Virus record (IMG/VR): IMGVR_UViG_3300042905_002653
Coordinates: 1 to 53,647 of that record
Reading direction: 5' to 3' (one strand)
Source: a virus
Length of the DNA: 53,647 bases
Shown: piece after piece, positions 1 to 53,647 of the stretch
Layout of the letters: every line of letters starts with the position of its first letter
How positions within the stretch are numbered: position 1 is the first letter of the stretch
The notes under the pieces: generated by a model
What the model saw: the letters and a program-made list of their open reading frames with translations, nothing else
Told to the model about the DNA's origin: nothing
The model's database searches: none
Program-made: the position numbers and the translations under genes

Positions 1-220
1 CGGTGGTCGCCGTATCATTCCAGAGGCAGGACGACTGAGCCTCCCAGCACACCTGACAGACGGTGCCGCTGCCGTTGCCGTTGCCGCGCTGGACGCGGCC
101 TTCATTCATGACCAGCGGATCCCGCCCCAGGTTGCCGCCGCGCAATCGCTTCTCAAGCTGCGATCGTGCAACCCAGCCCGCGAGGAATCCGCCAGCGATA
201 CAGGACAGAATGTAGATCAT
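1..220 (-). CDS. small membrane protein, partial at window edge
   Basis: This frame starts at ATG 220 and is still open at base 1, so the C-terminus is missing (73 residues seen). The N-terminus (MIYILSCIAGGFLAGWVARS) is a hydrophobic membrane segment followed by a basic stretch. Further on there is a short Gly-Asn-Gly-Asn-Gly-Ser-Gly run and a CQVC pair that could bind metal. Its ATG overlaps the TGA of the upstream gene (ATGA at 217-220), which supports the start. Function unknown. Confidence 0.55.
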   Translation of the reverse strand, partial: MIYILSCIAGGFLAGWVARSQLEKRLRGGNLGRDPLVMNEGRVQRGNGNGSGTVCQVCWEAQSSCLWNDTATT

Positions 221-480
221 GGCTGCGGGTACAGTTCGTTGGCGATGGCCAGGAATTCGTGGCGGATCTGCTCTGATCTGTCGTAAGCGTCTGGGCCCAT
301 GCCAGCGTCTCGCATGTATGCAGGTTCTTCCGGCACTACCTGATCCACAGCAGCGCGAAGAGCGGCAGCTAGGCCGGCTTGGCGCGGATCCACAAGGTAT
401 GGATCGCACTCGGCCATTTCAAACGCTTTCCAGACGGCCTGAGCAGTAGGCGACAGTGGCGGCGCAGTGGGGTCAGGCAT
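217..480 (-). CDS. hypothetical protein, family A (PPLSPxAQAV)
   Basis: An 87-residue acidic protein of unknown function. It shares the N-terminal PPLSPTAQAV motif, a central LAAALRA motif and the C-terminal LAIANEL motif with the gene at 1795-2058 and with the C-terminal third of the gene at 47782-48696. The window therefore holds three divergent members of one small family. It is coupled to the next gene by ATGA. Confidence 0.6.
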   Translation of the reverse strand: MPDPTAPPLSPTAQAVWKAFEMAECDPYLVDPRQAGLAAALRAAVDQVVPEEPAYMRDAGMGPDAYDRSEQIRHEFLAIANELYPQP

Positions 481-537
481 AGTTGGGTGGTGGGGCAGTG
501 GGGTGAGTGCCGGGCAGGCCCCGGCTGGCCGTGGTGA

Positions 538-840
538 TCAGGCTGTCCTCCGCAGTCGATTAGGCGATGGCGTGCCGTAGCCGTAGCCGTAGCCGTTGCC
601 GTAGCCGTTGCCGTAGCCGTAGCCGTAGCCGTTGCCGTAGCCGTCGCCGTAGCCGTAGCCGTCGCCGTCGCCGTAGCCGTAGCCGTTGCCGTAGCCGTAG
701 CCGTAGCCGTTGCCGTCGCCGTAGCCGTAGCCGTCGCCGTCGCCGTAGCCGTTGCCGTTGCCGTAGCCGTAGCCGTAGCCGTTGCCGTCGCCGTTGCCGT
801 TGCCGACTGGCATCAGTGCGGTAGCCATCACAGCCCCCAT
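538..840 (-). CDS. Gly-Tyr/Asn/Asp dipeptide-repeat protein
   Basis: A 100-residue frame with the N-terminus MGAVMATALMPV, then about 75 residues of alternating Gly and Tyr, Asn or Asp, ending in a basic tail. Every repeat codon pair is GGC plus TAC, AAC or GAC; CAC (His) is not used. The start overlaps the end of the upstream gene by 13 bases. No function is assigned. It could be a structural or adhesive low-complexity protein, or a neutral microsatellite expansion. The leftmost gene carries a short run of the same kind. Confidence 0.4.
   Translation of the reverse strand: MGAVMATALMPVGNGNGDGNGYGYGYGNGNGYGDGDGYGYGDGNGYGYGYGNGYGYGDGDGYGYGDGYGNGYGYGYGNGYGNGYGYGYGTPSPNRLRRTA
567..815. repeat. 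hexanucleotide microsatellite GCCGTN
   Basis: About 40 tandem six-base units of GCCGTA, GCCGTT or GCCGTC on the plus strand. The period is exactly six and nearly all variation is at the sixth base. It is open in several frames, which explains the Arg/Ser-rich spurious frames overlapping it. Confidence 0.9.
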
Positions 841-1136
841 TGGTCATGCACGGGGACGCTGAAGATTTCAGCACCTTCCGGCAGTTCAATCGCAGCGTGC
901 TTGCGAATGTCAGCTTGGCTGGGATCGTCAATCACGGCAGCAAAGCCGCATGATTCCCAGCGAAACACCCATACACAACGATCAAGGCGGATGCGCCCGT
1001 TTTCGCGGGTGACATCTCCGGCATAGATAAATCCGCGGTCAATGACCACAACTGCGCGGTTGCCAGTAGGCCTAGTCTCAGGTACGGAATCGGCGCGAAC
1101 GTAATTGACGCCATTGATTGAAATTGTTTCAGACAT
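828..1136 (-). CDS. phage protein of DUF6948-like appearance
   Basis: 102 residues beginning MSETISINGVNYVRADSV. The middle contains VVVIDRGFIYAGDV and VWVFRWES, and it ends SVPVHDQWGL. From memory this resembles the phage family DUF6948, whose role is unknown; the domain name is tentative. Upstream lies a 62-base gap with a hairpin (CCGAGA/TCTCGG at 1160-1183). Confidence 0.65.
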   Translation of the reverse strand: MSETISINGVNYVRADSVPETRPTGNRAVVVIDRGFIYAGDVTRENGRIRLDRCVWVFRWESCGFAAVIDDPSQADIRKHAAIELPEGAEIFSVPVHDQWGL

Positions 1137-1198
1137 AAGACTGATGCAGAAGTAAAGTGGTACCGAGATTGGGTGCGGCTCTCGGCGGGCCGCGGTGA

Positions 1199-1387
1199 TC
1201 AGGCCGCCAGCAGGCGGCGGACGGTGGTGCGGCTGCAGCCCAGCCGATCAGCGATCCGCTGCTGCGTCCATCCATCGCGGCGCCAGCGGCGGGCGCGTTG
1301 CTGGCGGCTCTCGGTGGCCCAGAGCAGGACCAGCAGGGGGAGCAGCAGGATCGCCAGCAGGGTGGCAGCAATACAGGTGATGGACAT
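1199..1387 (-). CDS. membrane-anchored helix-turn-helix protein
   Basis: With the start at ATG 1387 the product has 62 residues. The first 25 are one hydrophobic transmembrane segment (MSITCIAATLLAILLLPLLV), followed by a basic linker and a C-terminal helix-turn-helix of the Hin/Sigma-70 region 4 type (GWTQQRIADRLGCSRTTVRR). The longer frame reaching 1486 adds an Arg/Pro-rich extension that I judge untranslated. A membrane-tethered DNA-binding mini-protein is unusual. Function unknown. Confidence 0.5.
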   Translation of the reverse strand: MSITCIAATLLAILLLPLLVLLWATESRQQRARRWRRDGWTQQRIADRLGCSRTTVRRLLAA

Positions 1388-1457
1388 TTCAGATACCGGC
1401 GAGTGCCGGGCGAGGATTGGCATCGGCGCCGCGCTCGGGCTGCCGATGCCCGCAATC

Positions 1458-1628
1458 CTAGCGCAGCAATTCCGAATCTGCAACACCTTCGCCCCTGACC
1501 ACCGTCACCAGCTCAGCCACCACGTTCACCGCCGTTCGCTGGCACGTCTCACACGGCTGTCCACAGCGCCTGTCTGGTGGGAATGGACACGCTGCTAACG
1601 CCAGGCGTTGCACTGGGCTGGTAGTCAT
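1458..1628 (-). CDS. small Cys-rich hypothetical protein
   Basis: 56 residues starting at ATG 1628, which overlaps the TGA of the upstream gene (ATGA at 1625-1628). It contains CPFPPDRRCGQPCETC, four cysteines that could bind one metal ion, then a hydrophobic helix. Unknown function. Confidence 0.5.
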   Translation of the reverse strand: MTTSPVQRLALAACPFPPDRRCGQPCETCQRTAVNVVAELVTVVRGEGVADSELLR

Positions 1629-1798
1629 CGGGTCAGATAGCGAACAAAAGGAGTAGACCCGGCCCATGCCCCACGGGTGGTAATTGGAAACAGTCCGCAG
1701 GATCCCCATTTCAAGGCGGCACCTATGGAACCGGTATTGCACCAGACCCAACGGCCGATGTAGCCGCCGTTGCTGGTGATCGAGATGAAGTGATTCAT
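1625..1798 (-). CDS. small hypothetical protein (57 aa)
   Basis: Begins MNHFISITSNGGYIGRWVWC and is rich in Gly and Trp. It is joined by ATGA overlaps to both neighbours (1625-1628 and 1795-1798), the main evidence that it is translated. No recognised domain. Confidence 0.45.
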   Translation of the reverse strand: MNHFISITSNGGYIGRWVWCNTGSIGAALKWGSCGLFPITTRGAWAGSTPFVRYLTR

Positions 1799-2058
1799 GG
1801 TTGTGAGTCCAGTTCGGCGGCGATGGCGAGGATTTCGTGTGTGGCGTAAACCATGCCGTTTAAGAAAATGTGCGCATGGAAAGGTGATTGGCCATAGTCT
1901 TCTGGGGTTGGCTTTATCTGATTCGCAACAGCACGCAGAGCGGCGGCAAGTGGCGCATTGCGACCAGCGGTGCGAGTCTGAGTGCGCTGTGCTGCAACCC
2001 ATGCCTCCAATACAGCCTGAGCAGCAGGCGACAGCGGCGGGCGGTTGGGGGTGGTCAT
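1795..2058 (-). CDS. hypothetical protein, family A
   Basis: 87 residues, MTTPNRPPLSPAAQAVLEAW at the N-terminus and EILAIAAELDSQP at the C-terminus. It is homologous to 217-480 and to the C-terminal third of 47782-48696. It overlaps the stop of the family B gene by ATGA (2055-2058). In the right-hand locus the equivalent two genes are fused into one frame. Unknown function. Confidence 0.6.
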   Translation of the reverse strand: MTTPNRPPLSPAAQAVLEAWVAAQRTQTRTAGRNAPLAAALRAVANQIKPTPEDYGQSPFHAHIFLNGMVYATHEILAIAAELDSQP

Positions 2059-2720
2059 GTCTGCACCTCCCCCGCAGGCAGCGGCAGGGCGCGGGCGGGG
2101 AGGCTGACGGTTTGATGCGACAGCCGCTCCGAGGGCTTGCGCAGAATCCAGCCGGCATCAGCGGCGCCATCCTGCGGCGCCCCAAACCAGCAACGTCCGG
2201 CTTCATCACACCACCCATCCCGCTCCCAGGGCCGCTCACTCACCGGCACGGGCGCGGGGCGGCGCTGCTCCAGCAGGTCGGCGGCGCGGGTGAGCATTCC
2301 TGCGTCCGGGTGGTCGCTGCTAGGGCCAAACTCCCCACTGGCATAGGTGCGCAACCACGCCACCGACTCCGTCACCTCCCCCTCGGCGGGCGGGGTGGGC
2401 TGGCGGCCCCAGCGGGCGAGGGCCTGGCGCTGTGCCCAGACAATGATTTCATCGAGGCCCAACTCGTCCCAGCCGTTGGCCGCGTCGGCTTGGGCGTTCC
2501 ACGCTGCCGCCAGCTGATCCAGCCCCAGTAGTTCCGCATCGCCAGGCTCCCCAGCGACGGCGGCCGGTTCCCTGCCCTCGGGCACAGCCGGTCCATCCGC
2601 CGACAATGCAGCGCAGGCGGCATAGAACGAATCGCTCCACGCAGGCACAGGTCCGTTCGGGTCGGATGCAGGCAGTCGGGCAATCAGCCGCTCCATCGCG
2701 GCGCGGATCGGGTCAGTCAT
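2055..2720 (-). CDS. hypothetical protein, family B, left copy
   Basis: 221 residues starting MTDPIRAAMERLIARLPASD. The first ~118 residues are encoded inside the long direct repeat and match the N-terminus of 47782-48696. The C-terminal half diverges from that gene, although both keep an ERPWER-type motif. The repeat edge therefore lies inside this gene. Unknown function; small helical phage accessory protein. Confidence 0.6.
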   Translation of the reverse strand: MTDPIRAAMERLIARLPASDPNGPVPAWSDSFYAACAALSADGPAVPEGREPAAVAGEPGDAELLGLDQLAAAWNAQADAANGWDELGLDEIIVWAQRQALARWGRQPTPPAEGEVTESVAWLRTYASGEFGPSSDHPDAGMLTRAADLLEQRRPAPVPVSERPWERDGWCDEAGRCWFGAPQDGAADAGWILRKPSERLSHQTVSLPARALPLPAGEVQT

Positions 2721-2893
2721 GATTCATCTCCAGGAATAAAGAACTCACAAAAAAACGTGATAATCAACGGCGGCTCCAGGAACACCTCACCACCAGCAGC
2801 AGTGCGCCGCTGGCAGGTCTGGCACTCCTCCAGCCAATCCTCAGGGCCATCGCCGAACCCTCGGCAGCGCTCGATGTTGGCAGGGAGGGTCAT
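2717..2893 (-). CDS. small Cys-motif protein (58 aa), left copy
   Basis: Starts at ATG 2893 ([20 protein letters not shown]) and contains ECQTCQRR, a CxxC pair. Both ends are ATGA overlaps (2717-2720 and 2890-2893), a strong sign of translation. Identical to 48693-48869. Possible metal-binding knuckle; function unknown. Confidence 0.6.
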   Translation of the reverse strand: MTLPANIERCRGFGDGPEDWLEECQTCQRRTAAGGEVFLEPPLIITFFCEFFIPGDES

Positions 2894-3348
2894 GTTTCTG
2901 ACTCCGGTGAAGTGGTGGGGGTAACGAGATTGCGCACAGCCCAGTCACGAACAGATCGCCAGCGGCGGCGGCGTGACTGCTCATCGTTGCGCTCGTCGTG
3001 GTACTCGTTTTCGGAAACAACGGCATGAGCAAGGGTTTCGCTGATGTCAAACGGTTCAGCCAGATCGCGCCAATCCACGTCTGGATCAGTCGGATCAAAC
3101 CGCAGCGGCACAGCATCGGCACCTCGTTGAATCCTTACGGCACCCAGGGCGCAGACGCAGCCGGTTTCGGGATCCTCCAACGATCCGGCTGCCAGCTCTG
3201 GCACCGGCAGAGCATCCAAGCCGGCGATCAGATCACGCAGCAGTCGTTGACCACGGCGGCCACGGATGGCGCTTCGCATCGCTCCAGCGGCCTGGCCCTC
3301 CATCCACGGCTCATAGTCGTAGTCGTCGGAATCGTAGTAGCGGCTCAC
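2890..3348 (-). CDS. phage hypothetical protein (152 aa), left copy
   Basis: Acidic Tyr/Asp-rich N-terminus ([20 protein letters not shown]), then [20 protein letters not shown] and [13 protein letters not shown]. Phage proteins with an 'LLRDLxxALDALP ... CALGAL' core are common and uncharacterised. The C-terminus is very basic. ATGA-coupled on both sides. Identical to 48866-49324. Confidence 0.65.
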
Positions 3349-3980
3349 AGCCCCACCTCCACACCAGCCGCATCAATCACGCTTTGCAGGTATTTCGTAG
3401 CCTCCTTGTTGGTGTCATAGAAATGCCCAGCCGCCTCCACTCCCAGCAGATACAAACCAGCCATGTGAACGCCAACTGCTGTTTCAAGCACGCAGCCAAC
3501 TTCACCGGCCAGATGAACAGCCCAGCCGCTTATGCAGTGGGTCGTTTCGCAGGTGTGCCAGTCGTTCATGTACAGTGCACCCGGCTGCAGCGCAGCTCGG
3601 GCTACGGCGAGCAATCGAGCGGGAGCGTCTGCGGCAATTTTGAGTCCAATGACGCCGCTGAGGTTGGCGCCGCTGAGGTCGGCGCGCGTGAGGTTGGCGC
3701 CCGTGAGGTAGGCGCGCGTGAGGTTGGCGCCGCTGAGGTCGGCGCCCGTGAGGTCGGCGCCCGTGAGGTTGGCGCGCGTGAGGTAGGCGCTAGGTCTTTG
3801 CAGTCGCTTACCCGTGCTCGAATCACTCAGCCACTGCGCGTGCAGTGCCAGGTCATCGGCTGTGATTGTGTCGGTGCTCATGGTGCGAAAGGGTGGGTTG
3901 ATGAACAGTTGGCCTTCATGCAGGAATCCGCCGGTGCCCAGGCTGGGCGGATACCAGGTGCCGGCGGTGGTGATGGTCAT
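3345..3980 (-). CDS. pentapeptide-repeat protein, left copy
   Basis: 211 residues if translation starts at ATG 3980, which overlaps the upstream stop (ATGA) and has a purine-rich AAGGGGG ahead of it. ATG 3881 ([20 protein letters not shown]) is an alternative and aligns better with the start of the paralogue at 52319-52900. About nine A(D/N)LxG/R pentapeptides form one or two turns of a right-handed beta helix. The C-terminal domain carries [20 protein letters not shown], shared with 52319-52900. Some pentapeptide proteins mimic DNA; that role is not shown here. Confidence 0.75.
3660..3793. repeat. 15-base repeats encoding pentapeptides
   Basis: About nine imperfect 15-base units with the core GAGGTNGGCGC on the plus strand; each encodes one pentapeptide on the minus strand. 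The same array is repeated at 49636-49769. Confidence 0.85.
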
Positions 3981-4159
3981 GCCGCCACCCCCTTGAAGCG
4001 GCTCAGGATGTGCTCTCGGTAGTTGAAGAACTGCGCCTCTGCTGGTGGTGCACCAGATGGCAGCCAATCGGCATGGAGATGAGACCATTCCCGCCAACAG
4101 CCCGATGCCCAACACCAGTGGCGGCCATTCATCTGGGCATGGTCAAGGTGGGGGGTCAT
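3977..4159 (-). CDS. small hypothetical protein (60 aa), left copy
   Basis: Begins [20 protein letters not shown]; rich in Trp and His. Joined to the methylase (4156-4159) and the pentapeptide gene (3977-3980) by ATGA overlaps. Identical to 49953-50135. No recognised domain. Confidence 0.55.
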
Positions 4160-5583
4160 GCCGCCACCTCATGCCGCCTGCGCTGCTTCGGCCGGCGGTG
4201 CTGCTCCGGCAGCACCTGGCCCTTGATTCGCGCATACCTCGCGTTCACCGCCGCCCAGACTTCCTCGTCCTTGAACTCGAAGTGCACCGTGCCCTTCTTG
4301 TATGCACGGAACCGGAAGAAGCCCCACTCATACCACTTACCAGGCCAGAACACACCATCAGCAGGCTTGACGGGTTGGCCCACCTCGTCGTACTTCCGGC
4401 CGGTGATGAAACACAGCGCCTTGATCAGGTCCTGGATCTCATCCGCCTGGCTGCCGTAGGTCAGCACCCGTACGTACTCGCCGCACCATGCTGGTTCAGC
4501 CATGTAGGACCGGATGAAGCGCCGGTTGAGCATGTAACCCGAGTTGGTCACCCAGCCCTCCACACCGAACCGGTTCCCCTTGGTGTGCTTCGTCAGGCTG
4601 TCGATCGCCTGCTCTACCGCACGATCCACCCTGGCCTCTTGCGTGCCGGCGACGATCTGCAGCATCCGGTAGATGTTCCGCTCGGTGAACGGGATCCGGC
4701 TCTGTTTCTCCACGAACTGGTTGATGTCCTTGGCCAGCTGCGACGTGGCCAGCTGCGTCGGCAGGAACTCAGCGAAGACGTGTTTCCATGCCGCCTTCTG
4801 CAGATCCTTCCTGAACCGGTTGCGCGTTACCGGTGCACCTTCGACGGTGGCCTGTAAGCCCAGCTCCTGGCCGAAGAACCCATCCAGCACGCTGCGCAGC
4901 CTGGTGCCGGCCTCCACCTGCTCATCGAAAATCCGGCACGCCTCCACATACCGCTGCACGATGTCACTGCTGCGGCGGTACTGGATCAACCCCTCGCCTT
5001 GGGCCTCGATGTCGTCGGGGCCTAGGTAGAAGCCGTCGAACTCATCAGCGCCGCTTACACGTTGGCCAGGCTTGGTGAGCCGCACCAGCCCGACGCTCAC
5101 CTTGGTGGGACGCTCGGCGGTGGTGAAGCACTCGCCCAGATCGTCCAGGCTGCCGTATGCCTCGATCAGCTTGGCCAGCTGTAGCTGCAGCCCACGGAAC
5201 ACGCCTGAGACGGTGTTCCAGTTGCACAGCGCCACGATCTCGCACCCAGGCGGGGCGATCTCCCAAGCGTGCAAAATGTGGGCCTCGTCCGCCGAGAACG
5301 GCGGGTTCATCACGATCAGCTCGATGTGGCTGACCTGATGGGCCTCCACCAGCAGGAAGTCATGCCCCAGGTAGTAACCGCCCCGCAGGCTGGTCAGCAT
5401 GTCCCGCAGCTGCGGTTCCTTCTCGCACCACAGCACCTCCGCCGCGCCACGCTCCAGGCACTCCCGCACCAGGTTCCCTGAGCCGGCGCTGGGCTCCAGC
5501 ACCGTCTTGCCCCGCAGGTCGAGCGGGTCGAGCATCTCGGCCGCTACCTCGGGTGGGGTGGGGTAGAAGTCGGGGTTAAACAT
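4156..5583 (-). CDS. N6-adenine methyltransferase-like protein, left copy
   Basis: 475 residues starting MFNPDFYPTPPEVAAEMLDP at ATG 5583. The N-terminal third is a class I methyltransferase fold: motif I VLEPSAGSGN at residues 28-37 for SAM, and motif IV NPPF at 93-96, typical of N6-adenine methylases. The remaining two thirds resemble the phage domain DUF4942 (tentative). It may modify phage DNA against host restriction. The frame is open to 5712, but that extension lies in the ASCH gene and outside the repeat, and the right copy starts at the same place. It differs from 50132-51565 only in its first residues (MF versus MSFL). Confidence 0.8.
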   Translation of the reverse strand: MFNPDFYPTPPEVAAEMLDPLDLRGKTVLEPSAGSGNLVRECLERGAAEVLWCEKEPQLRDMLTSLRGGYYLGHDFLLVEAHQVSHIELIVMNPPFSADEAHILHAWEIAPPGCEIVALCNWNTVSGVFRGLQLQLAKLIEAYGSLDDLGECFTTAERPTKVSVGLVRLTKPGQRVSGADEFDGFYLGPDDIEAQGEGLIQYRRSSDIVQRYVEACRIFDEQVEAGTRLRSVLDGFFGQELGLQATVEGAPVTRNRFRKDLQKAAWKHVFAEFLPTQLATSQLAKDINQFVEKQSRIPFTERNIYRMLQIVAGTQEARVDRAVEQAIDSLTKHTKGNRFGVEGWVTNSGYMLNRRFIRSYMAEPAWCGEYVRVLTYGSQADEIQDLIKALCFITGRKYDEVGQPVKPADGVFWPGKWYEWGFFRFRAYKKGTVHFEFKDEEVWAAVNARYARIKGQVLPEQHRRPKQRRRHEVAA

Positions 5584-6154
5584 CACTGCCCCCCAACATC
5601 TGAAACGTGATCGCCCACACCCACGGGTTGGCGTCCCATGATCCGGGGCCGTTGATCTGCTCCCAAAGCCGGCGGTAAAGCACGCCGCCCCAGTTATCGG
5701 ACGTTTGTTCAAATGCGTTTGGCGTTACACCTTCCGCCCGTGCATCCCCTTCGCTGATCTCCTGCAGCCGCTGCACGCGAACGTCGGTGATCTCCAGCAG
5801 AATCCGCGATGCGGCTCGGGGCATGAAGATCGACGGGCGCCAGCGTGTGACGACAACATCCCATTCAGCCGAGTGGGGACGCTCAACGAAAACAGATTGC
5901 GCCTCCCCGTGATCAGCGCGATAGACCACCGGCGGGCCTGCTTTGGCTTCGTTCATGGCGAACGTCTCCCGTACCCACAGCCGGTCGCCGGGGCTGCCAT
6001 GCCGGCAGCCATTTTGGCGTGGGAATCGCTGAAGGATCCCGTCGAGATTTGGCATTTCGTCAAACTCCTTTGCAACCCTCCGCGTCTGGGTCTTGCTGCC
6101 GTCGAGGATGGCCCGCACCATCGGGCCGCTGAACAGGATCGGTCGTTCTTTCAT
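5576..6154 (-). CDS. ASCH-domain protein
   Basis: 192 residues. MKERPILFSGPMVRAILDGS and KTQTRRV are the start of the ASCH fold seen in phage proteins. The middle has GDRLWVRETF and a later ITDVRVQRLQEI strand-helix. ASCH domains are thought to bind RNA or modified nucleotides; the substrate here is unknown. It overlaps the methylase start by 8 bases. The long repeat ends within its last codons. Confidence 0.75.
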   Translation of the reverse strand: MKERPILFSGPMVRAILDGSKTQTRRVAKEFDEMPNLDGILQRFPRQNGCRHGSPGDRLWVRETFAMNEAKAGPPVVYRADHGEAQSVFVERPHSAEWDVVVTRWRPSIFMPRAASRILLEITDVRVQRLQEISEGDARAEGVTPNAFEQTSDNWGGVLYRRLWEQINGPGSWDANPWVWAITFQMLGGSDV

Positions 6155-6312
6155 GGCTGGGCCTCCCCCTCGGCAGGCGGCTCGGGGTGGGCGAGGGCGG
6201 TCAGTCTGTTCAGCTCGGAGACGATCTCTTCAATTCGCATCATTACGCCATCGCGCAGGATGGCGGCACCGTCTGCGCAAACGCCCTCGGTGTAGCGGGT
6301 CAGGTCAGTCAT
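6151..6312 (-). CDS. small hypothetical protein (53 aa)
   Basis: ATG 6312 to TGA 6151; begins MTDLTRYTEGVCADGAAILR and is mostly helical and acidic. It has ATGA overlaps with both neighbours (6151-6154 and 6309-6312). Function unknown. Confidence 0.5.
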   Translation of the reverse strand: MTDLTRYTEGVCADGAAILRDGVMMRIEEIVSELNRLTALAHPEPPAEGEAQP

Positions 6313-6539
6313 TCGATGGTCTCCGCAGTGCAGCCAGGCCAGCGGTTCTGGCAGTAGCGAATGGCCCTGCCCCGGCTGGGCGCCGGGATGGTGATCGTCA
6401 TGGGTCGCATCGAGGGGATCTTCACCTGCAGGCGATAAGGGCGGGTCGTCTCAGTCGGCAGTGGCCGGCTAAGGCCGGGGCCCAGGGCGGGCTGGTGCTC
6501 GTCGGAGTCGTACAGCGGTCGTGGTTGCCAGGCCATCAT
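6309..6539 (-). CDS. hypothetical protein (76 aa)
   Basis: Begins MMAWQPRPLYDSDEHQPALG and ends with RYCQNRWPGC, a compact Cys/Trp motif. A second ATG at 6536 is possible. Coupled on both sides. No assignment. Confidence 0.5.
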   Translation of the reverse strand: MMAWQPRPLYDSDEHQPALGPGLSRPLPTETTRPYRLQVKIPSMRPMTITIPAPSRGRAIRYCQNRWPGCTAETIE

Positions 6540-6706
6540 TCGTGCTCCATATCAAGGACTCGCTCAAGGGCGCGGACATAGCCATCCCAGTAGCGCTCGG
6601 AGTGGTGCTCCCTGCGCTGCGCTTCCCGCAGGCGATTCACCCCGTCGAGGTGAAGTCGAAGGACGGCGGCTCGGGGGACATCGAGCGGGGTTTCTTGCTC
6701 GGGCAT
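6536..6706 (-). CDS. small helical protein (56 aa)
   Basis: Begins MPEQETPLDVPRAAVLRLHL; charged and probably all-helical. Its stop overlaps the next start (ATG at 6539, TGA at 6538). It overlaps the end of the upstream frame by 70 bases, so one of the two may be shorter than drawn. Confidence 0.45.
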   Translation of the reverse strand: MPEQETPLDVPRAAVLRLHLDGVNRLREAQRREHHSERYWDGYVRALERVLDMEHE

Positions 6707-6876
6707 GGTTCGATGTTGCGGGGGTCGTGGATGTTGGTGGTCTGCTGGCCGGTGCCGCGCAGCAGCAGGGCCATGAGGCTGCGGCTGCGGACGGTCACTA
6801 CCTGGGCCTTGCGCCAGCCGCCCTGGTAGCGGACCCGGACGGGCTGGCCGGGTTCGTAGTCGGCGGTCCAGGCCAT
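6637..6876 (-). CDS. small beta-rich hypothetical protein (79 aa)
   Basis: Starts MAWTADYEPGQPVRVRYQGG with further beta-strand pattern (WRKAQVVTVRSRSLMALLLR), resembling a small SH3-like barrel. The C-terminal 25 residues are low-complexity. It overlaps its neighbours on both sides by 70-79 bases, unlike the tight ATGA pattern elsewhere. Confidence 0.45.
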   Translation of the reverse strand: MAWTADYEPGQPVRVRYQGGWRKAQVVTVRSRSLMALLLRGTGQQTTNIHDPRNIEPCPSKKPRSMSPEPPSFDFTSTG

Positions 6877-7091
6877 CGGAACCAGTCCCGCTGGCCAGCG
6901 CCCTGGTCGTATCGGCTCAGGTCGCGGAAGCTCTTGTCGAAGAACTCCGGGTGTTCGGTGAGGAAGCCCGGCGTGGGCAGCACCGGCTCGCCGGGTTGGC
7001 TGGTCTTGTTGAACTGCGAGATCGACCAGAGGCCACCCAGAAGGCCCTTCTCCAGGATTTGCTGCAGCGACTGCGGACTGATCAGGTGCAT
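6798..7091 (-). CDS. hypothetical protein (about 97 aa)
   Basis: Begins MHLISPQSLQQILEKGLLGG and contains FLTEHPEFFDKSFRDLSRYD, a pattern seen in uncharacterised phage proteins. The last ~25 residues (after GQRDWFRWPG) look out of frame and lie over the start of the next gene, so a short frameshift or an early natural end is possible. The start overlaps the 170-residue gene by 10 bases. Confidence 0.5.
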   Translation of the reverse strand: MHLISPQSLQQILEKGLLGGLWSISQFNKTSQPGEPVLPTPGFLTEHPEFFDKSFRDLSRYDQGAGQRDWFRWPGPPTTNPASPSGSATRAAGARPR

Positions 7092-7594
7092 GGCGCCTCC
7101 TGCTGTTCCTTGAGCTGCCGCAGATAGCCCTGCCACTGCTCATCGGTCAGGCCCTGGGCCTCGGCCGCAGCGGGCCGCAGCGGGGGCTGGCCGCCGCCCA
7201 CCACCTGGTAGGCATCTGGGTTCTGGATGTCCGGCGGTGGCAGCATCGAGCGCGCTTCGGTCGGCAGCAGCGCCAGCTGGGCAGGCTTGAACTGCACGAA
7301 ACCCGGCAGGCCCTCGGCAGGGCCCCAGCTGCGGTTGGCCAGCCCCGCCTCCCGCCGGTACAGCGGGGCCATCAACTCCCGCCAGGTGGGGTAGCGGGTA
7401 AAGCCGGCGGGCAGCGCCTGCACCCACTGCTCTGCGGCCCACATCAGCTGCGGGTCGTTCACCTCGGGGAACTCGGAGGTGAAGCTGTGGAACTTGAGCT
7501 TGCAGACATGGGCGCTCCAGCGGTCGGCCTCCTTGAGCCGGAGGTGGCCCGCAACCATTTCGGCCACGGCCAGGAAGGTCTCGCGGGTCACCAT
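7082..7594 (-). CDS. hypothetical protein (170 aa)
   Basis: Begins MVTRETFLAVAEMVAGHLRL. The first ~95 residues are a helical domain with WAAEQWVQALPAGFTRYPTW; the rest is Pro/Ala-rich with a charged C-terminal helix. It sits between a zinc-ribbon gene and the small-gene array downstream of RusA, so a replication or recombination accessory role is possible. No family recognised. Confidence 0.6.
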   Translation of the reverse strand: MVTRETFLAVAEMVAGHLRLKEADRWSAHVCKLKFHSFTSEFPEVNDPQLMWAAEQWVQALPAGFTRYPTWRELMAPLYRREAGLANRSWGPAEGLPGFVQFKPAQLALLPTEARSMLPPPDIQNPDAYQVVGGGQPPLRPAAAEAQGLTDEQWQGYLRQLKEQQEAPCT

Positions 7595-8151
7595 GACGCC
7601 AGCGCCTCCCGCATCGCTGGGTCGGTGGGCGTCGGGCGGGTGCCGGCCGCAGCGGCCAGGTCGGAGCGGTCGAGAAACTCAGGCTTGAGCGCCTGCCAGC
7701 CGTGCTCCATTCCGGCCTTAGCCAGCTGCAGCTGCAGCTCCCTGGGCAGGCGCGCCACACGGTTGACGCTGCTCAGCCAAGCGGCCTCAGTCCAGACGGC
7801 CTTGGCCTTGTGTTTGCTCCAGCGGGACTCGTTCCACCACTGCACCAGCAGCGGCTGCGCTTCCAAGCAGACCTGGCCCAGCAGGTCGCCGCCCAGCTGG
7901 GCCTCAAACCGGGCAGCCTTGGCCACCTTCACCTTGGGGAGCTCCACCGGCGGGGTTGGCACCACCTCCAGCGCAGGCGGCTGGGCCACTTCCACGTAGC
8001 CGCTGGATCGGCCGGCGTAGAGCGCCACCCGCTCGAGGGTGCGGAACTGCTCGCCGCAGCCCTGGCAGATCCTGATGCGCAGGTCGGCCTCGGGCCGGGC
8101 CCGGGTTTCGATTACCCGGCTCTTGTCGTGGCCGCAGTGGGGGCACTTCAT
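7588..8151 (-). CDS. NrdR-type zinc-ribbon protein
   Basis: 187 residues from ATG 8151. The N-terminus has CPHCGHDKSRVIETR and, about 20 residues later, RICQGCGEQFRTLERV, the four-cysteine ribbon of the transcriptional repressor NrdR. The NrdR ATP-cone domain is absent; the rest is Ala/Pro linker and helices. It is probably a phage DNA- or RNA-binding protein rather than true NrdR. ATG overlaps the upstream stop (8148-8151). The frame opens earlier, to 8184, but that extension is Gly/Arg-rich. Confidence 0.7.
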   Translation of the reverse strand: MKCPHCGHDKSRVIETRARPEADLRIRICQGCGEQFRTLERVALYAGRSSGYVEVAQPPALEVVPTPPVELPKVKVAKAARFEAQLGGDLLGQVCLEAQPLLVQWWNESRWSKHKAKAVWTEAAWLSSVNRVARLPRELQLQLAKAGMEHGWQALKPEFLDRSDLAAAAGTRPTPTDPAMREALASW

Positions 8152-8357
8152 TGGCCTGCCTCCTTGGGCGCCCACTCCCCGCACCAGTCATCGCGGAGCA
8201 CCAGCGGCCACACCGCATACTCCCCGCCATTGATGCCAGGCCGTGGTGCCATCCGGCAGCACTTGGCTCTGTTCTGATCCCACCTGTTCATCGGCCGGCT
8301 GTACCTGCAGTTGATGCAGTTCTGGTCAGCGACGGGCGGGTAGCTGTGATTGCTCAT
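8148..8357 (-). CDS. small Cys-rich protein, family C
   Basis: 69 residues: CINCRYSR near the N-terminus, a CCRMAPRP motif, and DWCGEW near the C-terminus. The same pattern occurs at 52135-52326 (CFNCRYWRR, CCRHAPRP, RWCGEW), so the two are paralogues. Four or five conserved cysteines suggest a zinc knuckle. Widespread in phages; unknown role. Confidence 0.65.
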   Translation of the reverse strand: MSNHSYPPVADQNCINCRYSRPMNRWDQNRAKCCRMAPRPGINGGEYAVWPLVLRDDWCGEWAPKEAGQ

Positions 8358-8715
8358 CCCAGATCACCTTGAGAAGGATTGATTGTTTGTTCATGGGGGA
8401 TTGCTCCCACTCGGCAACGATTCGCTTGAGCACCGTCACCCGGTCATCGACCCAGAGGATCCCCTTGCCGGCATCCATCACGGCGCCAGCCAGGTTGTCC
8501 AGATCGCTGGTGCCTGGCCCGCGGAACGTGAACTGCACGCACAGCAGCTGCCCTTTCTGCAGCGGCGGGATCGTCCACCACTCGCCGAGAATTGCCCGGC
8601 ACTGCTTCATCCAGCTGGCGTACTTGGTGTCGGTGTAGGCATGGCCGCTGAATCGCGGCCTGGCCTTGGGCTGGAGCGGCAGCGGCAGCTCGAAGTCGGC
8701 AGAGCGCACCGTCAT
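8326..8715 (-). CDS. RusA-like Holliday junction resolvase
   Basis: 129 residues, within the usual RusA size. The N-terminus ELPLPLQPKARPRF and the acidic motif SDLDNLAGAVMDAGKGILWV followed by DD carry the conserved aspartates of the RusA endonuclease family. It would cut branched DNA during replication or packaging, the role gp3 plays in T7. Its stop overlaps the next start by 32 bases; its ATG overlaps the TGA of the SSB gene (TGATG at 8713-8717). Confidence 0.8.
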   Translation of the reverse strand: MTVRSADFELPLPLQPKARPRFSGHAYTDTKYASWMKQCRAILGEWWTIPPLQKGQLLCVQFTFRGPGTSDLDNLAGAVMDAGKGILWVDDRVTVLKRIVAEWEQSPMNKQSILLKVIWDEQSQLPARR

Positions 8716-9335
8716 CAGAAGGGCACTTCCTCTTCGCTCGGATCACCCCCAAGACCGAAAGGGTCCGGGTCGCCGCTCTCCTGCTCGGGCAGCGCGAAGC
8801 CTTCCTCAGCATCACCAAACGCCGCGGCATGGTTGGGCGGGGTGTACGGCTGATAAGTGATCACCCGCACCGCTTCAAGCTGCAGGCTGATGCCCTTGCC
8901 GCCTTCGGGGCTGTCCCAGGAGTAGTAGGTGAAAGCCACCTTCCCGGTGCTGCCGTTCCCGATCAGCATGTCCACGGGCCATGGCTGACCCTTGGCGTCC
9001 TGGACGATGGGCGGCGGCAAGGGCGTGCCTCGCTTGGTAGCCACGTTGCGGCTGAAACTGAACTTCCACAGATCGGTCTCGTCGCCCTTCTCATCGAGGT
9101 ATGTCTTGACCGGCATGCCGTTCTGGCCGGGTCGGGCCGCAGCGCCGTGCTCGGCGACGAACAGCTGCTTCAGCTTCTTCACGAAGGCCTGGGCCTCGGC
9201 GTCCCCCTTGGGCATCAGCAGCTCGATGCTGTAGGCCTCCTTCTCCGATGCCTTCCCGGCGTTCTGGATACCGGGGGTCAGGATCTTCGCCCACATCAGG
9301 TCGCCCAGTGGGGTGACCATGGTCTCTCGCGCCAT
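8715..9335 (-). CDS. gp2.5-like single-stranded DNA-binding protein
   Basis: 206 residues from ATG 9335. The body is an OB-fold-like beta protein (YSIELLMPKGDAEAQAFVKK near the start, KVAFTYYSWDSP later), and the C-terminus is acidic and ends in Phe (GGDPSEEEVPF), the hallmark of T7 gp2.5-type SSBs that contact polymerase and helicase. I prefer ATG 9335 to 9347 because it sits 5 bases after the palindrome at 9341-9356, as in two other genes. It lies directly downstream of RNA polymerase, as in T7. Confidence 0.75.
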   Translation of the reverse strand: MARETMVTPLGDLMWAKILTPGIQNAGKASEKEAYSIELLMPKGDAEAQAFVKKLKQLFVAEHGAAARPGQNGMPVKTYLDEKGDETDLWKFSFSRNVATKRGTPLPPPIVQDAKGQPWPVDMLIGNGSTGKVAFTYYSWDSPEGGKGISLQLEAVRVITYQPYTPPNHAAAFGDAEEGFALPEQESGDPDPFGLGGDPSEEEVPF

Positions 9336-9340
9336 GTTGT

Positions 9341-9356
9341 GCTGCATCCATGCAGA
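9341..9356. promoter_or_regulatory. palindrome TCTGCA-N4-TGCAGA (11 of 12)
   Basis: GCTGCA-TCCA-TGCAGA on the plus strand, immediately before the gp2.5-like gene. The 15-base core is the same as at 46988-47003. Confidence 0.65.
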
Positions 9357-9374
9357 GTTGCAGCAGCACTCTGC

Positions 9375-9407
9375 CTCCTAGGGGCTTCACCGTCAAGCAC
9401 CTAGGAG
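9375..9407. promoter_or_regulatory. stable hairpin at the RNA polymerase/SSB junction
   Basis: CTCCTAGG pairs with CCTAGGAG (8 bp), then a G-A mismatch, then GCTT pairs with AAGC around a 7-base loop. It includes the stop codon of the polymerase. There is no T-run, so it may be an RNA-processing or attenuation site rather than a terminator. It resembles the hairpin at 17107-17129. Confidence 0.6.
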
Positions 9408-11803
9408 AACAGGTAGGGGTTTTGGCCGATCCGCCCTTCATCCAGGGTGCCCACAATCGGCGGCCTCGGAATCCTTAAACCCTTTGCAGCGCCTTTGATC
9501 TCGGCTGTGATCTCAGCCAGCCAGTCCGGCCGGTACAGCTCGGAGATCCGGTAGCTGAGCGTCGTGCTCAGCCACTCCGCATCGCAGGGCGCAACGGCAA
9601 AACAGTCATGGTTTGGCAGCATCGTGACACCTTGTGCTGCACCCTCGTTGACCATTGCCCACACCAGCGCCGCATCGAAGCTGTGGATCAGGTTGGCCGT
9701 GATCCCCCTTGTGGTCTCCCGGCCGCTGAGCTCACCCGGCACGGGGTCATCGAGCACGGTCTGCCACCGCCGGCTGCCATGCAGCAGCGTCCTCACCTTG
9801 CTGGTGCCGCTCAGCTCCTTGCCCAGCTGGATGGGCAGCCCCATGGGTGACGTCCACCGCAGCGGGGCGTTCGCCTTCATGCACTGGCGGCACGCATCCT
9901 TCAGCCACTTCTGCAGGGCCACCGCGCCACCCAGCCGGGCGCCCACGGCCAGGCCGAACTTCCGCGCCAGGTAGCGGCAGGGAATCAGCCGCTGCTCCTC
10001 CAGCTTGTCCAGCCCCACCATCCCCTCGGCCTCGTCCAACTGGGCCACCAGCTGCTCGGTCAGCCCCAGCAGCTGGGCGCCGTAGACGGTGGACATGACG
10101 GGCAGCTTGGCCATGGCCCTGCTGATGCCACGCTCCAGCCACTCCCGCGCCAGGCGCTGCTCCCGGTAGCTGCCGGCCTCCAGGTCGCTGCGCAGCAGCA
10201 GCGTCACCTCGGCGGCCACCTCCTCGTAGAGATCGTGGCGGGTGGTGCCGATCAGGTTGCACGCCCGGGCAATGGCCTGGTCGCGCACCAGGGCGGCCAT
10301 GATCCCCGGCCCGCTGGTGGTCTGGTCCAGCCGCACCAGCTGCCGGATCGGCCGGGACGGATCCTCCAGCCATAGCTGCATGGCCCGGCAACACTGCAGG
10401 AACTGCCAGGGCTCCTTGGCATCGCGCCACAGGTGGGCCCGCTCTACCGGATCCTCGGCCGCGGCCAGCATCCTCTCCAGTTGATCCCGGCCCCACTGCA
10501 GCCGGTCCACCCAGCTGCCCTTGATCCCCCAGTGGATCGCGGCTGCCTTGAAGATCCAGTCGGCGGCGCGGTCGTCGCAGGGCCGGGCATTGGCCACCAG
10601 CACCTGGGCCTTCTCCCAGTCCGGCCCCTGGTGGGTGGTGGCCCGGTTGGCGGTGTAGACCCTGCCCCGCATGTCCATGCAGTAGCTGAACCAGATCGAC
10701 TGGCCGGCCAGCTGCTCGGCCTGGCGGATTGATGTCTCGATGGTGTTGCGGATGCGGGCGTTGATCCGGCGGTCGTTGTGGCAGGCGTCCAGCTCCCGGT
10801 GGCGCTGGGCCATCGCCTCACGACCCACCAGCTCATGGGGCATGGGCGGCAGCTCAGGCGGCCGGCTGCTCACCGGGAACAGGCCCCGGATCGAGGCATC
10901 CCAGGCGATCCGCTGGTGCTCCACCATCCAGGGGTCGATCTCCAGCTGCTGCGCCTGCAGGGTGTTCACCACCCGCAGGGCAGGGGCCAGCGCCTCGGCG
11001 GTGAGGTAGTCGAGGGGGTGGCCCTGCCGTGAGCGCACCAGCCGCTGAGTGTTGCCCAGGTGGCCGCCGCCGGTCATCCCCGCCCATGGCCTGGGCTGGG
11101 TGAGCATCGGCAGCTTGCGGGCTGGCCTGGGCCGCGGCGGATTGGCGGCGATGACATCGGCCACCGCTGCAGCGGGCGCCAGCTGCAGGCCGCGGCAGCT
11201 CACCGACTTGAAGGTGCGCAGCAGCTGGGTCTCGGTGATGATCAGCTCGAGCAGGAAAGCACCCACCTGGAAGCGCTCCTCGCGGGTCCAGGGGGCGGCC
11301 GTGATCCCCAGCGCCTTGAGGTTCTCGGTTGATGCCAGGGCCTTGCCGTGCCGGCGGCGGCCGATGCGCAGCAGGTCCTGGCCCCTGTCCTCAACCGGCA
11401 GCGTTCTGATCTCGGTCTCGATCGCCTTGCCGATGGCGTTGGCCATCGAGCGATGCGACCCGGGCCGGCTGATCCGGTCCAGCACCACGGTGAGCGCCAC
11501 GGCAGCGATCGAGCGGGGCCCCTTCTCGCCCATGTGGAACAGCAGCCACATGCCGGCGTGATACGGGCCGGCCACCACCTGGCGGGTGATGGCCAGGCCG
11601 ATGGTGTGCTCCAGCGCCAGGGCCACACGCTCGCCGTGGGCGCGGAGCAGGACGCTGCCGTACTCGGTGACGCTCTCGCGCTCCTGCCGCCGGAGCCTGG
11701 CCCGGTCGATCGCGGCGCGGTTGGCAGCGGCCTCCTCGGCCCGCTGTTCCAGATGCCGCTGCCGCTGCTCGGGGGCGGTGGATGAACTGCCGGATGCAGA
11801 CAA
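9401..11803 (-). CDS. T7-type single-subunit RNA polymerase
   Basis: 800 residues against 883 in T7. Recognisable motifs: MDMRGRVYTANRATTHQG near residue 390 (T7 DWRGRVY); the catalytic Asp in RLDQTTSGPG near 493; the Lys/Tyr motif of the fingers, AMAKLPVMSTVYGAQ, near 560-575; and the second catalytic Asp in LPNHDCFAVAP near 731, preceded by NLIHSFDAALV. It would transcribe middle and late phage genes from phage-specific promoters. The start is probably TTG 11803 (MSASGSSSTAPEQRQRHLEQ); no in-frame ATG precedes the conserved region. A perfect 16-base palindrome lies 88 bases upstream. Confidence 0.95.
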   Translation of the reverse strand: MSASGSSSTAPEQRQRHLEQRAEEAAANRAAIDRARLRRQERESVTEYGSVLLRAHGERVALALEHTIGLAITRQVVAGPYHAGMWLLFHMGEKGPRSIAAVALTVVLDRISRPGSHRSMANAIGKAIETEIRTLPVEDRGQDLLRIGRRRHGKALASTENLKALGITAAPWTREERFQVGAFLLELIITETQLLRTFKSVSCRGLQLAPAAAVADVIAANPPRPRPARKLPMLTQPRPWAGMTGGGHLGNTQRLVRSRQGHPLDYLTAEALAPALRVVNTLQAQQLEIDPWMVEHQRIAWDASIRGLFPVSSRPPELPPMPHELVGREAMAQRHRELDACHNDRRINARIRNTIETSIRQAEQLAGQSIWFSYCMDMRGRVYTANRATTHQGPDWEKAQVLVANARPCDDRAADWIFKAAAIHWGIKGSWVDRLQWGRDQLERMLAAAEDPVERAHLWRDAKEPWQFLQCCRAMQLWLEDPSRPIRQLVRLDQTTSGPGIMAALVRDQAIARACNLIGTTRHDLYEEVAAEVTLLLRSDLEAGSYREQRLAREWLERGISRAMAKLPVMSTVYGAQLLGLTEQLVAQLDEAEGMVGLDKLEEQRLIPCRYLARKFGLAVGARLGGAVALQKWLKDACRQCMKANAPLRWTSPMGLPIQLGKELSGTSKVRTLLHGSRRWQTVLDDPVPGELSGRETTRGITANLIHSFDAALVWAMVNEGAAQGVTMLPNHDCFAVAPCDAEWLSTTLSYRISELYRPDWLAEITAEIKGAAKGLRIPRPPIVGTLDEGRIGQNPYLFS

Positions 11804-11885
11804 GGTGCGGCATCGGTAGCGGGATGCACTTATTACACCCCACCCCCGCAGAGTTGATCAGTGGGCCCCGTACTGCAGTTTCGGC

Positions 11886-11958
11886 GGGACATCTGCAGGG
11901 ATGCAGAACTGCAAAACGGTTTATGAGTCCGCTGCTTTCACCAGATAGCTAGACCCCC
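11886..11958 (-). other. tRNA-Met-like remnant, possible attP core
   Basis: On the minus strand a D-loop-like ATCTGGTGAA is followed by GCGGA-CTCATAA-ACCGT, which has the exact seven-base anticodon loop of a CAT (Met) tRNA, with one mismatch in the stem. Acceptor ends pair weakly (G-U pairs and one mismatch) and the T-arm is replaced by the TCTGCA palindrome, so it is not a functional tRNA. It may be a copy of part of a host tRNA gene used for integration. Confidence 0.3.
11892..11907. promoter_or_regulatory. palindrome TCTGCA-N4-TGCAGA (12 of 12)
   Basis: TCTGCA-GGGA-TGCAGA, a perfect copy, 88 bases ahead of the RNA polymerase start. If it is a promoter or operator it would control the phage polymerase. 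Confidence 0.75.
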
Positions 11959-11993
11959 GGGCAGTTGTGGCCTGGGTTTTGGGGTTTTTGGGT

Positions 11994-12032
11994 GGATGCG
12001 GAGGATGCCGATTTCGGCACCGATCCGCATCC
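11994..12032. repeat. inverted repeat beside integrase
   Basis: GGATGCGG (11994-12001) pairs with CCGCATCC (12025-12032); inside it GCCG-ATTT-CGGC forms a second stem. It has no T-run in the minus direction. It could be an arm-type integrase site or an RNA stem at the 3' end of the integrase message. Confidence 0.6.
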
Positions 12033-12076
12033 ATTTCGGCAGCCACTCTACGGCTGGTGGATACATCCGATTGAGT

Positions 12077-13063
12077 TCAGGCCTCCAGCGCTGCCACGCA
12101 GCTGGCCAGGGCCTCGGTGTGAAGGTGGAGATAGCGCTGCACGCTCTGGAGCGAGGTCCACCCGCCGAAGGTCATCAGCTGATGCAGCGGGATCCCACGG
12201 CTGGCCAGCTTGCTGGCGCAGGTGTGGCGGGTGCAGTGGATGGTCAGCGCCTCGTCGTTGATGCCCAGCTGCTCCTTGGCCTTGCTGAACAGCCAGCGAA
12301 ACTCGCTGTAGCGGTAGGGCCAGACCCGATGGCCCGGGACGGCCGGCAGATGGGGCAGCAGGGCATCCATGGCCCGGCGGGTGAGCGGGATCGAGCGGGC
12401 CCGGTTGGCCTTGGTCTCCCAGAAGGTGACGCGGGCCCGCTCGATGTCCACGTCCTGGCGCTTGAGCTTCTCGATCTCCCCCCAGCGGGCGCAGCTCTCC
12501 AGCAGGAACACGAACAGATCGGCCGCGGCGGGCTGGCCCATGGCCCGGAACGCATCGCAAAAGCCGGTGATCTCCTGCTCGGTGAAGGTGCGGTCCTTGG
12601 TGTTGCGGTTGGTCAGCTGCCGGGGCATGGCCGGGATGGCGCCCAGGTGGCCGTGGAGCACGGCATCGCTGAACATGGCCCGCAGGCAGCTGGTCTTGGC
12701 GTTGACGGTGCCGGGGCGGTTGCCGCGCTGGAGCAGCAGCTGGCGCCACTCGTTCACCATCGGGGCGGTGATGCTGCCCAGCTGGGTGAGCGGGCCAAAG
12801 TGATCCACGGCGGCCTGGGAATAGATCGAGGCGGTGCGCTCGAAGGCCTTGCCGGCCCAGCGGATGCGCAGGGAGAGGTCGCGGGCGTCCTTGATGGTGA
12901 TGCCGTCGGGCTCGCCGACCTGGCGGGCCACCAGCAGCTCCAGCATCTGGCGCTTGGCTTCGAGGGCCTCGGCTTTGGTCTTGCGCTTGGCGGTGCGGCG
13001 GGTGCCGCCCACGGTGACATCGGCGATCCAGCCATCGGCTGTCCGCCGGACTGATCCGGCCAT
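12077..13063 (-). CDS. int: tyrosine recombinase (phage integrase)
   Basis: 328 residues. The catalytic set is visible: Arg in CARWGEIEKL near residue 192, Lys in the beta-hairpin TKANRARSIPL, the H-x-x-R box in HCTRHTCASKL near 275-279, Trp in GGWTSLQSVQ in place of the second His, and the nucleophile Tyr in QRYLHLH near 310. The N-terminal ~100 residues resemble an arm-binding strand region plus SAM-like core-binding domain. It would integrate the genome at the host attB. The leader between it and the upstream regulator is a CACC repeat. Integrases next to the polymerase are known in cyanopodoviruses. Confidence 0.92.
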   Translation of the reverse strand: MAGSVRRTADGWIADVTVGGTRRTAKRKTKAEALEAKRQMLELLVARQVGEPDGITIKDARDLSLRIRWAGKAFERTASIYSQAAVDHFGPLTQLGSITAPMVNEWRQLLLQRGNRPGTVNAKTSCLRAMFSDAVLHGHLGAIPAMPRQLTNRNTKDRTFTEQEITGFCDAFRAMGQPAAADLFVFLLESCARWGEIEKLKRQDVDIERARVTFWETKANRARSIPLTRRAMDALLPHLPAVPGHRVWPYRYSEFRWLFSKAKEQLGINDEALTIHCTRHTCASKLASRGIPLHQLMTFGGWTSLQSVQRYLHLHTEALASCVAALEA

Positions 13064-13093
13064 GGTGGTTCTCGGTGGTGGTGGTGGTGGTGT
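13064..13093 (-). promoter_or_regulatory. CACCAC-repeat leader of integrase
   Basis: Six ACC units followed by GAGAACCACC directly before the ATG. There is no Shine-Dalgarno sequence. Similar A/C-rich leaders precede 14498-14656 and 14952-15890. Confidence 0.5.
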
Positions 13094-13426
13094 TCAGATG
13101 CGCTGCAGTTGCTGCAGCAGGGTGCGGCCCTTGCTGGAGAGCCGAACCAGGAAGCGCCGGCCCTCGTCCGGGTCGCGCTCCACGGTGAGCAGCCGGTAGC
13201 CGCGGTCGCCGTGGCGGTTGCGATCGGACAGGGCCGACACGCTGCGGGAGACGCTGGAGTTGGTGAGGTTTAGGGCCTCCTCCAGGTGCTCGAAGGTGCA
13301 GTGCTCGGTCGCGGCGACCTCTAAGAACAGTCGCGCTTGATGGAGCGGGAACCTAGTAGGGTCCTGCGCTGCAAACACAGCCAGGGCTTGGGAAAGCGAA
13401 GCCAAATCCATGGGCCCATGTGGCAA
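13094..13426 (-). CDS. MarR-like winged-helix regulator 1
   Basis: 110 residues. The recognition region FEHLEEALNLTNSSVSRSVS followed by a wing (RHGDRGYRLLTVERDPDEGR) and RRFLVRLSSKGRTLLQQL matches the MarR fold. ATG 13411 is an alternative start (MDLASLSQAL). It lies directly upstream of the integrase and probably governs the lysogeny region. A CCTAGTAGG dyad (13352-13360) lies inside its 5' end, and ACTAGGAG plus a palindrome variant lie just upstream, so autoregulation is plausible but unproven. Confidence 0.7.
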   Translation of the reverse strand: MPHGPMDLASLSQALAVFAAQDPTRFPLHQARLFLEVAATEHCTFEHLEEALNLTNSSVSRSVSALSDRNRHGDRGYRLLTVERDPDEGRRFLVRLSSKGRTLLQQLQRI

Positions 13427-13439
13427 CGGTTACTAGGAG

Positions 13440-13456
13440 TCTGGCACCGATGCAGA
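13440..13456. promoter_or_regulatory. palindrome variant with one inserted base
   Basis: TCTGGCA-CCGA-TGCAGA, both half-sites intact apart from one extra G. It lies 13 bases ahead of regulator 1 and next to TTACTAGGAG. Confidence 0.4.
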
Positions 13457-13547
13457 GCAAGGCGGCGCCGGCCGCCGTGCTCCTCGACCCACAGGTTCAG
13501 CTCCCGCCAGCCGGTAGGGAACGGCAGGGCGATCGACGCGATCAGGG

Positions 13548-13889
13548 CTATCCGCATAGGGCTGATGGTGCAAACGTACTATCTATCAAATCACGGCCGT
13601 TCTGGGTTAGAGCCAGTCGGAACCCTGATTTATGGGGGTGTCTGGTCCGCCCGATCAGCCTCAGGTTGCTGCGTCGGGCGTTGATCCCGGTGGTGCCGCG
13701 GCCGCAGAGGATGAGCACCAGCCGCTCGGCCTGGCTGATGCTCATCCCCATCTGGCGTTGCAGTTCGGGCGCGCTGTCTGCGCCGGATGCGATGCGCAAG
13801 AGCGCCTCAACCGCAGCAGCGCTCAGGTACGGCTGGGCCGCCCGGATCCCGCGGATCATGGCGGCCACATCTGCAGGGGTGGCGCTCAC
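13548..13889 (-). CDS. MarR-like winged-helix regulator 2
   Basis: 113 residues from GTG 13889, which overlaps the TGA of the upstream gene (GTGA at 13886-13889); a GTG at 13916 would add nine residues. The helix-turn-helix is in APELQRQMGMSISQAERLVL, and the wing and last helix in SGFRLALTQNGRDLID. A second regulator of the same broad fold as 13094-13426; the pair could form a lysis/lysogeny switch (inference). Confidence 0.6.
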   Translation of the reverse strand: MSATPADVAAMIRGIRAAQPYLSAAAVEALLRIASGADSAPELQRQMGMSISQAERLVLILCGRGTTGINARRSNLRLIGRTRHPHKSGFRLALTQNGRDLIDSTFAPSALCG

Positions 13890-14035
13890 AGCTTCGGCCT
13901 CCTGATGACCAGCCACACGCAGCCGACGGCCAGGGCCACCAGCCAGAAGAACTGGAACAGTGGCCAGAGGGTCAGCACCAGGGCGATCAGCGCCGGCACC
14001 CCCAGCGGCCGCAGCAAGCGGGCCAGGCGTCTCAT
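13886..14035 (-). CDS. small membrane protein (49 aa)
   Basis: ATG 14035, MRRLARLLRPLGVPALIALV, then a second hydrophobic stretch (LFQFFWLVALAVGCVWLVI) and a basic end. Two membrane segments in a hairpin. GTGA/ATGA overlaps on both sides support translation. Function unknown. Confidence 0.55.
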   Translation of the reverse strand: MRRLARLLRPLGVPALIALVLTLWPLFQFFWLVALAVGCVWLVIRRPKL

Positions 14036-14217
14036 CGGATCGCCTCCACTTTCTGCAGGGCGGCCGCGGCCACCTCCAGCTGGATCTCGGTGTCGGCCCA
14101 GCTGTCGTCCCCAGGCGGCAGGGCCTGAACCTGGGCGGCCAGCAGATCGGTGAGCAGTTGCACCCTGGGGCGCAGCAGCTGGGCCAGCAGGGCGGCCTCG
14201 ATCGGTGTGATGCTCAT
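14032..14217 (-). CDS. small helical protein (61 aa)
   Basis: MSITPIEAALLAQLLRPRVQ onwards; amphipathic helices without Cys or Trp-rich motifs. ATGA-coupled at both ends (14032-14035, 14214-14217), sandwiched between two membrane proteins. Confidence 0.55.
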   Translation of the reverse strand: MSITPIEAALLAQLLRPRVQLLTDLLAAQVQALPPGDDSWADTEIQLEVAAAALQKVEAIR

Positions 14218-14489
14218 GCGATTGCCTCCAGAACGCGGGCGGGTTTGGTGGTGGTGCGCTTGCGGGTGCGCGGTGATCTCTTGGGTGTGGGCGCGGGCGC
14301 CGGCTCGGGTGCTGGTGCTGGTGTTCGTGTTGGTGCTGGTGTGATGGTCACGGCGGGCCGGGCCGGCCGCCAGCCCGCCAGCAGCAGGGCCAGGGCCAGC
14401 CCGTGGGCCAGCAGGGTGCGCAGGGCCAGGGCCACAGCCCAGCAGCCCAGCAGGGCCAGTTCCGCGGTCGCTGGTGGTGTGTTGTTCAT
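14214..14489 (-). CDS. membrane protein with Pro-Ala tail (91 aa)
   Basis: One or two N-terminal hydrophobic segments (ELALLGCWAVALALRTLLAH, then LALALLLAG), then a Pro-Ala/Thr-Pro tail and a basic end. The tail could span periplasm or cytoplasm. Its ATG is preceded by TGATCACCACC, carrying the stop codon of the upstream gene. Function unknown; spanin-like or secretion-related roles cannot be told apart. Confidence 0.55.
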   Translation of the reverse strand: MNNTPPATAELALLGCWAVALALRTLLAHGLALALLLAGWRPARPAVTITPAPTRTPAPAPEPAPAPTPKRSPRTRKRTTTKPARVLEAIA

Positions 14490-14497
14490 GGTGGTGA

Positions 14498-14656
14498 TCA
14501 GAAGGGGTCGTTTTCCATCGAGTCGTAGAGCGCTTCGCGCGCCATTGCTTCGCGGATTTGCTCCCGCTCGATCTGCAGTGCTTCGGCTTCGGTGTAGCCG
14601 TGTGTCATCCAGTAACCGGCGATCGTTTCATCCCCGGCTGTGACTTTGCGGGCCAT
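14498..14656 (-). CDS. small acidic protein (52 aa)
   Basis: ATG 14656, MARKVTAGDETIAGYWMTHG then a charged helix ending SMENDPF. The acidic C-terminus ending in Phe recalls partner-binding tails of SSB-like proteins, but the protein is too short for an OB fold. The upstream extension of the frame to 14866 is in a structured leader and is not expected to be translated. Confidence 0.5.
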   Translation of the reverse strand: MARKVTAGDETIAGYWMTHGYTEAEALQIEREQIREAMAREALYDSMENDPF

Positions 14657-14744
14657 GGTGTTCTCGTTGGTGGTGATGGTGGTGGTGTGCTGGCGTGAGA
14701 CCAGCAGGGAGCGGACGGATCCGCTCCGGGCTGGTGTCGGGTGA
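14657..14744 (-). promoter_or_regulatory. double-hairpin plus CACC leader 2
   Basis: Read on the minus strand: CAGCCCGGAGC, an 8-bp hairpin (GGAGCGGA/TCCGCTCC, loop TCCG), a second hairpin (TGCTGG/CCAGCA), then an ACC-rich linker and GAGAACACC before the ATG. The same order occurs at 15891-15966. Confidence 0.6.
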
Positions 14745-14948
14745 TCAGGCCTCCTCGACGGTGAAACCGCGCTGCCTGAACCATTCGGGCTCAGTCCCAA
14801 ACAGTTGAGCCGGGATCTTCTGCGATGCGATCGCGTGACAGTGCAGCCGGATCCGTTCGCACTCAAACCGCGGACAGGGATCGTCAGGGAGCCGGGTAAA
14901 GGTCCGGCCCTCAGCCTTGAACGTGTCGCCGACCTTGATGCGTCGCAT
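14745..14948 (-). CDS. hypothetical protein (67 aa)
   Basis: MRRIKVGDTFKAEGRTFTRL begins a small beta-barrel-like domain; CPRFECERIRLHCHAIAS follows, and the end is EWFRQRGFTVEEA. It follows the ArdC-like gene by 3 bases, so they are probably co-translated. Unknown. Confidence 0.55.
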   Translation of the reverse strand: MRRIKVGDTFKAEGRTFTRLPDDPCPRFECERIRLHCHAIASQKIPAQLFGTEPEWFRQRGFTVEEA

Positions 14949-14951
14949 GGC

Positions 14952-15890
14952 TCAGGCCTCCTCGGCTGGTGCCTCGGGCGCGATCAGGTCGGCCGCCTTC
15001 TTGGCTGCCCCCAGGGCCTTGAGCAGGGCCCGCGGGTCCTCCTTCAGCACCTGAATCCAGCTGTTCAGATAGCCGGCGTGGTGCTGCAGTTCAGAGCCGA
15101 TCTGCAGCCGGCGGCAGAGGATGGCGCTGCCCATCTCGGCCACCAGCTCCTCGCGTGCGTAGCTCGGGCTGCCGAACTGGCCGGACAAGTTGCGGGCAAG
15201 GCGGCTTTTGTGGCCGGTGCTGTGGATCGCTTCATGGGCCCACACCGCGGCGAAGTTCTCGCGGGTGTCAAAGGCTCGCGGCTCTGGCAGGGAGATCCGA
15301 TCCAAGCTCACGCTGTAGCAAGCGAGGGCGCCGCCGGTCTGGGCCTTGACCTCCCAGGCGGCCAGCACGTCCTCGGCATGGGCCAGGCGCTCGAGCTCGG
15401 GCCGGTTCTCGATGTTGCCGGTGGCCTCGTCGATGCGGCGGGCCAGGGCCCGGCCGGCGTCCTCGTCAACGCCCACCAGGTCGGCGGCATTGAACACGGG
15501 GACCAGCTTGTAGACGGTGAAGCTCCGGGCCTTGCTGCTGATTTCGCCGGGCTGGGCGTTGTCGTCCTCGATGGTGACGGGCCGTGGCTGGGCGATGCGG
15601 GCGGCCTTGCTGCCCTTGGCCGGGTGCCAGCCGTTGGCCTTGGCCTGGCCCGCTCCCATCCACAACGGCAGGGTGTTACCCCGGCTGAGGTTGCCCACCT
15701 CCAGCAGCAGGGGATTGCCCCCGCGGTACTGGTGGCCGGTGAGCAGGTTTCGGTGGGCGCAATCACCCACCCATGGACGCTGCCACGGGTTAAGGCCCTG
15801 CTCCATGAGGGCGATCAGATCGGCGGCCAGCTTTTCCTCAGGGGTGGGCCCGTCGTAGGTCCTGCGCTTGCGCGCTGCGGTCTTGGTCAT
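14952..15890 (-). CDS. ArdC-like antirestriction protein / zincin metallopeptidase
   Basis: 312 residues. The N-terminal ~150 residues match the ArdC ssDNA-binding domain (LIALMEQGLNPWQRPW, then YRGGNPLLLEV). The C-terminal half is a zincin-like metallopeptidase with HEAIH in AVWAHEAIHSTGH at about residues 218-222 and a downstream ELVAEMGSAIL that can give the third zinc ligand. ArdC proteins of plasmids and phages protect incoming DNA from restriction. Here it fits early entry of the phage genome, together with the methylase copies. A structured leader precedes it. Confidence 0.85.
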   Translation of the reverse strand: MTKTAARKRRTYDGPTPEEKLAADLIALMEQGLNPWQRPWVGDCAHRNLLTGHQYRGGNPLLLEVGNLSRGNTLPLWMGAGQAKANGWHPAKGSKAARIAQPRPVTIEDDNAQPGEISSKARSFTVYKLVPVFNAADLVGVDEDAGRALARRIDEATGNIENRPELERLAHAEDVLAAWEVKAQTGGALACYSVSLDRISLPEPRAFDTRENFAAVWAHEAIHSTGHKSRLARNLSGQFGSPSYAREELVAEMGSAILCRRLQIGSELQHHAGYLNSWIQVLKEDPRALLKALGAAKKAADLIAPEAPAEEA

Positions 15891-15966
15891 TGGTGGTGGT
15901 GGTGGTGGTGGTGGTGGTGTGCTGCTGAGGGCAGCAGGGAACCGCCGTAGCGGCTCCGGGCTGTCG
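15891..15966 (-). promoter_or_regulatory. double-hairpin plus CACC leader 1
   Basis: On the minus strand: CAGCCCGGAGC, hairpin GGAGCCGC/GCGGTTCC with loop TACG (a UNCG-type tetraloop), hairpin CTGCTG/CAGCAG with loop CCCT, then about eight ACC units up to the ATG of the ArdC-like gene. Same layout as 14657-14744. Confidence 0.6.
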
Positions 15967-16092
15967 TCAGTGGCTGGCTTTGCCGTAAGGCTTCCGGCCG
16001 CTGAGCTTTTGGCGTCGGTCGTGGTCGCGTGCTTCCGCGGCCGTCACCAGTGGCACCCGGTCCCAAACGGTCCCGGTGTTGGCTGCTGTCAT
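15967..16092 (-). CDS. tiny basic protein (41 aa)
   Basis: ATG 16092, MTAANTGTVWDRVPLVTAAE, basic C-terminus. ATGA overlap with the upstream gene (16089-16092) supports it. Unknown. Confidence 0.4.
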   Translation of the reverse strand: MTAANTGTVWDRVPLVTAAEARDHDRRQKLSGRKPYGKASH

Positions 16093-16340
16093 CGGTGCGC
16101 CCCCTTAGCGGTGTCCTGCATGGCTGCAGTGGGCGGCAGGGCGGGCACCGGCGGCACCAAGGCCGCGGCGATCATCCCGGCCGCTCCCAGGGCCGCGCAG
16201 GCCAGGCTGAAGGCGGGCGAGCTCCTAGTAGGCCGGCCGGCGCCAGTGGTGCGGCGTTGCAGCCGACGCGGCGCTGTGCGCCGTTTCGGATGCCCTGCCC
16301 CAGCCACAGCGCGCCAGGCCGGCTCGCGTGTGTAGGTCAT
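16089..16340 (-). CDS. small membrane protein (83 aa)
   Basis: From ATG 16340: basic N-terminal half (MTYTREPAWRAVAGAGHPKR), then a hydrophobic segment ACAALGAAGMIAAALVPPVP. ATG 16409 would add 23 residues but would include the palindrome at 16367-16382, so the later start is preferred. First gene of the leftward lysogeny-side operon. Unknown function. Confidence 0.45.
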   Translation of the reverse strand: MTYTREPAWRAVAGAGHPKRRTAPRRLQRRTTGAGRPTRSSPAFSLACAALGAAGMIAAALVPPVPALPPTAAMQDTAKGAHR

Positions 16341-16366
16341 CAGTTGTCCAGGTTCGGTGGTGGTGG

Positions 16367-16382
16367 TCTGCGTTGCTGCAGA
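16367..16382. promoter_or_regulatory. palindrome TCTGCA-N4-TGCAGA (11 of 12)
   Basis: TCTGCG-TTGC-TGCAGA, flanked so that GGTCTGC/GCAGACC makes a 7-bp perfect dyad. It lies 26 bases ahead of the leftward operon. Confidence 0.65.
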
Positions 16383-16488
16383 CCTTGCCAGTATGTAGGC
16401 AAACCGCATGGGTGCGGATTGGTTGGATGCTGGCGATCGTGTACTTGTAACAATTCGTTACCTGAGAATAGGAATGGGAACCATTCTC

Positions 16489-16513
16489 AAAAAAAAGGCA
16501 GGGCCGCAGCCCC
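16489..16513 (-). terminator. possible leftward terminator
   Basis: On the minus strand GGGGC-TGCG-GCCCT, then GCC and eight T residues. The stem is short. It could block late leftward transcription from entering the early region. Confidence 0.35.
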
Positions 16514-16596
16514 ACCAGCTCAACTCAGCGGATCCCCTATCCGTTGAAGGGCCAGGCGCCGCAGGCGATCGGGCAAGGGTGGGTGCTTGCTGGCCA

Positions 16597-16658
16597 GCAC
16601 CGGCGCCAGCAGGGCAGGCCCAGGCCCGCACCGGCGCCAGCAGGGCAGGCCCAGGCCC
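16597..16658. repeat. 31-base tandem repeat, two units plus a partial
   Basis: The unit beginning GCACCGGCGCCAGCAGGGCA is repeated exactly at 16597-16627 and 16628-16658 and starts a third time at 16659 before diverging. Extremely GC-rich and non-coding. Confidence 0.85.
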
Positions 16659-16805
16659 GCACCGGCCGGCCCAGGGCGGCCGCAGGCCCCCGGCAGGGGG
16701 GAACCGGCTGCTCCACGCGCAGGGGACCCCACCAGATCACGCGACCCAAAATCGACCTTCAGCGACGGGGCAGGTCAGCAGCGGGGGCGAGGGGCGGGTG
16801 AGAGT

Positions 16806-16821
16806 TCTGCGTGGATGCAGC
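16806..16821. promoter_or_regulatory. palindrome TCTGCA-N4-TGCAGA (10 of 12)
   Basis: TCTGCG-TGGA-TGCAGC in the divergent region. Confidence 0.45.
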
Positions 16822-16953
16822 TGGTGCGCCCTGCGGGCCAACCCGGCGGAAGCTGGGCGGCGGGGTGTGTGGTGTGGCGGGGCTGGTGGGTGTGGAGCCC
16901 GGCTGTAGGCGGGTTGGGGCTGTTGCGGCTGTGGGTGGGTCGTCTTGTTGTCC

Positions 16954-16978
16954 CTACTGGTTTTTCTCCCTCCAGTAG
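16954..16978. repeat. 7-bp inverted repeat
   Basis: CTACTGG (16954-16960) and CCAGTAG (16972-16978) flank a pyrimidine loop. Possible operator or stem-loop. Confidence 0.5.
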
Positions 16979-17000
16979 AGAGATCAGAGATCACGCAAAG

Positions 17001-17016
17001 TTTGCAGTGGTGCAGA
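17001..17016. promoter_or_regulatory. palindrome TCTGCA-N4-TGCAGA (11 of 12)
   Basis: TTTGCA-GTGG-TGCAGA, 150 bases ahead of the RepL-like gene. Confidence 0.6.
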
Positions 17017-17106
17017 GGGCCCTGGTGGGGCTACATTGCAGTCATGTGAAATCTGCAGGTAGCAAACCCCTTGCCCTCACTGGGTCGGATCCAGCGAGAG
17101 CAACTT

Positions 17107-17129
17107 CCTAGGAGGCCTTGCCTACTAGG
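17107..17129. promoter_or_regulatory. CCTAG hairpin before the RepL-like gene
   Basis: CCTAG pairs with CTAGG, then a G-A mismatch, then AGGC pairs with GCCT around a CTT loop. Its right arm contains the dyad CCTACTAGG. Same design as 9375-9407. Confidence 0.55.
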
Positions 17130-17166
17130 TTTGGGGCGCCTGCGGGACCTGTGAAACCGCGAGCAC

Positions 17167-17577
17167 ATGAAGCCTAGAGAGGACGGTCAAGAGGACTTCT
17201 GCATGGTTGGATTCGAGGCCATCAGCGAGCTGGTGGGTGCTGCCACCCGGGAGAAGCGGCTGCAGCCCCGCGACGGAACGGTGTTGTGGATGGTGGTGGC
17301 CAGCGTCAACTGGCGCAGCGGGCGGGCCAGCGTGACGGCCGCGGCCATTGCCAGCGACCTGGGGCTCAAGATGACGCAGTGCGCCTCCTCGATCCGACGG
17401 CTGCAGGCCGAGGGTTTGATCGCCCGCGGCATCGACCCCAGATCGCGGCACTCGTTCTTCCTGCTCAACCCCCGCTTGAGCTGGGTTGGGTCAACGCAAC
17501 GCCGCGGCCACCTCTACAAGCAATGGGACGAGCTGACGAAGATCCCCAAGCTGGATGAGTTGGACGAGGCTGGGTAG
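17167..17577 (+). CDS. RepL-like winged-helix protein
   Basis: 136 residues. A winged helix is visible: VTAAAIASDLGLKMTQCASS, then IRRLQAEGLIARGIDPRSRH, then FFLLNPRLSWVGSTQRRGHL. The 'LNPxL...G...R' ending resembles RepL-type plasmid replication proteins and related phage regulators. First gene of the plus-strand block, opposite to the early operon; it could regulate the divergent region or act in replication. Function inferred from fold only. Confidence 0.6.
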   Translation: MKPREDGQEDFCMVGFEAISELVGAATREKRLQPRDGTVLWMVVASVNWRSGRASVTAAAIASDLGLKMTQCASSIRRLQAEGLIARGIDPRSRHSFFLLNPRLSWVGSTQRRGHLYKQWDELTKIPKLDELDEAG

Positions 17578-17588
17578 GGTGTGACTGC

Positions 17589-17604
17589 TCTCCACCGCTG
17601 CAGC
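17589..17604. promoter_or_regulatory. palindrome TCTGCA-N4-TGCAGA (10 of 12)
   Basis: TCTCCA-CCGC-TGCAGC, ending one base ahead of the ATG at 17606. Confidence 0.45.
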
Positions 17605-17605
17605 G

Positions 17606-17938
17606 ATGTCTGCCAACCAGTCGGCCAACGTCTACCTGGACAGCGCGGTGCGGTGTGCGATGAGCAAGTTCAACGGGTCGGTGGTGCCGCTGTGGCGCAT
17701 CTGGCGGCGGATTGTTGAGCTCGGTGCTGCAGCCCCAGCGTTCATCGCCCCGCAGGTCACGGCGGTCCAAGCACGGGTGACGGGCTTGAACGCACTCACC
17801 AAGTCGGCGCTGGCGGCGCTGCTGCTGGCGGACTGGGGGGAGACGGTGGACCCGGACAATTTCACCAAGAACCAGCTGATCGAGAAGGTGCTGGCCTACG
17901 AGGGCACTTGGGTGGAAGTGGGCTACACGGTCGGTTGA
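17606..17938 (+). CDS. hypothetical protein upstream of large terminase (110 aa)
   Basis: MSANQSANVYLDSAVRCAMS, an Ala-rich helical middle, then a segment reminiscent of a SAP-type helix-turn (LTKSALAALLLADWGETVDP, NFTKNQLIEKVLAYEG). It lies 130 bases ahead of the large terminase on the same strand and could be a packaging accessory protein; the protein at 19822-20088 fits a small terminase better. Confidence 0.55.
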   Translation: MSANQSANVYLDSAVRCAMSKFNGSVVPLWRIWRRIVELGAAAPAFIAPQVTAVQARVTGLNALTKSALAALLLADWGETVDPDNFTKNQLIEKVLAYEGTWVEVGYTVG

Positions 17939-18068
17939 GCTACATTGTGATGACCTGCTGGGGTGGTTCCCGGGGTTCCACTGAATCGAGAGCAGCAGCG
18001 AAAGCTCTGATTCATGTGATTCGGTGGTGGTGTGAGGGCCTTTCTGCTCCGGCAGGGGGGCTCTCTGC

Positions 18069-19832
18069 ATGAGCGTCTACCCCATCCCGCCCGAACTGGG
18101 CATCGGCCGGTTCGCGTACTTCTTCTGCTACATCCTGCGGGAGCTGGGGCTGGCCGAGGAGCCGACCAAGCAGCAGCTGCGGATCTGCGAATGGGATGAG
18201 GTGGGCCCCGACCGGACGGTGACGGTTGGGTTCCGCGGGATTGCCAAGAGCACGATCAGCGGCGCCAGGGCGCTGCATCGGCTGCGCATCGACCCGGAGG
18301 GGGAGAAGATCCTGATCCCCGGTGCGACCGAGACCAAGGCCGAGGAGATCACCACCTTCATGCAGCGGTGCATCCGGGAGATCGACCTGCTGCAGTGCTT
18401 GGCGCCAAGGGATAACCAGCGGCAGTCCGTGCTGGCGTTTGATGTGGGCCCAGCAATCATCGGCGGTGACGGTGCGCCATCGGTGCGGGCGTGCGGGATC
18501 CTCAGCCCCTCGTTGACCGGCAAGCGGGCCACGATGATCATCCCGGATGACATCGAGACGCTCACCAACTCGATCACACCGCTGAAGCAGGAGCGGTTGT
18601 GGCAGGCCACCACGGAGTTCGAGTCGATCCTGCTGCCGGATGCGGGGCAGCCGCTGCCGCGGCAGATCAGCTTCCGCGGCACGCCGCACCTCGAAACCTC
18701 GATGTACTGGCGGCTGGTGCGCGAGCGCGGGTACAAGATGCGGATGTGGCCGGCCCGCTACCCCAAGCCGGATGAGCTGGATGTCTACGACGGCTGCCTC
18801 GACCCGCTGATGGTGGAGGAGGTGACCACCCATCCGCAGCTGGTGGGTGAGCCGACGGACCCCGAACGGTTCGATGACACGGAGCTGGTCAAGCGGGAGA
18901 CGGGCAGCACCAAGGCCAGCTGGCAGCTGCAGTACATGCTCAACTGCCGGCTGAGCACCCTCGACAAGTTCCCCATCCGCCTGGGGGATCTGATCGTGAT
19001 GGCGCTGGACGGGAAGGCGCTGCCGGAGGTGGTGAGCTGGGCATCAGGGTCGGAGCAGCGGATCAACGAGCTGCCCTGCGTGGGCCTTGGCGCTGACCGC
19101 TACTACCACCGGCCGATGACCGTTCAGGGGTGGCTGGCGAAGGCAGAGAAGTGGCGCAGCGTGCTGGCGATCGACCCATCCGGCCGCGGCAGTGACGAAC
19201 TGGCCTGGGCGGTGGTGGCAGAGCTGAACGGCAACCTGTTCCTGCTCGAATCCGGTGGCACCACCCGAGGGTATGAGGACGATGTGCTGGTGATGCTGGC
19301 GAAGATCGCCAAGCGGTGGGAGGTGAACGCTGTGATCCCTGAGCCCAACTTCGGCGATGGGATGTTCAGCAAGATCCTGCAGCCGGTGATGCAGCGCATC
19401 TACCCCTGCTCAATCGAGGAGGCGCCCAGATCAGCTGGGCAGAAGGAGCGGCGCATCATCGACGTGCTGGCGCCACTGGTGCAGCAGCACCGGCTCGTAG
19501 TGAACAGCGAGCTGATCCGCAAGGACTGGGAGGGCGCAGAGCGGGACGTGGACACGGGCCACCCTCGGTCACTGATGTACCAGCTGAGCCGGATCACGAC
19601 CGACCGGGGGAGCCTGCTGTACTACGACCGGATCGACGCCCTGGCGATCGCTGCAGCCCATTTCGTGGAAGCCGCGGCCCAGGACCAGGAGCGAGCAGCC
19701 CGAAGGCGCCAGGAGGAGCTGGTAGAGGCCTCCCTGGCGGCGTGGTTCGATGAGACGGGGGCGCGTGTGGATGCGCTGGCGCTGGGGATCATCCCAAAGG
19801 GCAGCGGCGCCACCGGTGGCGTCAGGCGCTAG
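18069..19832 (+). CDS. terminase large subunit (T7 gp19-like)
   Basis: 587 residues (T7 gp19: 586). Walker A-like GFRGIAKST at about residues 54-62, Walker B TMIIPDDIE near 155-163, and the RNase H-like nuclease starting LAIDPSGRGSDELAWAVVAE near 365, with a further acidic residue in DRIDALAIAAAHF near the C-terminus. It cuts concatemers and pumps DNA into proheads through the portal. Unlike in T7, the gene is on the strand opposite to the virion genes. Its last 11 bases overlap the convergent small terminase gene. Confidence 0.9.
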   Translation: MSVYPIPPELGIGRFAYFFCYILRELGLAEEPTKQQLRICEWDEVGPDRTVTVGFRGIAKSTISGARALHRLRIDPEGEKILIPGATETKAEEITTFMQRCIREIDLLQCLAPRDNQRQSVLAFDVGPAIIGGDGAPSVRACGILSPSLTGKRATMIIPDDIETLTNSITPLKQERLWQATTEFESILLPDAGQPLPRQISFRGTPHLETSMYWRLVRERGYKMRMWPARYPKPDELDVYDGCLDPLMVEEVTTHPQLVGEPTDPERFDDTELVKRETGSTKASWQLQYMLNCRLSTLDKFPIRLGDLIVMALDGKALPEVVSWASGSEQRINELPCVGLGADRYYHRPMTVQGWLAKAEKWRSVLAIDPSGRGSDELAWAVVAELNGNLFLLESGGTTRGYEDDVLVMLAKIAKRWEVNAVIPEPNFGDGMFSKILQPVMQRIYPCSIEEAPRSAGQKERRIIDVLAPLVQQHRLVVNSELIRKDWEGAERDVDTGHPRSLMYQLSRITTDRGSLLYYDRIDALAIAAAHFVEAAAQDQERAARRRQEELVEASLAAWFDETGARVDALALGIIPKGSGATGGVRR

Positions 19833-20088
19833 CCGGCGGGCGGATCGGCACCACCTTGGCCTTCTCCTCCAGCGTGCCGAAGCTGTGCAGCTTGCTGGCC
19901 ATCCGCTTCATCGCATCAGCAGCGGTGCCCTCGATCGGTGCGGCGCTGATGTTGTTCTGCTTCATCAGCTGGGTGAACAGTCGCCGATCCTCGGCGCTGG
20001 CATCACCGTTGCGGATCTTTTCGACCAGCTCATTGACGATGAGCTTGTGGCCCTCGTCATAGAGCTCTCGCAAATCGCTATCAGCCAC
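19822..20088 (-). CDS. probable terminase small subunit
   Basis: 88 residues from GTG 20088 (T7 gp18: 89). The core LRELYDEGHKLIVNELVEKI then RNGDASAEDRRLFTQLMKQN matches the pattern of T7-like small terminases, in which a short helical domain is followed by 'GxAtaxxlxxaxxxLKdNgI'. An ATG at 20118 would add 10 residues, but it would run through the palindrome at 20090-20105 and overlap the lysin start. It is convergent with the large terminase, an unusual arrangement. Confidence 0.6.
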   Translation of the reverse strand: MADSDLRELYDEGHKLIVNELVEKIRNGDASAEDRRLFTQLMKQNNISAAPIEGTAADAMKRMASKLHSFGTLEEKAKVVPIRPPASA

Positions 20089-20089
20089 G

Positions 20090-20105
20090 GTTGCATGGGT
20101 GCAGA
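20090..20105. promoter_or_regulatory. palindrome TCTGCA-N4-TGCAGA (10 of 12)
   Basis: GTTGCA-TGGG-TGCAGA, one base from the small terminase GTG and 11 bases ahead of the lysin ATG. A single symmetrical site between two divergent genes. Confidence 0.5.
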
Positions 20106-20116
20106 GATCTGTCCCC

Positions 20117-20944
20117 ATGATGACAAAGGCCCAGACTGGCGACTACGCCGAACACTTCGACCCCAGCAAGCCCAACCACCGCGATTGGTTGCTGGCGGTT
20201 CTGGGCCGGGTGATGGCGCACGAGCCCCAGTCCTTTCTTGACCCTGGCAACTCTCTGCACCGTGAATGGCTGAAAGCGCTGCTCGATCAGCTGCTGAAGC
20301 ATGAGCCGGATGCGCTGAAAGAAGGCGGCAAGCTGCGCGAGCTATGGAAGGCTGACGCCACGGTGAAGGCTGCCAACCCGCTGGTTGGCGTGCCCTACTA
20401 CAGCCAGCGCGACTCGGGCCAGGTCAGCCAGCGGGATCGAACTTGTTTCTCGTCCAGTTGCGCAATGCTCCTGGAGGCCGTCAAGCCCGGGACGCTGAAA
20501 GGGGCCAACGGAGACGACCAGTACCTGGCGGTGGTGCAGCGCTTTGGGGATACCACTGACCCAGCAGCGCAAATCAAGGCCCTGGCGCACTACGGGGTGA
20601 CGGCCGAGCGGGTGATGGATGCCGATTTCCAACTGATCGAGCGTCAGATCGCCCGCGGCATCCCCGTGCCCTGCGGCTATCTGCATCGCGGTCATGTTGA
20701 CCGGCCGCAAGGCGGCGGCCACTGGCTGACCGTTTATGGGCACACCTCAACCCATGTGACTGTCCACGACCCCTGGGGCGAACCCGACCTGATCAGCGGC
20801 GCCACTCTCGACGCCAACGGCAAGGGGCTGCGCTTCACCCGCCTCAACTTCGGCAAGCGATGGATGGTCGAGCCGATTGGCGGCGGTGCCCACCGCTACG
20901 CCCCTGGCAAGGGCTGGGCCATGGTCGTCCACGCCGTCCGCTGA
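20117..20944 (+). CDS. C39-like peptidase, candidate endolysin
   Basis: 275 residues from ATG 20117 (or 20120). The C-terminal two thirds resemble peptidase C39-like proteins: VPYYSQRDS, catalytic Cys in RTCFSSSCAML, His in GGGHWLTVYG, Asp in VHDPWGEPD. The N-terminal third has two similar ~28-residue units (HRDWLLAVLGRVMAHEP and HREWLKALLDQLLKHEP), probably a binding domain. Located beside the terminases and a cluster of tiny membrane proteins, it is the best candidate for host-wall lysis. An upstream in-frame GTG is less likely. Confidence 0.7.
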   Translation: MMTKAQTGDYAEHFDPSKPNHRDWLLAVLGRVMAHEPQSFLDPGNSLHREWLKALLDQLLKHEPDALKEGGKLRELWKADATVKAANPLVGVPYYSQRDSGQVSQRDRTCFSSSCAMLLEAVKPGTLKGANGDDQYLAVVQRFGDTTDPAAQIKALAHYGVTAERVMDADFQLIERQIARGIPVPCGYLHRGHVDRPQGGGHWLTVYGHTSTHVTVHDPWGEPDLISGATLDANGKGLRFTRLNFGKRWMVEPIGGGAHRYAPGKGWAMVVHAVR

Positions 20945-21130
20945 CACCCACGGCAGTGCCGGCAGGCGGCCGCCAGAGAGGCCTCTGAGGCGCTTCGGGA
21001 GGCTGGTGCCGATGAAGTGGCCGGCGGGTTCGATGAAGGCCTTGAGCGCGACCAGCTGGACCATCCTGGCCAGCAGGGATGCCGCCACGATGTCCCCGAC
21101 AATGCGGACATCGTCCAGGGACCACTTCAT
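20747..21130 (-). CDS. small membrane-associated protein, 3' end antisense to lysin
   Basis: 127 residues if read to the stop at 20747. The N-terminus MKWSLDDVRIVGDIVAASLL continues as a hydrophobic helix (ARMVQLVALKAFIEPAGHFI). The last ~60 residues are antisense to the lysin gene and have shadow-like composition, so the original stop may have been lost. ATGA overlap with the upstream gene (21127-21130) supports the start. Confidence 0.45.
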   Translation of the reverse strand: MKWSLDDVRIVGDIVAASLLARMVQLVALKAFIEPAGHFIGTSLPKRLRGLSGGRLPALPWVSADGVDDHGPALARGVAVGTAANRLDHPSLAEVEAGEAQPLAVGVESGAADQVGFAPGVVDSHMG

Positions 21131-21378
21131 GGGTCGTGGTGGACGAAGCGCCCCTTCTCGTCGCGGGGTCGCTCGATGCCGGCAGGCGGGCGGCGCAGCT
21201 CGGGGTTTTCGGTCCAGTAGCCCTGCTCGTAGGACTTCTTGGCCACGGAGAGGCCCATGACAGCCAGGGCGGTGTTCCAGCGCTCAGCCGTCCAGCCGCC
21301 GGTGCCGGCGTAGATCAGGCCGACGGCAACGGGAAGGATCAGGGAGATGTCGAACTGGCCGGTGATGCGTGTCCTCAT
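21127..21378 (-). CDS. small membrane protein (83 aa), holin candidate
   Basis: One hydrophobic segment (FDISLILPVAVGLIYAGTGG), a second weaker one (ALAVMGLSVAKKS), and a charged C-terminus with RPRDEKGRFVHHD. It is in the lysis region and ATGA-coupled on both sides. The holin role is inferred from size and position only. Confidence 0.5.
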   Translation of the reverse strand: MRTRITGQFDISLILPVAVGLIYAGTGGWTAERWNTALAVMGLSVAKKSYEQGYWTENPELRRPPAGIERPRDEKGRFVHHDP

Positions 21379-21554
21379 CGGTCGCCCTCAAGGTGCCTGA
21401 TCCGGCTTTCGTGGTTCTCAAGCCATTGCTGCACTGCCTGGAGGGTCGAGGTGATCTTGCCCTCGAAGCGACCTGTCACGAATGCGATGCGCCAGAGCGC
21501 TGCTACGCCAGCACCGCTTATGCCAAGAAGCGTGAGGGATTCGGCAATGCCCAC
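21375..21554 (-). CDS. small membrane protein with coiled-coil tail (59 aa)
   Basis: From GTG 21554: GIAESLTLLGISGAGVAALW as a membrane helix, then FEGKITSTLQAVQQWLENHE and SRIRHLEGDR as an amphipathic helix. This layout is common among small phage holins and Rz-like proteins. The longer frame to 21734 begins with a Cys/Trp-rich shadow of the next gene. Confidence 0.5.
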   Translation of the reverse strand: MGIAESLTLLGISGAGVAALWRIAFVTGRFEGKITSTLQAVQQWLENHESRIRHLEGDR

Positions 21555-21621
21555 GGCGAGCTGGTCTGCACTGCTGCAGCGTAACGACCAGGCAAGAGGC
21601 GGCAAGTACCCGCCGGCTGCG

Positions 21622-21756
21622 CTACGGCTGCACCAGATCAGACCCCATCCAGTCGCCGGGGATCGCCAGCAGCAGCGCCAACGGCAGGGGCAGGGCACCC
21701 AGCAGCCAGACCATCCCAGCAGCCACCAGGGCAACGGCAGCGGCGAATCGGATCAA
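21622..21756 (-). CDS. very hydrophobic small protein (44 aa)
   Basis: TTG 21756 overlaps the TGA of the upstream gene (TTGA). Two hydrophobic helices (FAAAVALVAAGMVWLLGALP and LPLALLLAIPGDWM). Possible pinholin-like protein; the rare start codon lowers confidence. Confidence 0.4.
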   Translation of the reverse strand: MIRFAAAVALVAAGMVWLLGALPLPLALLLAIPGDWMGSDLVQP

Positions 21757-21917
21757 GCCGGGCGTTCTTCCTCCAGCAGCCACTGCGCAATCAGCCGCCA
21801 CTGGTCCGGGGAGAGCGATGGCCTGGCGTGCAGGTAGTCGGCACGTTCATCAGCATCCCGTAGCAATCGCCGGGCGAGCTGTCGCTTGTGGTCGCAAATT
21901 ACTCTTACTCGGTCCAT
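21753..21917 (-). CDS. small basic helical protein (54 aa)
   Basis: ATG 21917, MDRVRVICDHKRQLARRLLR, ending in an acidic helix (LSPDQWRLIAQWLLEEERPA). Soluble, located between two membrane proteins. Unknown. Confidence 0.45.
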   Translation of the reverse strand: MDRVRVICDHKRQLARRLLRDADERADYLHARPSLSPDQWRLIAQWLLEEERPA

Positions 21918-22024
21918 TGGATCCTGACCAACGCTGCAAAAAACAGCACAGTAATCAGCAGTATGGGCGACATCCCTACTGCCAGCATCCCAACCTCGGT
22001 CCAGGAATGGTTGGGGCAGGTCAT
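21905..22024 (-). CDS. tiny membrane protein (39 aa)
   Basis: ATG 22024, MTCPNHSWTEVGMLAVGMSP, then ILLITVLFFAALVRIQ as one membrane helix. It overlaps the next gene by 13 bases. Possible component of the lysis set. Confidence 0.4.
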   Translation of the reverse strand: MTCPNHSWTEVGMLAVGMSPILLITVLFFAALVRIQWTE

Positions 22025-22070
22025 AAGAGGTAGGGCATGGTAGCGGCCGTGACTAAGGGGGGTGGGTTTG

Positions 22071-22895
22071 TTATGCGATGCGGTAGCGGACGATCACGAT
22101 GCCGGAGCCGCCGGTGGCGCCGGTGGCGGAGCCTGCGTTATTCGCCCCGCCGCCGCCGCCGCCTGTATTAGCTGTGCCGTTTGTGCAATTATTCGTGCCT
22201 GACACAGTAGAGGCTCCTTGGCCGCCGCCACCAAGGCCACCAGGTTGCGGTGTGGCCGAATTATCCGACATCCCGCCGCCGCCGCCACCGTAATAAGCAG
22301 TGCTTCCCGTAATAGACGATGCGATCCCTATCCCTCCAGCGCCACCTACTGAAACAGAAGAAATATCTGATCCGGCAGCCCCAGCACCTCCACCACCACC
22401 GCCGCTTGAACTGCCACCATAGCCGCCTTTAAATCCTTGACCGCTTGTCCCATTGCCAGGATTAGCACTACCACCACCACCACCACCACCGCTGCCGCCA
22501 TTGCCGCCATCACCAGGCCTTCCTCCATTCCCTCCGCCGAAAGCAGTTACTCCTAAAGCTGAACTGTTGCTGCCGCTTACAGCGGCTGTTGCTGAGGTGG
22601 CTCCAGATCCGCCACCGCCAACTGCGATTGTATAAGTTTGCGCATTTATTTGCATTGCCCCCGTCAGGACGCCGCCTGCGCCACCACCCCCACCCCGCAC
22701 ACGACCACCACCCCCACCACCAGCAACCACCAGATACTCAAACTCCCCACCATTCACCACCGTCAGCGTTGATGTGCCGACAGTGGCAAAGGTGTGGACG
22801 CGGTAAGTAATGCCGCTAACCGTGACTGTGGTTTCATTGCCGCCTGTGGCGGCGGGATAGGACGGACCAAACCGATAAGGATTAAGAAGCCACAT
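22071..22895 (-). CDS. glycine-rich tail fibre/adhesin protein
   Basis: 274 residues from ATG 22895 (MWLLNPYRFGPSYPAATGGN). A short beta domain containing VHTFATVGTSTLTV and FEYLVVAGGGGGG is followed by ~170 residues of polyglycine with Ser, Asn and Ala, ending GGSGIVIVRYRIA. This layout is that of glycine-rich phage tail proteins, in which Gly runs form a polyglycine-II tip that binds the receptor. Last gene of the fibre block; likely host-range determinant. Confidence 0.75.
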   Translation of the reverse strand: MWLLNPYRFGPSYPAATGGNETTVTVSGITYRVHTFATVGTSTLTVVNGGEFEYLVVAGGGGGGRVRGGGGGAGGVLTGAMQINAQTYTIAVGGGGSGATSATAAVSGSNSSALGVTAFGGGNGGRPGDGGNGGSGGGGGGGSANPGNGTSGQGFKGGYGGSSSGGGGGGAGAAGSDISSVSVGGAGGIGIASSITGSTAYYGGGGGGMSDNSATPQPGGLGGGGQGASTVSGTNNCTNGTANTGGGGGGANNAGSATGATGGSGIVIVRYRIA

Positions 22896-22896
22896 G

Positions 22897-23415
22897 TCAG
22901 CCCAGCCCCTCCACAAACTCAGCCGGAAGGTCGAATCCCGAGGCCAGCAATTGCATCTGCGCCGCCAGTTCGGCTGACACCAGCCCTGCACCCGCCGCAT
23001 CGCCCCAGGCAGCGAGGAACGTTGCAGGGTCGCCTTGGGCGGCCTGCCCCAGGCCCACGCCCATCATGTCGCGCAGCACTGGATTCACCGCTTCGATGGC
23101 CCACAGCAGCGCCTTGATCTCGTCGCTGCCCGCCAACGACAGAGCAAACTGCACCCACCTCGGCGTCGGAGTAACCACAGCCGGCGGCAGCTCCACCAGC
23201 TCCCACCCCTTGCGCAGCACCAGGGCATCGAGATCGACGTCCTGGGTCGGCTCCAGCCCGTAGATCGCCGGGTCGTAATCCGTGGGCGGCTCGGCCTGCT
23301 CAATCCAGAGCATCACCACCGGCGGCTCGAGGCCCACCACATCCTCATCATCCTGCCGGGGCCAGCGGATCAGCGTGTCTGAATCAGGGTTGTAAAGGAT
23401 CCTCGGCATGTTCAC
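22897..23415 (-). CDS. tail-associated hypothetical protein (172 aa)
   Basis: GTG 23415 overlaps the previous stop (GTGA); ATG 23409 (MPRILYNPDSDTLIRWPRQD) is equally possible. The C-terminal half is helical (VQFALSLAGSDEIKALLWAI). It lies between fibre genes and could be a fibre or a chaperone of the adhesin next to it (inference). Confidence 0.6.
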   Translation of the reverse strand: MNMPRILYNPDSDTLIRWPRQDDEDVVGLEPPVVMLWIEQAEPPTDYDPAIYGLEPTQDVDLDALVLRKGWELVELPPAVVTPTPRWVQFALSLAGSDEIKALLWAIEAVNPVLRDMMGVGLGQAAQGDPATFLAAWGDAAGAGLVSAELAAQMQLLASGFDLPAEFVEGLG

Positions 23416-23855
23416 ACCCTCCGAACGTAAAGGCCGACCTTGAGGCCAGAGCCCGCCGTTGAGCTGCCAACCTGATCAATATCGATCGTCATCTCCGCGT
23501 CATCCGCCAGAGCTGAATCGCTAATCACTGCAGGCGTCGCCGCAGTCGTGCTGGTTTTCTCCGTGGCATCAATGCTCAATTTGGTGCTGAGCACGCTCAC
23601 GCCACCCTCGTTCACATCCACCACAAGGTTGGCGCCTGCCGGGGCCGTGGTCACGCTCGCCCGCACGCTTAGCAGCGTCGCCGCGAATGGCATCCTGAAG
23701 GTGATCTTGGCCGCGCCAGTGGTAAGTGCTGTCGGCTCATCAGAGCACGCCACCCACAGCCACTCCTCGACTATCGCAGGCCCCGGCGAGCCTCCCTCCC
23801 CGCTGTCCATGTCGAGGCCGCCGAGCAGTGGGTTGAACTTGAACTTGACGGCCAT
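23412..23855 (-). CDS. tail/fibre beta-sandwich protein (147 aa)
   Basis: After a Gly/Pro-rich N-terminus there is a beta domain (AAKITFRMPFAATLLSVRAS, then VVDVNEGGVSVLSTKLSID), ending GSGLKVGLYVRRV. It resembles receptor-binding or baseplate-like beta-sandwich domains of tail proteins. Probable structural protein. Confidence 0.6.
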   Translation of the reverse strand: MAVKFKFNPLLGGLDMDSGEGGSPGPAIVEEWLWVACSDEPTALTTGAAKITFRMPFAATLLSVRASVTTAPAGANLVVDVNEGGVSVLSTKLSIDATEKTSTTAATPAVISDSALADDAEMTIDIDQVGSSTAGSGLKVGLYVRRV

Positions 23856-23857
23856 GA

Positions 23858-24049
23858 TCAGCTCTTGGTAACGGTGGCCAGCAGCCCGTTGCTGTAGGTC
23901 AGCGTCAGGGTCGCAACGGTGTTCCCGAACTCCCCGCCAGCCTTGTAGACGACCTGGCTGACCTGGCCGTTCGAGTAGGTCAGGCTGATGTGGTCGTGCT
24001 CAGGGATGCCCAAGCCGCGCTGGGCCAGGCCAAAAGGTTCAGCAGCCAT
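23858..24049 (-). CDS. small tail-region protein (63 aa)
   Basis: MAAEPFGLAQRGLGIPEHDH, then two matching strands, ISLTYSNGQVSQVVY and LTLTYSNGLLATVTK, suggesting an internal beta repeat. Preceded by the palindrome at 24075-24090. Confidence 0.5.
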   Translation of the reverse strand: MAAEPFGLAQRGLGIPEHDHISLTYSNGQVSQVVYKAGGEFGNTVATLTLTYSNGLLATVTKS

Positions 24050-24074
24050 TGGGACGCAGCGGGTCTCGCCCTAT

Positions 24075-24090
24075 TCTGCAGGGGTGCAGG
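24075..24090. promoter_or_regulatory. palindrome TCTGCA-N4-TGCAGA (11 of 12)
   Basis: TCTGCA-GGGG-TGCAGG, 25 bases ahead of 23858-24049, followed on the minus strand by AATAGGGCGAG. Confidence 0.65.
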
Positions 24091-24103
24091 ACAGGCTGCC
24101 AGC

Positions 24104-24457
24104 TCACCCCCACGGCAGCGGCATCGGCACGATGGCCGGGTTGCGCTTGGCAGCCAGGACCCCCGCCAGGCCGGCGCGGAGCTGCTCGACGGTGGACTCG
24201 CCCTCGCCAGCGCGGGCGTCGATGGTGGCTTCCAGCCAGGCGATGACGGTAGCCGGGGTCAACTCGGAGTAGGCGGTGAAGTCGTCCGGGTCGGCGGCAC
24301 CCAGGGGCACATCGCCGTAGGCATCGGTGGTGTTGATGCCATCGGTGCCGAACAGCCGCCAGTGGATCTTGCGCACCACGTCGGTGAGTTCGCCCTCGGT
24401 GGGTGCGGCGTCAAGGCGCTCAATGCGCCAGGTGTAGGTGACAGTGGGCTCAGGCAT
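24104..24457 (-). CDS. phage tail-region protein, DUF7936-like
   Basis: 117 residues: VTYTWRIERLDAAPTEGELT, VVRKIHWRLFGTDG, then FTAYSELTPATVIAWLEATI and a Pro-rich end PMPLPWG. The order 'YTW..RLD..VxxxHWRLxGTDG..L..LPW' matches a phage family I recall as DUF7936. Role unknown; encoded among fibre genes. Confidence 0.65.
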   Translation of the reverse strand: MPEPTVTYTWRIERLDAAPTEGELTDVVRKIHWRLFGTDGINTTDAYGDVPLGAADPDDFTAYSELTPATVIAWLEATIDARAGEGESTVEQLRAGLAGVLAAKRNPAIVPMPLPWG

Positions 24458-24611
24458 TGGAGGCGTCCTCGGTGGGAGTGGGGGCTTCGATCAGCTCGAC
24501 GCCAGCCAGGAAGGCCTGGAGCTGACCAGCGGCGAACTGCTGAAGGATGGGATCACCGCTGGCGCGTGCAGCGGCGTAGGAGTTGATGAGCTGGAGCAGG
24601 GTTTCTTTCAC
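24450..24611 (-). CDS. small helical protein (53 aa)
   Basis: GTG 24611; KETLLQLINSYAAARASGDP, then QQFAAGQLQAFLAGVELIEA. Helical, acidic end. It overlaps the next gene by 8 bases. Possibly a fibre assembly or tail accessory protein. Confidence 0.5.
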   Translation of the reverse strand: MKETLLQLINSYAAARASGDPILQQFAAGQLQAFLAGVELIEAPTPTEDASNA

Positions 24612-24616
24612 GGGGA

Positions 24617-25459
24617 TCAGGCGCCGATGAGGCCGTGCGAGGTGAGATCGTCGATGAGCGCTTTGACACGCTCAGCGAGCTGCTCGGTGGTGACGTTGGA
24701 GGTGGCGAACGTGGTGCGGGTGGCAGTGCCGCCGGCCGCTGCCCAGCCAGTCTTGCGAGACCCGACCACATTGTTGGTGCCGACCATGAAGGAATCGGCG
24801 GCGCTGGTGAGCTGGATGTTGCCGGTGACAGAAAGGCGTTCGGTGCCGCTGGTGTTGTTGATTTGGATGTTGCCTTGCGGCGTTACGCGCATACGCACGG
24901 GCAGAGTTGTATCGCCAACCTGCCGTGTTGCCAAAAGGATCTCCGTCGGAGTTGCCCCTCCTCCAGGGGTTCCATTCACTCTGGCGCTGATCCTCGCATT
25001 GCCAATAAGCGCAGTGCCATCAGAAGCACTGAAAAGAAGAATGCCAACGGTGTCTCCGTCTTGGAGTGGAGCATCGCTGCCAACGGTCGAACCCCGGCTC
25101 GCGGCCAGAATGAGGCGCGGAGTCAGATTCCCGGAGCTGGTTCCTGTAACGGCAATCGTTGCTGTTTCGGCAGTAGATCCCTCGACCTGTATAGCAGGCC
25201 TGTATTGTTCGCCTCCAAACGCGAGCCCTACCGTGAAGTTTGTCCGATCTGGGCCAATAACAATCCCTTTTGAGCTTAAAATCCTAGCCCAAGAGTAGAC
25301 ACCATCTGCCTTGATCGATGCGTACGTCTGCCCATCCGTCCCCAGCACCGTCGCACCCGGCATTGCCGCCGCGTCATACGGAATCGGCAGTGCAGTCTCC
25401 TGCAACCCCTCCGTGCGGAACCTGCGGCCTGAGCCTGTGCGGATCTTGTCGAGTGTCAT
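24617..25459 (-). CDS. tail fibre protein (280 aa)
   Basis: Begins MTLDKIRTGSGRRFRTEGLQ; the middle is a beta-rich shaft (FTVGLAFGGEQYRPAIQVEG; VGILLFSASDGTALIGNARI) and the end has GNIQLTSAADSFMVGTNNVV and a coiled C-terminus (EQLAERVKALIDDLTSHGLI). It reads as a distal fibre or spike subunit. Its start overlaps the stop of the next gene by one base. Confidence 0.65.
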   Translation of the reverse strand: MTLDKIRTGSGRRFRTEGLQETALPIPYDAAAMPGATVLGTDGQTYASIKADGVYSWARILSSKGIVIGPDRTNFTVGLAFGGEQYRPAIQVEGSTAETATIAVTGTSSGNLTPRLILAASRGSTVGSDAPLQDGDTVGILLFSASDGTALIGNARISARVNGTPGGGATPTEILLATRQVGDTTLPVRMRVTPQGNIQINNTSGTERLSVTGNIQLTSAADSFMVGTNNVVGSRKTGWAAAGGTATRTTFATSNVTTEQLAERVKALIDDLTSHGLIGA

Positions 25460-25962
25460 CAGGGTGCCTCTGAGTCAGGTGCGTGTGTCTGGGCTTCCAG
25501 CTCGCTGGCGCTGCCAAAGCACATCAGAGAGTTATTCGTTTCAGCCCTGATTTGCAGCCGGTCCCCCACGGTATTGGCTGGCTCTTTCAGGAGCCTGCAG
25601 CCCTGGATTTGCAGCGCCACCGTCTCCCCGGCCGGCACCAAGACCTGAGGCGTGAGCGAAATGCGAAGCGCGAAACTGCCCCGCATCTCCACGCTGACCT
25701 CAACCCATCGGGCCGTGGCAGTTGTATTGCGCACGATCAGCGGGGTCTCGATGAACACCTCGCCGGGGCGCAGCTCCCTGTCGGTATCGGCGGGATCTGG
25801 AATCGCGCCAGCATCCCCCGTCGCTGGAACTGAAAAGTCAGGCGCCTCGACAAGGGTGAACCAGGTGGTTGGGATCAGCCCGGTATCGGCTGATTGAAGC
25901 CGAGGAATGAACAGCTGGAGAGGCTTGCCGCTGCTCGGTTGGTCGGTGTTGATGCGTGGCAT
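25459..25962 (-). CDS. tail-region structural protein (167 aa)
   Basis: MPRINTDQPSSGKPLQLFIP, then a beta-sandwich-like domain (ELRPGEVFIETPLIVRNTTA; WVEVSVEMRGSF) and a polar C-terminus. Directly downstream of the gp17-like fibre gene, so a fibre-attached subunit is likely. No family recognised. Confidence 0.6.
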   Translation of the reverse strand: MPRINTDQPSSGKPLQLFIPRLQSADTGLIPTTWFTLVEAPDFSVPATGDAGAIPDPADTDRELRPGEVFIETPLIVRNTTATARWVEVSVEMRGSFALRISLTPQVLVPAGETVALQIQGCRLLKEPANTVGDRLQIRAETNNSLMCFGSASELEAQTHAPDSEAP

Positions 25963-25965
25963 GGA

Positions 25966-27999
25966 TCAGTAGCTCCTGGAGATGACGGCACGGGTGACCC
26001 GGCCACGGATGGCTGAGTCGAACGGTGGGCCGCCGAGCTGGCCGGATCTCGCGTCGATCGTCAGCCCGCCGACGAATGCGGCATTGCCGGCGTCGTCCTG
26101 GCCGCTGAACTTCACCCGGGCGCCATTGCGCTGCACGATGCTGCGCTGGATGCGGCGGGCGGCCCGGCTGGGAGGCACCCGGAAATATTCCACGCCGGCC
26201 ATTGGTGCGGTCCACTGGTGATTGATGGCGGTGATCTCGCTGCGCAGCTTGCGCCGCACCGTCTCCACCGGCGTTGGCGCGGGGCCGGATCCCACCTCGG
26301 ACCAGTAGTTGTCCATCGTGGCCTTGAGGCGGGCCACCAGGGCATTGACGAAGGCCACGGCGCCGCTGGTGAGCTGGCCACCGGCAATCAGCTGCGCGGC
26401 CAGGCGATCCCAGCTCGCCTTGAACGCGGCATGGAAGCTGTAGGCGTAGACGCAGGTGCCATCGAACTTGAACATGCCCTCGGCAAAGTTGAGCATCGGT
26501 CGCTCAAAGCCATGCACCAGGCTCGCCGCCAGCGCATCGAGGAACAGGCCGCTGTCGGTGCGGGTGAGTGTCTCGAATCCTGCGGGCCAGGTGTTGGCGC
26601 TGTGATTGGCCACCAGGAAGGACCACACATCGTTGATGAGCGCCACCCGCGCACCGTTGATGATCGTGGCGGCGTTGCCCTGGGTGGCGAGCACCGCTGG
26701 ATTCACTTTCAGCGGCACCACCCGCTGGATGCTGCCCTCGCTCCAGAAGCTGTAATCACCGAACTGGGAGCTGGAGCCCGACACCACCATCTGGCCGCCA
26801 TCGAGACACATGAAATGCCGGTGAGCGCCCACGCCGATGGCGTTCACCGGGTTCACAAAGCCCCGGTTGCGTGCCACATACCCCAGTCCATTGGCGGTGC
26901 TCGGGGTGAAGCCCCAGGTCATGATGTTGGGGTACACCGTGTAGGCGGACAGCACCGACGCATCCGCCAGTACGCAGCCGCCGCCACGGGGGTGCGCCGG
27001 GTTGCCGCCAGGCGCATCCATCGGCAGCGGTGTGGGCACATCCGTGGTCACGCTCGTCACCACGCAGTTCTGGCCATAGGGCACGCCGCCGGGGAGGATC
27101 AGAGCCCCGGGCCTGAACGCCATGGCGAACCCCTTGGTGGGGTTGTCGAAGTCGTCAATCCGCCAGCCGGTGAACTTCAGCCCGTAGAGGTGAACACCGT
27201 TGCCGCACAGGAACACATTGCGCTCCTCGTTACCGCTGGTGGGCCGGATCACGGTGCGGCGCTGCATGTTGCTGCTGATGATCGTGGTGAAGTCCGGCAC
27301 CGGGATCTCGCCCGCCGTGCTCACGTCGCCAAGCAACTTGACGGTCCAGCCCACCTTGTCGCCCTGGGCCTCGATGATCTCCAGCGCCCGCTCGATGGAC
27401 GCCAGCGCCCGGTCCTCGTTCCGCCCCGTGGAGTTGTTGTTGCCGCCAGGGGCTACATACAGCGTCTTGTGGACGTCGTGGCTGGGCCTTGCGGTAACAG
27501 TGATCGGCGCTGTGCCGTCGAATGGCACTCCGTTGATCGCCCGCGGGGTGGTGAGGCGATCTGCTCTGACCGCTGCGGCAGCGCTGACAGCAAAGCCTGC
27601 CGATGCGGCATAGGTTGCAGTCCCAGCGGCCTGCGACAGGGCCGCGAAGCGGCTGCGGTCGAGCAGCTCCTGGATCACATACAGGCTCTGCAGATCGGCC
27701 CGGTTGTGATCAAAGGCCTGAATTGTGGAGCCGTCGGTCCACTCCACCAGCTGTACCGCCTTGGGCGTGGCGCGGAGGATGGTCAGCTCCTGTCCATTGG
27801 GGGCAGGGTCAGTGAGCCGGATGCGGGTGTCGCTGATCCAGGTGAAGCCGCCAGGGGTGAACAGCTCTGTGGCGAGTGTGTCCTCGAAGTAGTCCCACCC
27901 ATAGCCGACGCGCACATGGGCGCGGCTGAGATAGGGGAACGGCACATCGAAGTCCTTGGTGCTGCCGTTGCCGGGGTAGGTGATGTAGGAGAGGGACAC
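25966..27999 (-). CDS. tail fibre protein with T7 gp17-like N-terminus
   Basis: 677 residues from GTG 27999. The first ~150 residues match the T7 tail-fibre attachment domain: SYITYPGNGSTKDFDVPFPY, GWDYFEDTLATELF, LTILRATPKAVQLVEWTDGS. The rest is a beta-helix-like region (YVAPGGNNNSTGRNEDRALA) and a C-terminal knob. It attaches to the tail-tube complex and recognises the host surface. A perfect TCTGCA palindrome ends four bases ahead of its start codon. Confidence 0.85.
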   Translation of the reverse strand: MSLSYITYPGNGSTKDFDVPFPYLSRAHVRVGYGWDYFEDTLATELFTPGGFTWISDTRIRLTDPAPNGQELTILRATPKAVQLVEWTDGSTIQAFDHNRADLQSLYVIQELLDRSRFAALSQAAGTATYAASAGFAVSAAAAVRADRLTTPRAINGVPFDGTAPITVTARPSHDVHKTLYVAPGGNNNSTGRNEDRALASIERALEIIEAQGDKVGWTVKLLGDVSTAGEIPVPDFTTIISSNMQRRTVIRPTSGNEERNVFLCGNGVHLYGLKFTGWRIDDFDNPTKGFAMAFRPGALILPGGVPYGQNCVVTSVTTDVPTPLPMDAPGGNPAHPRGGGCVLADASVLSAYTVYPNIMTWGFTPSTANGLGYVARNRGFVNPVNAIGVGAHRHFMCLDGGQMVVSGSSSQFGDYSFWSEGSIQRVVPLKVNPAVLATQGNAATIINGARVALINDVWSFLVANHSANTWPAGFETLTRTDSGLFLDALAASLVHGFERPMLNFAEGMFKFDGTCVYAYSFHAAFKASWDRLAAQLIAGGQLTSGAVAFVNALVARLKATMDNYWSEVGSGPAPTPVETVRRKLRSEITAINHQWTAPMAGVEYFRVPPSRAARRIQRSIVQRNGARVKFSGQDDAGNAAFVGGLTIDARSGQLGGPPFDSAIRGRVTRAVISRSY

Positions 28000-28003
28000 C
28001 AGC

Positions 28004-28019
28004 TCTGCACGGCTGCAGA
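28004..28019. promoter_or_regulatory. palindrome TCTGCA-N4-TGCAGA (12 of 12)
   Basis: TCTGCA-CGGC-TGCAGA, perfect, four bases ahead of the fibre GTG, where a ribosome-binding site would be expected. Confidence 0.75.
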
Positions 28020-28047
28020 CCTATTGTGCCCCTCCCTTGCGGGTGCG

Positions 28048-31000
28048 CTACCGCTGGGCCGGGACTGGCTGGCCCAGGGATTCCATCAGGTCGCGCAGCT
28101 TGTCGGTCTGACCCTTGAACGCCTCCCTGGCAATCGCTGCCCGCCGCTCGCGCCAGTCCTGGGCGGCGGGGGTGCTCGATGCCTCCAGCTGGTCCTGAGT
28201 GAGCAGCTGGTAGTAGTCGTAGACGCCCTGGATCATCTGCGATGCGGCCTGTGCGCGGCGGCGTGCTGGCGGCATGTCCCGCACTTCCAGATCGGAGGTG
28301 GTGCCGGGGAGATCCTGCATCCGCTTGTAGACCGGATCGTTGAACAGGGAGGTGAAGGCCTCGACGATCGTGCGGCCCTTGACGTGCTTTGAGAGGAACG
28401 GGCCCAGGTCGATCGTGGCGCTGCTGCCGCTCTTGGCCACCACCACGCCAGCGCCCGCGAACTGCTTGCGCATGTCGATCGGGGTTTCCAGCTGCATAGG
28501 GAAGCTCACCGACACCTTGCGGCCGGCCAGCGCCATCCGCGCCTCCAGGGGGATGTTGCCCTTCACGGCGCCGAAGGTGTCGTTGTACTCCTTCTGCAGC
28601 TCGCTGCTCATCGACACCCCCTCCAGCTGACGGGTGAGCAGTGGCCCGGGCAGGGTGAGGCGGCCCTGGGCGTCGAGCTCGGCATAGACCCGCTGGTTGG
28701 CGCGGGGCCACATGCGCGGGTGGAAGCGGGATTTCATCGCCTCGGCCCAGTCGGCGCCGAACTCCAGATGGATGGGCTGGCCCAGGAAGTCCTGCTCCTT
28801 GCGCGGTGCGCCGCCGGGGAGGCCCAGCAGGGGAATGGTGCCGAAGGCCAGGTTGCGCAGGGTGCGCTCCAGCTTGGCCGCCGGGTCGTCCTCGCCCAGC
28901 GTTGCCCGCTCGGTCGCATTGGGCAGCTCGTCCCGGTAGAAGTCGGTGGCATTGGAGCCGGTGGCCCGCTGCAGATCGCGCATGATGCCGCTGCCAGGCA
29001 GCTGGCCCTGGCCGAGCCACTGCACCAGCCGGGGCATCTGCTGTTCTGGATCGAGCAGCGCATCCACCAGCCGCTGCAGCTGGCCGAAGCCGGTCTGGCG
29101 GATGATCTGGCTGGTGAGCACCTGGGCGATCCCCCACCAAGCCTTGTTCTGGTCGAAGTTGCTGTATGTGCCGCTGACGAAGGTTTCCTTGAGGTCCTTC
29201 CACAGGAACAGGGTATTGAGGATCGGCAGGCCGCCCAGGTAGGGCACTCCCGCGATGCTGTTGGGCTTGTTGCCTTCCAGCAGCCAGGCGCGGCGGGCGT
29301 TCGGCTCCAGTGGTCCGTTGCCCTCGATCAGGCCCATCATGTCGAGGCCGGCGAACAGGCCCAGCAGGCCGCCAGTGGTCACCCATCCCGCCTGCACCTT
29401 GGCGATCTGCTCCTTGGTGGGGTTCTTGTCGAAGATGATCTCGATCGTTTCCGCCAGCGGCCCGAAGGTGAGGCGGGTGTCGAACAGGAACTGGTTGAAC
29501 GGCGCCCGCCAGTAGGGCACCAGCGCATCGACGGCCCAGTGTTTGCGTGCTTCCATCACGGCCGTGTCGATGGCGCCGGGCAGGCCGCCCTCTGGCTTGG
29601 CCTGCATCCGGTTCCTGAGCGAGTAGGCCATTGCCTCCTGCGCCTCTGGCGTGTCCAGCGTGGGGCGGCCGTAGGTCTCCCGCACCCGCTCGGCGGTGAT
29701 GATCGCCTTGATCTCGTCGTCGGTGATGTCGCTGCCCTTGAGCTTGTGCTGCCGGCGGAAGGCCTTGACGTTCGCCTCGGTGGGGGCGGCCTGGTAGAAG
29801 GCCTCCTCCATCTGTTTCAGCACCCACTCGTCGCGGGTGCGCTGATCCAGCAGGCCCAGCTGCACGCCATCGCGGCGGGCCTTGATCTCCAGGTCGTTCT
29901 TGAGCTTGAACACGAAGGCGTCGTAGCCCAGCACGCTGTCGGTGGCGCTCATCGCCCGCAGCGCGGGGGTGAGCATTGCCGGGTTCTTGCCGCTCCAGTG
30001 GTAGCGGAGCATGGCCACGCCAGCCTGGATCTTGTGGACCGTGGTGGCGTAGTTCTCGGGCCGCAGCGGGCCGCCGGGGCGGTACGGCTGCTCGATGATC
30101 GCCTGCACCTGGCCCAGCAGCTGCTCGTTGTTGCTGCTGCTCCTGCCGTAGGTGTCGAGGTTGCCGCCGAACGGTGCATCGCCGCGGAGGAAGGAATCGG
30201 CCGCCAGCTCGCGCCAGCTGCGCCGCACCGCATCGTGGCTGTAGGCCGCGCTCTCCCAGGCGATCCGCAGGCCCTCGCCGAACGCTTCGCGGCTGAACCG
30301 GGTGCCGTGGGGGGTGAGGTTGCCGATGTTCTCGAAGGCCTGGTGGACGAAGCCATGGGTGTTGGCCAGCCAGGTGCCCATCAGGTTGGCCTTGGCCTGG
30401 CTGCCGAAGTTCTGCAGCTGGCTGTCCTTCACCAGCGCATTGCCGAAGCGCAGGTGGGGGTTCTCCCAGCCCTTGCCGATGCTGCTGCTGGGGTCAATCG
30501 AATCCACGATCGCGCCGACCCGGAGCTGCTCGACCTGCTCGGCGGCGCCATTGTCGATCGCTTCCATCACCCGGCCGAAGTGGCTGTCGGGTGTCACCTC
30601 GCGGGCGGGGGCGCCGATCGTCTCGGCGGCCTCGGTCATGTCCACCCGGAAGTTGTCGGGTGCGGCAAAGTCGTCCTGCAGGCTGCGCAGCGCCTGGCCG
30701 GTGCGGCGCTTGGCCATGTTGACGTGGCGCTCGCTCATCAGCGCCAGCTTGTAGGCGCTGAATGTGCGGGCCCGCAGGGCATCCGGCACTGGGGCGCTGG
30801 TGGTTCGCATGTACTCGGCCACGGTTTGCAGCGTGTCGAGGTAGCTGGTCTTGGCGGTTTCCGACAGGAACCGCAGCCGGGTCATCCGTTCGGCCAGGGT
30901 GGTGAAGGCCGCGGCGTTGTTGGCCAGGGCCGCGGCGATCGTGTCGGCATCGGTGAACTCCTTGTAGGCATCAGCCACGGACTGCAGCAGCCGCTCGCGG

Positions 31001-31440
31001 CCGTACACCTCGGTCACAAAGGCGAAGTCGTCCGGGTCGAGCTCCTTCCAGGCCCCAGTCAGGGCCTCGCTGAGCTTGGCGTAGTCCTCGGCGTTCTGGA
31101 TGTTGGCGTTGTCGATCAGCTGCCGGTAGTTGACGAAGCGGCCCTCGGCGCCGACGGGCTTGGCGCGGTTGCCCAGGCCCCGCTGCACCATCCGGTCCAG
31201 CTCGTCGGAGCTCATGCTCGACACATAGCCGTGGTAGGCCCGGTTGATCTCCGCATCGCTGATCGAGCGCGAGGTGCCGTCCTGCATGGGGATGACGAAC
31301 TGGCGCTTCACCTCGTCTTTGAGGAACTGTTCGCCGGCCTTGCGTGCGCGTTCGGATGCTTCGAGGTCTTTCTGCAGCTGAGCGTTCTGCTCCTGCAGGC
31401 GCTTGATCTCGTCGTAGAAGTCGTTGCAGTTGTTGGCCAT
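28048..31440 (-). CDS. internal virion protein, gp16-like position
   Basis: 1130 residues. The N-terminus is a coiled coil (NDFYDEIKRLQEQNAQLQKD), the rest mainly helical, with APFNQFLFDTRLTFGPLAET near residue 650 and Pro/Gly-rich segments. By size and by its place just before the fibre gene it corresponds to the largest ejection protein of T7-like phages (gp16), which enters the cell with the DNA. I see no lysozyme motif; that domain is in 34925-37798. A long open frame on the opposite strand is a shadow. Confidence 0.75.
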   Translation of the reverse strand: MANNCNDFYDEIKRLQEQNAQLQKDLEASERARKAGEQFLKDEVKRQFVIPMQDGTSRSISDAEINRAYHGYVSSMSSDELDRMVQRGLGNRAKPVGAEGRFVNYRQLIDNANIQNAEDYAKLSEALTGAWKELDPDDFAFVTEVYGRERLLQSVADAYKEFTDADTIAAALANNAAAFTTLAERMTRLRFLSETAKTSYLDTLQTVAEYMRTTSAPVPDALRARTFSAYKLALMSERHVNMAKRRTGQALRSLQDDFAAPDNFRVDMTEAAETIGAPAREVTPDSHFGRVMEAIDNGAAEQVEQLRVGAIVDSIDPSSSIGKGWENPHLRFGNALVKDSQLQNFGSQAKANLMGTWLANTHGFVHQAFENIGNLTPHGTRFSREAFGEGLRIAWESAAYSHDAVRRSWRELAADSFLRGDAPFGGNLDTYGRSSSNNEQLLGQVQAIIEQPYRPGGPLRPENYATTVHKIQAGVAMLRYHWSGKNPAMLTPALRAMSATDSVLGYDAFVFKLKNDLEIKARRDGVQLGLLDQRTRDEWVLKQMEEAFYQAAPTEANVKAFRRQHKLKGSDITDDEIKAIITAERVRETYGRPTLDTPEAQEAMAYSLRNRMQAKPEGGLPGAIDTAVMEARKHWAVDALVPYWRAPFNQFLFDTRLTFGPLAETIEIIFDKNPTKEQIAKVQAGWVTTGGLLGLFAGLDMMGLIEGNGPLEPNARRAWLLEGNKPNSIAGVPYLGGLPILNTLFLWKDLKETFVSGTYSNFDQNKAWWGIAQVLTSQIIRQTGFGQLQRLVDALLDPEQQMPRLVQWLGQGQLPGSGIMRDLQRATGSNATDFYRDELPNATERATLGEDDPAAKLERTLRNLAFGTIPLLGLPGGAPRKEQDFLGQPIHLEFGADWAEAMKSRFHPRMWPRANQRVYAELDAQGRLTLPGPLLTRQLEGVSMSSELQKEYNDTFGAVKGNIPLEARMALAGRKVSVSFPMQLETPIDMRKQFAGAGVVVAKSGSSATIDLGPFLSKHVKGRTIVEAFTSLFNDPVYKRMQDLPGTTSDLEVRDMPPARRRAQAASQMIQGVYDYYQLLTQDQLEASSTPAAQDWRERRAAIAREAFKGQTDKLRDLMESLGQPVPAQR

Positions 31441-31442
31441 GG

Positions 31443-34400
31443 TCAGCAGCCCTCCTGTTGAGCTTGACGGCGGATTTCATCCATCCGCTGGTTGTTGGTT
31501 TCGATCTGTTTGCGGGCGGCCTGGTCGGCCTTTTTGGATCGCGGCTTGACTGGCGGCTCGTCGCTGTCGGTGAGCTTCATCGGCTCGGGCCGGATCGGGG
31601 CTGGCGCCAGGGCGGGATCGCCTTCCATCGCATCCAGATCGTCCACCAGCCCCTTGATGCGCTGCAGCCGCTCCCCGGCGGCCCGGTAGAGGCGCGCATC
31701 TGATTGCGCCATGGCGCGGGCGTTCTGCTCGAACAGGTCCGCAATCGACGGGCCGGCGTCGTACCCGTCCGCCATGCCCAGCTCCTTCTTCTGCTCGAAG
31801 GTGAGCAGCTCGTAATCCATCGCATCGCGGGCGCCCTCTCTGGCGATCGCCTGCATCTGCGCATCGCGCTCGGCGAACTCCAGCCCCAGCCGCAGCTCGT
31901 CCGCAGCGGCCTGCGCAGCGGGGCTGCCGGGCTCCAGCTGGCCACGGGCCTCCAGATCGGCACGGGCCACATCGGGCCGCACGCTGGGCCCATCGGGCAG
32001 CTCGGGGATGGGGGTCTCGGGTGGGCGAATCTCGGCCTGGTCGGCGGCCTTCTGCACGGCCTGGATCTGCAGCGCAGCACGCTCCTCGGGGGAGAGGGCC
32101 GGCGCCGGTGCGTCCGCCGCTGGCGCTGCCTCAGGTCGCGCCGTGGGCATCCCCTGCTCGTCGAGGCTGCGGCGGACGGCCTCGGCGATGTCGCCACGGA
32201 TCCGATCAGCGATCACGCCAGGCTTGGCGCCCTCGGCGATCTGGCGGGCACCGTCGTTCAGCAGGTCGCTTACCGGCCCCGGAGCGTATTTGAGCTCGTC
32301 GAACATGGCCAGCACCTGGGTGGTGTCGGCTGCGATGGCCTTGTTGCCGGCCACGTTGATCTTGTTGCCCGCCTGCTCCAGCCGGCCGGCGCCCTTGGCG
32401 GCCGTGCCAAAGAAGCGCTTGTCCTTGAGCAGGTCCTGGCGGATCTTCACCACCAGATCGGCCTTCTGGCTCATCAACGACATGGCCTCGGTGTTGCCGA
32501 ACAGGTCCACCTGGCTGCCCTGCACCACAGGGGCGCTGCGCACCTGGGCCACCATCTCGGCGAACTTGGCATCGCTCATGTCCTGGCCGCCCAGGGCCTT
32601 GAACGCCGTCTGCATCTGGGTCTCGTCCAGCCCGCTGCCGCCCAGGGAGGCCGCCTTGCCCACCGACAGCCGGCCATCCACGGCCGCCTGGAAGATGTTG
32701 TCCGGCAGCTGCGCCAGCGCCAGCCCGCGGGCCGCATTGCCGCTGCTCATCGGCACGCCCATCTGCTGCAGCTGGTCGGGGCTGGTGATGCCGCTGTCCC
32801 GCATGAACTTGGCCGCATCGAACACCGTGCCCTGGCCGGCCTTGATGTTGGACAGAGCTCCCATAGCCCGGGCCTCCTGGGCGGTGGCCGCCGGCAGCTC
32901 GCGCACCGGCACCGTGGGGATGCCCAGCTGCTGCGCCCGCGCCAGCCGGTTGTGGCCGTTCACGACATAGGTGCGGCCATCGGCCGGGTCGGTCCACACA
33001 TCGAGCGCGCCTTCGGCGTTGGTGTCCCACCGGTTCACGCCAGCGAGGCTGCTGCCCAGCTGCTCGCCCTGCTCGTTCACGCCCTGCTTGAACTGGAACC
33101 GCTCGGGGTCGGCCGCGATCTCGGTCGTGGGTCGCATCCCCTGGTTCCAGTCGCGCACCAGCAGGCTCTGGCCGGTCTGCTGCTGATAGGCGGCCAGGCC
33201 CTCGATGATGTCGGCCTTGGTGAACTCCTCCCAGTCGCGGCCGGTCAGGTCGCCGATCAGCTGTGACAGCTCGGGGTTGTTGCCTGGCGCCGCCACGCTC
33301 CGCAGCGTGTCCATCGGCATGGCCTCCAGCGTGGCCTCATAGGGGATCGGCTGGCCGTCGGGCCCCAGCCGCTCGGCGATGTTTTCGCCTGGCGCCATCA
33401 CCGCACCCTGCGCCAGCTCCGGCCGCACCGGCATCGCCTGCCGTTCCTGCAGCAGCTGATCGAGCTGCTCCACCACCGGGCCCGGCTGGCTCACCAGCAT
33501 CTGCAGCTGGTCGTCATCGAGCTCGCGCACCAGGTTGAACACCACGTCTGCCTCGGGCAGCTCGGGGTCGTAGATCATCTCGAAGGGGCTGTCCTCGATC
33601 CCCTCCACCTCCAGCTGACCGCCGGCGGGCGCGTCGGGCTCGGCTGCTTTGGGCGGCTGGGCGTCGATCTCGAGGCTGATCTGGGCCGCTGGGGCATCGG
33701 CCGCAGCAGGCAGGGCCGGCGCTGCAGTGGGGGTGGGCTCTGCAGCAGGCAGGGCCGGCGCCGCCGGGGGGCGCTCACCGCCGCCGCCAATCCACCTGTC
33801 GATCTCTGCCTGCGCTGTCGCCTCTGCCTCGATCTCGGACGTGCGCAGCGCAATCGCACCCGTGTCCGGGTCGGTCACTGTGACCCCGGCCTGTTCCAGC
33901 TGTGCGCGGGCGTCCGTGATCTCGGCCACCTTGCGGTTGCTGGCGGTCCACCGCTTGCTGTTGCGCAGGGAGCTGATGATGCCCGGGCTGCGCGTCACCC
34001 CGGCCGCCACCTCGCCCACGCCGCTGATGGCCACGCCGGGCAGGGCATTGGGGATGAGGCTCTTGATGGCCGAGTCGATCCAGTCGTCCTCGCCCACGTC
34101 CACCGACAGGGGCAGCTTCATCCCGAAGGCATCGCCCAGGTTGGCCAGGTTGCCGCCGCGGTTGTCGTCCGCGAAGGTGGCCAGCAGCTCGCCAGCAGCC
34201 AAGCGTGCCCCGCCGGTGATCACTGCGCCCGTGGCGCCAACACCAATGGCAGGGATGGCTTTCACCGCTGCAGCGGTGGCGATCACGGAGGTGCCAACGC
34301 TGCGAGCGGTGGCATCCAGGCCCCGCTCAAACTCGTTCTGCTGCCCGGGCGGGGTGGCGCCCATCACCCGGTAGCCGGCCTGGCTCACCCGCTCGATGAA

Positions 34401-34904
34401 GTTGCCGGGCCTGCTGCCCTCCGGGTTGGCTGGCTTGCCGCTCGGCTTCTGCCCCAAGGCCACCACCAGCTTGCCGGCGTTCTCGGCGGCCCCCACGGTG
34501 AGCGCTGCGTTGATGTTGCGGCCGGCCTGCCCCGCGATGGTGGGCAGCACGTTCATCACATTCAGGCCGGGGATCGAGCCGGTCACCGCCTGCCGCACCC
34601 GGCCGCCGAAGCCCTGGGGGTTGCGGCGGTTGGTGTCGGCGATCTGCTTGCCGATGTACTTGAGCTCGTTCTTGATCGCCCCGAGCGGGTTGCTCCAGGG
34701 CGAGCGGTTGAGCTTGCCGGTGCTCTGCAGCCGCTGGTAGCTGGCGGGGGACTGCCACCGCCAATCGGGGCCAGCCCACGCCACCTGGCGACCACCCAGG
34801 ACAGAGCGCGAACCGAGCGGGCGGTTCTGGTCGGTGTGCTTGGGGCCCTGCTGCGGCTTGTCGGGGACAACAGGCTGGCCGGAGCCGGTGAACTTGATAG
34901 GCAT
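31443..34904 (-). CDS. internal virion protein with ParB-like domain
   Basis: 1153 residues. Basic N-terminus; residues ~220-290 are Ala/Gly-rich and hydrophobic. A Pro/Ala linker follows (~370-440). At about 600-760 lies a ParB/sulfiredoxin-like domain: GRTYVVNGHNRLARAQQLGI then PTVPVRELPA, followed by a helical part like the ParB DNA-binding region. The C-terminal third is helical and charged. Its position between gp15-like and gp16-like proteins makes it an ejection protein; some large phage ejection proteins do carry ParB-like domains. The enzymatic role is not known. Confidence 0.7.
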   Translation of the reverse strand: MPIKFTGSGQPVVPDKPQQGPKHTDQNRPLGSRSVLGGRQVAWAGPDWRWQSPASYQRLQSTGKLNRSPWSNPLGAIKNELKYIGKQIADTNRRNPQGFGGRVRQAVTGSIPGLNVMNVLPTIAGQAGRNINAALTVGAAENAGKLVVALGQKPSGKPANPEGSRPGNFIERVSQAGYRVMGATPPGQQNEFERGLDATARSVGTSVIATAAAVKAIPAIGVGATGAVITGGARLAAGELLATFADDNRGGNLANLGDAFGMKLPLSVDVGEDDWIDSAIKSLIPNALPGVAISGVGEVAAGVTRSPGIISSLRNSKRWTASNRKVAEITDARAQLEQAGVTVTDPDTGAIALRTSEIEAEATAQAEIDRWIGGGGERPPAAPALPAAEPTPTAAPALPAAADAPAAQISLEIDAQPPKAAEPDAPAGGQLEVEGIEDSPFEMIYDPELPEADVVFNLVRELDDDQLQMLVSQPGPVVEQLDQLLQERQAMPVRPELAQGAVMAPGENIAERLGPDGQPIPYEATLEAMPMDTLRSVAAPGNNPELSQLIGDLTGRDWEEFTKADIIEGLAAYQQQTGQSLLVRDWNQGMRPTTEIAADPERFQFKQGVNEQGEQLGSSLAGVNRWDTNAEGALDVWTDPADGRTYVVNGHNRLARAQQLGIPTVPVRELPAATAQEARAMGALSNIKAGQGTVFDAAKFMRDSGITSPDQLQQMGVPMSSGNAARGLALAQLPDNIFQAAVDGRLSVGKAASLGGSGLDETQMQTAFKALGGQDMSDAKFAEMVAQVRSAPVVQGSQVDLFGNTEAMSLMSQKADLVVKIRQDLLKDKRFFGTAAKGAGRLEQAGNKINVAGNKAIAADTTQVLAMFDELKYAPGPVSDLLNDGARQIAEGAKPGVIADRIRGDIAEAVRRSLDEQGMPTARPEAAPAADAPAPALSPEERAALQIQAVQKAADQAEIRPPETPIPELPDGPSVRPDVARADLEARGQLEPGSPAAQAAADELRLGLEFAERDAQMQAIAREGARDAMDYELLTFEQKKELGMADGYDAGPSIADLFEQNARAMAQSDARLYRAAGERLQRIKGLVDDLDAMEGDPALAPAPIRPEPMKLTDSDEPPVKPRSKKADQAARKQIETNNQRMDEIRRQAQQEGC

Positions 34905-34924
34905 GGGTTACCTCCCGGAGATGG

Positions 34925-37798
34925 TCATCGGCCCATCTCCTCGCGGAGCGCACGCTCGTAGTAGGCCTTGAGCTGGGCGAAGCTCTTGCCGCCTTGGCCG
35001 TAGTAGCTGGTGCCGGTGCGAGCGGTGGGGAAGGATGCCCACTCGGGTGCGAGGCGGTCGGCCACCTGAACGGTGAAGCCGCCGGGCAGGGATGGATCCA
35101 CGCCACGGTTCCGCACCAGCCGCACCGCTCCCATGTCCTGTCGCTCTGGCGTCATTGCGCCGCCGCCGACCAGCCTGCTGTTCCAGGTGGTGGAGAGGAA
35201 CTGGTAGGCCCCGGCGGCGTCGGAACTGAGTCCATTGCTGCTGTTGACAATCCGGGGGTGGCGGCTGAGATCGTTGAACTTCCGGCCGGTGAACATGGTG
35301 CGGTAGCCGTCCGGGCCATCGGTGCCCTCGGCAAACCGGATGGTGCGCAGCAGTGCCCTGGTCTGGGGCGGGAGGTTGCGTGCTGCGATGCCCGCTCCAC
35401 CACCGCCACCCCCTCGGGTCGCCACCCGCTGGCCGCCGCCCATCCCCACCGCTGACGGCAAAGGCCGCTGCTGTGCCGCCACTGCGGGCTGGGCACCCAG
35501 CAACATGTCCAGCAGCCAGCCGCCAGCGGCTGCAACTGGGCCGGGGGTGGGGTTGCCGCGCCGCGCCGCCGTGTTCTGCGCATTGCTGGCCGCGCCCTGG
35601 GCCTGGCGCCCGTCGCGCATCAGCCGCTGCCGTTCCTGTGGTGTCATTTCCATGCCGGGGTAGTAGTCGAGGTGGCGATTGATCAGCTGGCCCGGGGTGG
35701 TGCCGGCTTCGCGGGCGAAGCGCTGCAGCGCTGCGCTGGGCTGCTGGCCGCCCAGAATCCGGTTGCCCTCGTTCACCACCGACTGGGCATCGAGCACCGG
35801 CTGGTTGCGCCAGCTCTGCAGCAGCGCCCGCCTGTCGGGGATGTTGTCGAGCTGTGCGCTGGGGTAGACCTTGCCGGTGAATGGCTTGGTGCCAGGTGGC
35901 GGGCCGCTGCTCTGCTGCCCTGCTGCAGCGGGCTGGGCCGGGGCCCCCTGTGCGCCGGGGACGCCGCCGACACCGGGGAACAGGTACTGGCGGGCCGATG
36001 GCGCGCTCTTGCCGTACTCCTCCACCGCCCGGCTGGCCACCTGGGTCACCTCGGCCGGGGTGAGCGGGCGGCCCAGCTTGCCCTGCTCCTCTGCGATCCG
36101 GTTGTTGATGTGGGACTGGAAGGCGCTGAACTGCCGCCGTGCCGACTCGGCCACGTTGGCATCGGTCCACCCGGCCATCACGCTCTCGACGCTCACCCCG
36201 CGCAACGCGGCCTCGGTGACCGAGTTGGGGTAGGCGGCCCTGAGGTTGGCCTTGATCGACCGCTCGATCACCGCATTGGCCTGGGGTGCGGTGGGTGAGG
36301 CCTTCTGCTCGTTGTTGCGCCGGCGGATGGCGGCGTACTGGCGGCGCAGCTCGGCCTTCTTGTCGTCCGGGGCAGAGGCCAGGGCGGCCTCGAGCTCGGC
36401 ATCGGCCTGGTTGGGATCCCAGGCGGTGCCATAGCGGCCGTCCATGTCGAGCAGCAGCTGCTCGACCCCTTCAGTGCTGCGGCCCAGGTTGCGCACTGCG
36501 TCGATCGTGGCGCTGCTTTTCTGCTCCAGCTCCAGCTTCTCGAAGTTGCCCAGCCCCTTGTACTTGTCGCTGGCGCGCAGCTTCTCAATCTCCTGCAGCC
36601 GCTCCGGCCCATCTGGCAGCTCGTAGGTGAGCCGGGCCAGATCGTCTTGGTAGCCCCTGCTGAGCGCCTCCCGCTTGCGCTGCTCGCGCTTGTACTCGAC
36701 CTCCCCGTACTTGATCTCTTGATCAAGGAACACGTCCGGGAACATCATCCCCGCCAGCTGGCCGGGCTGACCATCGGGGCCGGGCGGGCCCACCCGCACA
36801 AAGGCCATGACCCGCTTCAGCTGACCCAGGCCAAAGGCCTCGGCCTGCGCCTGCACGTTGGCGATGACCTCCTGCGTCATCTGCGTCATCTGACCCGACA
36901 GCCCTGCCTCGTCCCTGATGCGCGACAGCACCAGCTGGAAGCGGCTCGCCAGCGCCTGCTCCCACGCCTTGGGGTCATCCTCCTGGCGAACGATCCGCTG
37001 GCGACCGTCGGGGTCGAACACCTCGATCTGCTTGAGGCTCACCGCTGCCTGGTAGATGCCCAGGATCTCGGCCGTTGCCGTCCGCGGGATGGTGCGGGTG
37101 AGGTAGTTATTGCGGTCCTGCCACTGGACATCGGTGATGCGATCCCAGGCCTGGTTGACCTCGGGCGCCACGAACTGCATGAAGCCCGGGGAGCTCTCAT
37201 CCACCCCGTACTTCTGGGCCACCTTGGTGACCTCGGCCGCCTTCCACCGCCCCAGCTCTGCTGCGCCCTCGGGTGTGCCCGGGTTGATCAGCACCAGATC
37301 GGAGTTGGCCCGGTAGGCATTGAGCAGGGAGGTGCGCATCTCGGCCCCGGCCAGCCGCGCCAGCGTCCGCTGCCGCCCCGCCTGCCGGAAGGGGTTGACC
37401 GTATCCATCGCCAGTGCAGCGATCGGGTCGGTCTGCGCCAGCTTGCGGTTCTCGGCGGCGTACTCGGCCCCCGACTGGGCCTGCTGCTCCTCCAGCAGGG
37501 CCTTGGCCCGCAGCGCTTCGTTCACGCCCCTCTGCACCTGGGCCTGGGCGTAGACCTGCAGGCCGGTTCCCATCAGCTGGGTCAGCTGCTGGTTGAACGG
37601 CGCCAGTGCCTGCGCCACCTGCTGGAAGCGGTTGATGCCCGGTGCATCGCCGCCGCTGCCCTGGTTGATCACATTGATCTGCTGCACCCGGGGGATCTCG
37701 ATCGGCCCCGCTGGCTCCGCGACATCCCGCCGTGCGGGCTGAATGAAGGTGCTCAGCGGCTGGGCCTGGGGTCTGATCTGGTTCTGGGGGAGTGCCAT
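34925..37798 (-). CDS. internal virion protein with C-terminal lambda R-type lysozyme
   Basis: 957 residues. Residues 1-800 are helical with many Gln (gp15-like). The last ~145 residues match lambda R-type transglycosylases (GH104): RFAEGTDGPDGYRTMFTGRK with the presumed catalytic Glu, FNDLSRHPR, AAGAYQFLSTTW, and WASFPTARTGTSYYGQGGKS. It would open the peptidoglycan while DNA is ejected. T7 places this activity at the N-terminus of gp16 instead. Its start overlaps the stop of the gp14-like gene by one base. Confidence 0.8.
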   Translation of the reverse strand: MALPQNQIRPQAQPLSTFIQPARRDVAEPAGPIEIPRVQQINVINQGSGGDAPGINRFQQVAQALAPFNQQLTQLMGTGLQVYAQAQVQRGVNEALRAKALLEEQQAQSGAEYAAENRKLAQTDPIAALAMDTVNPFRQAGRQRTLARLAGAEMRTSLLNAYRANSDLVLINPGTPEGAAELGRWKAAEVTKVAQKYGVDESSPGFMQFVAPEVNQAWDRITDVQWQDRNNYLTRTIPRTATAEILGIYQAAVSLKQIEVFDPDGRQRIVRQEDDPKAWEQALASRFQLVLSRIRDEAGLSGQMTQMTQEVIANVQAQAEAFGLGQLKRVMAFVRVGPPGPDGQPGQLAGMMFPDVFLDQEIKYGEVEYKREQRKREALSRGYQDDLARLTYELPDGPERLQEIEKLRASDKYKGLGNFEKLELEQKSSATIDAVRNLGRSTEGVEQLLLDMDGRYGTAWDPNQADAELEAALASAPDDKKAELRRQYAAIRRRNNEQKASPTAPQANAVIERSIKANLRAAYPNSVTEAALRGVSVESVMAGWTDANVAESARRQFSAFQSHINNRIAEEQGKLGRPLTPAEVTQVASRAVEEYGKSAPSARQYLFPGVGGVPGAQGAPAQPAAAGQQSSGPPPGTKPFTGKVYPSAQLDNIPDRRALLQSWRNQPVLDAQSVVNEGNRILGGQQPSAALQRFAREAGTTPGQLINRHLDYYPGMEMTPQERQRLMRDGRQAQGAASNAQNTAARRGNPTPGPVAAAGGWLLDMLLGAQPAVAAQQRPLPSAVGMGGGQRVATRGGGGGGAGIAARNLPPQTRALLRTIRFAEGTDGPDGYRTMFTGRKFNDLSRHPRIVNSSNGLSSDAAGAYQFLSTTWNSRLVGGGAMTPERQDMGAVRLVRNRGVDPSLPGGFTVQVADRLAPEWASFPTARTGTSYYGQGGKSFAQLKAYYERALREEMGR

Positions 37799-38607
37799 CA
37801 GATGTTGCTCAGGGTGCCGAAGGTGCTCAGCCCGGCCTGCACCCCGCCCATCAGGCCGGTGAGGCCATTGAGCACGCCAGCGCTACGGCTGGGGCCCGTG
37901 CCGGTGAAGGTGGGTGCCGCCGGCATCAGCAGCGTGGGCAGCGGCTGGAACGGCGCCATCGGCTCCAGGTACGGCTGCTGCTCGTAGAACTGCTGGCTGT
38001 TGTACTGGCTCAGGTACTGCGTCACCTGCGCGGTCTGGGCCCGGCTGAACTGCCTGTTGCGCAACCCCTCATTGATCTGCTGGATCGCGGCGAAGTCGCC
38101 CTGCTGCCGGGCGTAGTCGTTGATCAGCCGGTCGATGCTGCTCCCCTCCTGGCCGCTGGCCGCCACGGTGGACCGCGCCTTCAGCGCCGCCACCTGGTAC
38201 TGCTGGTAGGCCACGGCATCGGCCATCGAGGTCTCGACCAACTGCTGACTCAGCGCCTGCGACTGCAGCGCAAAGTCCGCGCCCGCTGCCGCCCTGGTCT
38301 GGCCCACCACCTCGGCCTGGGCGATTGCCCTGCTCAGCTCGAAGTTGCGCAGGCTGTTCACATAGGCCAGCTGCTGGTTGTGCGCCAGCGTTGCCTGCCA
38401 GTAGCTGTGCTGCTGGTTGGCGTCCGTCAGCCGCTGGTTGAAGCCCGCCTGCCACTGGGCGAATTGGGTGTTGGCATCCTGTTGAGCGCGCTGGTTCAGC
38501 CAGTCCTGCTGCGCTGCAGCCTGCTGCTGGCCGGCGCCGAACATCCCCAGCAGGGCGTTCGCCCCGCCCATCGCCAGGGAGCCGATCAGTGGGGTGATGA
38601 CAACCAT
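37798..38607 (-). CDS. internal virion protein, gp14-like
   Basis: 269 residues. N-terminal hydrophobic Gly/Ala segment (LIGSLAMGGANALLGMFGAG), then a long Gln/Ala-rich helical region (QDWLNQRAQQDANTQFAQWQ), and a Pro-rich C-terminus. This layout and its place upstream of the gp15-like gene match T7 gp14, which lines the outer-membrane part of the ejection channel. Confidence 0.75.
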   Translation of the reverse strand: MVVITPLIGSLAMGGANALLGMFGAGQQQAAAQQDWLNQRAQQDANTQFAQWQAGFNQRLTDANQQHSYWQATLAHNQQLAYVNSLRNFELSRAIAQAEVVGQTRAAAGADFALQSQALSQQLVETSMADAVAYQQYQVAALKARSTVAASGQEGSSIDRLINDYARQQGDFAAIQQINEGLRNRQFSRAQTAQVTQYLSQYNSQQFYEQQPYLEPMAPFQPLPTLLMPAAPTFTGTGPSRSAGVLNGLTGLMGGVQAGLSTFGTLSNI

Positions 38608-39056
38608 CAGGCCCCCCTGCTGCAGCGGCAGAACAGCTCACTGCAGGGCCCCATTGGCATTGGTGTGGCCACGGCGAACCCCAGCGACTGCAGCCATCGC
38701 AGCGTGTGGGTGCGCTTGGCCAGCACCCAGTTGTGCAGCGGCCCGGCGCCATCAGCAATCAGGGCATCCACCCATTGCTTTGCACCCCTGATGAACTGCC
38801 GCTGATGGCTGGGCGTGGCCAGCAGCGCATCGGTGGCCAATAGCCAGATCACCCCGCCAGTTGCCACGCCGCACAATCCCACTGGCTCACCATCATCTCC
38901 CTCTATGCAACGGCAGTCAGCGGAGAATCGCCAGCTCTGCATTACGGCATCGCGGGGATTCATCCCATGGCTGCAGAACACCTCGATCGCATCCCCCTGG
39001 CGCAGGTTGCGGGCGACGTGCCGGGCCCTGCTTTCTGTCGGCGGCGCCCACCTCAT
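38607..39056 (-). CDS. gp13-like internal virion protein, GNAT-like fold
   Basis: 149 residues from ATG 39056, which overlaps the tail tube B stop (ATGA). Contains EVFCSHGMNPRDAVMQSWRF, CGVATGGVIWLLATDALLAT, and WVLAKRTHTLRWLQSLGFAV, typical of the acetyltransferase-like gp13 family of T7-like phages. Needed for virion assembly in T7; enzymatic activity is not established. Confidence 0.7.
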   Translation of the reverse strand: MRWAPPTESRARHVARNLRQGDAIEVFCSHGMNPRDAVMQSWRFSADCRCIEGDDGEPVGLCGVATGGVIWLLATDALLATPSHQRQFIRGAKQWVDALIADGAGPLHNWVLAKRTHTLRWLQSLGFAVATPMPMGPCSELFCRCSRGA

Positions 39057-41548
39057 CGCGCCACCCTCGCCTTGCTGTGGGCCATCCCCACCCATTCGCA
39101 GGTGGCGAACTGGCACGGGTCCGGTCGATCACTGCGCAGCTCAACAATGCAGGCATCCCCGCGGGACTGGATCGGGATGGTGAACACCCCATCCAGGTAG
39201 CGCTGCGGGCTGGGCTCGGAGGCGGGGAACACCTCGGCGCCGTGTGTTGAGGCCTGCACCGCCAGCCCCTTGCCGGTGAAGGTGTAGACCGCTGCATCGC
39301 GGCGCTCGGCCATCACATGGGCCTGGAAATAGAGGGTGCCGTGGTAGCGGAGCTTGGCGTGCCGCACCTGCAGCCGCTCCACATTCCCCGGCACCCGGCC
39401 ATCGCCGGCATCGCGGTAGAGCTTGAACCGGGTAAAGCGGTAGAGGAACTGGTAGGCCTCGCCGAACCAGATCTCCTGGTTGCGCCAGTCGCCGCGGGCG
39501 GTGATGGTGTTGCCAGAGCTGGCTTCGCCCAGCAGGGTGCCGCCGCCCTGGGCCGGGTCGCGGCGCTGCACCGCCATCGTCCGGGCAGCCACCGTGTAGG
39601 GCAGCGTCCAGATGGTGCGGTCGGTGTCCGGGTCGTAGCTGCCGTTGGCCACGCGCAGCGGGTTGGGCGTGGCGCTGGTGGTGCTCACCATCCGGTCCAG
39701 CAGCGGCAGCGGCCGGCCGCCAGGCGTGCTGGTGCGGTCGGTGGCCGACATCTTCTCCAGCCACACCCCGTCGTCGTACTGGGCCAGGACATAGAGCACC
39801 TCTTGCACACACACGATCTGCAAGATGCGAGTGGCGCCGCTCAGCTCCCAGTGGCTCCAGCTGCTTTGCTCCCGCCGCACACCCTCGCCGGTGTTGCGGT
39901 TGAAATACTTGAACACATAGATCCGCTTGCGATAGCCCGGCTTTTCAGACACGGCAAACCACGAATAGCCAATGTCATTGGCCGTCATGCGGGTGACTTC
40001 GCTGGGGATGTAGCTGCTCACATAGGGCGTGAGATCGTTGGTGTCCGCTACCAGCGCGGTGCCGGCGCCGCGGATGCTGAACTCCTGGAACTGCGACCAG
40101 TCGGCATCTGCCTGGCAGAACACAATCGAGCCAGCTACCAGGATCGGCCGCACGTTTGAGTCGATCTCGTATTGCGTGAGCAGGGTGATCTGGGCCGTGG
40201 CGGGAGTCAGCGGCGCCCCTTGAGAGTTGAGCCGGAACTGGATCTGATCCGCAAAAACGATCAGCTCGTCCTGATACGGGACGGCGTACCGGAGCAGCGC
40301 CACCCGTGGGTTGGTTGCCGTCAGGTCGATCGGGTCCGTGTCGAGGACGGCGGTAGCGGTCTCGGGGAAGAACTCAAAGAAGTCCCTGGTGCGGCTGAGG
40401 ATGATGTTCTCGTCCGCCAGGAATCCCATCCGGTTCTTGTAAACGAAGATGTCTTGAATAGGGCGGCCGATGAATGACGGGTCGGGTGCTGACTCCAGAT
40501 CCCCTGCGGTCCTTTGCCCCCACTGGGGGATCTGCACGCCAGCAGTCGTCTGGCTATCGGCAGGACCAAACCAGAACGTGCCGCCCGGCCGCCGCACCAG
40601 CACATGGGGCATGGTGGCCGGGTCGATGCGGTACTGCAGCCCTGGAGCGATGGTTTCCTCCCAGGCGCCCTCGCCAAAGCCGCCCTGCCTGGGGACGAAC
40701 TGGACGTAGTAGTTGTCGAACTTGTTGCTGGGGTCCCCATCAACCTTGACCTGGTATCCCTGCGGCGCAATCGTCGGCAGCTCGCTGAACACCTGCACCG
40801 AGTTGAGGATCGCCGTGATGTCGGCATTGGCCCTGGCATCGGTGGCATCAACCGTGATCGGGTCATTGCTGCGGATCCACAGCACCGACCCGCGCCGGCT
40901 GATCGTCACCCCGGCCACCCCCAGCAGGGCGGTGCGCAGCTGGGCGGCGATGTCGTCGGCGCTGATCCGGTTCTCGGTGACAGTGGGCCCATCCACCACC
41001 ACCGGCTGGATGGCGGTCTGCACTGTCGCCGCGGTGCCGTTGAGATTCACCGTGTAGGTCTGGCCGTAGTTGGCCGCCTTCACCCACACCAGGCACTCGT
41101 GGGGGGAAGGCCGCGGCGTTGCCGGGGCGGTATCGGCAAGCATCGCCGGCAGCCGCTGGGTGTTGCTGATGAAGGTGAAGTCCGCGATCGTCGCCGCTCG
41201 CAGGTCGAGGCGTGCATTGGCGCCGCCGGCCAGGTAGCTGTAGCCATCGGGCGCCACCACGCTGCGCTCGATCCCGGTGAGCAGCTCGAACACCCTGATG
41301 CCGCTGCTGGCCAGCACCACCAGGTATTGCTCTGCCGCATCGCGCTGAATCAGGTGCAGGGCCGCATTGCCCAGCGGCTCGTTGGAGACCTTGGCGATCG
41401 CCTGCGTGCCCTCCCGCTTGCGCAGACCATCAGCCAGGGAGCTCATGGCATTGATCTGCACCTCGGCCTGGGTGGGATCGCGCAGCGCATCCGGCTGCTG
41501 GCTGATCCCCTGGATCAAATTGGGGATGATGTAGCTGACCAGGCTCAC
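39053..41548 (-). CDS. tail tubular protein B (gp12-like)
   Basis: 831 residues (T7 gp12: 794). SYIIPNLIQGISQQPDALRD at the start is the diagnostic N-terminus, followed by LADGLRKREGTQAI. It forms the nozzle of the short tail, to which fibres attach. ATGA-coupled with tail tube A upstream and the gp13-like gene downstream. Confidence 0.92.
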   Translation of the reverse strand: MSLVSYIIPNLIQGISQQPDALRDPTQAEVQINAMSSLADGLRKREGTQAIAKVSNEPLGNAALHLIQRDAAEQYLVVLASSGIRVFELLTGIERSVVAPDGYSYLAGGANARLDLRAATIADFTFISNTQRLPAMLADTAPATPRPSPHECLVWVKAANYGQTYTVNLNGTAATVQTAIQPVVVDGPTVTENRISADDIAAQLRTALLGVAGVTISRRGSVLWIRSNDPITVDATDARANADITAILNSVQVFSELPTIAPQGYQVKVDGDPSNKFDNYYVQFVPRQGGFGEGAWEETIAPGLQYRIDPATMPHVLVRRPGGTFWFGPADSQTTAGVQIPQWGQRTAGDLESAPDPSFIGRPIQDIFVYKNRMGFLADENIILSRTRDFFEFFPETATAVLDTDPIDLTATNPRVALLRYAVPYQDELIVFADQIQFRLNSQGAPLTPATAQITLLTQYEIDSNVRPILVAGSIVFCQADADWSQFQEFSIRGAGTALVADTNDLTPYVSSYIPSEVTRMTANDIGYSWFAVSEKPGYRKRIYVFKYFNRNTGEGVRREQSSWSHWELSGATRILQIVCVQEVLYVLAQYDDGVWLEKMSATDRTSTPGGRPLPLLDRMVSTTSATPNPLRVANGSYDPDTDRTIWTLPYTVAARTMAVQRRDPAQGGGTLLGEASSGNTITARGDWRNQEIWFGEAYQFLYRFTRFKLYRDAGDGRVPGNVERLQVRHAKLRYHGTLYFQAHVMAERRDAAVYTFTGKGLAVQASTHGAEVFPASEPSPQRYLDGVFTIPIQSRGDACIVELRSDRPDPCQFATCEWVGMAHSKARVAR

Positions 41549-42186
41549 AGGAACACGCCTCCCAGCAGCCGATCGGTCAGGCCCTCAGCTGGCTGGAAGG
41601 TGGGGAACCGCCGCCGGCCGGTGATCATGTTCGGCGCCTCTTGGATGTTCTCCACCCGGAGCAGCTCGATCAGCGCCTGCTGCTCGTCCAGGGCGGTGTA
41701 CTGCACCCCGGCGGTGTCGCCGATGGTGCGTGCGCTGAACACCCGGGCGGCACGGATCAGGCTCCAGCGGTTGAAGGCCTCAGGGCACTCGTTCCACGGC
41801 AGCAGCCACACCACCTCCGCCCGCAGTTCGGCCACCGGGATCTGGTAGCTGCGGCTCTCCTTGTCGTAGACCCGCTGGCCCCGCAGCTGGTAGCGGTGCT
41901 GGAACTCGTACGGGTCCGGCTGCCAGCTGACGATGTTGGCCGGCACCGTGATCTCCCCGTTGGTGGCGCGGGTGAAGGGGTAGGCGCGCTCGCTGTTCCA
42001 GCTCCAGCCGCGGGTCTGCCCTTCCTTGTGCAGCTCCAGGATGGTGGCCTCGGCGGTGCGGGCCTCCAGTACCTGCTGATTCTCAAGGGTGCTCACCGGC
42101 TGTTCGCCGATGTTGATCAGCACCACGTTCACCGCATCCAGCAGGGTGGTGCGGCCAGGCGTGGCGCTCTGGTTTTCGACGCCCAT
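41545..42186 (-). CDS. tail tubular protein A (gp11-like)
   Basis: 213 residues (T7 gp11: 196). TTLLDAVNVVLINIGEQPVS and GWSWNSERAYPFTRATNGEI are typical of the gatekeeper ring between portal and nozzle. The start is ATG 42186, four bases after a TCTGCA-type palindrome; a strong terminator lies between it and the capsid gene, as in T7. Confidence 0.88.
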   Translation of the reverse strand: MGVENQSATPGRTTLLDAVNVVLINIGEQPVSTLENQQVLEARTAEATILELHKEGQTRGWSWNSERAYPFTRATNGEITVPANIVSWQPDPYEFQHRYQLRGQRVYDKESRSYQIPVAELRAEVVWLLPWNECPEAFNRWSLIRAARVFSARTIGDTAGVQYTALDEQQALIELLRVENIQEAPNMITGRRRFPTFQPAEGLTDRLLGGVFL

Positions 42187-42190
42187 CTGC

Positions 42191-42206
42191 TCTGCGGCGG
42201 TGCAGC
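42191..42206. promoter_or_regulatory. palindrome TCTGCA-N4-TGCAGA (10 of 12)
   Basis: TCTGCG-GCGG-TGCAGC, four bases ahead of the tail tube A ATG and just after the terminator, as expected for a restart promoter or a translation operator. Confidence 0.5.
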
Positions 42207-42227
42207 CCTCATGCTATCGGTGCCAAC

Positions 42228-42260
42228 AAAAAGGCCCCAGCGCGCCAAACGCTGGGGCCC
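42228..42260 (-). terminator. rho-independent terminator after the capsid gene
   Basis: GGCCCCAGCG (42233-42242) pairs perfectly with CGCTGGGGCC (42250-42259), followed on the minus strand by five T residues. It occupies the same place as T7 Tphi, between capsid and tail tube A genes, and would give partial termination and raise capsid mRNA. Confidence 0.85.
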
Positions 42261-42284
42261 CATGACCTTTGCTCCAGTCAAAGA

Positions 42285-43319
42285 CTAGGGCACTTCGATT
42301 ACGGCTGCACCCTCAGCACGGAGGATCCCCATGCCGATGGCCATCCGGGCCACAAACAGCTGGCTCTGATACACCACGTTGTAGTCACCGCCAGGGGCAG
42401 TCATCTGCAGCTGCGGGCGCCGCAGGGTGAGGCAGCCGATGGCGTCCTTGTGGAAGATCAGCGCCCGGCACTTCGACAGGTTCTGCTGGTAGGCAGCGTT
42501 GCGGTCGAAGGTCGTGTTGGTGTAGGCCGCCTGGGTGACGTGGTTGGACCACATCACGGGGAGTCCCTTCACCCGGCCGATGGTGCCGCCGCCATAGGTG
42601 CCATTGGCCGACCCTTGGTTGAAGTCGGAGTTGATCACCTTGGAGCCTTCGTTCAGGAAGTCGTACTCGTCCGGGGGGACGACAACCACCATGTCCTCAA
42701 CGGGCACGTCCTTCTTCTGCATGGCGACTTTGATGTCGCCGATTACAGAAGCGAGCTCGTCACCTTTGGCCTGCTTCGAGGCAGTGGCATAGCCGGCGCT
42801 GAGGGTCCGGGCGGTGCCGGTGCGGCCGGCATTGCTGGCCTTGCTCAGCGGCTCGGTGGTGCGCTTGGCCGCGGCATAGAGCACCCGGGCAAGCCGGGCA
42901 TCCTTCTCGCGGGCCAGGGCCTCGCCCAGCTGGTACATCATGTCCTGCCGATACTGCACGTCCTCCATGAGGTCGTCCAGGTCGTAAACGGTGTCAGGTG
43001 CCACCAGCAGACCATCGAGATTGATGATCTCCTCGTTGCGATCCGACGGTGCGTTGCTGGGGTTGGGGTTGTTGGCGTCGGTGGGGACGTTGGTGATCGG
43101 CGTGCCGGGGGTGTGGTACCCAGCAATCCGACGACCGGTCACCTTGAACCGGGCAGAATGGCCGCCCCGGATGGAGCGCTCCTTCACCCGGCCGGTGAAA
43201 ACGGTCTTGCGATCGAAGGCGGTAAGCACCTCCGACATGCCCAGTTTCAGGAACAGGGCGTAGTTGTCTGCGGCGTTGCCTTTGATTTGGCCAAGCCGCG
43301 ATGGCGTGATAAGCGTCAC
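42285..43319 (-). CDS. major capsid protein (gp10-like)
   Basis: 344 residues from GTG 43319 (T7 gp10A: 345). GNAADNYALFLKLGMSEVLT, FDRKTVFTGRVKERSIRGGH and YDLDDLMEDVQYRQDMMYQL match the HK97-fold capsid of T7-like phages. Preceded by a ~107-base leader with overlapping hairpins and a perfect palindrome, and followed by a terminator, consistent with high expression. Confidence 0.93.
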   Translation of the reverse strand: MTLITPSRLGQIKGNAADNYALFLKLGMSEVLTAFDRKTVFTGRVKERSIRGGHSARFKVTGRRIAGYHTPGTPITNVPTDANNPNPSNAPSDRNEEIINLDGLLVAPDTVYDLDDLMEDVQYRQDMMYQLGEALAREKDARLARVLYAAAKRTTEPLSKASNAGRTGTARTLSAGYATASKQAKGDELASVIGDIKVAMQKKDVPVEDMVVVVPPDEYDFLNEGSKVINSDFNQGSANGTYGGGTIGRVKGLPVMWSNHVTQAAYTNTTFDRNAAYQQNLSKCRALIFHKDAIGCLTLRRPQLQMTAPGGDYNVVYQSQLFVARMAIGMGILRAEGAAVIEVP

Positions 43320-43392
43320 TGCAGGGTTTGCGGTGAGCCTCTGCTATCCCCAGGCTTTTGCGATCAGGGTGTCGCCCTCGGGCGGCCTGTGC

Positions 43393-43408
43393 TCTGCATG
43401 AGTGCAGA
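43393..43408. promoter_or_regulatory. palindrome TCTGCA-N4-TGCAGA (12 of 12)
   Basis: TCTGCA-TGAG-TGCAGA, perfect, 73 bases ahead of the capsid gene, where T7 has its strongest promoter. Confidence 0.75.
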
Positions 43409-43419
43409 TGAACTCATGC
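43396..43419. promoter_or_regulatory. inverted repeat overlapping the capsid palindrome
   Basis: GCATGAGT (43396-43403) pairs with ACTCATGC (43412-43419), loop 8. It uses bases of the palindrome at 43393-43408, so the two stem-loops exclude each other. Confidence 0.7.
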
Positions 43420-43426
43420 ACCCTTG

Positions 43427-44401
43427 CTACAGGAAGATTGGGGATCGTGCAAACTTGGCGTCGATGTATCGCCGGTATTTCTCGTCCACCAGGTAGCGCT
43501 GCTTGCCGCCCTTGGTGAGCACCGCCTTGGCCTCCAGCGCCTCCTCCTCGTTCTCGAACACATCCAGCGCTGGGGTGGCGTTGCCGCCGCTGGCCAGCAC
43601 CAGGTCGGGCTCCTTGTCGGCGCTGGCCGCCTTGTTCTGCAGCCACCGCACCGCCATTTCTGCGGCGGCCCGGCTGCCGGTGTTCACCGCATCGTTGTAG
43701 CTGGCCAGCTCGGCCTCGCTCAAGTTGGTGGCAGCCCACTGGCTGAGCTTGGCGAACTGCTGGTCGCCGCCCACCAGGGAACGGACGGCCGCGGCATCCT
43801 CATCGCTCAGGCCTGGGGCGGTGGTGTCGGCCGCGGCGGCAGGGCGGAAGGCGGCCTCGTAGCGCTCGATCAGCTGCGCAGGCAGGCCCAAGGCGCCGGC
43901 CAGCTTGTCGCGCATGGCGCTGGTGTCCTCGCCCTTCTGCACTGCGGCATCCCACAGCGCCAGGTCGATGCCCTCGCGCTCGGCTGCTGCCACCACGGTC
44001 TCCCCGTAATGGCCCACGGCGTCCTCGCGGGACAGCGGGGCCACCGGCTCAGGGTCAGCTGTCGAGGATTCCTCGGTAGCTGAATCGGCCCGCTGGCCCA
44101 GCTTTTGCTGCAGCGCCAGGTAGGCCTTCTCCAGTTCCTCGGGGCTCTTGAACTTCCCGGCCAGGGGGCGGGCCTCGCCGGCCGGCTCGTCGCCTTCGGC
44201 CTCCACCTCGTCGCCTTGGACAGTGAGGGTGGCGAAGTCAGGTTGTGCCGCAGGCGCCGGTGGCTGGATGGTGCCGCTGGCCAGCGCAGCGTCCTCCTCG
44301 GCGATCTCCTGCAGGAACCCGGCCAGTGCGTCCTTGTCGTAGCCGGGGCCGGCCAGCGCCATTTGCTCGGGCGTGATGTCCATGGTGGGGGTGGTGGTCA
44401 T
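43427..44401 (-). CDS. capsid assembly scaffold (gp9-like)
   Basis: 324 residues, acidic. N-terminus MTTTPTMDITPEQMALAGPG; the middle is charged and helical (GKFKSPEELEKAYLALQQKL), and the C-terminus is basic (LTKGGKQRYLVDEKYRRYID) as needed to bind the capsid subunits. Position between portal and capsid is that of T7 gene 9. The KSPEELxKAYxxLQxKLG motif is common in podovirus scaffolds. Confidence 0.85.
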   Translation of the reverse strand: MTTTPTMDITPEQMALAGPGYDKDALAGFLQEIAEEDAALASGTIQPPAPAAQPDFATLTVQGDEVEAEGDEPAGEARPLAGKFKSPEELEKAYLALQQKLGQRADSATEESSTADPEPVAPLSREDAVGHYGETVVAAAEREGIDLALWDAAVQKGEDTSAMRDKLAGALGLPAQLIERYEAAFRPAAAADTTAPGLSDEDAAAVRSLVGGDQQFAKLSQWAATNLSEAELASYNDAVNTGSRAAAEMAVRWLQNKAASADKEPDLVLASGGNATPALDVFENEEEALEAKAVLTKGGKQRYLVDEKYRRYIDAKFARSPIFL

Positions 44402-46026
44402 TCGGGTTGTGGTTGCTGGATCTCTTGAACGGTCTGGGCGGCGTTGGCCAGCTTCTGCGGGTCGGCCATCGCCGACTGCATCACGGCCGCCTGCTGCTGG
44501 GCCTCCATCGCGGCCTGCCGCTCCTCCTCGATCTGCTGCTGGCTCTTGATCAGACCCACCGTGTCGATGCCCATTGCGGCAGCGAGGCGGCTGATCAGCT
44601 CCGACGGGATCAGGTATTGCAGCGTGCCTTCGGGGGTGATGGTCTGCTGCAGGATCTGCATGAAGCGGGCATGGCGTTCGAGGTCGTTGCCCCGGCCCAC
44701 GGCCGCCAGGCCCACGCTCACCACCGGCTTGATGGTGTCGTCGGGCAGCTTGGGCAGCCCGCCGGACTGGGTGAGCAGGTACAGCCGCCGGGCGATGTAG
44801 GGGTACTGGAACTCAGTCGTGAGCACGCTGTAGATCCCGCCCAGGCTGTTCTCGATCTGCTGCGCTTGGATCCGCACCTCCTCGGCCGTGGTGCGCTCCG
44901 AGTCGCGGGCTTCGTTCAGCATGAAGCTCACGGCCAGCCGGGCCTCCACCCGCTGCAGCCGCTGCTCGGCCACCGCCAGATCGCTGCCCTTGCCCACCTG
45001 CACGGCGGTGATGTCCTCCGGGTTGCCGGTGAGGCAGGCGCCGTTGGCGGCCTCGTTGAACTGCTTGGCGGTGACGGCTGCACCCGGCTTGGCCAGGAAC
45101 TTGCACATCGAGCTGACCAGCGCGCCCTCTGTCAGCGCCCGGGTGAGGGCGTTGGCGGTTTGCAGGTCGGCCATGGTGGCCGCCTCGACATAGCCCGGCC
45201 CGTAGTCCTCCGAGTCGATGGCGAACATGCGCAGCGGAATCCAGGGGCTGTGCTCCCGGTTGCAGCTGCCCTCGCTGCCCTCGATGCGGCGGCCCTTGAG
45301 CTCCTGATACCAGCTGCAGCGGCTCTTGTTCCAGCTGATGTGGGTGTAGACCTTGACCAGTCGCTCATCAGGCAGGGTCTCGGTGCCGCCGCCGGGGCGC
45401 TCCTCGGTGAGCGGATCCATCGGCTCCACCTGGTCGAGGATCTTGCGGGCCGCCTCGGGCAGTTCGTCGGCCGGGATCCGCTCGCACACCACCGCCTCCA
45501 GCGGCCGGCCCACGGGGTCGCGGCGCAGCACATAGCGGTAGAGGTTGAACACCTTGGCGCCCTCCTTGGGCAGCCAGATCAGGCAGTTGCCGGCAATGAT
45601 CAGGTGCAGCAGCGCCTGGTGCAGAGCGGTGCGGTCGTTGCTGGCCTCGATGCTGCGTAGCACCGCCCGCTCCATCATCCCCAGGGTCTTGTCCACCTGG
45701 GTCTTGAGCTCAGCGATCTGCTCCGGGCTGTCGCCGGTCGCAATCATTTCGGCCTGCTGCGCAGCAAAGGCCATGTCGTCGTGGACGAACCGGAAGAAGG
45801 TCTCGGTGGGCGGCAGCAGGGCCAGCAGCAGCCGGCTGGCGATGTTGTGGACACCCCGCTGACCGATGCCATCCCACGGGTGGTCGATCTTCTGCAGCGC
45901 CTGGGCCTCGGGTTCGCCATCGAACGGCATCACCCAGGGCAGCGTGAGTGCAGACGCCTCCCGCCCGCGGTCAATCCAGTGGTTGCGCGCTGGTTCGAGC
46001 TTCTTGTAGCGGTTCTCTGCTGTCAT
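44398..46026 (-). CDS. portal protein (gp8-like head-tail connector)
   Basis: 542 residues (T7 gp8: 536). RYKKLEPARNHWIDRGREAS, then TLPWVMPFDG, IASRLLLALLPPTETFFRFV, and the C-terminal LYLLTQSGGLPKLPDDTIKP are typical of T7-like connectors. It forms the dodecameric portal through which DNA is packaged and ejected. ATGA-coupled to the scaffold gene. Confidence 0.93.
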   Translation of the reverse strand: MTAENRYKKLEPARNHWIDRGREASALTLPWVMPFDGEPEAQALQKIDHPWDGIGQRGVHNIASRLLLALLPPTETFFRFVHDDMAFAAQQAEMIATGDSPEQIAELKTQVDKTLGMMERAVLRSIEASNDRTALHQALLHLIIAGNCLIWLPKEGAKVFNLYRYVLRRDPVGRPLEAVVCERIPADELPEAARKILDQVEPMDPLTEERPGGGTETLPDERLVKVYTHISWNKSRCSWYQELKGRRIEGSEGSCNREHSPWIPLRMFAIDSEDYGPGYVEAATMADLQTANALTRALTEGALVSSMCKFLAKPGAAVTAKQFNEAANGACLTGNPEDITAVQVGKGSDLAVAEQRLQRVEARLAVSFMLNEARDSERTTAEEVRIQAQQIENSLGGIYSVLTTEFQYPYIARRLYLLTQSGGLPKLPDDTIKPVVSVGLAAVGRGNDLERHARFMQILQQTITPEGTLQYLIPSELISRLAAAMGIDTVGLIKSQQQIEEERQAAMEAQQQAAVMQSAMADPQKLANAAQTVQEIQQPQPE

Positions 46027-46418
46027 CGGCCGATGTTCAACCCGGTGGCCGGTGCGCGGCGGGTGCCGATGGTGAGGCTCGGGGTGCGCGGAGCAGCGGG
46101 CGCAGCGGGCTGGATGGCCTCAGTGGTCTGGGCGGCAGCGGCCGGCGCCTGCTGCGTGGTCTCGACGGTGTAGGACTGGTTGGCCATGGCTGCGCTGGAG
46201 CTGATCGCGGCCTGTTGCTGCTGCAGTTCCTCGGCAGCTGCCCCGGCGGCGGCATTGGCCTCGTCGATCTGTGCCTGCAGCTGCTGCTGGAACTCGGCCT
46301 GGCTGGCCTCTGCTGCCTTGGTGGCCATGTTGAGCTGCTTCTCCTGCTGCTTGATCTCCTTGTTGGAGGGCCCCTGGTACACAACCTTGGGGGGCTGGGG
46401 GGTTGATCCCATGCACAT
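46023..46418 (-). CDS. coiled-coil protein, MC-GLNI pair member 1
   Basis: 131 residues: MCMGSTPQPPKVVYQGPSNK, a long Gln/Ala-rich coiled coil, then Pro/Ala and a C-terminus APATGLNIGR. It shares both termini with 46421-46822. It sits next to the portal, where T7-like phages encode small virion or assembly proteins; probably structural. Confidence 0.65.
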   Translation of the reverse strand: MCMGSTPQPPKVVYQGPSNKEIKQQEKQLNMATKAAEASQAEFQQQLQAQIDEANAAAGAAAEELQQQQAAISSSAAMANQSYTVETTQQAPAAAAQTTEAIQPAAPAAPRTPSLTIGTRRAPATGLNIGR

Positions 46419-46420
46419 GA

Positions 46421-46822
46421 TCAGTACCTGGCGATGTTGAGGCCGGTGCCGGCCTTGTTGCCGCTGGCCGCCTTGGGCTCGATGCGCAGGGTGGTCTTGC
46501 CCTGGGGGCTGGTCATCCCCTGGCGGCTGCTGCCCAGCACCGGCGCCTTGGCGGCCGGCTCGGGAGTCGGCGCACCGATCAGCGCTGCCATCCGTGCTGC
46601 GTCGGCAGCGGTCTGCGATGCGCGCTGCTCCTGGGCCGCCAGCAGCTGCTGCATCGTCCCCTGCTGGTTGAGGGTGGCCTGGTTGAGCCGCTCCTGCATC
46701 AGCATGGTGGAGCTCTCCTGCTGCTGGCGCAGCGCGGCCATCTGCTGATCGGCCATCCGATCAAAGGCGCCCATGTCCGGCATGGTGATCGTCGCCCGTG
46801 GGGCGGAACCTCCGAAGCACAT
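46421..46822 (-). CDS. coiled-coil protein, MC-GLNI pair member 2
   Basis: 133 residues from ATG 46822 (MCFGGSAPRATITMPDMGAF). Gln-rich helix (MAALRQQQESSTMLMQERLN), then Ala/Pro-rich, ending GTGLNIARY. The ends match member 1 while the middles differ, suggesting duplication with conserved docking ends. Its ATG overlaps the upstream TGA (TGATG). Confidence 0.65.
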   Translation of the reverse strand: MCFGGSAPRATITMPDMGAFDRMADQQMAALRQQQESSTMLMQERLNQATLNQQGTMQQLLAAQEQRASQTAADAARMAALIGAPTPEPAAKAPVLGSSRQGMTSPQGKTTLRIEPKAASGNKAGTGLNIARY

Positions 46823-46998
46823 CAGCTGAGGCCCTCCTGTTGTTCGGCGTGCCAGCGCTTGATGCAATCCACCACCGCCTGCTCACCGATCCAGTGATCA
46901 ATGTCCCGATGGGACATCGAGCGATCCGGCTTTTGGCCAAAGGTGGCGTCGAGCCGCTTGATCAGTTCATCGCTGACGATGGGAAACACTGCATCCAT
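46822..46998 (-). CDS. small phage protein (58 aa)
   Basis: ATG 46998: MDAVFPIVSDELIKRLDATF, then a helical, charged C-terminus. The 'FPxVSDELxxxLD' start is familiar from small genes between exonuclease and portal in cyanopodoviruses; function unknown. The start codon lies inside a TCTGCA-type palindrome. Confidence 0.6.
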   Translation of the reverse strand: MDAVFPIVSDELIKRLDATFGQKPDRSMSHRDIDHWIGEQAVVDCIKRWHAEQQEGLS

Positions 46999-47003
46999 GC
47001 AGA
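46988..47003. promoter_or_regulatory. palindrome TCTGCA-N4-TGCAGA (11 of 12)
   Basis: ACTGCA-TCCA-TGCAGA, covering the start of 46822-46998 and separating the exonuclease from the virion cluster. Confidence 0.65.
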
Positions 47004-47005
47004 CA

Positions 47006-47785
47006 TCACAAGGCTACCGGGGGGCTCCATAGGCGGACAGTCTGGTTTTCGAGGTCGTATTCACCAGCGCGAAGGATGCGTGCGCAGCGTGCCTGGGTGA
47101 TGGCGTAGTGCTCACCGAAGCCTTTTTTCTCAAAGGCCTTGAGCACGGCCTGCCACATCTGCAGCTCACTGGTGCAGCCGGCCAGCGCCTTCTGAGCCGT
47201 CACCGGGCCATAGCCCGGGCAGCCGGGGTAGTTGTCGCTGGCGTCGCCGGTGAGGGTCTGGGCGTAGAACGCCAGGTCGGCATCGAGCAGGTTCACCTCC
47301 TGCAGCTCACCGTTGCGCAGGTGCAGGCCAGGCAGGGTGAGCATGTCCTTGTCGATCGAGCAGATCACGTCGCCCCACTCATGGAGCACGCCCAGCACGT
47401 CGTCGCCTTCGAGGTCGGGCAGCTCGGCGGTCTGCCACCCCCGGGCCGGGCCGGCCTTGGTCACCCAGTCCACCAGCTGCCGGTAGCCGGCGGGCTTGCG
47501 GTACTTCTTGCGGTTGGCCTTGTACTGGGGCCACACGCCATAGCGAAAGCTGGTGCGGCTGCCGAACACCAGCACTGGCTGATGATCGGGGAGGGTGTCG
47601 CGGATCTCGCCGATGGCGTCCTGGAACAGTGCCTGGGCATCGCCGTGGCGACAGGTGTAGGTCCAGTCATCGGGCGCCCATTCCGTCTCCACTTTGCAGG
47701 CTGCAGCAGCCCGGAACAGGTAGACCTCCGCATCAATCAGGGCTTTCACTCCCTCCCACAGCGGTGGGCAGTTGGGCGTGGTCAT
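47006..47785 (-). CDS. 5'-3' exonuclease (T7 gp6/FEN family)
   Basis: 259 residues. Metal-binding acids are in ALIDAEVYLF, DLEGDDVLGVLHEW, CSIDKDML and LTGDASDNYPG, and the helix-3-turn-helix is GYGPVTAQKALAG. It removes primers and degrades host DNA during replication. Its first nine residues (MTTPNCPPL) match the start of family A proteins, suggesting a swapped 5' end. ATGA overlap with the family B-A fusion gene. Confidence 0.88.
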   Translation of the reverse strand: MTTPNCPPLWEGVKALIDAEVYLFRAAAACKVETEWAPDDWTYTCRHGDAQALFQDAIGEIRDTLPDHQPVLVFGSRTSFRYGVWPQYKANRKKYRKPAGYRQLVDWVTKAGPARGWQTAELPDLEGDDVLGVLHEWGDVICSIDKDMLTLPGLHLRNGELQEVNLLDADLAFYAQTLTGDASDNYPGCPGYGPVTAQKALAGCTSELQMWQAVLKAFEKKGFGEHYAITQARCARILRAGEYDLENQTVRLWSPPVAL

Positions 47786-48696
47786 GGCCGGGCCTCCAGT
47801 TCGTTGGCGATGGCGAGATTCCGTTGACGCTCGGACTCCACACCATCGCGGAATGGCCAGTAGCTATCGCCTACCACATGGGCGGGCACTCCGCCGGCCC
47901 GCCCCGCAGCAGCGCGAAGGGCGGCGGCAGCGATCCTGTGGTTTTCATCCATGAAGTCCATGTTGACTTCATACATTGCGTCGGACACCGCCTGCGCAGC
48001 GGGCGACAGCGGCGGGCGGTTGGGGGTGATCATGACTGCACCTCCCCCCGCAGGCACCGGCAGGGCGTGGGAGGGGAGCAACCAGCCGGCGTACGCCATG
48101 GATGGCGGGATCATTAGCCAACACGGCGGGCCATCTGGCGGACACCACCAGCACTCGCCGTCTAGGTCAAGCCACCCGCCCCGCTCCCAAGGCCGCTCAG
48201 TCACCGGCACCGGCACCACCACCGGCACGGGCGTGGGGTGCTGCTGCTGGAATAACTCGGCGGCGCGGTGGCATTTGGCACCTTCGGAGTATTGGCCAAG
48301 ATCCCTCCATTCCCTGGCGCTTGTCTGCAACCACGCCACCAACTCCGTCACCTCCCCCTCGGCGGGCGGGGTGGGCTGGCGGCCCCAGCGGGCGAGGGCC
48401 TGGCGCTGTGCCCAGACAATGATTTCATCGAGGCCCAACTCGTCCCAGCCGTTGGCCGCGTCGGCTTGGGCGTTCCACGCTGCCGCCAGCTGATCCAGCC
48501 CCAGTAGTTCCGCATCGCCAGGCTCCCCAGCGACGGCGGCCGGTTCCCTGCCCTCGGGCACAGCCGGTCCATCCGCCGACAATGCAGCGCAGGCGGCATA
48601 GAACGAATCGCTCCACGCAGGCACAGGTCCGTTCGGGTCGGATGCAGGCAGTCGGGCAATCAGCCGCTCCATCGCGGCGCGGATCGGGTCAGTCAT
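47782..48696 (-). CDS. family B-family A fusion protein
   Basis: 304 residues. Residues 1-118 are identical to the left family B gene (inside the long repeat), 119-~220 are unique with a WWCPPDGPPCWL segment, and from about residue 222 (MITPNRPPLSPAAQAVSDAM) it continues as a family A protein ending NLAIANELEARP. At the left locus the corresponding genes are separate (2055-2720 and 1795-2058). Either a stop was lost here or an ancestral fusion was split. Function unknown. Confidence 0.65.
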   Translation of the reverse strand: MTDPIRAAMERLIARLPASDPNGPVPAWSDSFYAACAALSADGPAVPEGREPAAVAGEPGDAELLGLDQLAAAWNAQADAANGWDELGLDEIIVWAQRQALARWGRQPTPPAEGEVTELVAWLQTSAREWRDLGQYSEGAKCHRAAELFQQQHPTPVPVVVPVPVTERPWERGGWLDLDGECWWCPPDGPPCWLMIPPSMAYAGWLLPSHALPVPAGGGAVMITPNRPPLSPAAQAVSDAMYEVNMDFMDENHRIAAAALRAAAGRAGGVPAHVVGDSYWPFRDGVESERQRNLAIANELEARP

Positions 48697-48869
48697 GATT
48701 CATCTCCAGGAATAAAGAACTCACAAAAAAACGTGATAATCAACGGCGGCTCCAGGAACACCTCACCACCAGCAGCAGTGCGCCGCTGGCAGGTCTGGCA
48801 CTCCTCCAGCCAATCCTCAGGGCCATCGCCGAACCCTCGGCAGCGCTCGATGTTGGCAGGGAGGGTCAT
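48693..48869 (-). CDS. small Cys-motif protein (58 aa), right copy
   Basis: Identical to 2717-2893 ([10 protein letters not shown] start, ECQTCQRR motif), with the same ATGA overlaps. Confidence 0.6.
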   Translation of the reverse strand: MTLPANIERCRGFGDGPEDWLEECQTCQRRTAAGGEVFLEPPLIITFFCEFFIPGDES

Positions 48870-49324
48870 GTTTCTGACTCCGGTGAAGTGGTGGGGGTAA
48901 CGAGATTGCGCACAGCCCAGTCACGAACAGATCGCCAGCGGCGGCGGCGTGACTGCTCATCGTTGCGCTCGTCGTGGTACTCGTTTTCGGAAACAACGGC
49001 ATGAGCAAGGGTTTCGCTGATGTCAAACGGTTCAGCCAGATCGCGCCAATCCACGTCTGGATCAGTCGGATCAAACCGCAGCGGCACAGCATCGGCACCT
49101 CGTTGAATCCTTACGGCACCCAGGGCGCAGACGCAGCCGGTTTCGGGATCCTCCAACGATCCGGCTGCCAGCTCTGGCACCGGCAGAGCATCCAAGCCGG
49201 CGATCAGATCACGCAGCAGTCGTTGACCACGGCGGCCACGGATGGCGCTTCGCATCGCTCCAGCGGCCTGGCCCTCCATCCACGGCTCATAGTCGTAGTC
49301 GTCGGAATCGTAGTAGCGGCTCAC
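48866..49324 (-). CDS. phage hypothetical protein (152 aa), right copy
   Basis: Identical to 2890-3348; acidic Tyr-rich N-terminus and [13 protein letters not shown] core. Two unchanged copies suggest either a recent duplication or an assembly effect. Confidence 0.65.
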
Positions 49325-49956
49325 AGCCCCACCTCCACACCAGCCGCATCAATCACGCTTTGCAGGTATTTCGTAGCCTCCTTGTTGGTGTCATAGAAAT
49401 GCCCAGCCGCCTCCACTCCCAGCAGATACAAACCAGCCATGTGAACGCCAACTGCTGTTTCAAGCACGCAGCCAACTTCACCGGCCAGATGAACAGCCCA
49501 GCCGCTTATGCAGTGGGTCGTTTCGCAGGTGTGCCAGTCGTTCATGTACAGTGCACCCGGCTGCAGCGCAGCTCGGGCTACGGCGAGCAATCGAGCGGGA
49601 GCGTCTGCGGCAATTTTGAGTCCAATGACGCCGCTGAGGTTGGCGCCGCTGAGGTCGGCGCGCGTGAGGTTGGCGCCCGTGAGGTAGGCGCGCGTGAGGT
49701 TGGCGCCGCTGAGGTCGGCGCCCGTGAGGTCGGCGCCCGTGAGGTTGGCGCGCGTGAGGTAGGCGCTAGGTCTTTGCAGTCGCTTACCCGTGCTCGAATC
49801 ACTCAGCCACTGCGCGTGCAGTGCCAGGTCATCGGCTGTGATTGTGTCGGTGCTCATGGTGCGAAAGGGTGGGTTGATGAACAGTTGGCCTTCATGCAGG
49901 AATCCGCCGGTGCCCAGGCTGGGCGGATACCAGGTGCCGGCGGTGGTGATGGTCAT
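49321..49956 (-). CDS. pentapeptide-repeat protein, right copy
   Basis: Identical to 3345-3980; alternative start ATG 49857. About nine pentapeptides, then the [13 protein letters not shown] domain. Together with 52319-52900 the right block has two pentapeptide genes only 2.4 kb apart. Confidence 0.75.
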
Positions 49957-50135
49957 GCCGCCACCCCCTTGAAGCGGCTCAGGATGTGCTCTCGGTAGTT
50001 GAAGAACTGCGCCTCTGCTGGTGGTGCACCAGATGGCAGCCAATCGGCATGGAGATGAGACCATTCCCGCCAACAGCCCGATGCCCAACACCAGTGGCGG
50101 CCATTCATCTGGGCATGGTCAAGGTGGGGGGTCAT
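49953..50135 (-). CDS. small hypothetical protein (60 aa), right copy
   Basis: Identical to 3977-4159; ATGA-coupled on both sides. Confidence 0.55.
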
Positions 50136-51565
50136 GCCGCCACCTCATGCCGCCTGCGCTGCTTCGGCCGGCGGTGCTGCTCCGGCAGCACCTGGCCCTT
50201 GATTCGCGCATACCTCGCGTTCACCGCCGCCCAGACTTCCTCGTCCTTGAACTCGAAGTGCACCGTGCCCTTCTTGTATGCACGGAACCGGAAGAAGCCC
50301 CACTCATACCACTTACCAGGCCAGAACACACCATCAGCAGGCTTGACGGGTTGGCCCACCTCGTCGTACTTCCGGCCGGTGATGAAACACAGCGCCTTGA
50401 TCAGGTCCTGGATCTCATCCGCCTGGCTGCCGTAGGTCAGCACCCGTACGTACTCGCCGCACCATGCTGGTTCAGCCATGTAGGACCGGATGAAGCGCCG
50501 GTTGAGCATGTAACCCGAGTTGGTCACCCAGCCCTCCACACCGAACCGGTTCCCCTTGGTGTGCTTCGTCAGGCTGTCGATCGCCTGCTCTACCGCACGA
50601 TCCACCCTGGCCTCTTGCGTGCCGGCGACGATCTGCAGCATCCGGTAGATGTTCCGCTCGGTGAACGGGATCCGGCTCTGTTTCTCCACGAACTGGTTGA
50701 TGTCCTTGGCCAGCTGCGACGTGGCCAGCTGCGTCGGCAGGAACTCAGCGAAGACGTGTTTCCATGCCGCCTTCTGCAGATCCTTCCTGAACCGGTTGCG
50801 CGTTACCGGTGCACCTTCGACGGTGGCCTGTAAGCCCAGCTCCTGGCCGAAGAACCCATCCAGCACGCTGCGCAGCCTGGTGCCGGCCTCCACCTGCTCA
50901 TCGAAAATCCGGCACGCCTCCACATACCGCTGCACGATGTCACTGCTGCGGCGGTACTGGATCAACCCCTCGCCTTGGGCCTCGATGTCGTCGGGGCCTA
51001 GGTAGAAGCCGTCGAACTCATCAGCGCCGCTTACACGTTGGCCAGGCTTGGTGAGCCGCACCAGCCCGACGCTCACCTTGGTGGGACGCTCGGCGGTGGT
51101 GAAGCACTCGCCCAGATCGTCCAGGCTGCCGTATGCCTCGATCAGCTTGGCCAGCTGTAGCTGCAGCCCACGGAACACGCCTGAGACGGTGTTCCAGTTG
51201 CACAGCGCCACGATCTCGCACCCAGGCGGGGCGATCTCCCAAGCGTGCAAAATGTGGGCCTCGTCCGCCGAGAACGGCGGGTTCATCACGATCAGCTCGA
51301 TGTGGCTGACCTGATGGGCCTCCACCAGCAGGAAGTCATGCCCCAGGTAGTAACCGCCCCGCAGGCTGGTCAGCATGTCCCGCAGCTGCGGTTCCTTCTC
51401 GCACCACAGCACCTCCGCCGCGCCACGCTCCAGGCACTCCCGCACCAGGTTCCCTGAGCCGGCGCTGGGCTCCAGCACCGTCTTGCCCCGCAGGTCGAGC
51501 GGGTCGAGCATCTCGGCCGCTACCTCGGGTGGGGTGGGGTAGAAGTCGGGGTTCAGGAAACTCAT
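50132..51565 (-). CDS. N6-adenine methyltransferase-like protein, right copy
   Basis: 477 residues, MSFLNPDFYPTPPEVAAEML at the start; from the Asn of NPDF on it is identical to 4156-5583 (motif I EPSAGSG, motif IV NPPF). Here the start codon overlaps the upstream stop (ATGA at 51562-51565), the usual coupling, whereas the left copy has an 8-base overlap with the ASCH gene. The right copy may therefore be the original arrangement (inference). Confidence 0.8.
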   Translation of the reverse strand: MSFLNPDFYPTPPEVAAEMLDPLDLRGKTVLEPSAGSGNLVRECLERGAAEVLWCEKEPQLRDMLTSLRGGYYLGHDFLLVEAHQVSHIELIVMNPPFSADEAHILHAWEIAPPGCEIVALCNWNTVSGVFRGLQLQLAKLIEAYGSLDDLGECFTTAERPTKVSVGLVRLTKPGQRVSGADEFDGFYLGPDDIEAQGEGLIQYRRSSDIVQRYVEACRIFDEQVEAGTRLRSVLDGFFGQELGLQATVEGAPVTRNRFRKDLQKAAWKHVFAEFLPTQLATSQLAKDINQFVEKQSRIPFTERNIYRMLQIVAGTQEARVDRAVEQAIDSLTKHTKGNRFGVEGWVTNSGYMLNRRFIRSYMAEPAWCGEYVRVLTYGSQADEIQDLIKALCFITGRKYDEVGQPVKPADGVFWPGKWYEWGFFRFRAYKKGTVHFEFKDEEVWAAVNARYARIKGQVLPEQHRRPKQRRRHEVAA

Positions 51566-51942
51566 CCCACCCCCCGCAGATGCAGCGCCTTGCCAGTGCC
51601 GCTACACGCACCGCACTCCCGGTAGGTGGTGCCATTGATGCCGGTTGACTTGACCTGCTGGCCGCTGCCGCCGCAGTGACTGCACAGCCCGGTCTCGTTC
51701 TCCCAGCAGATGCGGGCCTGTTTCACCTCGTCGGCGGTGATCACAACCCGTTCCAGCTGGCCCAGCGGTGCCCACTTCGGCCGGCCTTTCCGTGGTCCGC
51801 GTGAGTAGGTGCCGATCGGCACAGCGCCACGCAGGTAGAACCCCAGGTCGCGGTCAAGGCAGCCATAGATCCGTGGCTGCCAGTCAGCAGGCAGGCCATG
51901 TACACGCCGCGCTGCAATGGCGTGGATGTCGGGTGCACTCAC
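51562..51942 (-). CDS. DnaJ-type zinc-finger protein
   Basis: 126 residues. C-terminal CSHCGGSGQQV and CGACSGTGKAL are CxxCxGxG motifs as in the DnaJ zinc finger. The N-terminal ~80 residues have WAPLGQLERVVITADEVKQA and no known domain. It could bind nucleic acid or a protein partner. ATGA-coupled with the methylase. Confidence 0.65.
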   Translation of the reverse strand: MSAPDIHAIAARRVHGLPADWQPRIYGCLDRDLGFYLRGAVPIGTYSRGPRKGRPKWAPLGQLERVVITADEVKQARICWENETGLCSHCGGSGQQVKSTGINGTTYRECGACSGTGKALHLRGVG

Positions 51943-52142
51943 CTCCCCACCTCCTGCAGCACACGCCGCAGCAGCTCAGCCATGCTCTCACCAGGCATCA
52001 AAAACGCCCTGAGCCGTTCCACTTCCGTAAGCGGAAGCACCACCGTTAAACGGCGGGTTTCTCCTTTTGTCATTGCTTGATCACTCGTTGGTGGTTGTGT
52101 AGCCAGCCGCTCCATCGCGGCGATCGTGGAGGGGTCAATCAT
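51939..52142 (-). CDS. ribbon-helix-helix-like small protein
   Basis: 67 residues from ATG 52142. The C-terminal 40 residues (RRLTVVLPLTEVERLRAFLM then ESMAELLRRVLQEV) fit a ribbon-helix-helix DNA-binding fold. The first ~20 residues, MIDPSTIAAMERLATQPPTS, resemble the start of the family B genes. ATG 52073 (MTKGETRRL) is an alternative start without that segment. Possible local regulator. Confidence 0.55.
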   Translation of the reverse strand: MIDPSTIAAMERLATQPPTSDQAMTKGETRRLTVVLPLTEVERLRAFLMPGESMAELLRRVLQEVGR

Positions 52143-52326
52143 CAATCGCGCTCCATTCACCGCACCACCGCACCGCAGGGCACCGTGCTGGGTACTGCGG
52201 GCTGGTGCTCGGCCTCGGCGCATGACGGCAACACAGATTCACCGTCAAGTTGTCATCACTGGCGCGTCGCCAATAGCGACAGTTGAAACAACTCTGCTGT
52301 TCCATTGGCGGGTAACGATCAGCCAT
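52135..52326 (-). CDS. small Cys-rich protein, family C
   Basis: 63 residues from ATG 52326; SCFNCRYWRR, CCRHAPRP and RWCGEW match 8148-8357. It overlaps both neighbours by 8 bases. Probable zinc-binding protein of unknown role. Confidence 0.6.
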   Translation of the reverse strand: MADRYPPMEQQSCFNCRYWRRASDDNLTVNLCCRHAPRPSTSPQYPARCPAVRWCGEWSAIDD

Positions 52327-52900
52327 CAGCCACCACCCCGCGCAAATACTCCAGCGCCTTCTCATTCCTGTCATAGAAATGCTGATGCGCTTCTGTCCCT
52401 AGCAACAACAACCCAGCAAGTTCTGGACCCATCATTGACTCCATCAGCCGGCCAGGTTCGCCCGCCAAGTGAATAGCCCAGCCCGCAATGCAATGCGTGG
52501 TGCCGCATGTATGCCAATTGGACATCTGCAGCGCATCAGGTTGTAATGCTGCAGCGGCTACAGCTTTCAGGCGATCAGCTGCATCGGCTGCTATTGGTAG
52601 GCCGACGGCATCGCGCAGGTCGGCACCCCGCAGGAAGGCACCCCGCAGGACGGCATCCCGCAGGACGGCATCGCGCAGGACGGCACCCCGCAGGACGGCA
52701 TCGCGCAGGAAGGCATCGCGCAGGACGGCACCCCGCAGGAAGGCATCGCGCAGGTCGGAATCGCGCAGGTCGGCATCGCGCAGGAAGGCATCGCGCAGGT
52801 CGGAATCGCGCAGGTCGGCCCCGACTTTCACCAGTCGCACACCATCAGGTTCGCCGCGCAGCGATTTGGCGTGCAGCTCTAGTTCCTGTGCTGTAATCAT
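52319..52900 (-). CDS. pentapeptide-repeat protein, divergent paralogue
   Basis: 193 residues. N-terminal segment MITAQELELHAKSLRGEPDG, then about 14 pentapeptides of the type (A/D/V/F)LRDA or LRGA, then the shared C-terminal domain WHTCGTTHCIAGWAIHLAGE. More repeats than the 3345/49321 protein but the same organisation, so repeat number is evolving. Coupled by ATGA to the upstream gene. Confidence 0.75.
   Translation of the reverse strand: MITAQELELHAKSLRGEPDGVRLVKVGADLRDSDLRDAFLRDADLRDSDLRDAFLRGAVLRDAFLRDAVLRGAVLRDAVLRDAVLRGAFLRGADLRDAVGLPIAADAADRLKAVAAAALQPDALQMSNWHTCGTTHCIAGWAIHLAGEPGRLMESMMGPELAGLLLLGTEAHQHFYDRNEKALEYLRGVVADG
52612..52823. repeat. 15-base repeats encoding pentapeptides
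   Basis: About 14 units around CGCAGGACGGCATCG on the plus strand; units differ in 1-4 bases. They encode the repeats of 52319-52900. Confidence 0.85.
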
Positions 52901-53172
52901 TGGTTGTCTCCGTTGTTGGTCTCTGTTGCCACCACCCCGCGCAACGAGCGCAACAGGATCGTGTTCATCCCCGCGCCGTTCAACTGGCCAATCTGTGCAT
53001 CGATCAGCGCCAGCACCCTGAACCGTTCAGCCATCGTCGCCTCTACCCAAGCAGCCCTCACACGGTCGTCCACAGTGAGGGTCTCCATCGCATGGGCTGT
53101 TGCGGTCTCCCGTTGCTCTAGCTCCAGCAGCAACGTGTCGAGCTGCTGCTTTACCTGTGTGATGTTGTCCAT
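52897..53172 (-). CDS. coiled-coil hypothetical protein (91 aa)
   Basis: MDNITQVKQQLDTLLLELEQ is a clear coiled coil, followed by helices and RSLRGVVATETNNGDNQ. It follows ssb by two bases and is probably co-translated. Unknown. Confidence 0.55.
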   Translation of the reverse strand: MDNITQVKQQLDTLLLELEQRETATAHAMETLTVDDRVRAAWVEATMAERFRVLALIDAQIGQLNGAGMNTILLRSLRGVVATETNNGDNQ

Positions 53173-53174
53173 GA

Positions 53175-53561
53175 TCAGAACGGCGGATCTTCGTCAGGCA
53201 CATACCCGCCGCCACCGTTGCTGGCTGGTGCGGCCGGATGGCTCTCGTTGTCACCCTTGCTGCCAAGCAGGCTCAGGCGCTCCACGTTCACCACGAACTT
53301 CTGCCGTTTTTCACCGGTCGTCTTGTCCACCCACCGCTCGGTAGACAGCCGACCGGTCACAGCAATCTGGCTGCCCTTCTTCACATAATCAGCCGCGATC
53401 TGTGCAGTCTTGCCCCAGATCTTCAACTCAAACCAGTCCGGCTCATCACCTTTCTTGGCAGCATTCACCGCCAAGCTCAGATTGGCAACCATGCTGCCGC
53501 TCTCGAAATACTTAAGCTCCGGGTCGCGGCCGGCCCGGCCGACCAAAGTGATCACATTCAT
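53175..53561 (-). CDS. ssb: single-stranded DNA-binding protein, cyanobacterial type
   Basis: 128 residues. NVITLVGRAGRDPELKYFES and EPDWFELKIWGKTAQIAADY, then VKKGSQIAVTGRLSTERW, are the bacterial SSB OB fold in the form typical of cyanobacteria; the C-terminus DEDPPF is the partner-binding tip. It binds replication intermediates and recruits repair and replication proteins. It is a second, unrelated SSB beside the gp2.5-like one and was probably taken from a host. Confidence 0.9.
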   Translation of the reverse strand: MNVITLVGRAGRDPELKYFESGSMVANLSLAVNAAKKGDEPDWFELKIWGKTAQIAADYVKKGSQIAVTGRLSTERWVDKTTGEKRQKFVVNVERLSLLGSKGDNESHPAAPASNGGGGYVPDEDPPF

Positions 53562-53590
53562 GGGATTTCAGTTCTGGAAGTGGATGGTAA

Positions 53591-53647
53591 TCAGTCAGCC
53601 CAACCGGCAGGTGCCGGGGCTGTCTCTGCTGGTGCTGGTTCGGCGGT
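53591..53647 (-). CDS. partial gene at right window edge
   Basis: The last 18 codons of a minus-strand frame ending AETAPAPAGWAD. Ala/Pro-rich tail; the body lies outside the window, so no function can be given. Confidence 0.45.
   Translation of the reverse strand, partial: TAEPAPAETAPAPAGWAD

Follow-up and report, generated by a model that had tools for sequence, protein, structure and literature searches.

The dispersed palindrome TCTGCA-N4-TGCAGA of an integrase-bearing T7-like cyanophage (S-SRP02/MedDCM G9 group) forms the core of a two-fold symmetric 22-bp site, W-N2-TCTGCA-N4-TGCAGA-N2-W. With roughly even confidence, we propose that this site is an operator for a homodimer of the MarR-like protein whose gene lies beside the integrase (regulator 1), most likely silencing lytic units. 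The window, which is the whole 53,647-nucleotide stretch of DNA that was analyzed, comes from a virus infecting freshwater cyanobacteria; the palindrome is shared with dozens of relatives. The relevant genes and copies are as follows.

9341..9356, minus strand: 11/12 palindrome (TCTGCATGGATGCAGC on the minus strand), 5 nt ahead of the ATG of the SSB (gp2.5-like) gene; site confirmed, orthologous site kept in many relatives
9401..11803, minus strand: T7-like single-subunit RNA polymerase (phrog_414, E=1e-125)
11892..11907, minus strand: perfect palindrome, 88 nt ahead of the RNA polymerase ORF; fits the 22-bp version with W at ±3 and adjoins a tRNA-like attP sequence
12077..13063, minus strand: tyrosine integrase, downstream of regulator 1
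13094..13411, minus strand: MarR-like regulator 1, the proposed binder (phrog_9665; MarR_2 below the Pfam cut-off; AlphaFold; Foldseek)
13440..13456, minus strand: degenerate copy with a one-base insertion (TCTGCATCGGTGCCAG on the minus strand), 29 nt ahead of the ATG of the MarR-like gene
16115..16130, no strand: 10/12 copy
16367..16382, no strand: 11/12 copy, start of the leftward early unit; orthologues in L006, L010, and L012
16806..16821, no strand: 10/12 copy, intergenic
17001..17016, plus strand: 11/12 copy, 151 nt ahead of regulator 2
17167..17577, plus strand: regulator 2, a conserved RepL/MarR-like winged-helix (wHTH) protein with a fast-changing recognition helix
17589..17604, plus strand: 10/12 copy, immediately ahead of gene 17606-17938
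20090..20105, no strand: 10/12 copy, in the gap between the divergent gene 19822-20088 (minus) and the endolysin gene 20117-20944 (plus)
21565..21580, no strand: 11/12 copy within ORF 21079-21837
24075..24090, minus strand: 11/12 copy, 25 nt ahead of gene 23858-24049
28004..28019, minus strand: perfect palindrome, 4 nt ahead of the tail fibre gene 25966-27999
At 40531: 10/12 copy within a tail gene
42191..42206, minus strand: 10/12 copy, 4 nt ahead of tail tube A, preceded by GATAGCAT and the capsid terminator
43393..43408, minus strand: perfect palindrome, 73 nt ahead of the major capsid gene
46988..47003, minus strand: 11/12 copy, directly past the exonuclease gene, 7 nt after TAGCCT and ahead of the unit that follows

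A preceding sequence-only reading of the window had listed 13 copies, and all of them are present at the coordinates it gave, including the perfect ones at 11892, 28004, and 43393, the 11/12 and 10/12 copies, and the insertion copy at 13440; it had missed three, at 21565 (11/12), 16115, and 40531 (both 10/12). In a window that is 18% intergenic DNA, 8 of the 9 copies at ≥11/12 matches and 13 of the 15 at ≥10/12 are intergenic; the copies at 21565 and 40531 fall inside genes. The claim that the palindrome precedes most transcription units holds for RNA polymerase, SSB, regulators 1 and 2, endolysin, tail fibre, tail tube A, capsid, and the post-exonuclease unit. None of 179 permuted half-sites of matching symmetry exceeded 2 copies at ≥11/12, against 9 for the real one. 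The excess is weak at the three-mismatch level (42 copies versus 32.6 ± 5.4 by chance), which indicates that the signal resides in the strong matches. Unbiased motif discovery by expectation maximization (EM) in the upstream regions of the window also returned the palindrome as the top motif (log-likelihood of 78.8, compared with ~41 in shuffles). CTGCAG is common in the GC-rich genome of the window. An origin by chance or base composition, for which this frequency and the small three-mismatch excess could be cited, is refuted by the permuted half-site control, the intergenic bias, and the orthologous conservation, and we give it next to no credence. Motif density in four host assemblies, outside phage contigs, is about the chance level, and a host regulon was rejected on these grounds.

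Among the sites of the window and its relatives, an A/T pair (W) lies 3 bp outside each arm, which is ±11 from the dyad, at a frequency of 79 to 86% versus a background of ~41% on both sides (p ~1e-13 and ~1e-15), although this position played no part in site selection. The preference extends to start-distal sites and is raised in every clade. Half-site centers are 10 bp apart, one helical turn, and together with the A/T-biased outer minor-groove position this is the geometry of a winged-helix dimer operator. Many copies end 0 to 6 nt ahead of a start codon that has no visible Shine-Dalgarno sequence, an arrangement that would suit a 5′-terminal mRNA hairpin acting in translation control, processing, or stability. 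However, transcript-strand mismatches comprise 29 G-U and 34 A-C pairs, and A-C being as common as G-U argues that the palindrome is not an RNA stem; the earlier proposal that pairing is kept through G-U thus does not hold as a rule. The half-sites vary independently, symmetric double changes number 9 in 132 sites, compensatory pairs are rare, and the outer pair is frequently broken, so that neither the G-U preference nor the compensation of a structural RNA is seen. In addition, W at ±3 serves no hairpin role, an Rfam search gave no match, and other copies stand 73 to 150 nt upstream. An RNA stem at translation starts, one of three readings offered before, is therefore very improbable.

The sites are also ordered relative to host-type promoter elements. 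A −10-like TAnnnT hexamer ends 3 to 17 nt upstream of 37 of the 94 nonredundant sites and at the mirror position of 0, with 28 at 3 to 11 nt compared with 7.3 expected; site families share phylogeny, and these counts are not fully independent. At the SSB site of relatives, TTGAC/TTGCC, a 17-nt spacer, and a −10-like hexamer all lie upstream, and in L159 and L171 the regulator-2 promoter has the palindrome immediately after TTGACA. The tail tube A and post-exonuclease sites show a −10-like hexamer and no obvious −35, and a generic sigma70 −35/−10 score over all sites gave weak enrichment.

Another proposal of the sequence-only reading is the promoter of the phage single-subunit RNA polymerase, of which the palindrome might be all or a part. 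Its positions (RNA polymerase, SSB, capsid) are comparable along the genome to those of T7 and LUZ100 phage promoters, and EM with the palindromes masked found no other motif common to lytic units above shuffles; it is the latter result that keeps this alternative alive. The T7 and LUZ100 promoters, in contrast, are asymmetric (AATTACCACACAG... in LUZ100), lack a variable center, and track the polymerase specificity loop. A T7-like promoter would show an asymmetric conserved core of ~17 to 23 bp including the start, whereas conservation here is limited to the symmetric 22-bp site with its symmetric W at ±3 and variable center. The distance to TAnnnT varies from 3 to 17 nt, and sites also occur at early regulator promoters. 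Furthermore, the specificity loop is less conserved than the rest of the polymerase (0.33 versus 0.41) and differs strongly between clades sharing the motif; a loop that diverges under an unchanging motif speaks against a phage promoter, which we consider improbable.

The operator reading is the best supported of the three earlier proposals owing to the 22-bp symmetry with W at ±3, the location downstream of −10-like hexamers, the presence of sites at the regulators' own promoters, and the conservation with a variable center. Regulator 1 appears to be the best candidate binder, ahead of regulator 2. At 105 aa it is shorter than classical MarR proteins and does not pass the curated Pfam cut-off for MarR_2 (22 bits; cut-off, 27), but a profile search matches MarR structures, the AlphaFold model is a wHTH (pLDDT, 90.7), and Foldseek with this model places MarR proteins at the top, the best being Escherichia coli MarR with operator DNA (5h3r). 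D80 and R86 of the D-R wing are invariant, consistent with a winged helix-turn-helix/MarR fold. The recognition helix is conserved above the remainder (0.63 versus 0.44), the gene is present in most relatives whose sequence covers the upstream flank, and it has its own site 29 nt ahead of its start; many relatives repeat the 29-nt spacing with a TCTGCAnCGGTGCCAA form that abuts a CCTAGG palindrome. Regulator 1 is homologous to pMarR of P-SSP7 (PSSP7_011, gp0.7), with S55-R56 corresponding to the invariant S66-R67 of the recognition helix; pMarR is dimeric, requires R67 for DNA binding, and binds downstream of the transcription start site (TSS) (PMC9692554). By analogy with this homologue, dimeric binding of the palindrome by regulator 1 is predicted.

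The site could instead serve another dimeric protein, such as regulator 2, some other small phage-encoded protein, or a host factor. Regulator 2 is likewise a conserved winged-helix protein, and its own promoter has a site; regulator 1 could use CCTAGG, a second palindrome at the regulator and SSB promoters, as its operator instead of the TCTGCA palindrome. However, the regulator-2 recognition helix is no better conserved than the rest (0.33 versus 0.35) and varies within the closest clade (0.57 identity in 5 phages, all keeping TCTGCA), and the chance-level density in hosts weighs against a host factor, making this alternative quite doubtful. Of the two MarR-like proteins put forward earlier as binders, recognition-helix conservation thus favors the one beside the integrase.

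Palindromes occur at orthologous places, with arms kept and the central four bases changing, in viral contigs with RNA polymerase identity of 36 to 72%, and also in S-SRP02 and MedDCM phages. S-SRP02 has fewer perfect sites than the window, and EM on its upstream regions returned a ACCACCACC leader rather than the palindrome. Against regulator 1 as the binder, G002 and G012 encode it and carry one good site each, and G011, where it was matched in part, has 0 sites at ≤1 mismatch. Likewise, no dispersed palindrome network was found in LUZ100, P-SSP7, HTVC019P, or S-CBP2, which are other MarR-integrase T7-like phages. Among 14 records searched for a phage of this clade without regulator 1, 6 gave no match to it, and these may be fragments.

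Autographiviridae are regarded as strictly lytic, and the MarR-integrase cassette of temperate-type T7-like phages was reportedly treated by Boeckman et al. 2022. In phage P1, one repressor, c1, serves many dispersed operators, but these are asymmetric 17-mers and the c1 protein is unrelated to regulator 1. As in the operators and stoperators of mycobacteriophages L5 and TipsytheTRex, one site recurs in many copies in short intergenic spaces; their sites, however, are 13 bp, asymmetric, monomer-bound, and oriented with transcription, whereas those described here are symmetric, 22 bp, and tied to start points (PMC9283540). The cassette resembles that of LUZ100 in that a MarR-like gene immediately precedes a tyrosine integrase and a T7-like RNA polymerase, but the MarR sites proposed for LUZ100-type temperate T7-like phages flank the RNA polymerase promoter only (PMC10134795), while here one site is found at most lytic units, capsid and tail included.

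In the proposed mechanism, a regulator 1 dimer would place one recognition helix in the major groove at each CTGCA half-site, the two half-sites being separated by one helical turn, while its wings would contact the minor groove at the A/T pairs 11 bp to either side of the dyad. The host-type (−10 TAnnnT) start points of the units for RNA polymerase, SSB, both regulators, capsid, tail tube A, tail fibre, endolysin, and the post-exonuclease genes would coincide with the sites or precede them by up to ~20 bp, and bound protein would most likely block initiation or early elongation there. Many lytic units may thereby be silenced together in lysogeny or in the lysis/lysogeny decision, and regulator 1 would limit its own synthesis.

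The same protein at the same sites might act in the opposite sense, a dimer just downstream of weak −35-less promoters recruiting host RNA polymerase to the lytic units. The pMarR protein of P-SSP7, a phage with no palindrome network, is reported as an activator of the host rne promoter, acting from a position past the TSS, and as a binding partner of the host RNA polymerase alpha subunit (PMC9692554), which counts against repression, and the tail tube A and post-exonuclease sites would fit such recruitment. Conversely, sites in the spacer behind TTGACA (the regulator-2 promoters of L159 and L171) and over the start region would by default repress through steric hindrance, and MarR has been hypothesized to be a repressor in T7-like temperate phages (PMC10134795). 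We regard activation as unlikely and repression as the likelier sign. More broadly, and only tentatively, one MarR protein at one 22-bp site may coordinate most lytic units via host-type promoters, by silencing them all in a lysogen or, as pMarR suggests, by recruiting host RNA polymerase to structural genes, in which case the phage T7-like polymerase would not be the main driver of late transcription.

These results bear on lysogeny control in integrase-bearing Autographiviridae. If the palindrome is indeed a regulator 1 operator, a T7-like phage would possess an operator network that spans its genome and is not confined to the RNA polymerase promoter, which would account for the silence of structural genes in such phages; with coordination through host-type promoters, late transcription would depart from the T7 paradigm. 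Because the 22-bp site is defined and its candidate protein named, the proposal can be tested directly, for example in the cultured phage S-SRP02, and the site provides a searchable signature of temperate potential in cyanophage contigs.

The palindrome TCTGCA-N4-TGCAGA matches in at least 11 of 12 positions at nine places in the window, compared with a maximum of 2 for any of 179 permuted half-sites that share its symmetry; the excess is confined to strong matches. Eight of these nine copies are intergenic, against an intergenic share of 18% by our own gene calls. The coordinates listed in the sequence-only reading were all correct on re-examination of the window, but the list was incomplete, leaving out good copies at 21565 and 16115. 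When the regions upstream of window genes were searched by home-made EM motif discovery, with no palindrome given as input, the top motif was the palindrome itself.

A or T fills the positions 3 bp outside the two arms in 81% and 86% of 94 non-redundant oriented sites (background, ∼40%), with no strong preference between A and T and nothing comparable at neighboring positions. These positions played no part in site selection, and the bias is also seen at the 90 start-distal sites (79% and 82%; p ∼3e-13 and 1e-15, optimistic like our other p-values because site counts rest on related phages and our own gene calls). All three perfect window copies fit the 22-bp form W-N2-TCTGCA-N4-TGCAGA-N2-W (W, A or T). 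Judging from MarR-family structures, symmetric A/T 11 bp from the dyad and half-sites one helical turn apart would be the expected trace of a winged-helix dimer whose wings contact the minor groove. The RNA stem also proposed earlier was rejected: on the would-be transcribed strand, pairs have changed to the non-pairing A-C (34) as often as to G-U (29), only 9 symmetric double changes occur in 132 sites, and an Rfam search found no match for the palindrome.

The window, a virus record (GC content, 66%), includes the following genes:

9401-11803, minus strand, T7-like RNA polymerase (RNAP)
12077-13063, tyrosine integrase
13094-13411, minus strand, small MarR-like regulator (regulator 1)

It also encodes a gp2.5-like SSB, exonuclease, portal, capsid, tail tube A, terminase, and endolysin. 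By polymerase, Synechococcus phage S-SRP02 is the closest cultured phage (46%), and uncultured MedDCM G9 phages come next (35 to 38%). Gene content and nearest polymerases identify the window as an integrase-bearing cyanopodovirus of the Autographiviridae. A direct repeat of 3.6 kb (2012-5577 and 47987-51553; 96.5% identity, 45,976 bp apart) may reflect a contig longer than one genome unit that joins two strain variants, or a true long repeat. Tandem arrays of 12-nt and 15-nt units occupy 537-848, 3605-3835, 49581-49811, and 52559-52858, the 15-nt arrays resembling pentapeptide repeats. Between integrase and RNAP, adjoining a palindrome, the tRNA anticodon-arm-like sequence agcagcggactcataaaccg (11908-11952) is a probable attP; its counterpart in relatives is tRNA-Leu(UAA)-like, and ARAGORN found no complete tRNA.

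Polymerase, portal, and terminase proteins, together with a polymerase alignment, served to retrieve related contigs. At orthologous places across these relatives (before RNAP, SSB, capsid, tail tube A, and tail fiber, and after the exonuclease), the arms are kept while the central four bases vary, from phages at 72% polymerase identity down to contig L013 (39%) and S-SRP02. Frequent variants follow nCTnCA-N4-TGnAGn.

Counted by where the hexamer TAnnnT ends relative to the palindrome, 37 cases fall 3 to 17 nt upstream, 3 fall 18 to 34 nt upstream, and 0 fall in the mirrored position at equal distances; within 3 to 11 nt, 28 were observed where shuffling predicts 7.3. Tail tube A, for instance, is preceded by GATAGCAT-TGG and the post-exonuclease unit by GGTAGCCT-GAG. 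The SSB start in relative L146 reads TTGACG-17-TACGTT-10-palindrome-ATG, and the promoter of regulator 2 (a winged-helix RepL/MarR-like protein; in the window, 17167-17577, plus strand) in relatives L159 and L171 has the palindrome in its spacer, after TTGACA. This placement and these promoters suggest that the sites overlap or just follow host-type start points. A terminator-like hairpin with a T-run (42207-42260), kept in relatives, separates capsid from tail tube A and directly precedes the tail tube A site. The leader CAACCACCACCACC, a possible translation-start element, recurs just ahead of early-gene start codons in relative L121 and at 13057-13092, 14649-14684, and 15878-15913 of the window.

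A less likely reading, kept in view since no further repeated element was seen, is that the palindrome acts as the phage polymerase promoter. Against it, the motif is common to clades whose RNAP specificity loops differ widely; the clade consensus is biased by the search pattern, whereas the A/T signal at ±3 is free of that bias. This loop evolves faster than the remainder of the enzyme in this phage group (9401-11803 and relatives).

Regulator 1 is the candidate binder. Its gene, beside the integrase, was found in most of the relatives that cover the upstream flank, and a degenerate palindrome copy lies 29 nt before its start. Several relatives carry regulator 1 but few strong sites. The AlphaFold model is a confident wHTH whose closest structural neighbors are MarR proteins, the first being E. 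coli MarR on operator DNA. In divergent pairs, conservation of regulator 1 is higher in the recognition helix than elsewhere in the protein (0.63 versus 0.44), unlike that of the regulator 2 helix (0.33 versus 0.35) and the RNAP specificity loop (0.33 versus 0.41). Its invariant R56 aligns with R67 of the homologous P-SSP7 pMarR, a dimer that binds downstream of a transcription start and requires R67 (PMC9692554). The operator of regulator 1 could, instead of the TCTGCA site, be a second palindrome, (ACT)CCTAGG(AGT), concentrated at the promoters of both regulators and at that of SSB, which has two copies. It is rarer than expected genome-wide, is clustered at these three places per genome with spacings of 11 to 14 or 22 to 23 bp, and looks like a separate cooperative operator:

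Window: 9371-9405, 17107, CCTAGG palindrome
L121: 10058, 10072, 13599, 18908, 18931, CCTAGG palindrome
L140 (another relative): 4428, 4442, 8115, 12404, 12427, CCTAGG palindrome

Phage LUZ100 shares the MarR-integrase-RNAP gene order (PMC10134795). That paper, citing Boeckman et al. 2022, gives the hypothesis that MarR works from sites on either side of the RNAP promoter; unlike the window sites, LUZ100's mapped phage promoters are asymmetric, and no dispersed palindrome was found in it. Mycobacteriophage stoperators are dispersed, like the window sites, but asymmetric and monomer-read (PMC9283540). The words promoter and palindrome are absent from the S-SRP02 genome paper. Repression by a protein at the TCTGCA sites fits their position and the LUZ100 hypothesis, and activation fits the example of pMarR.
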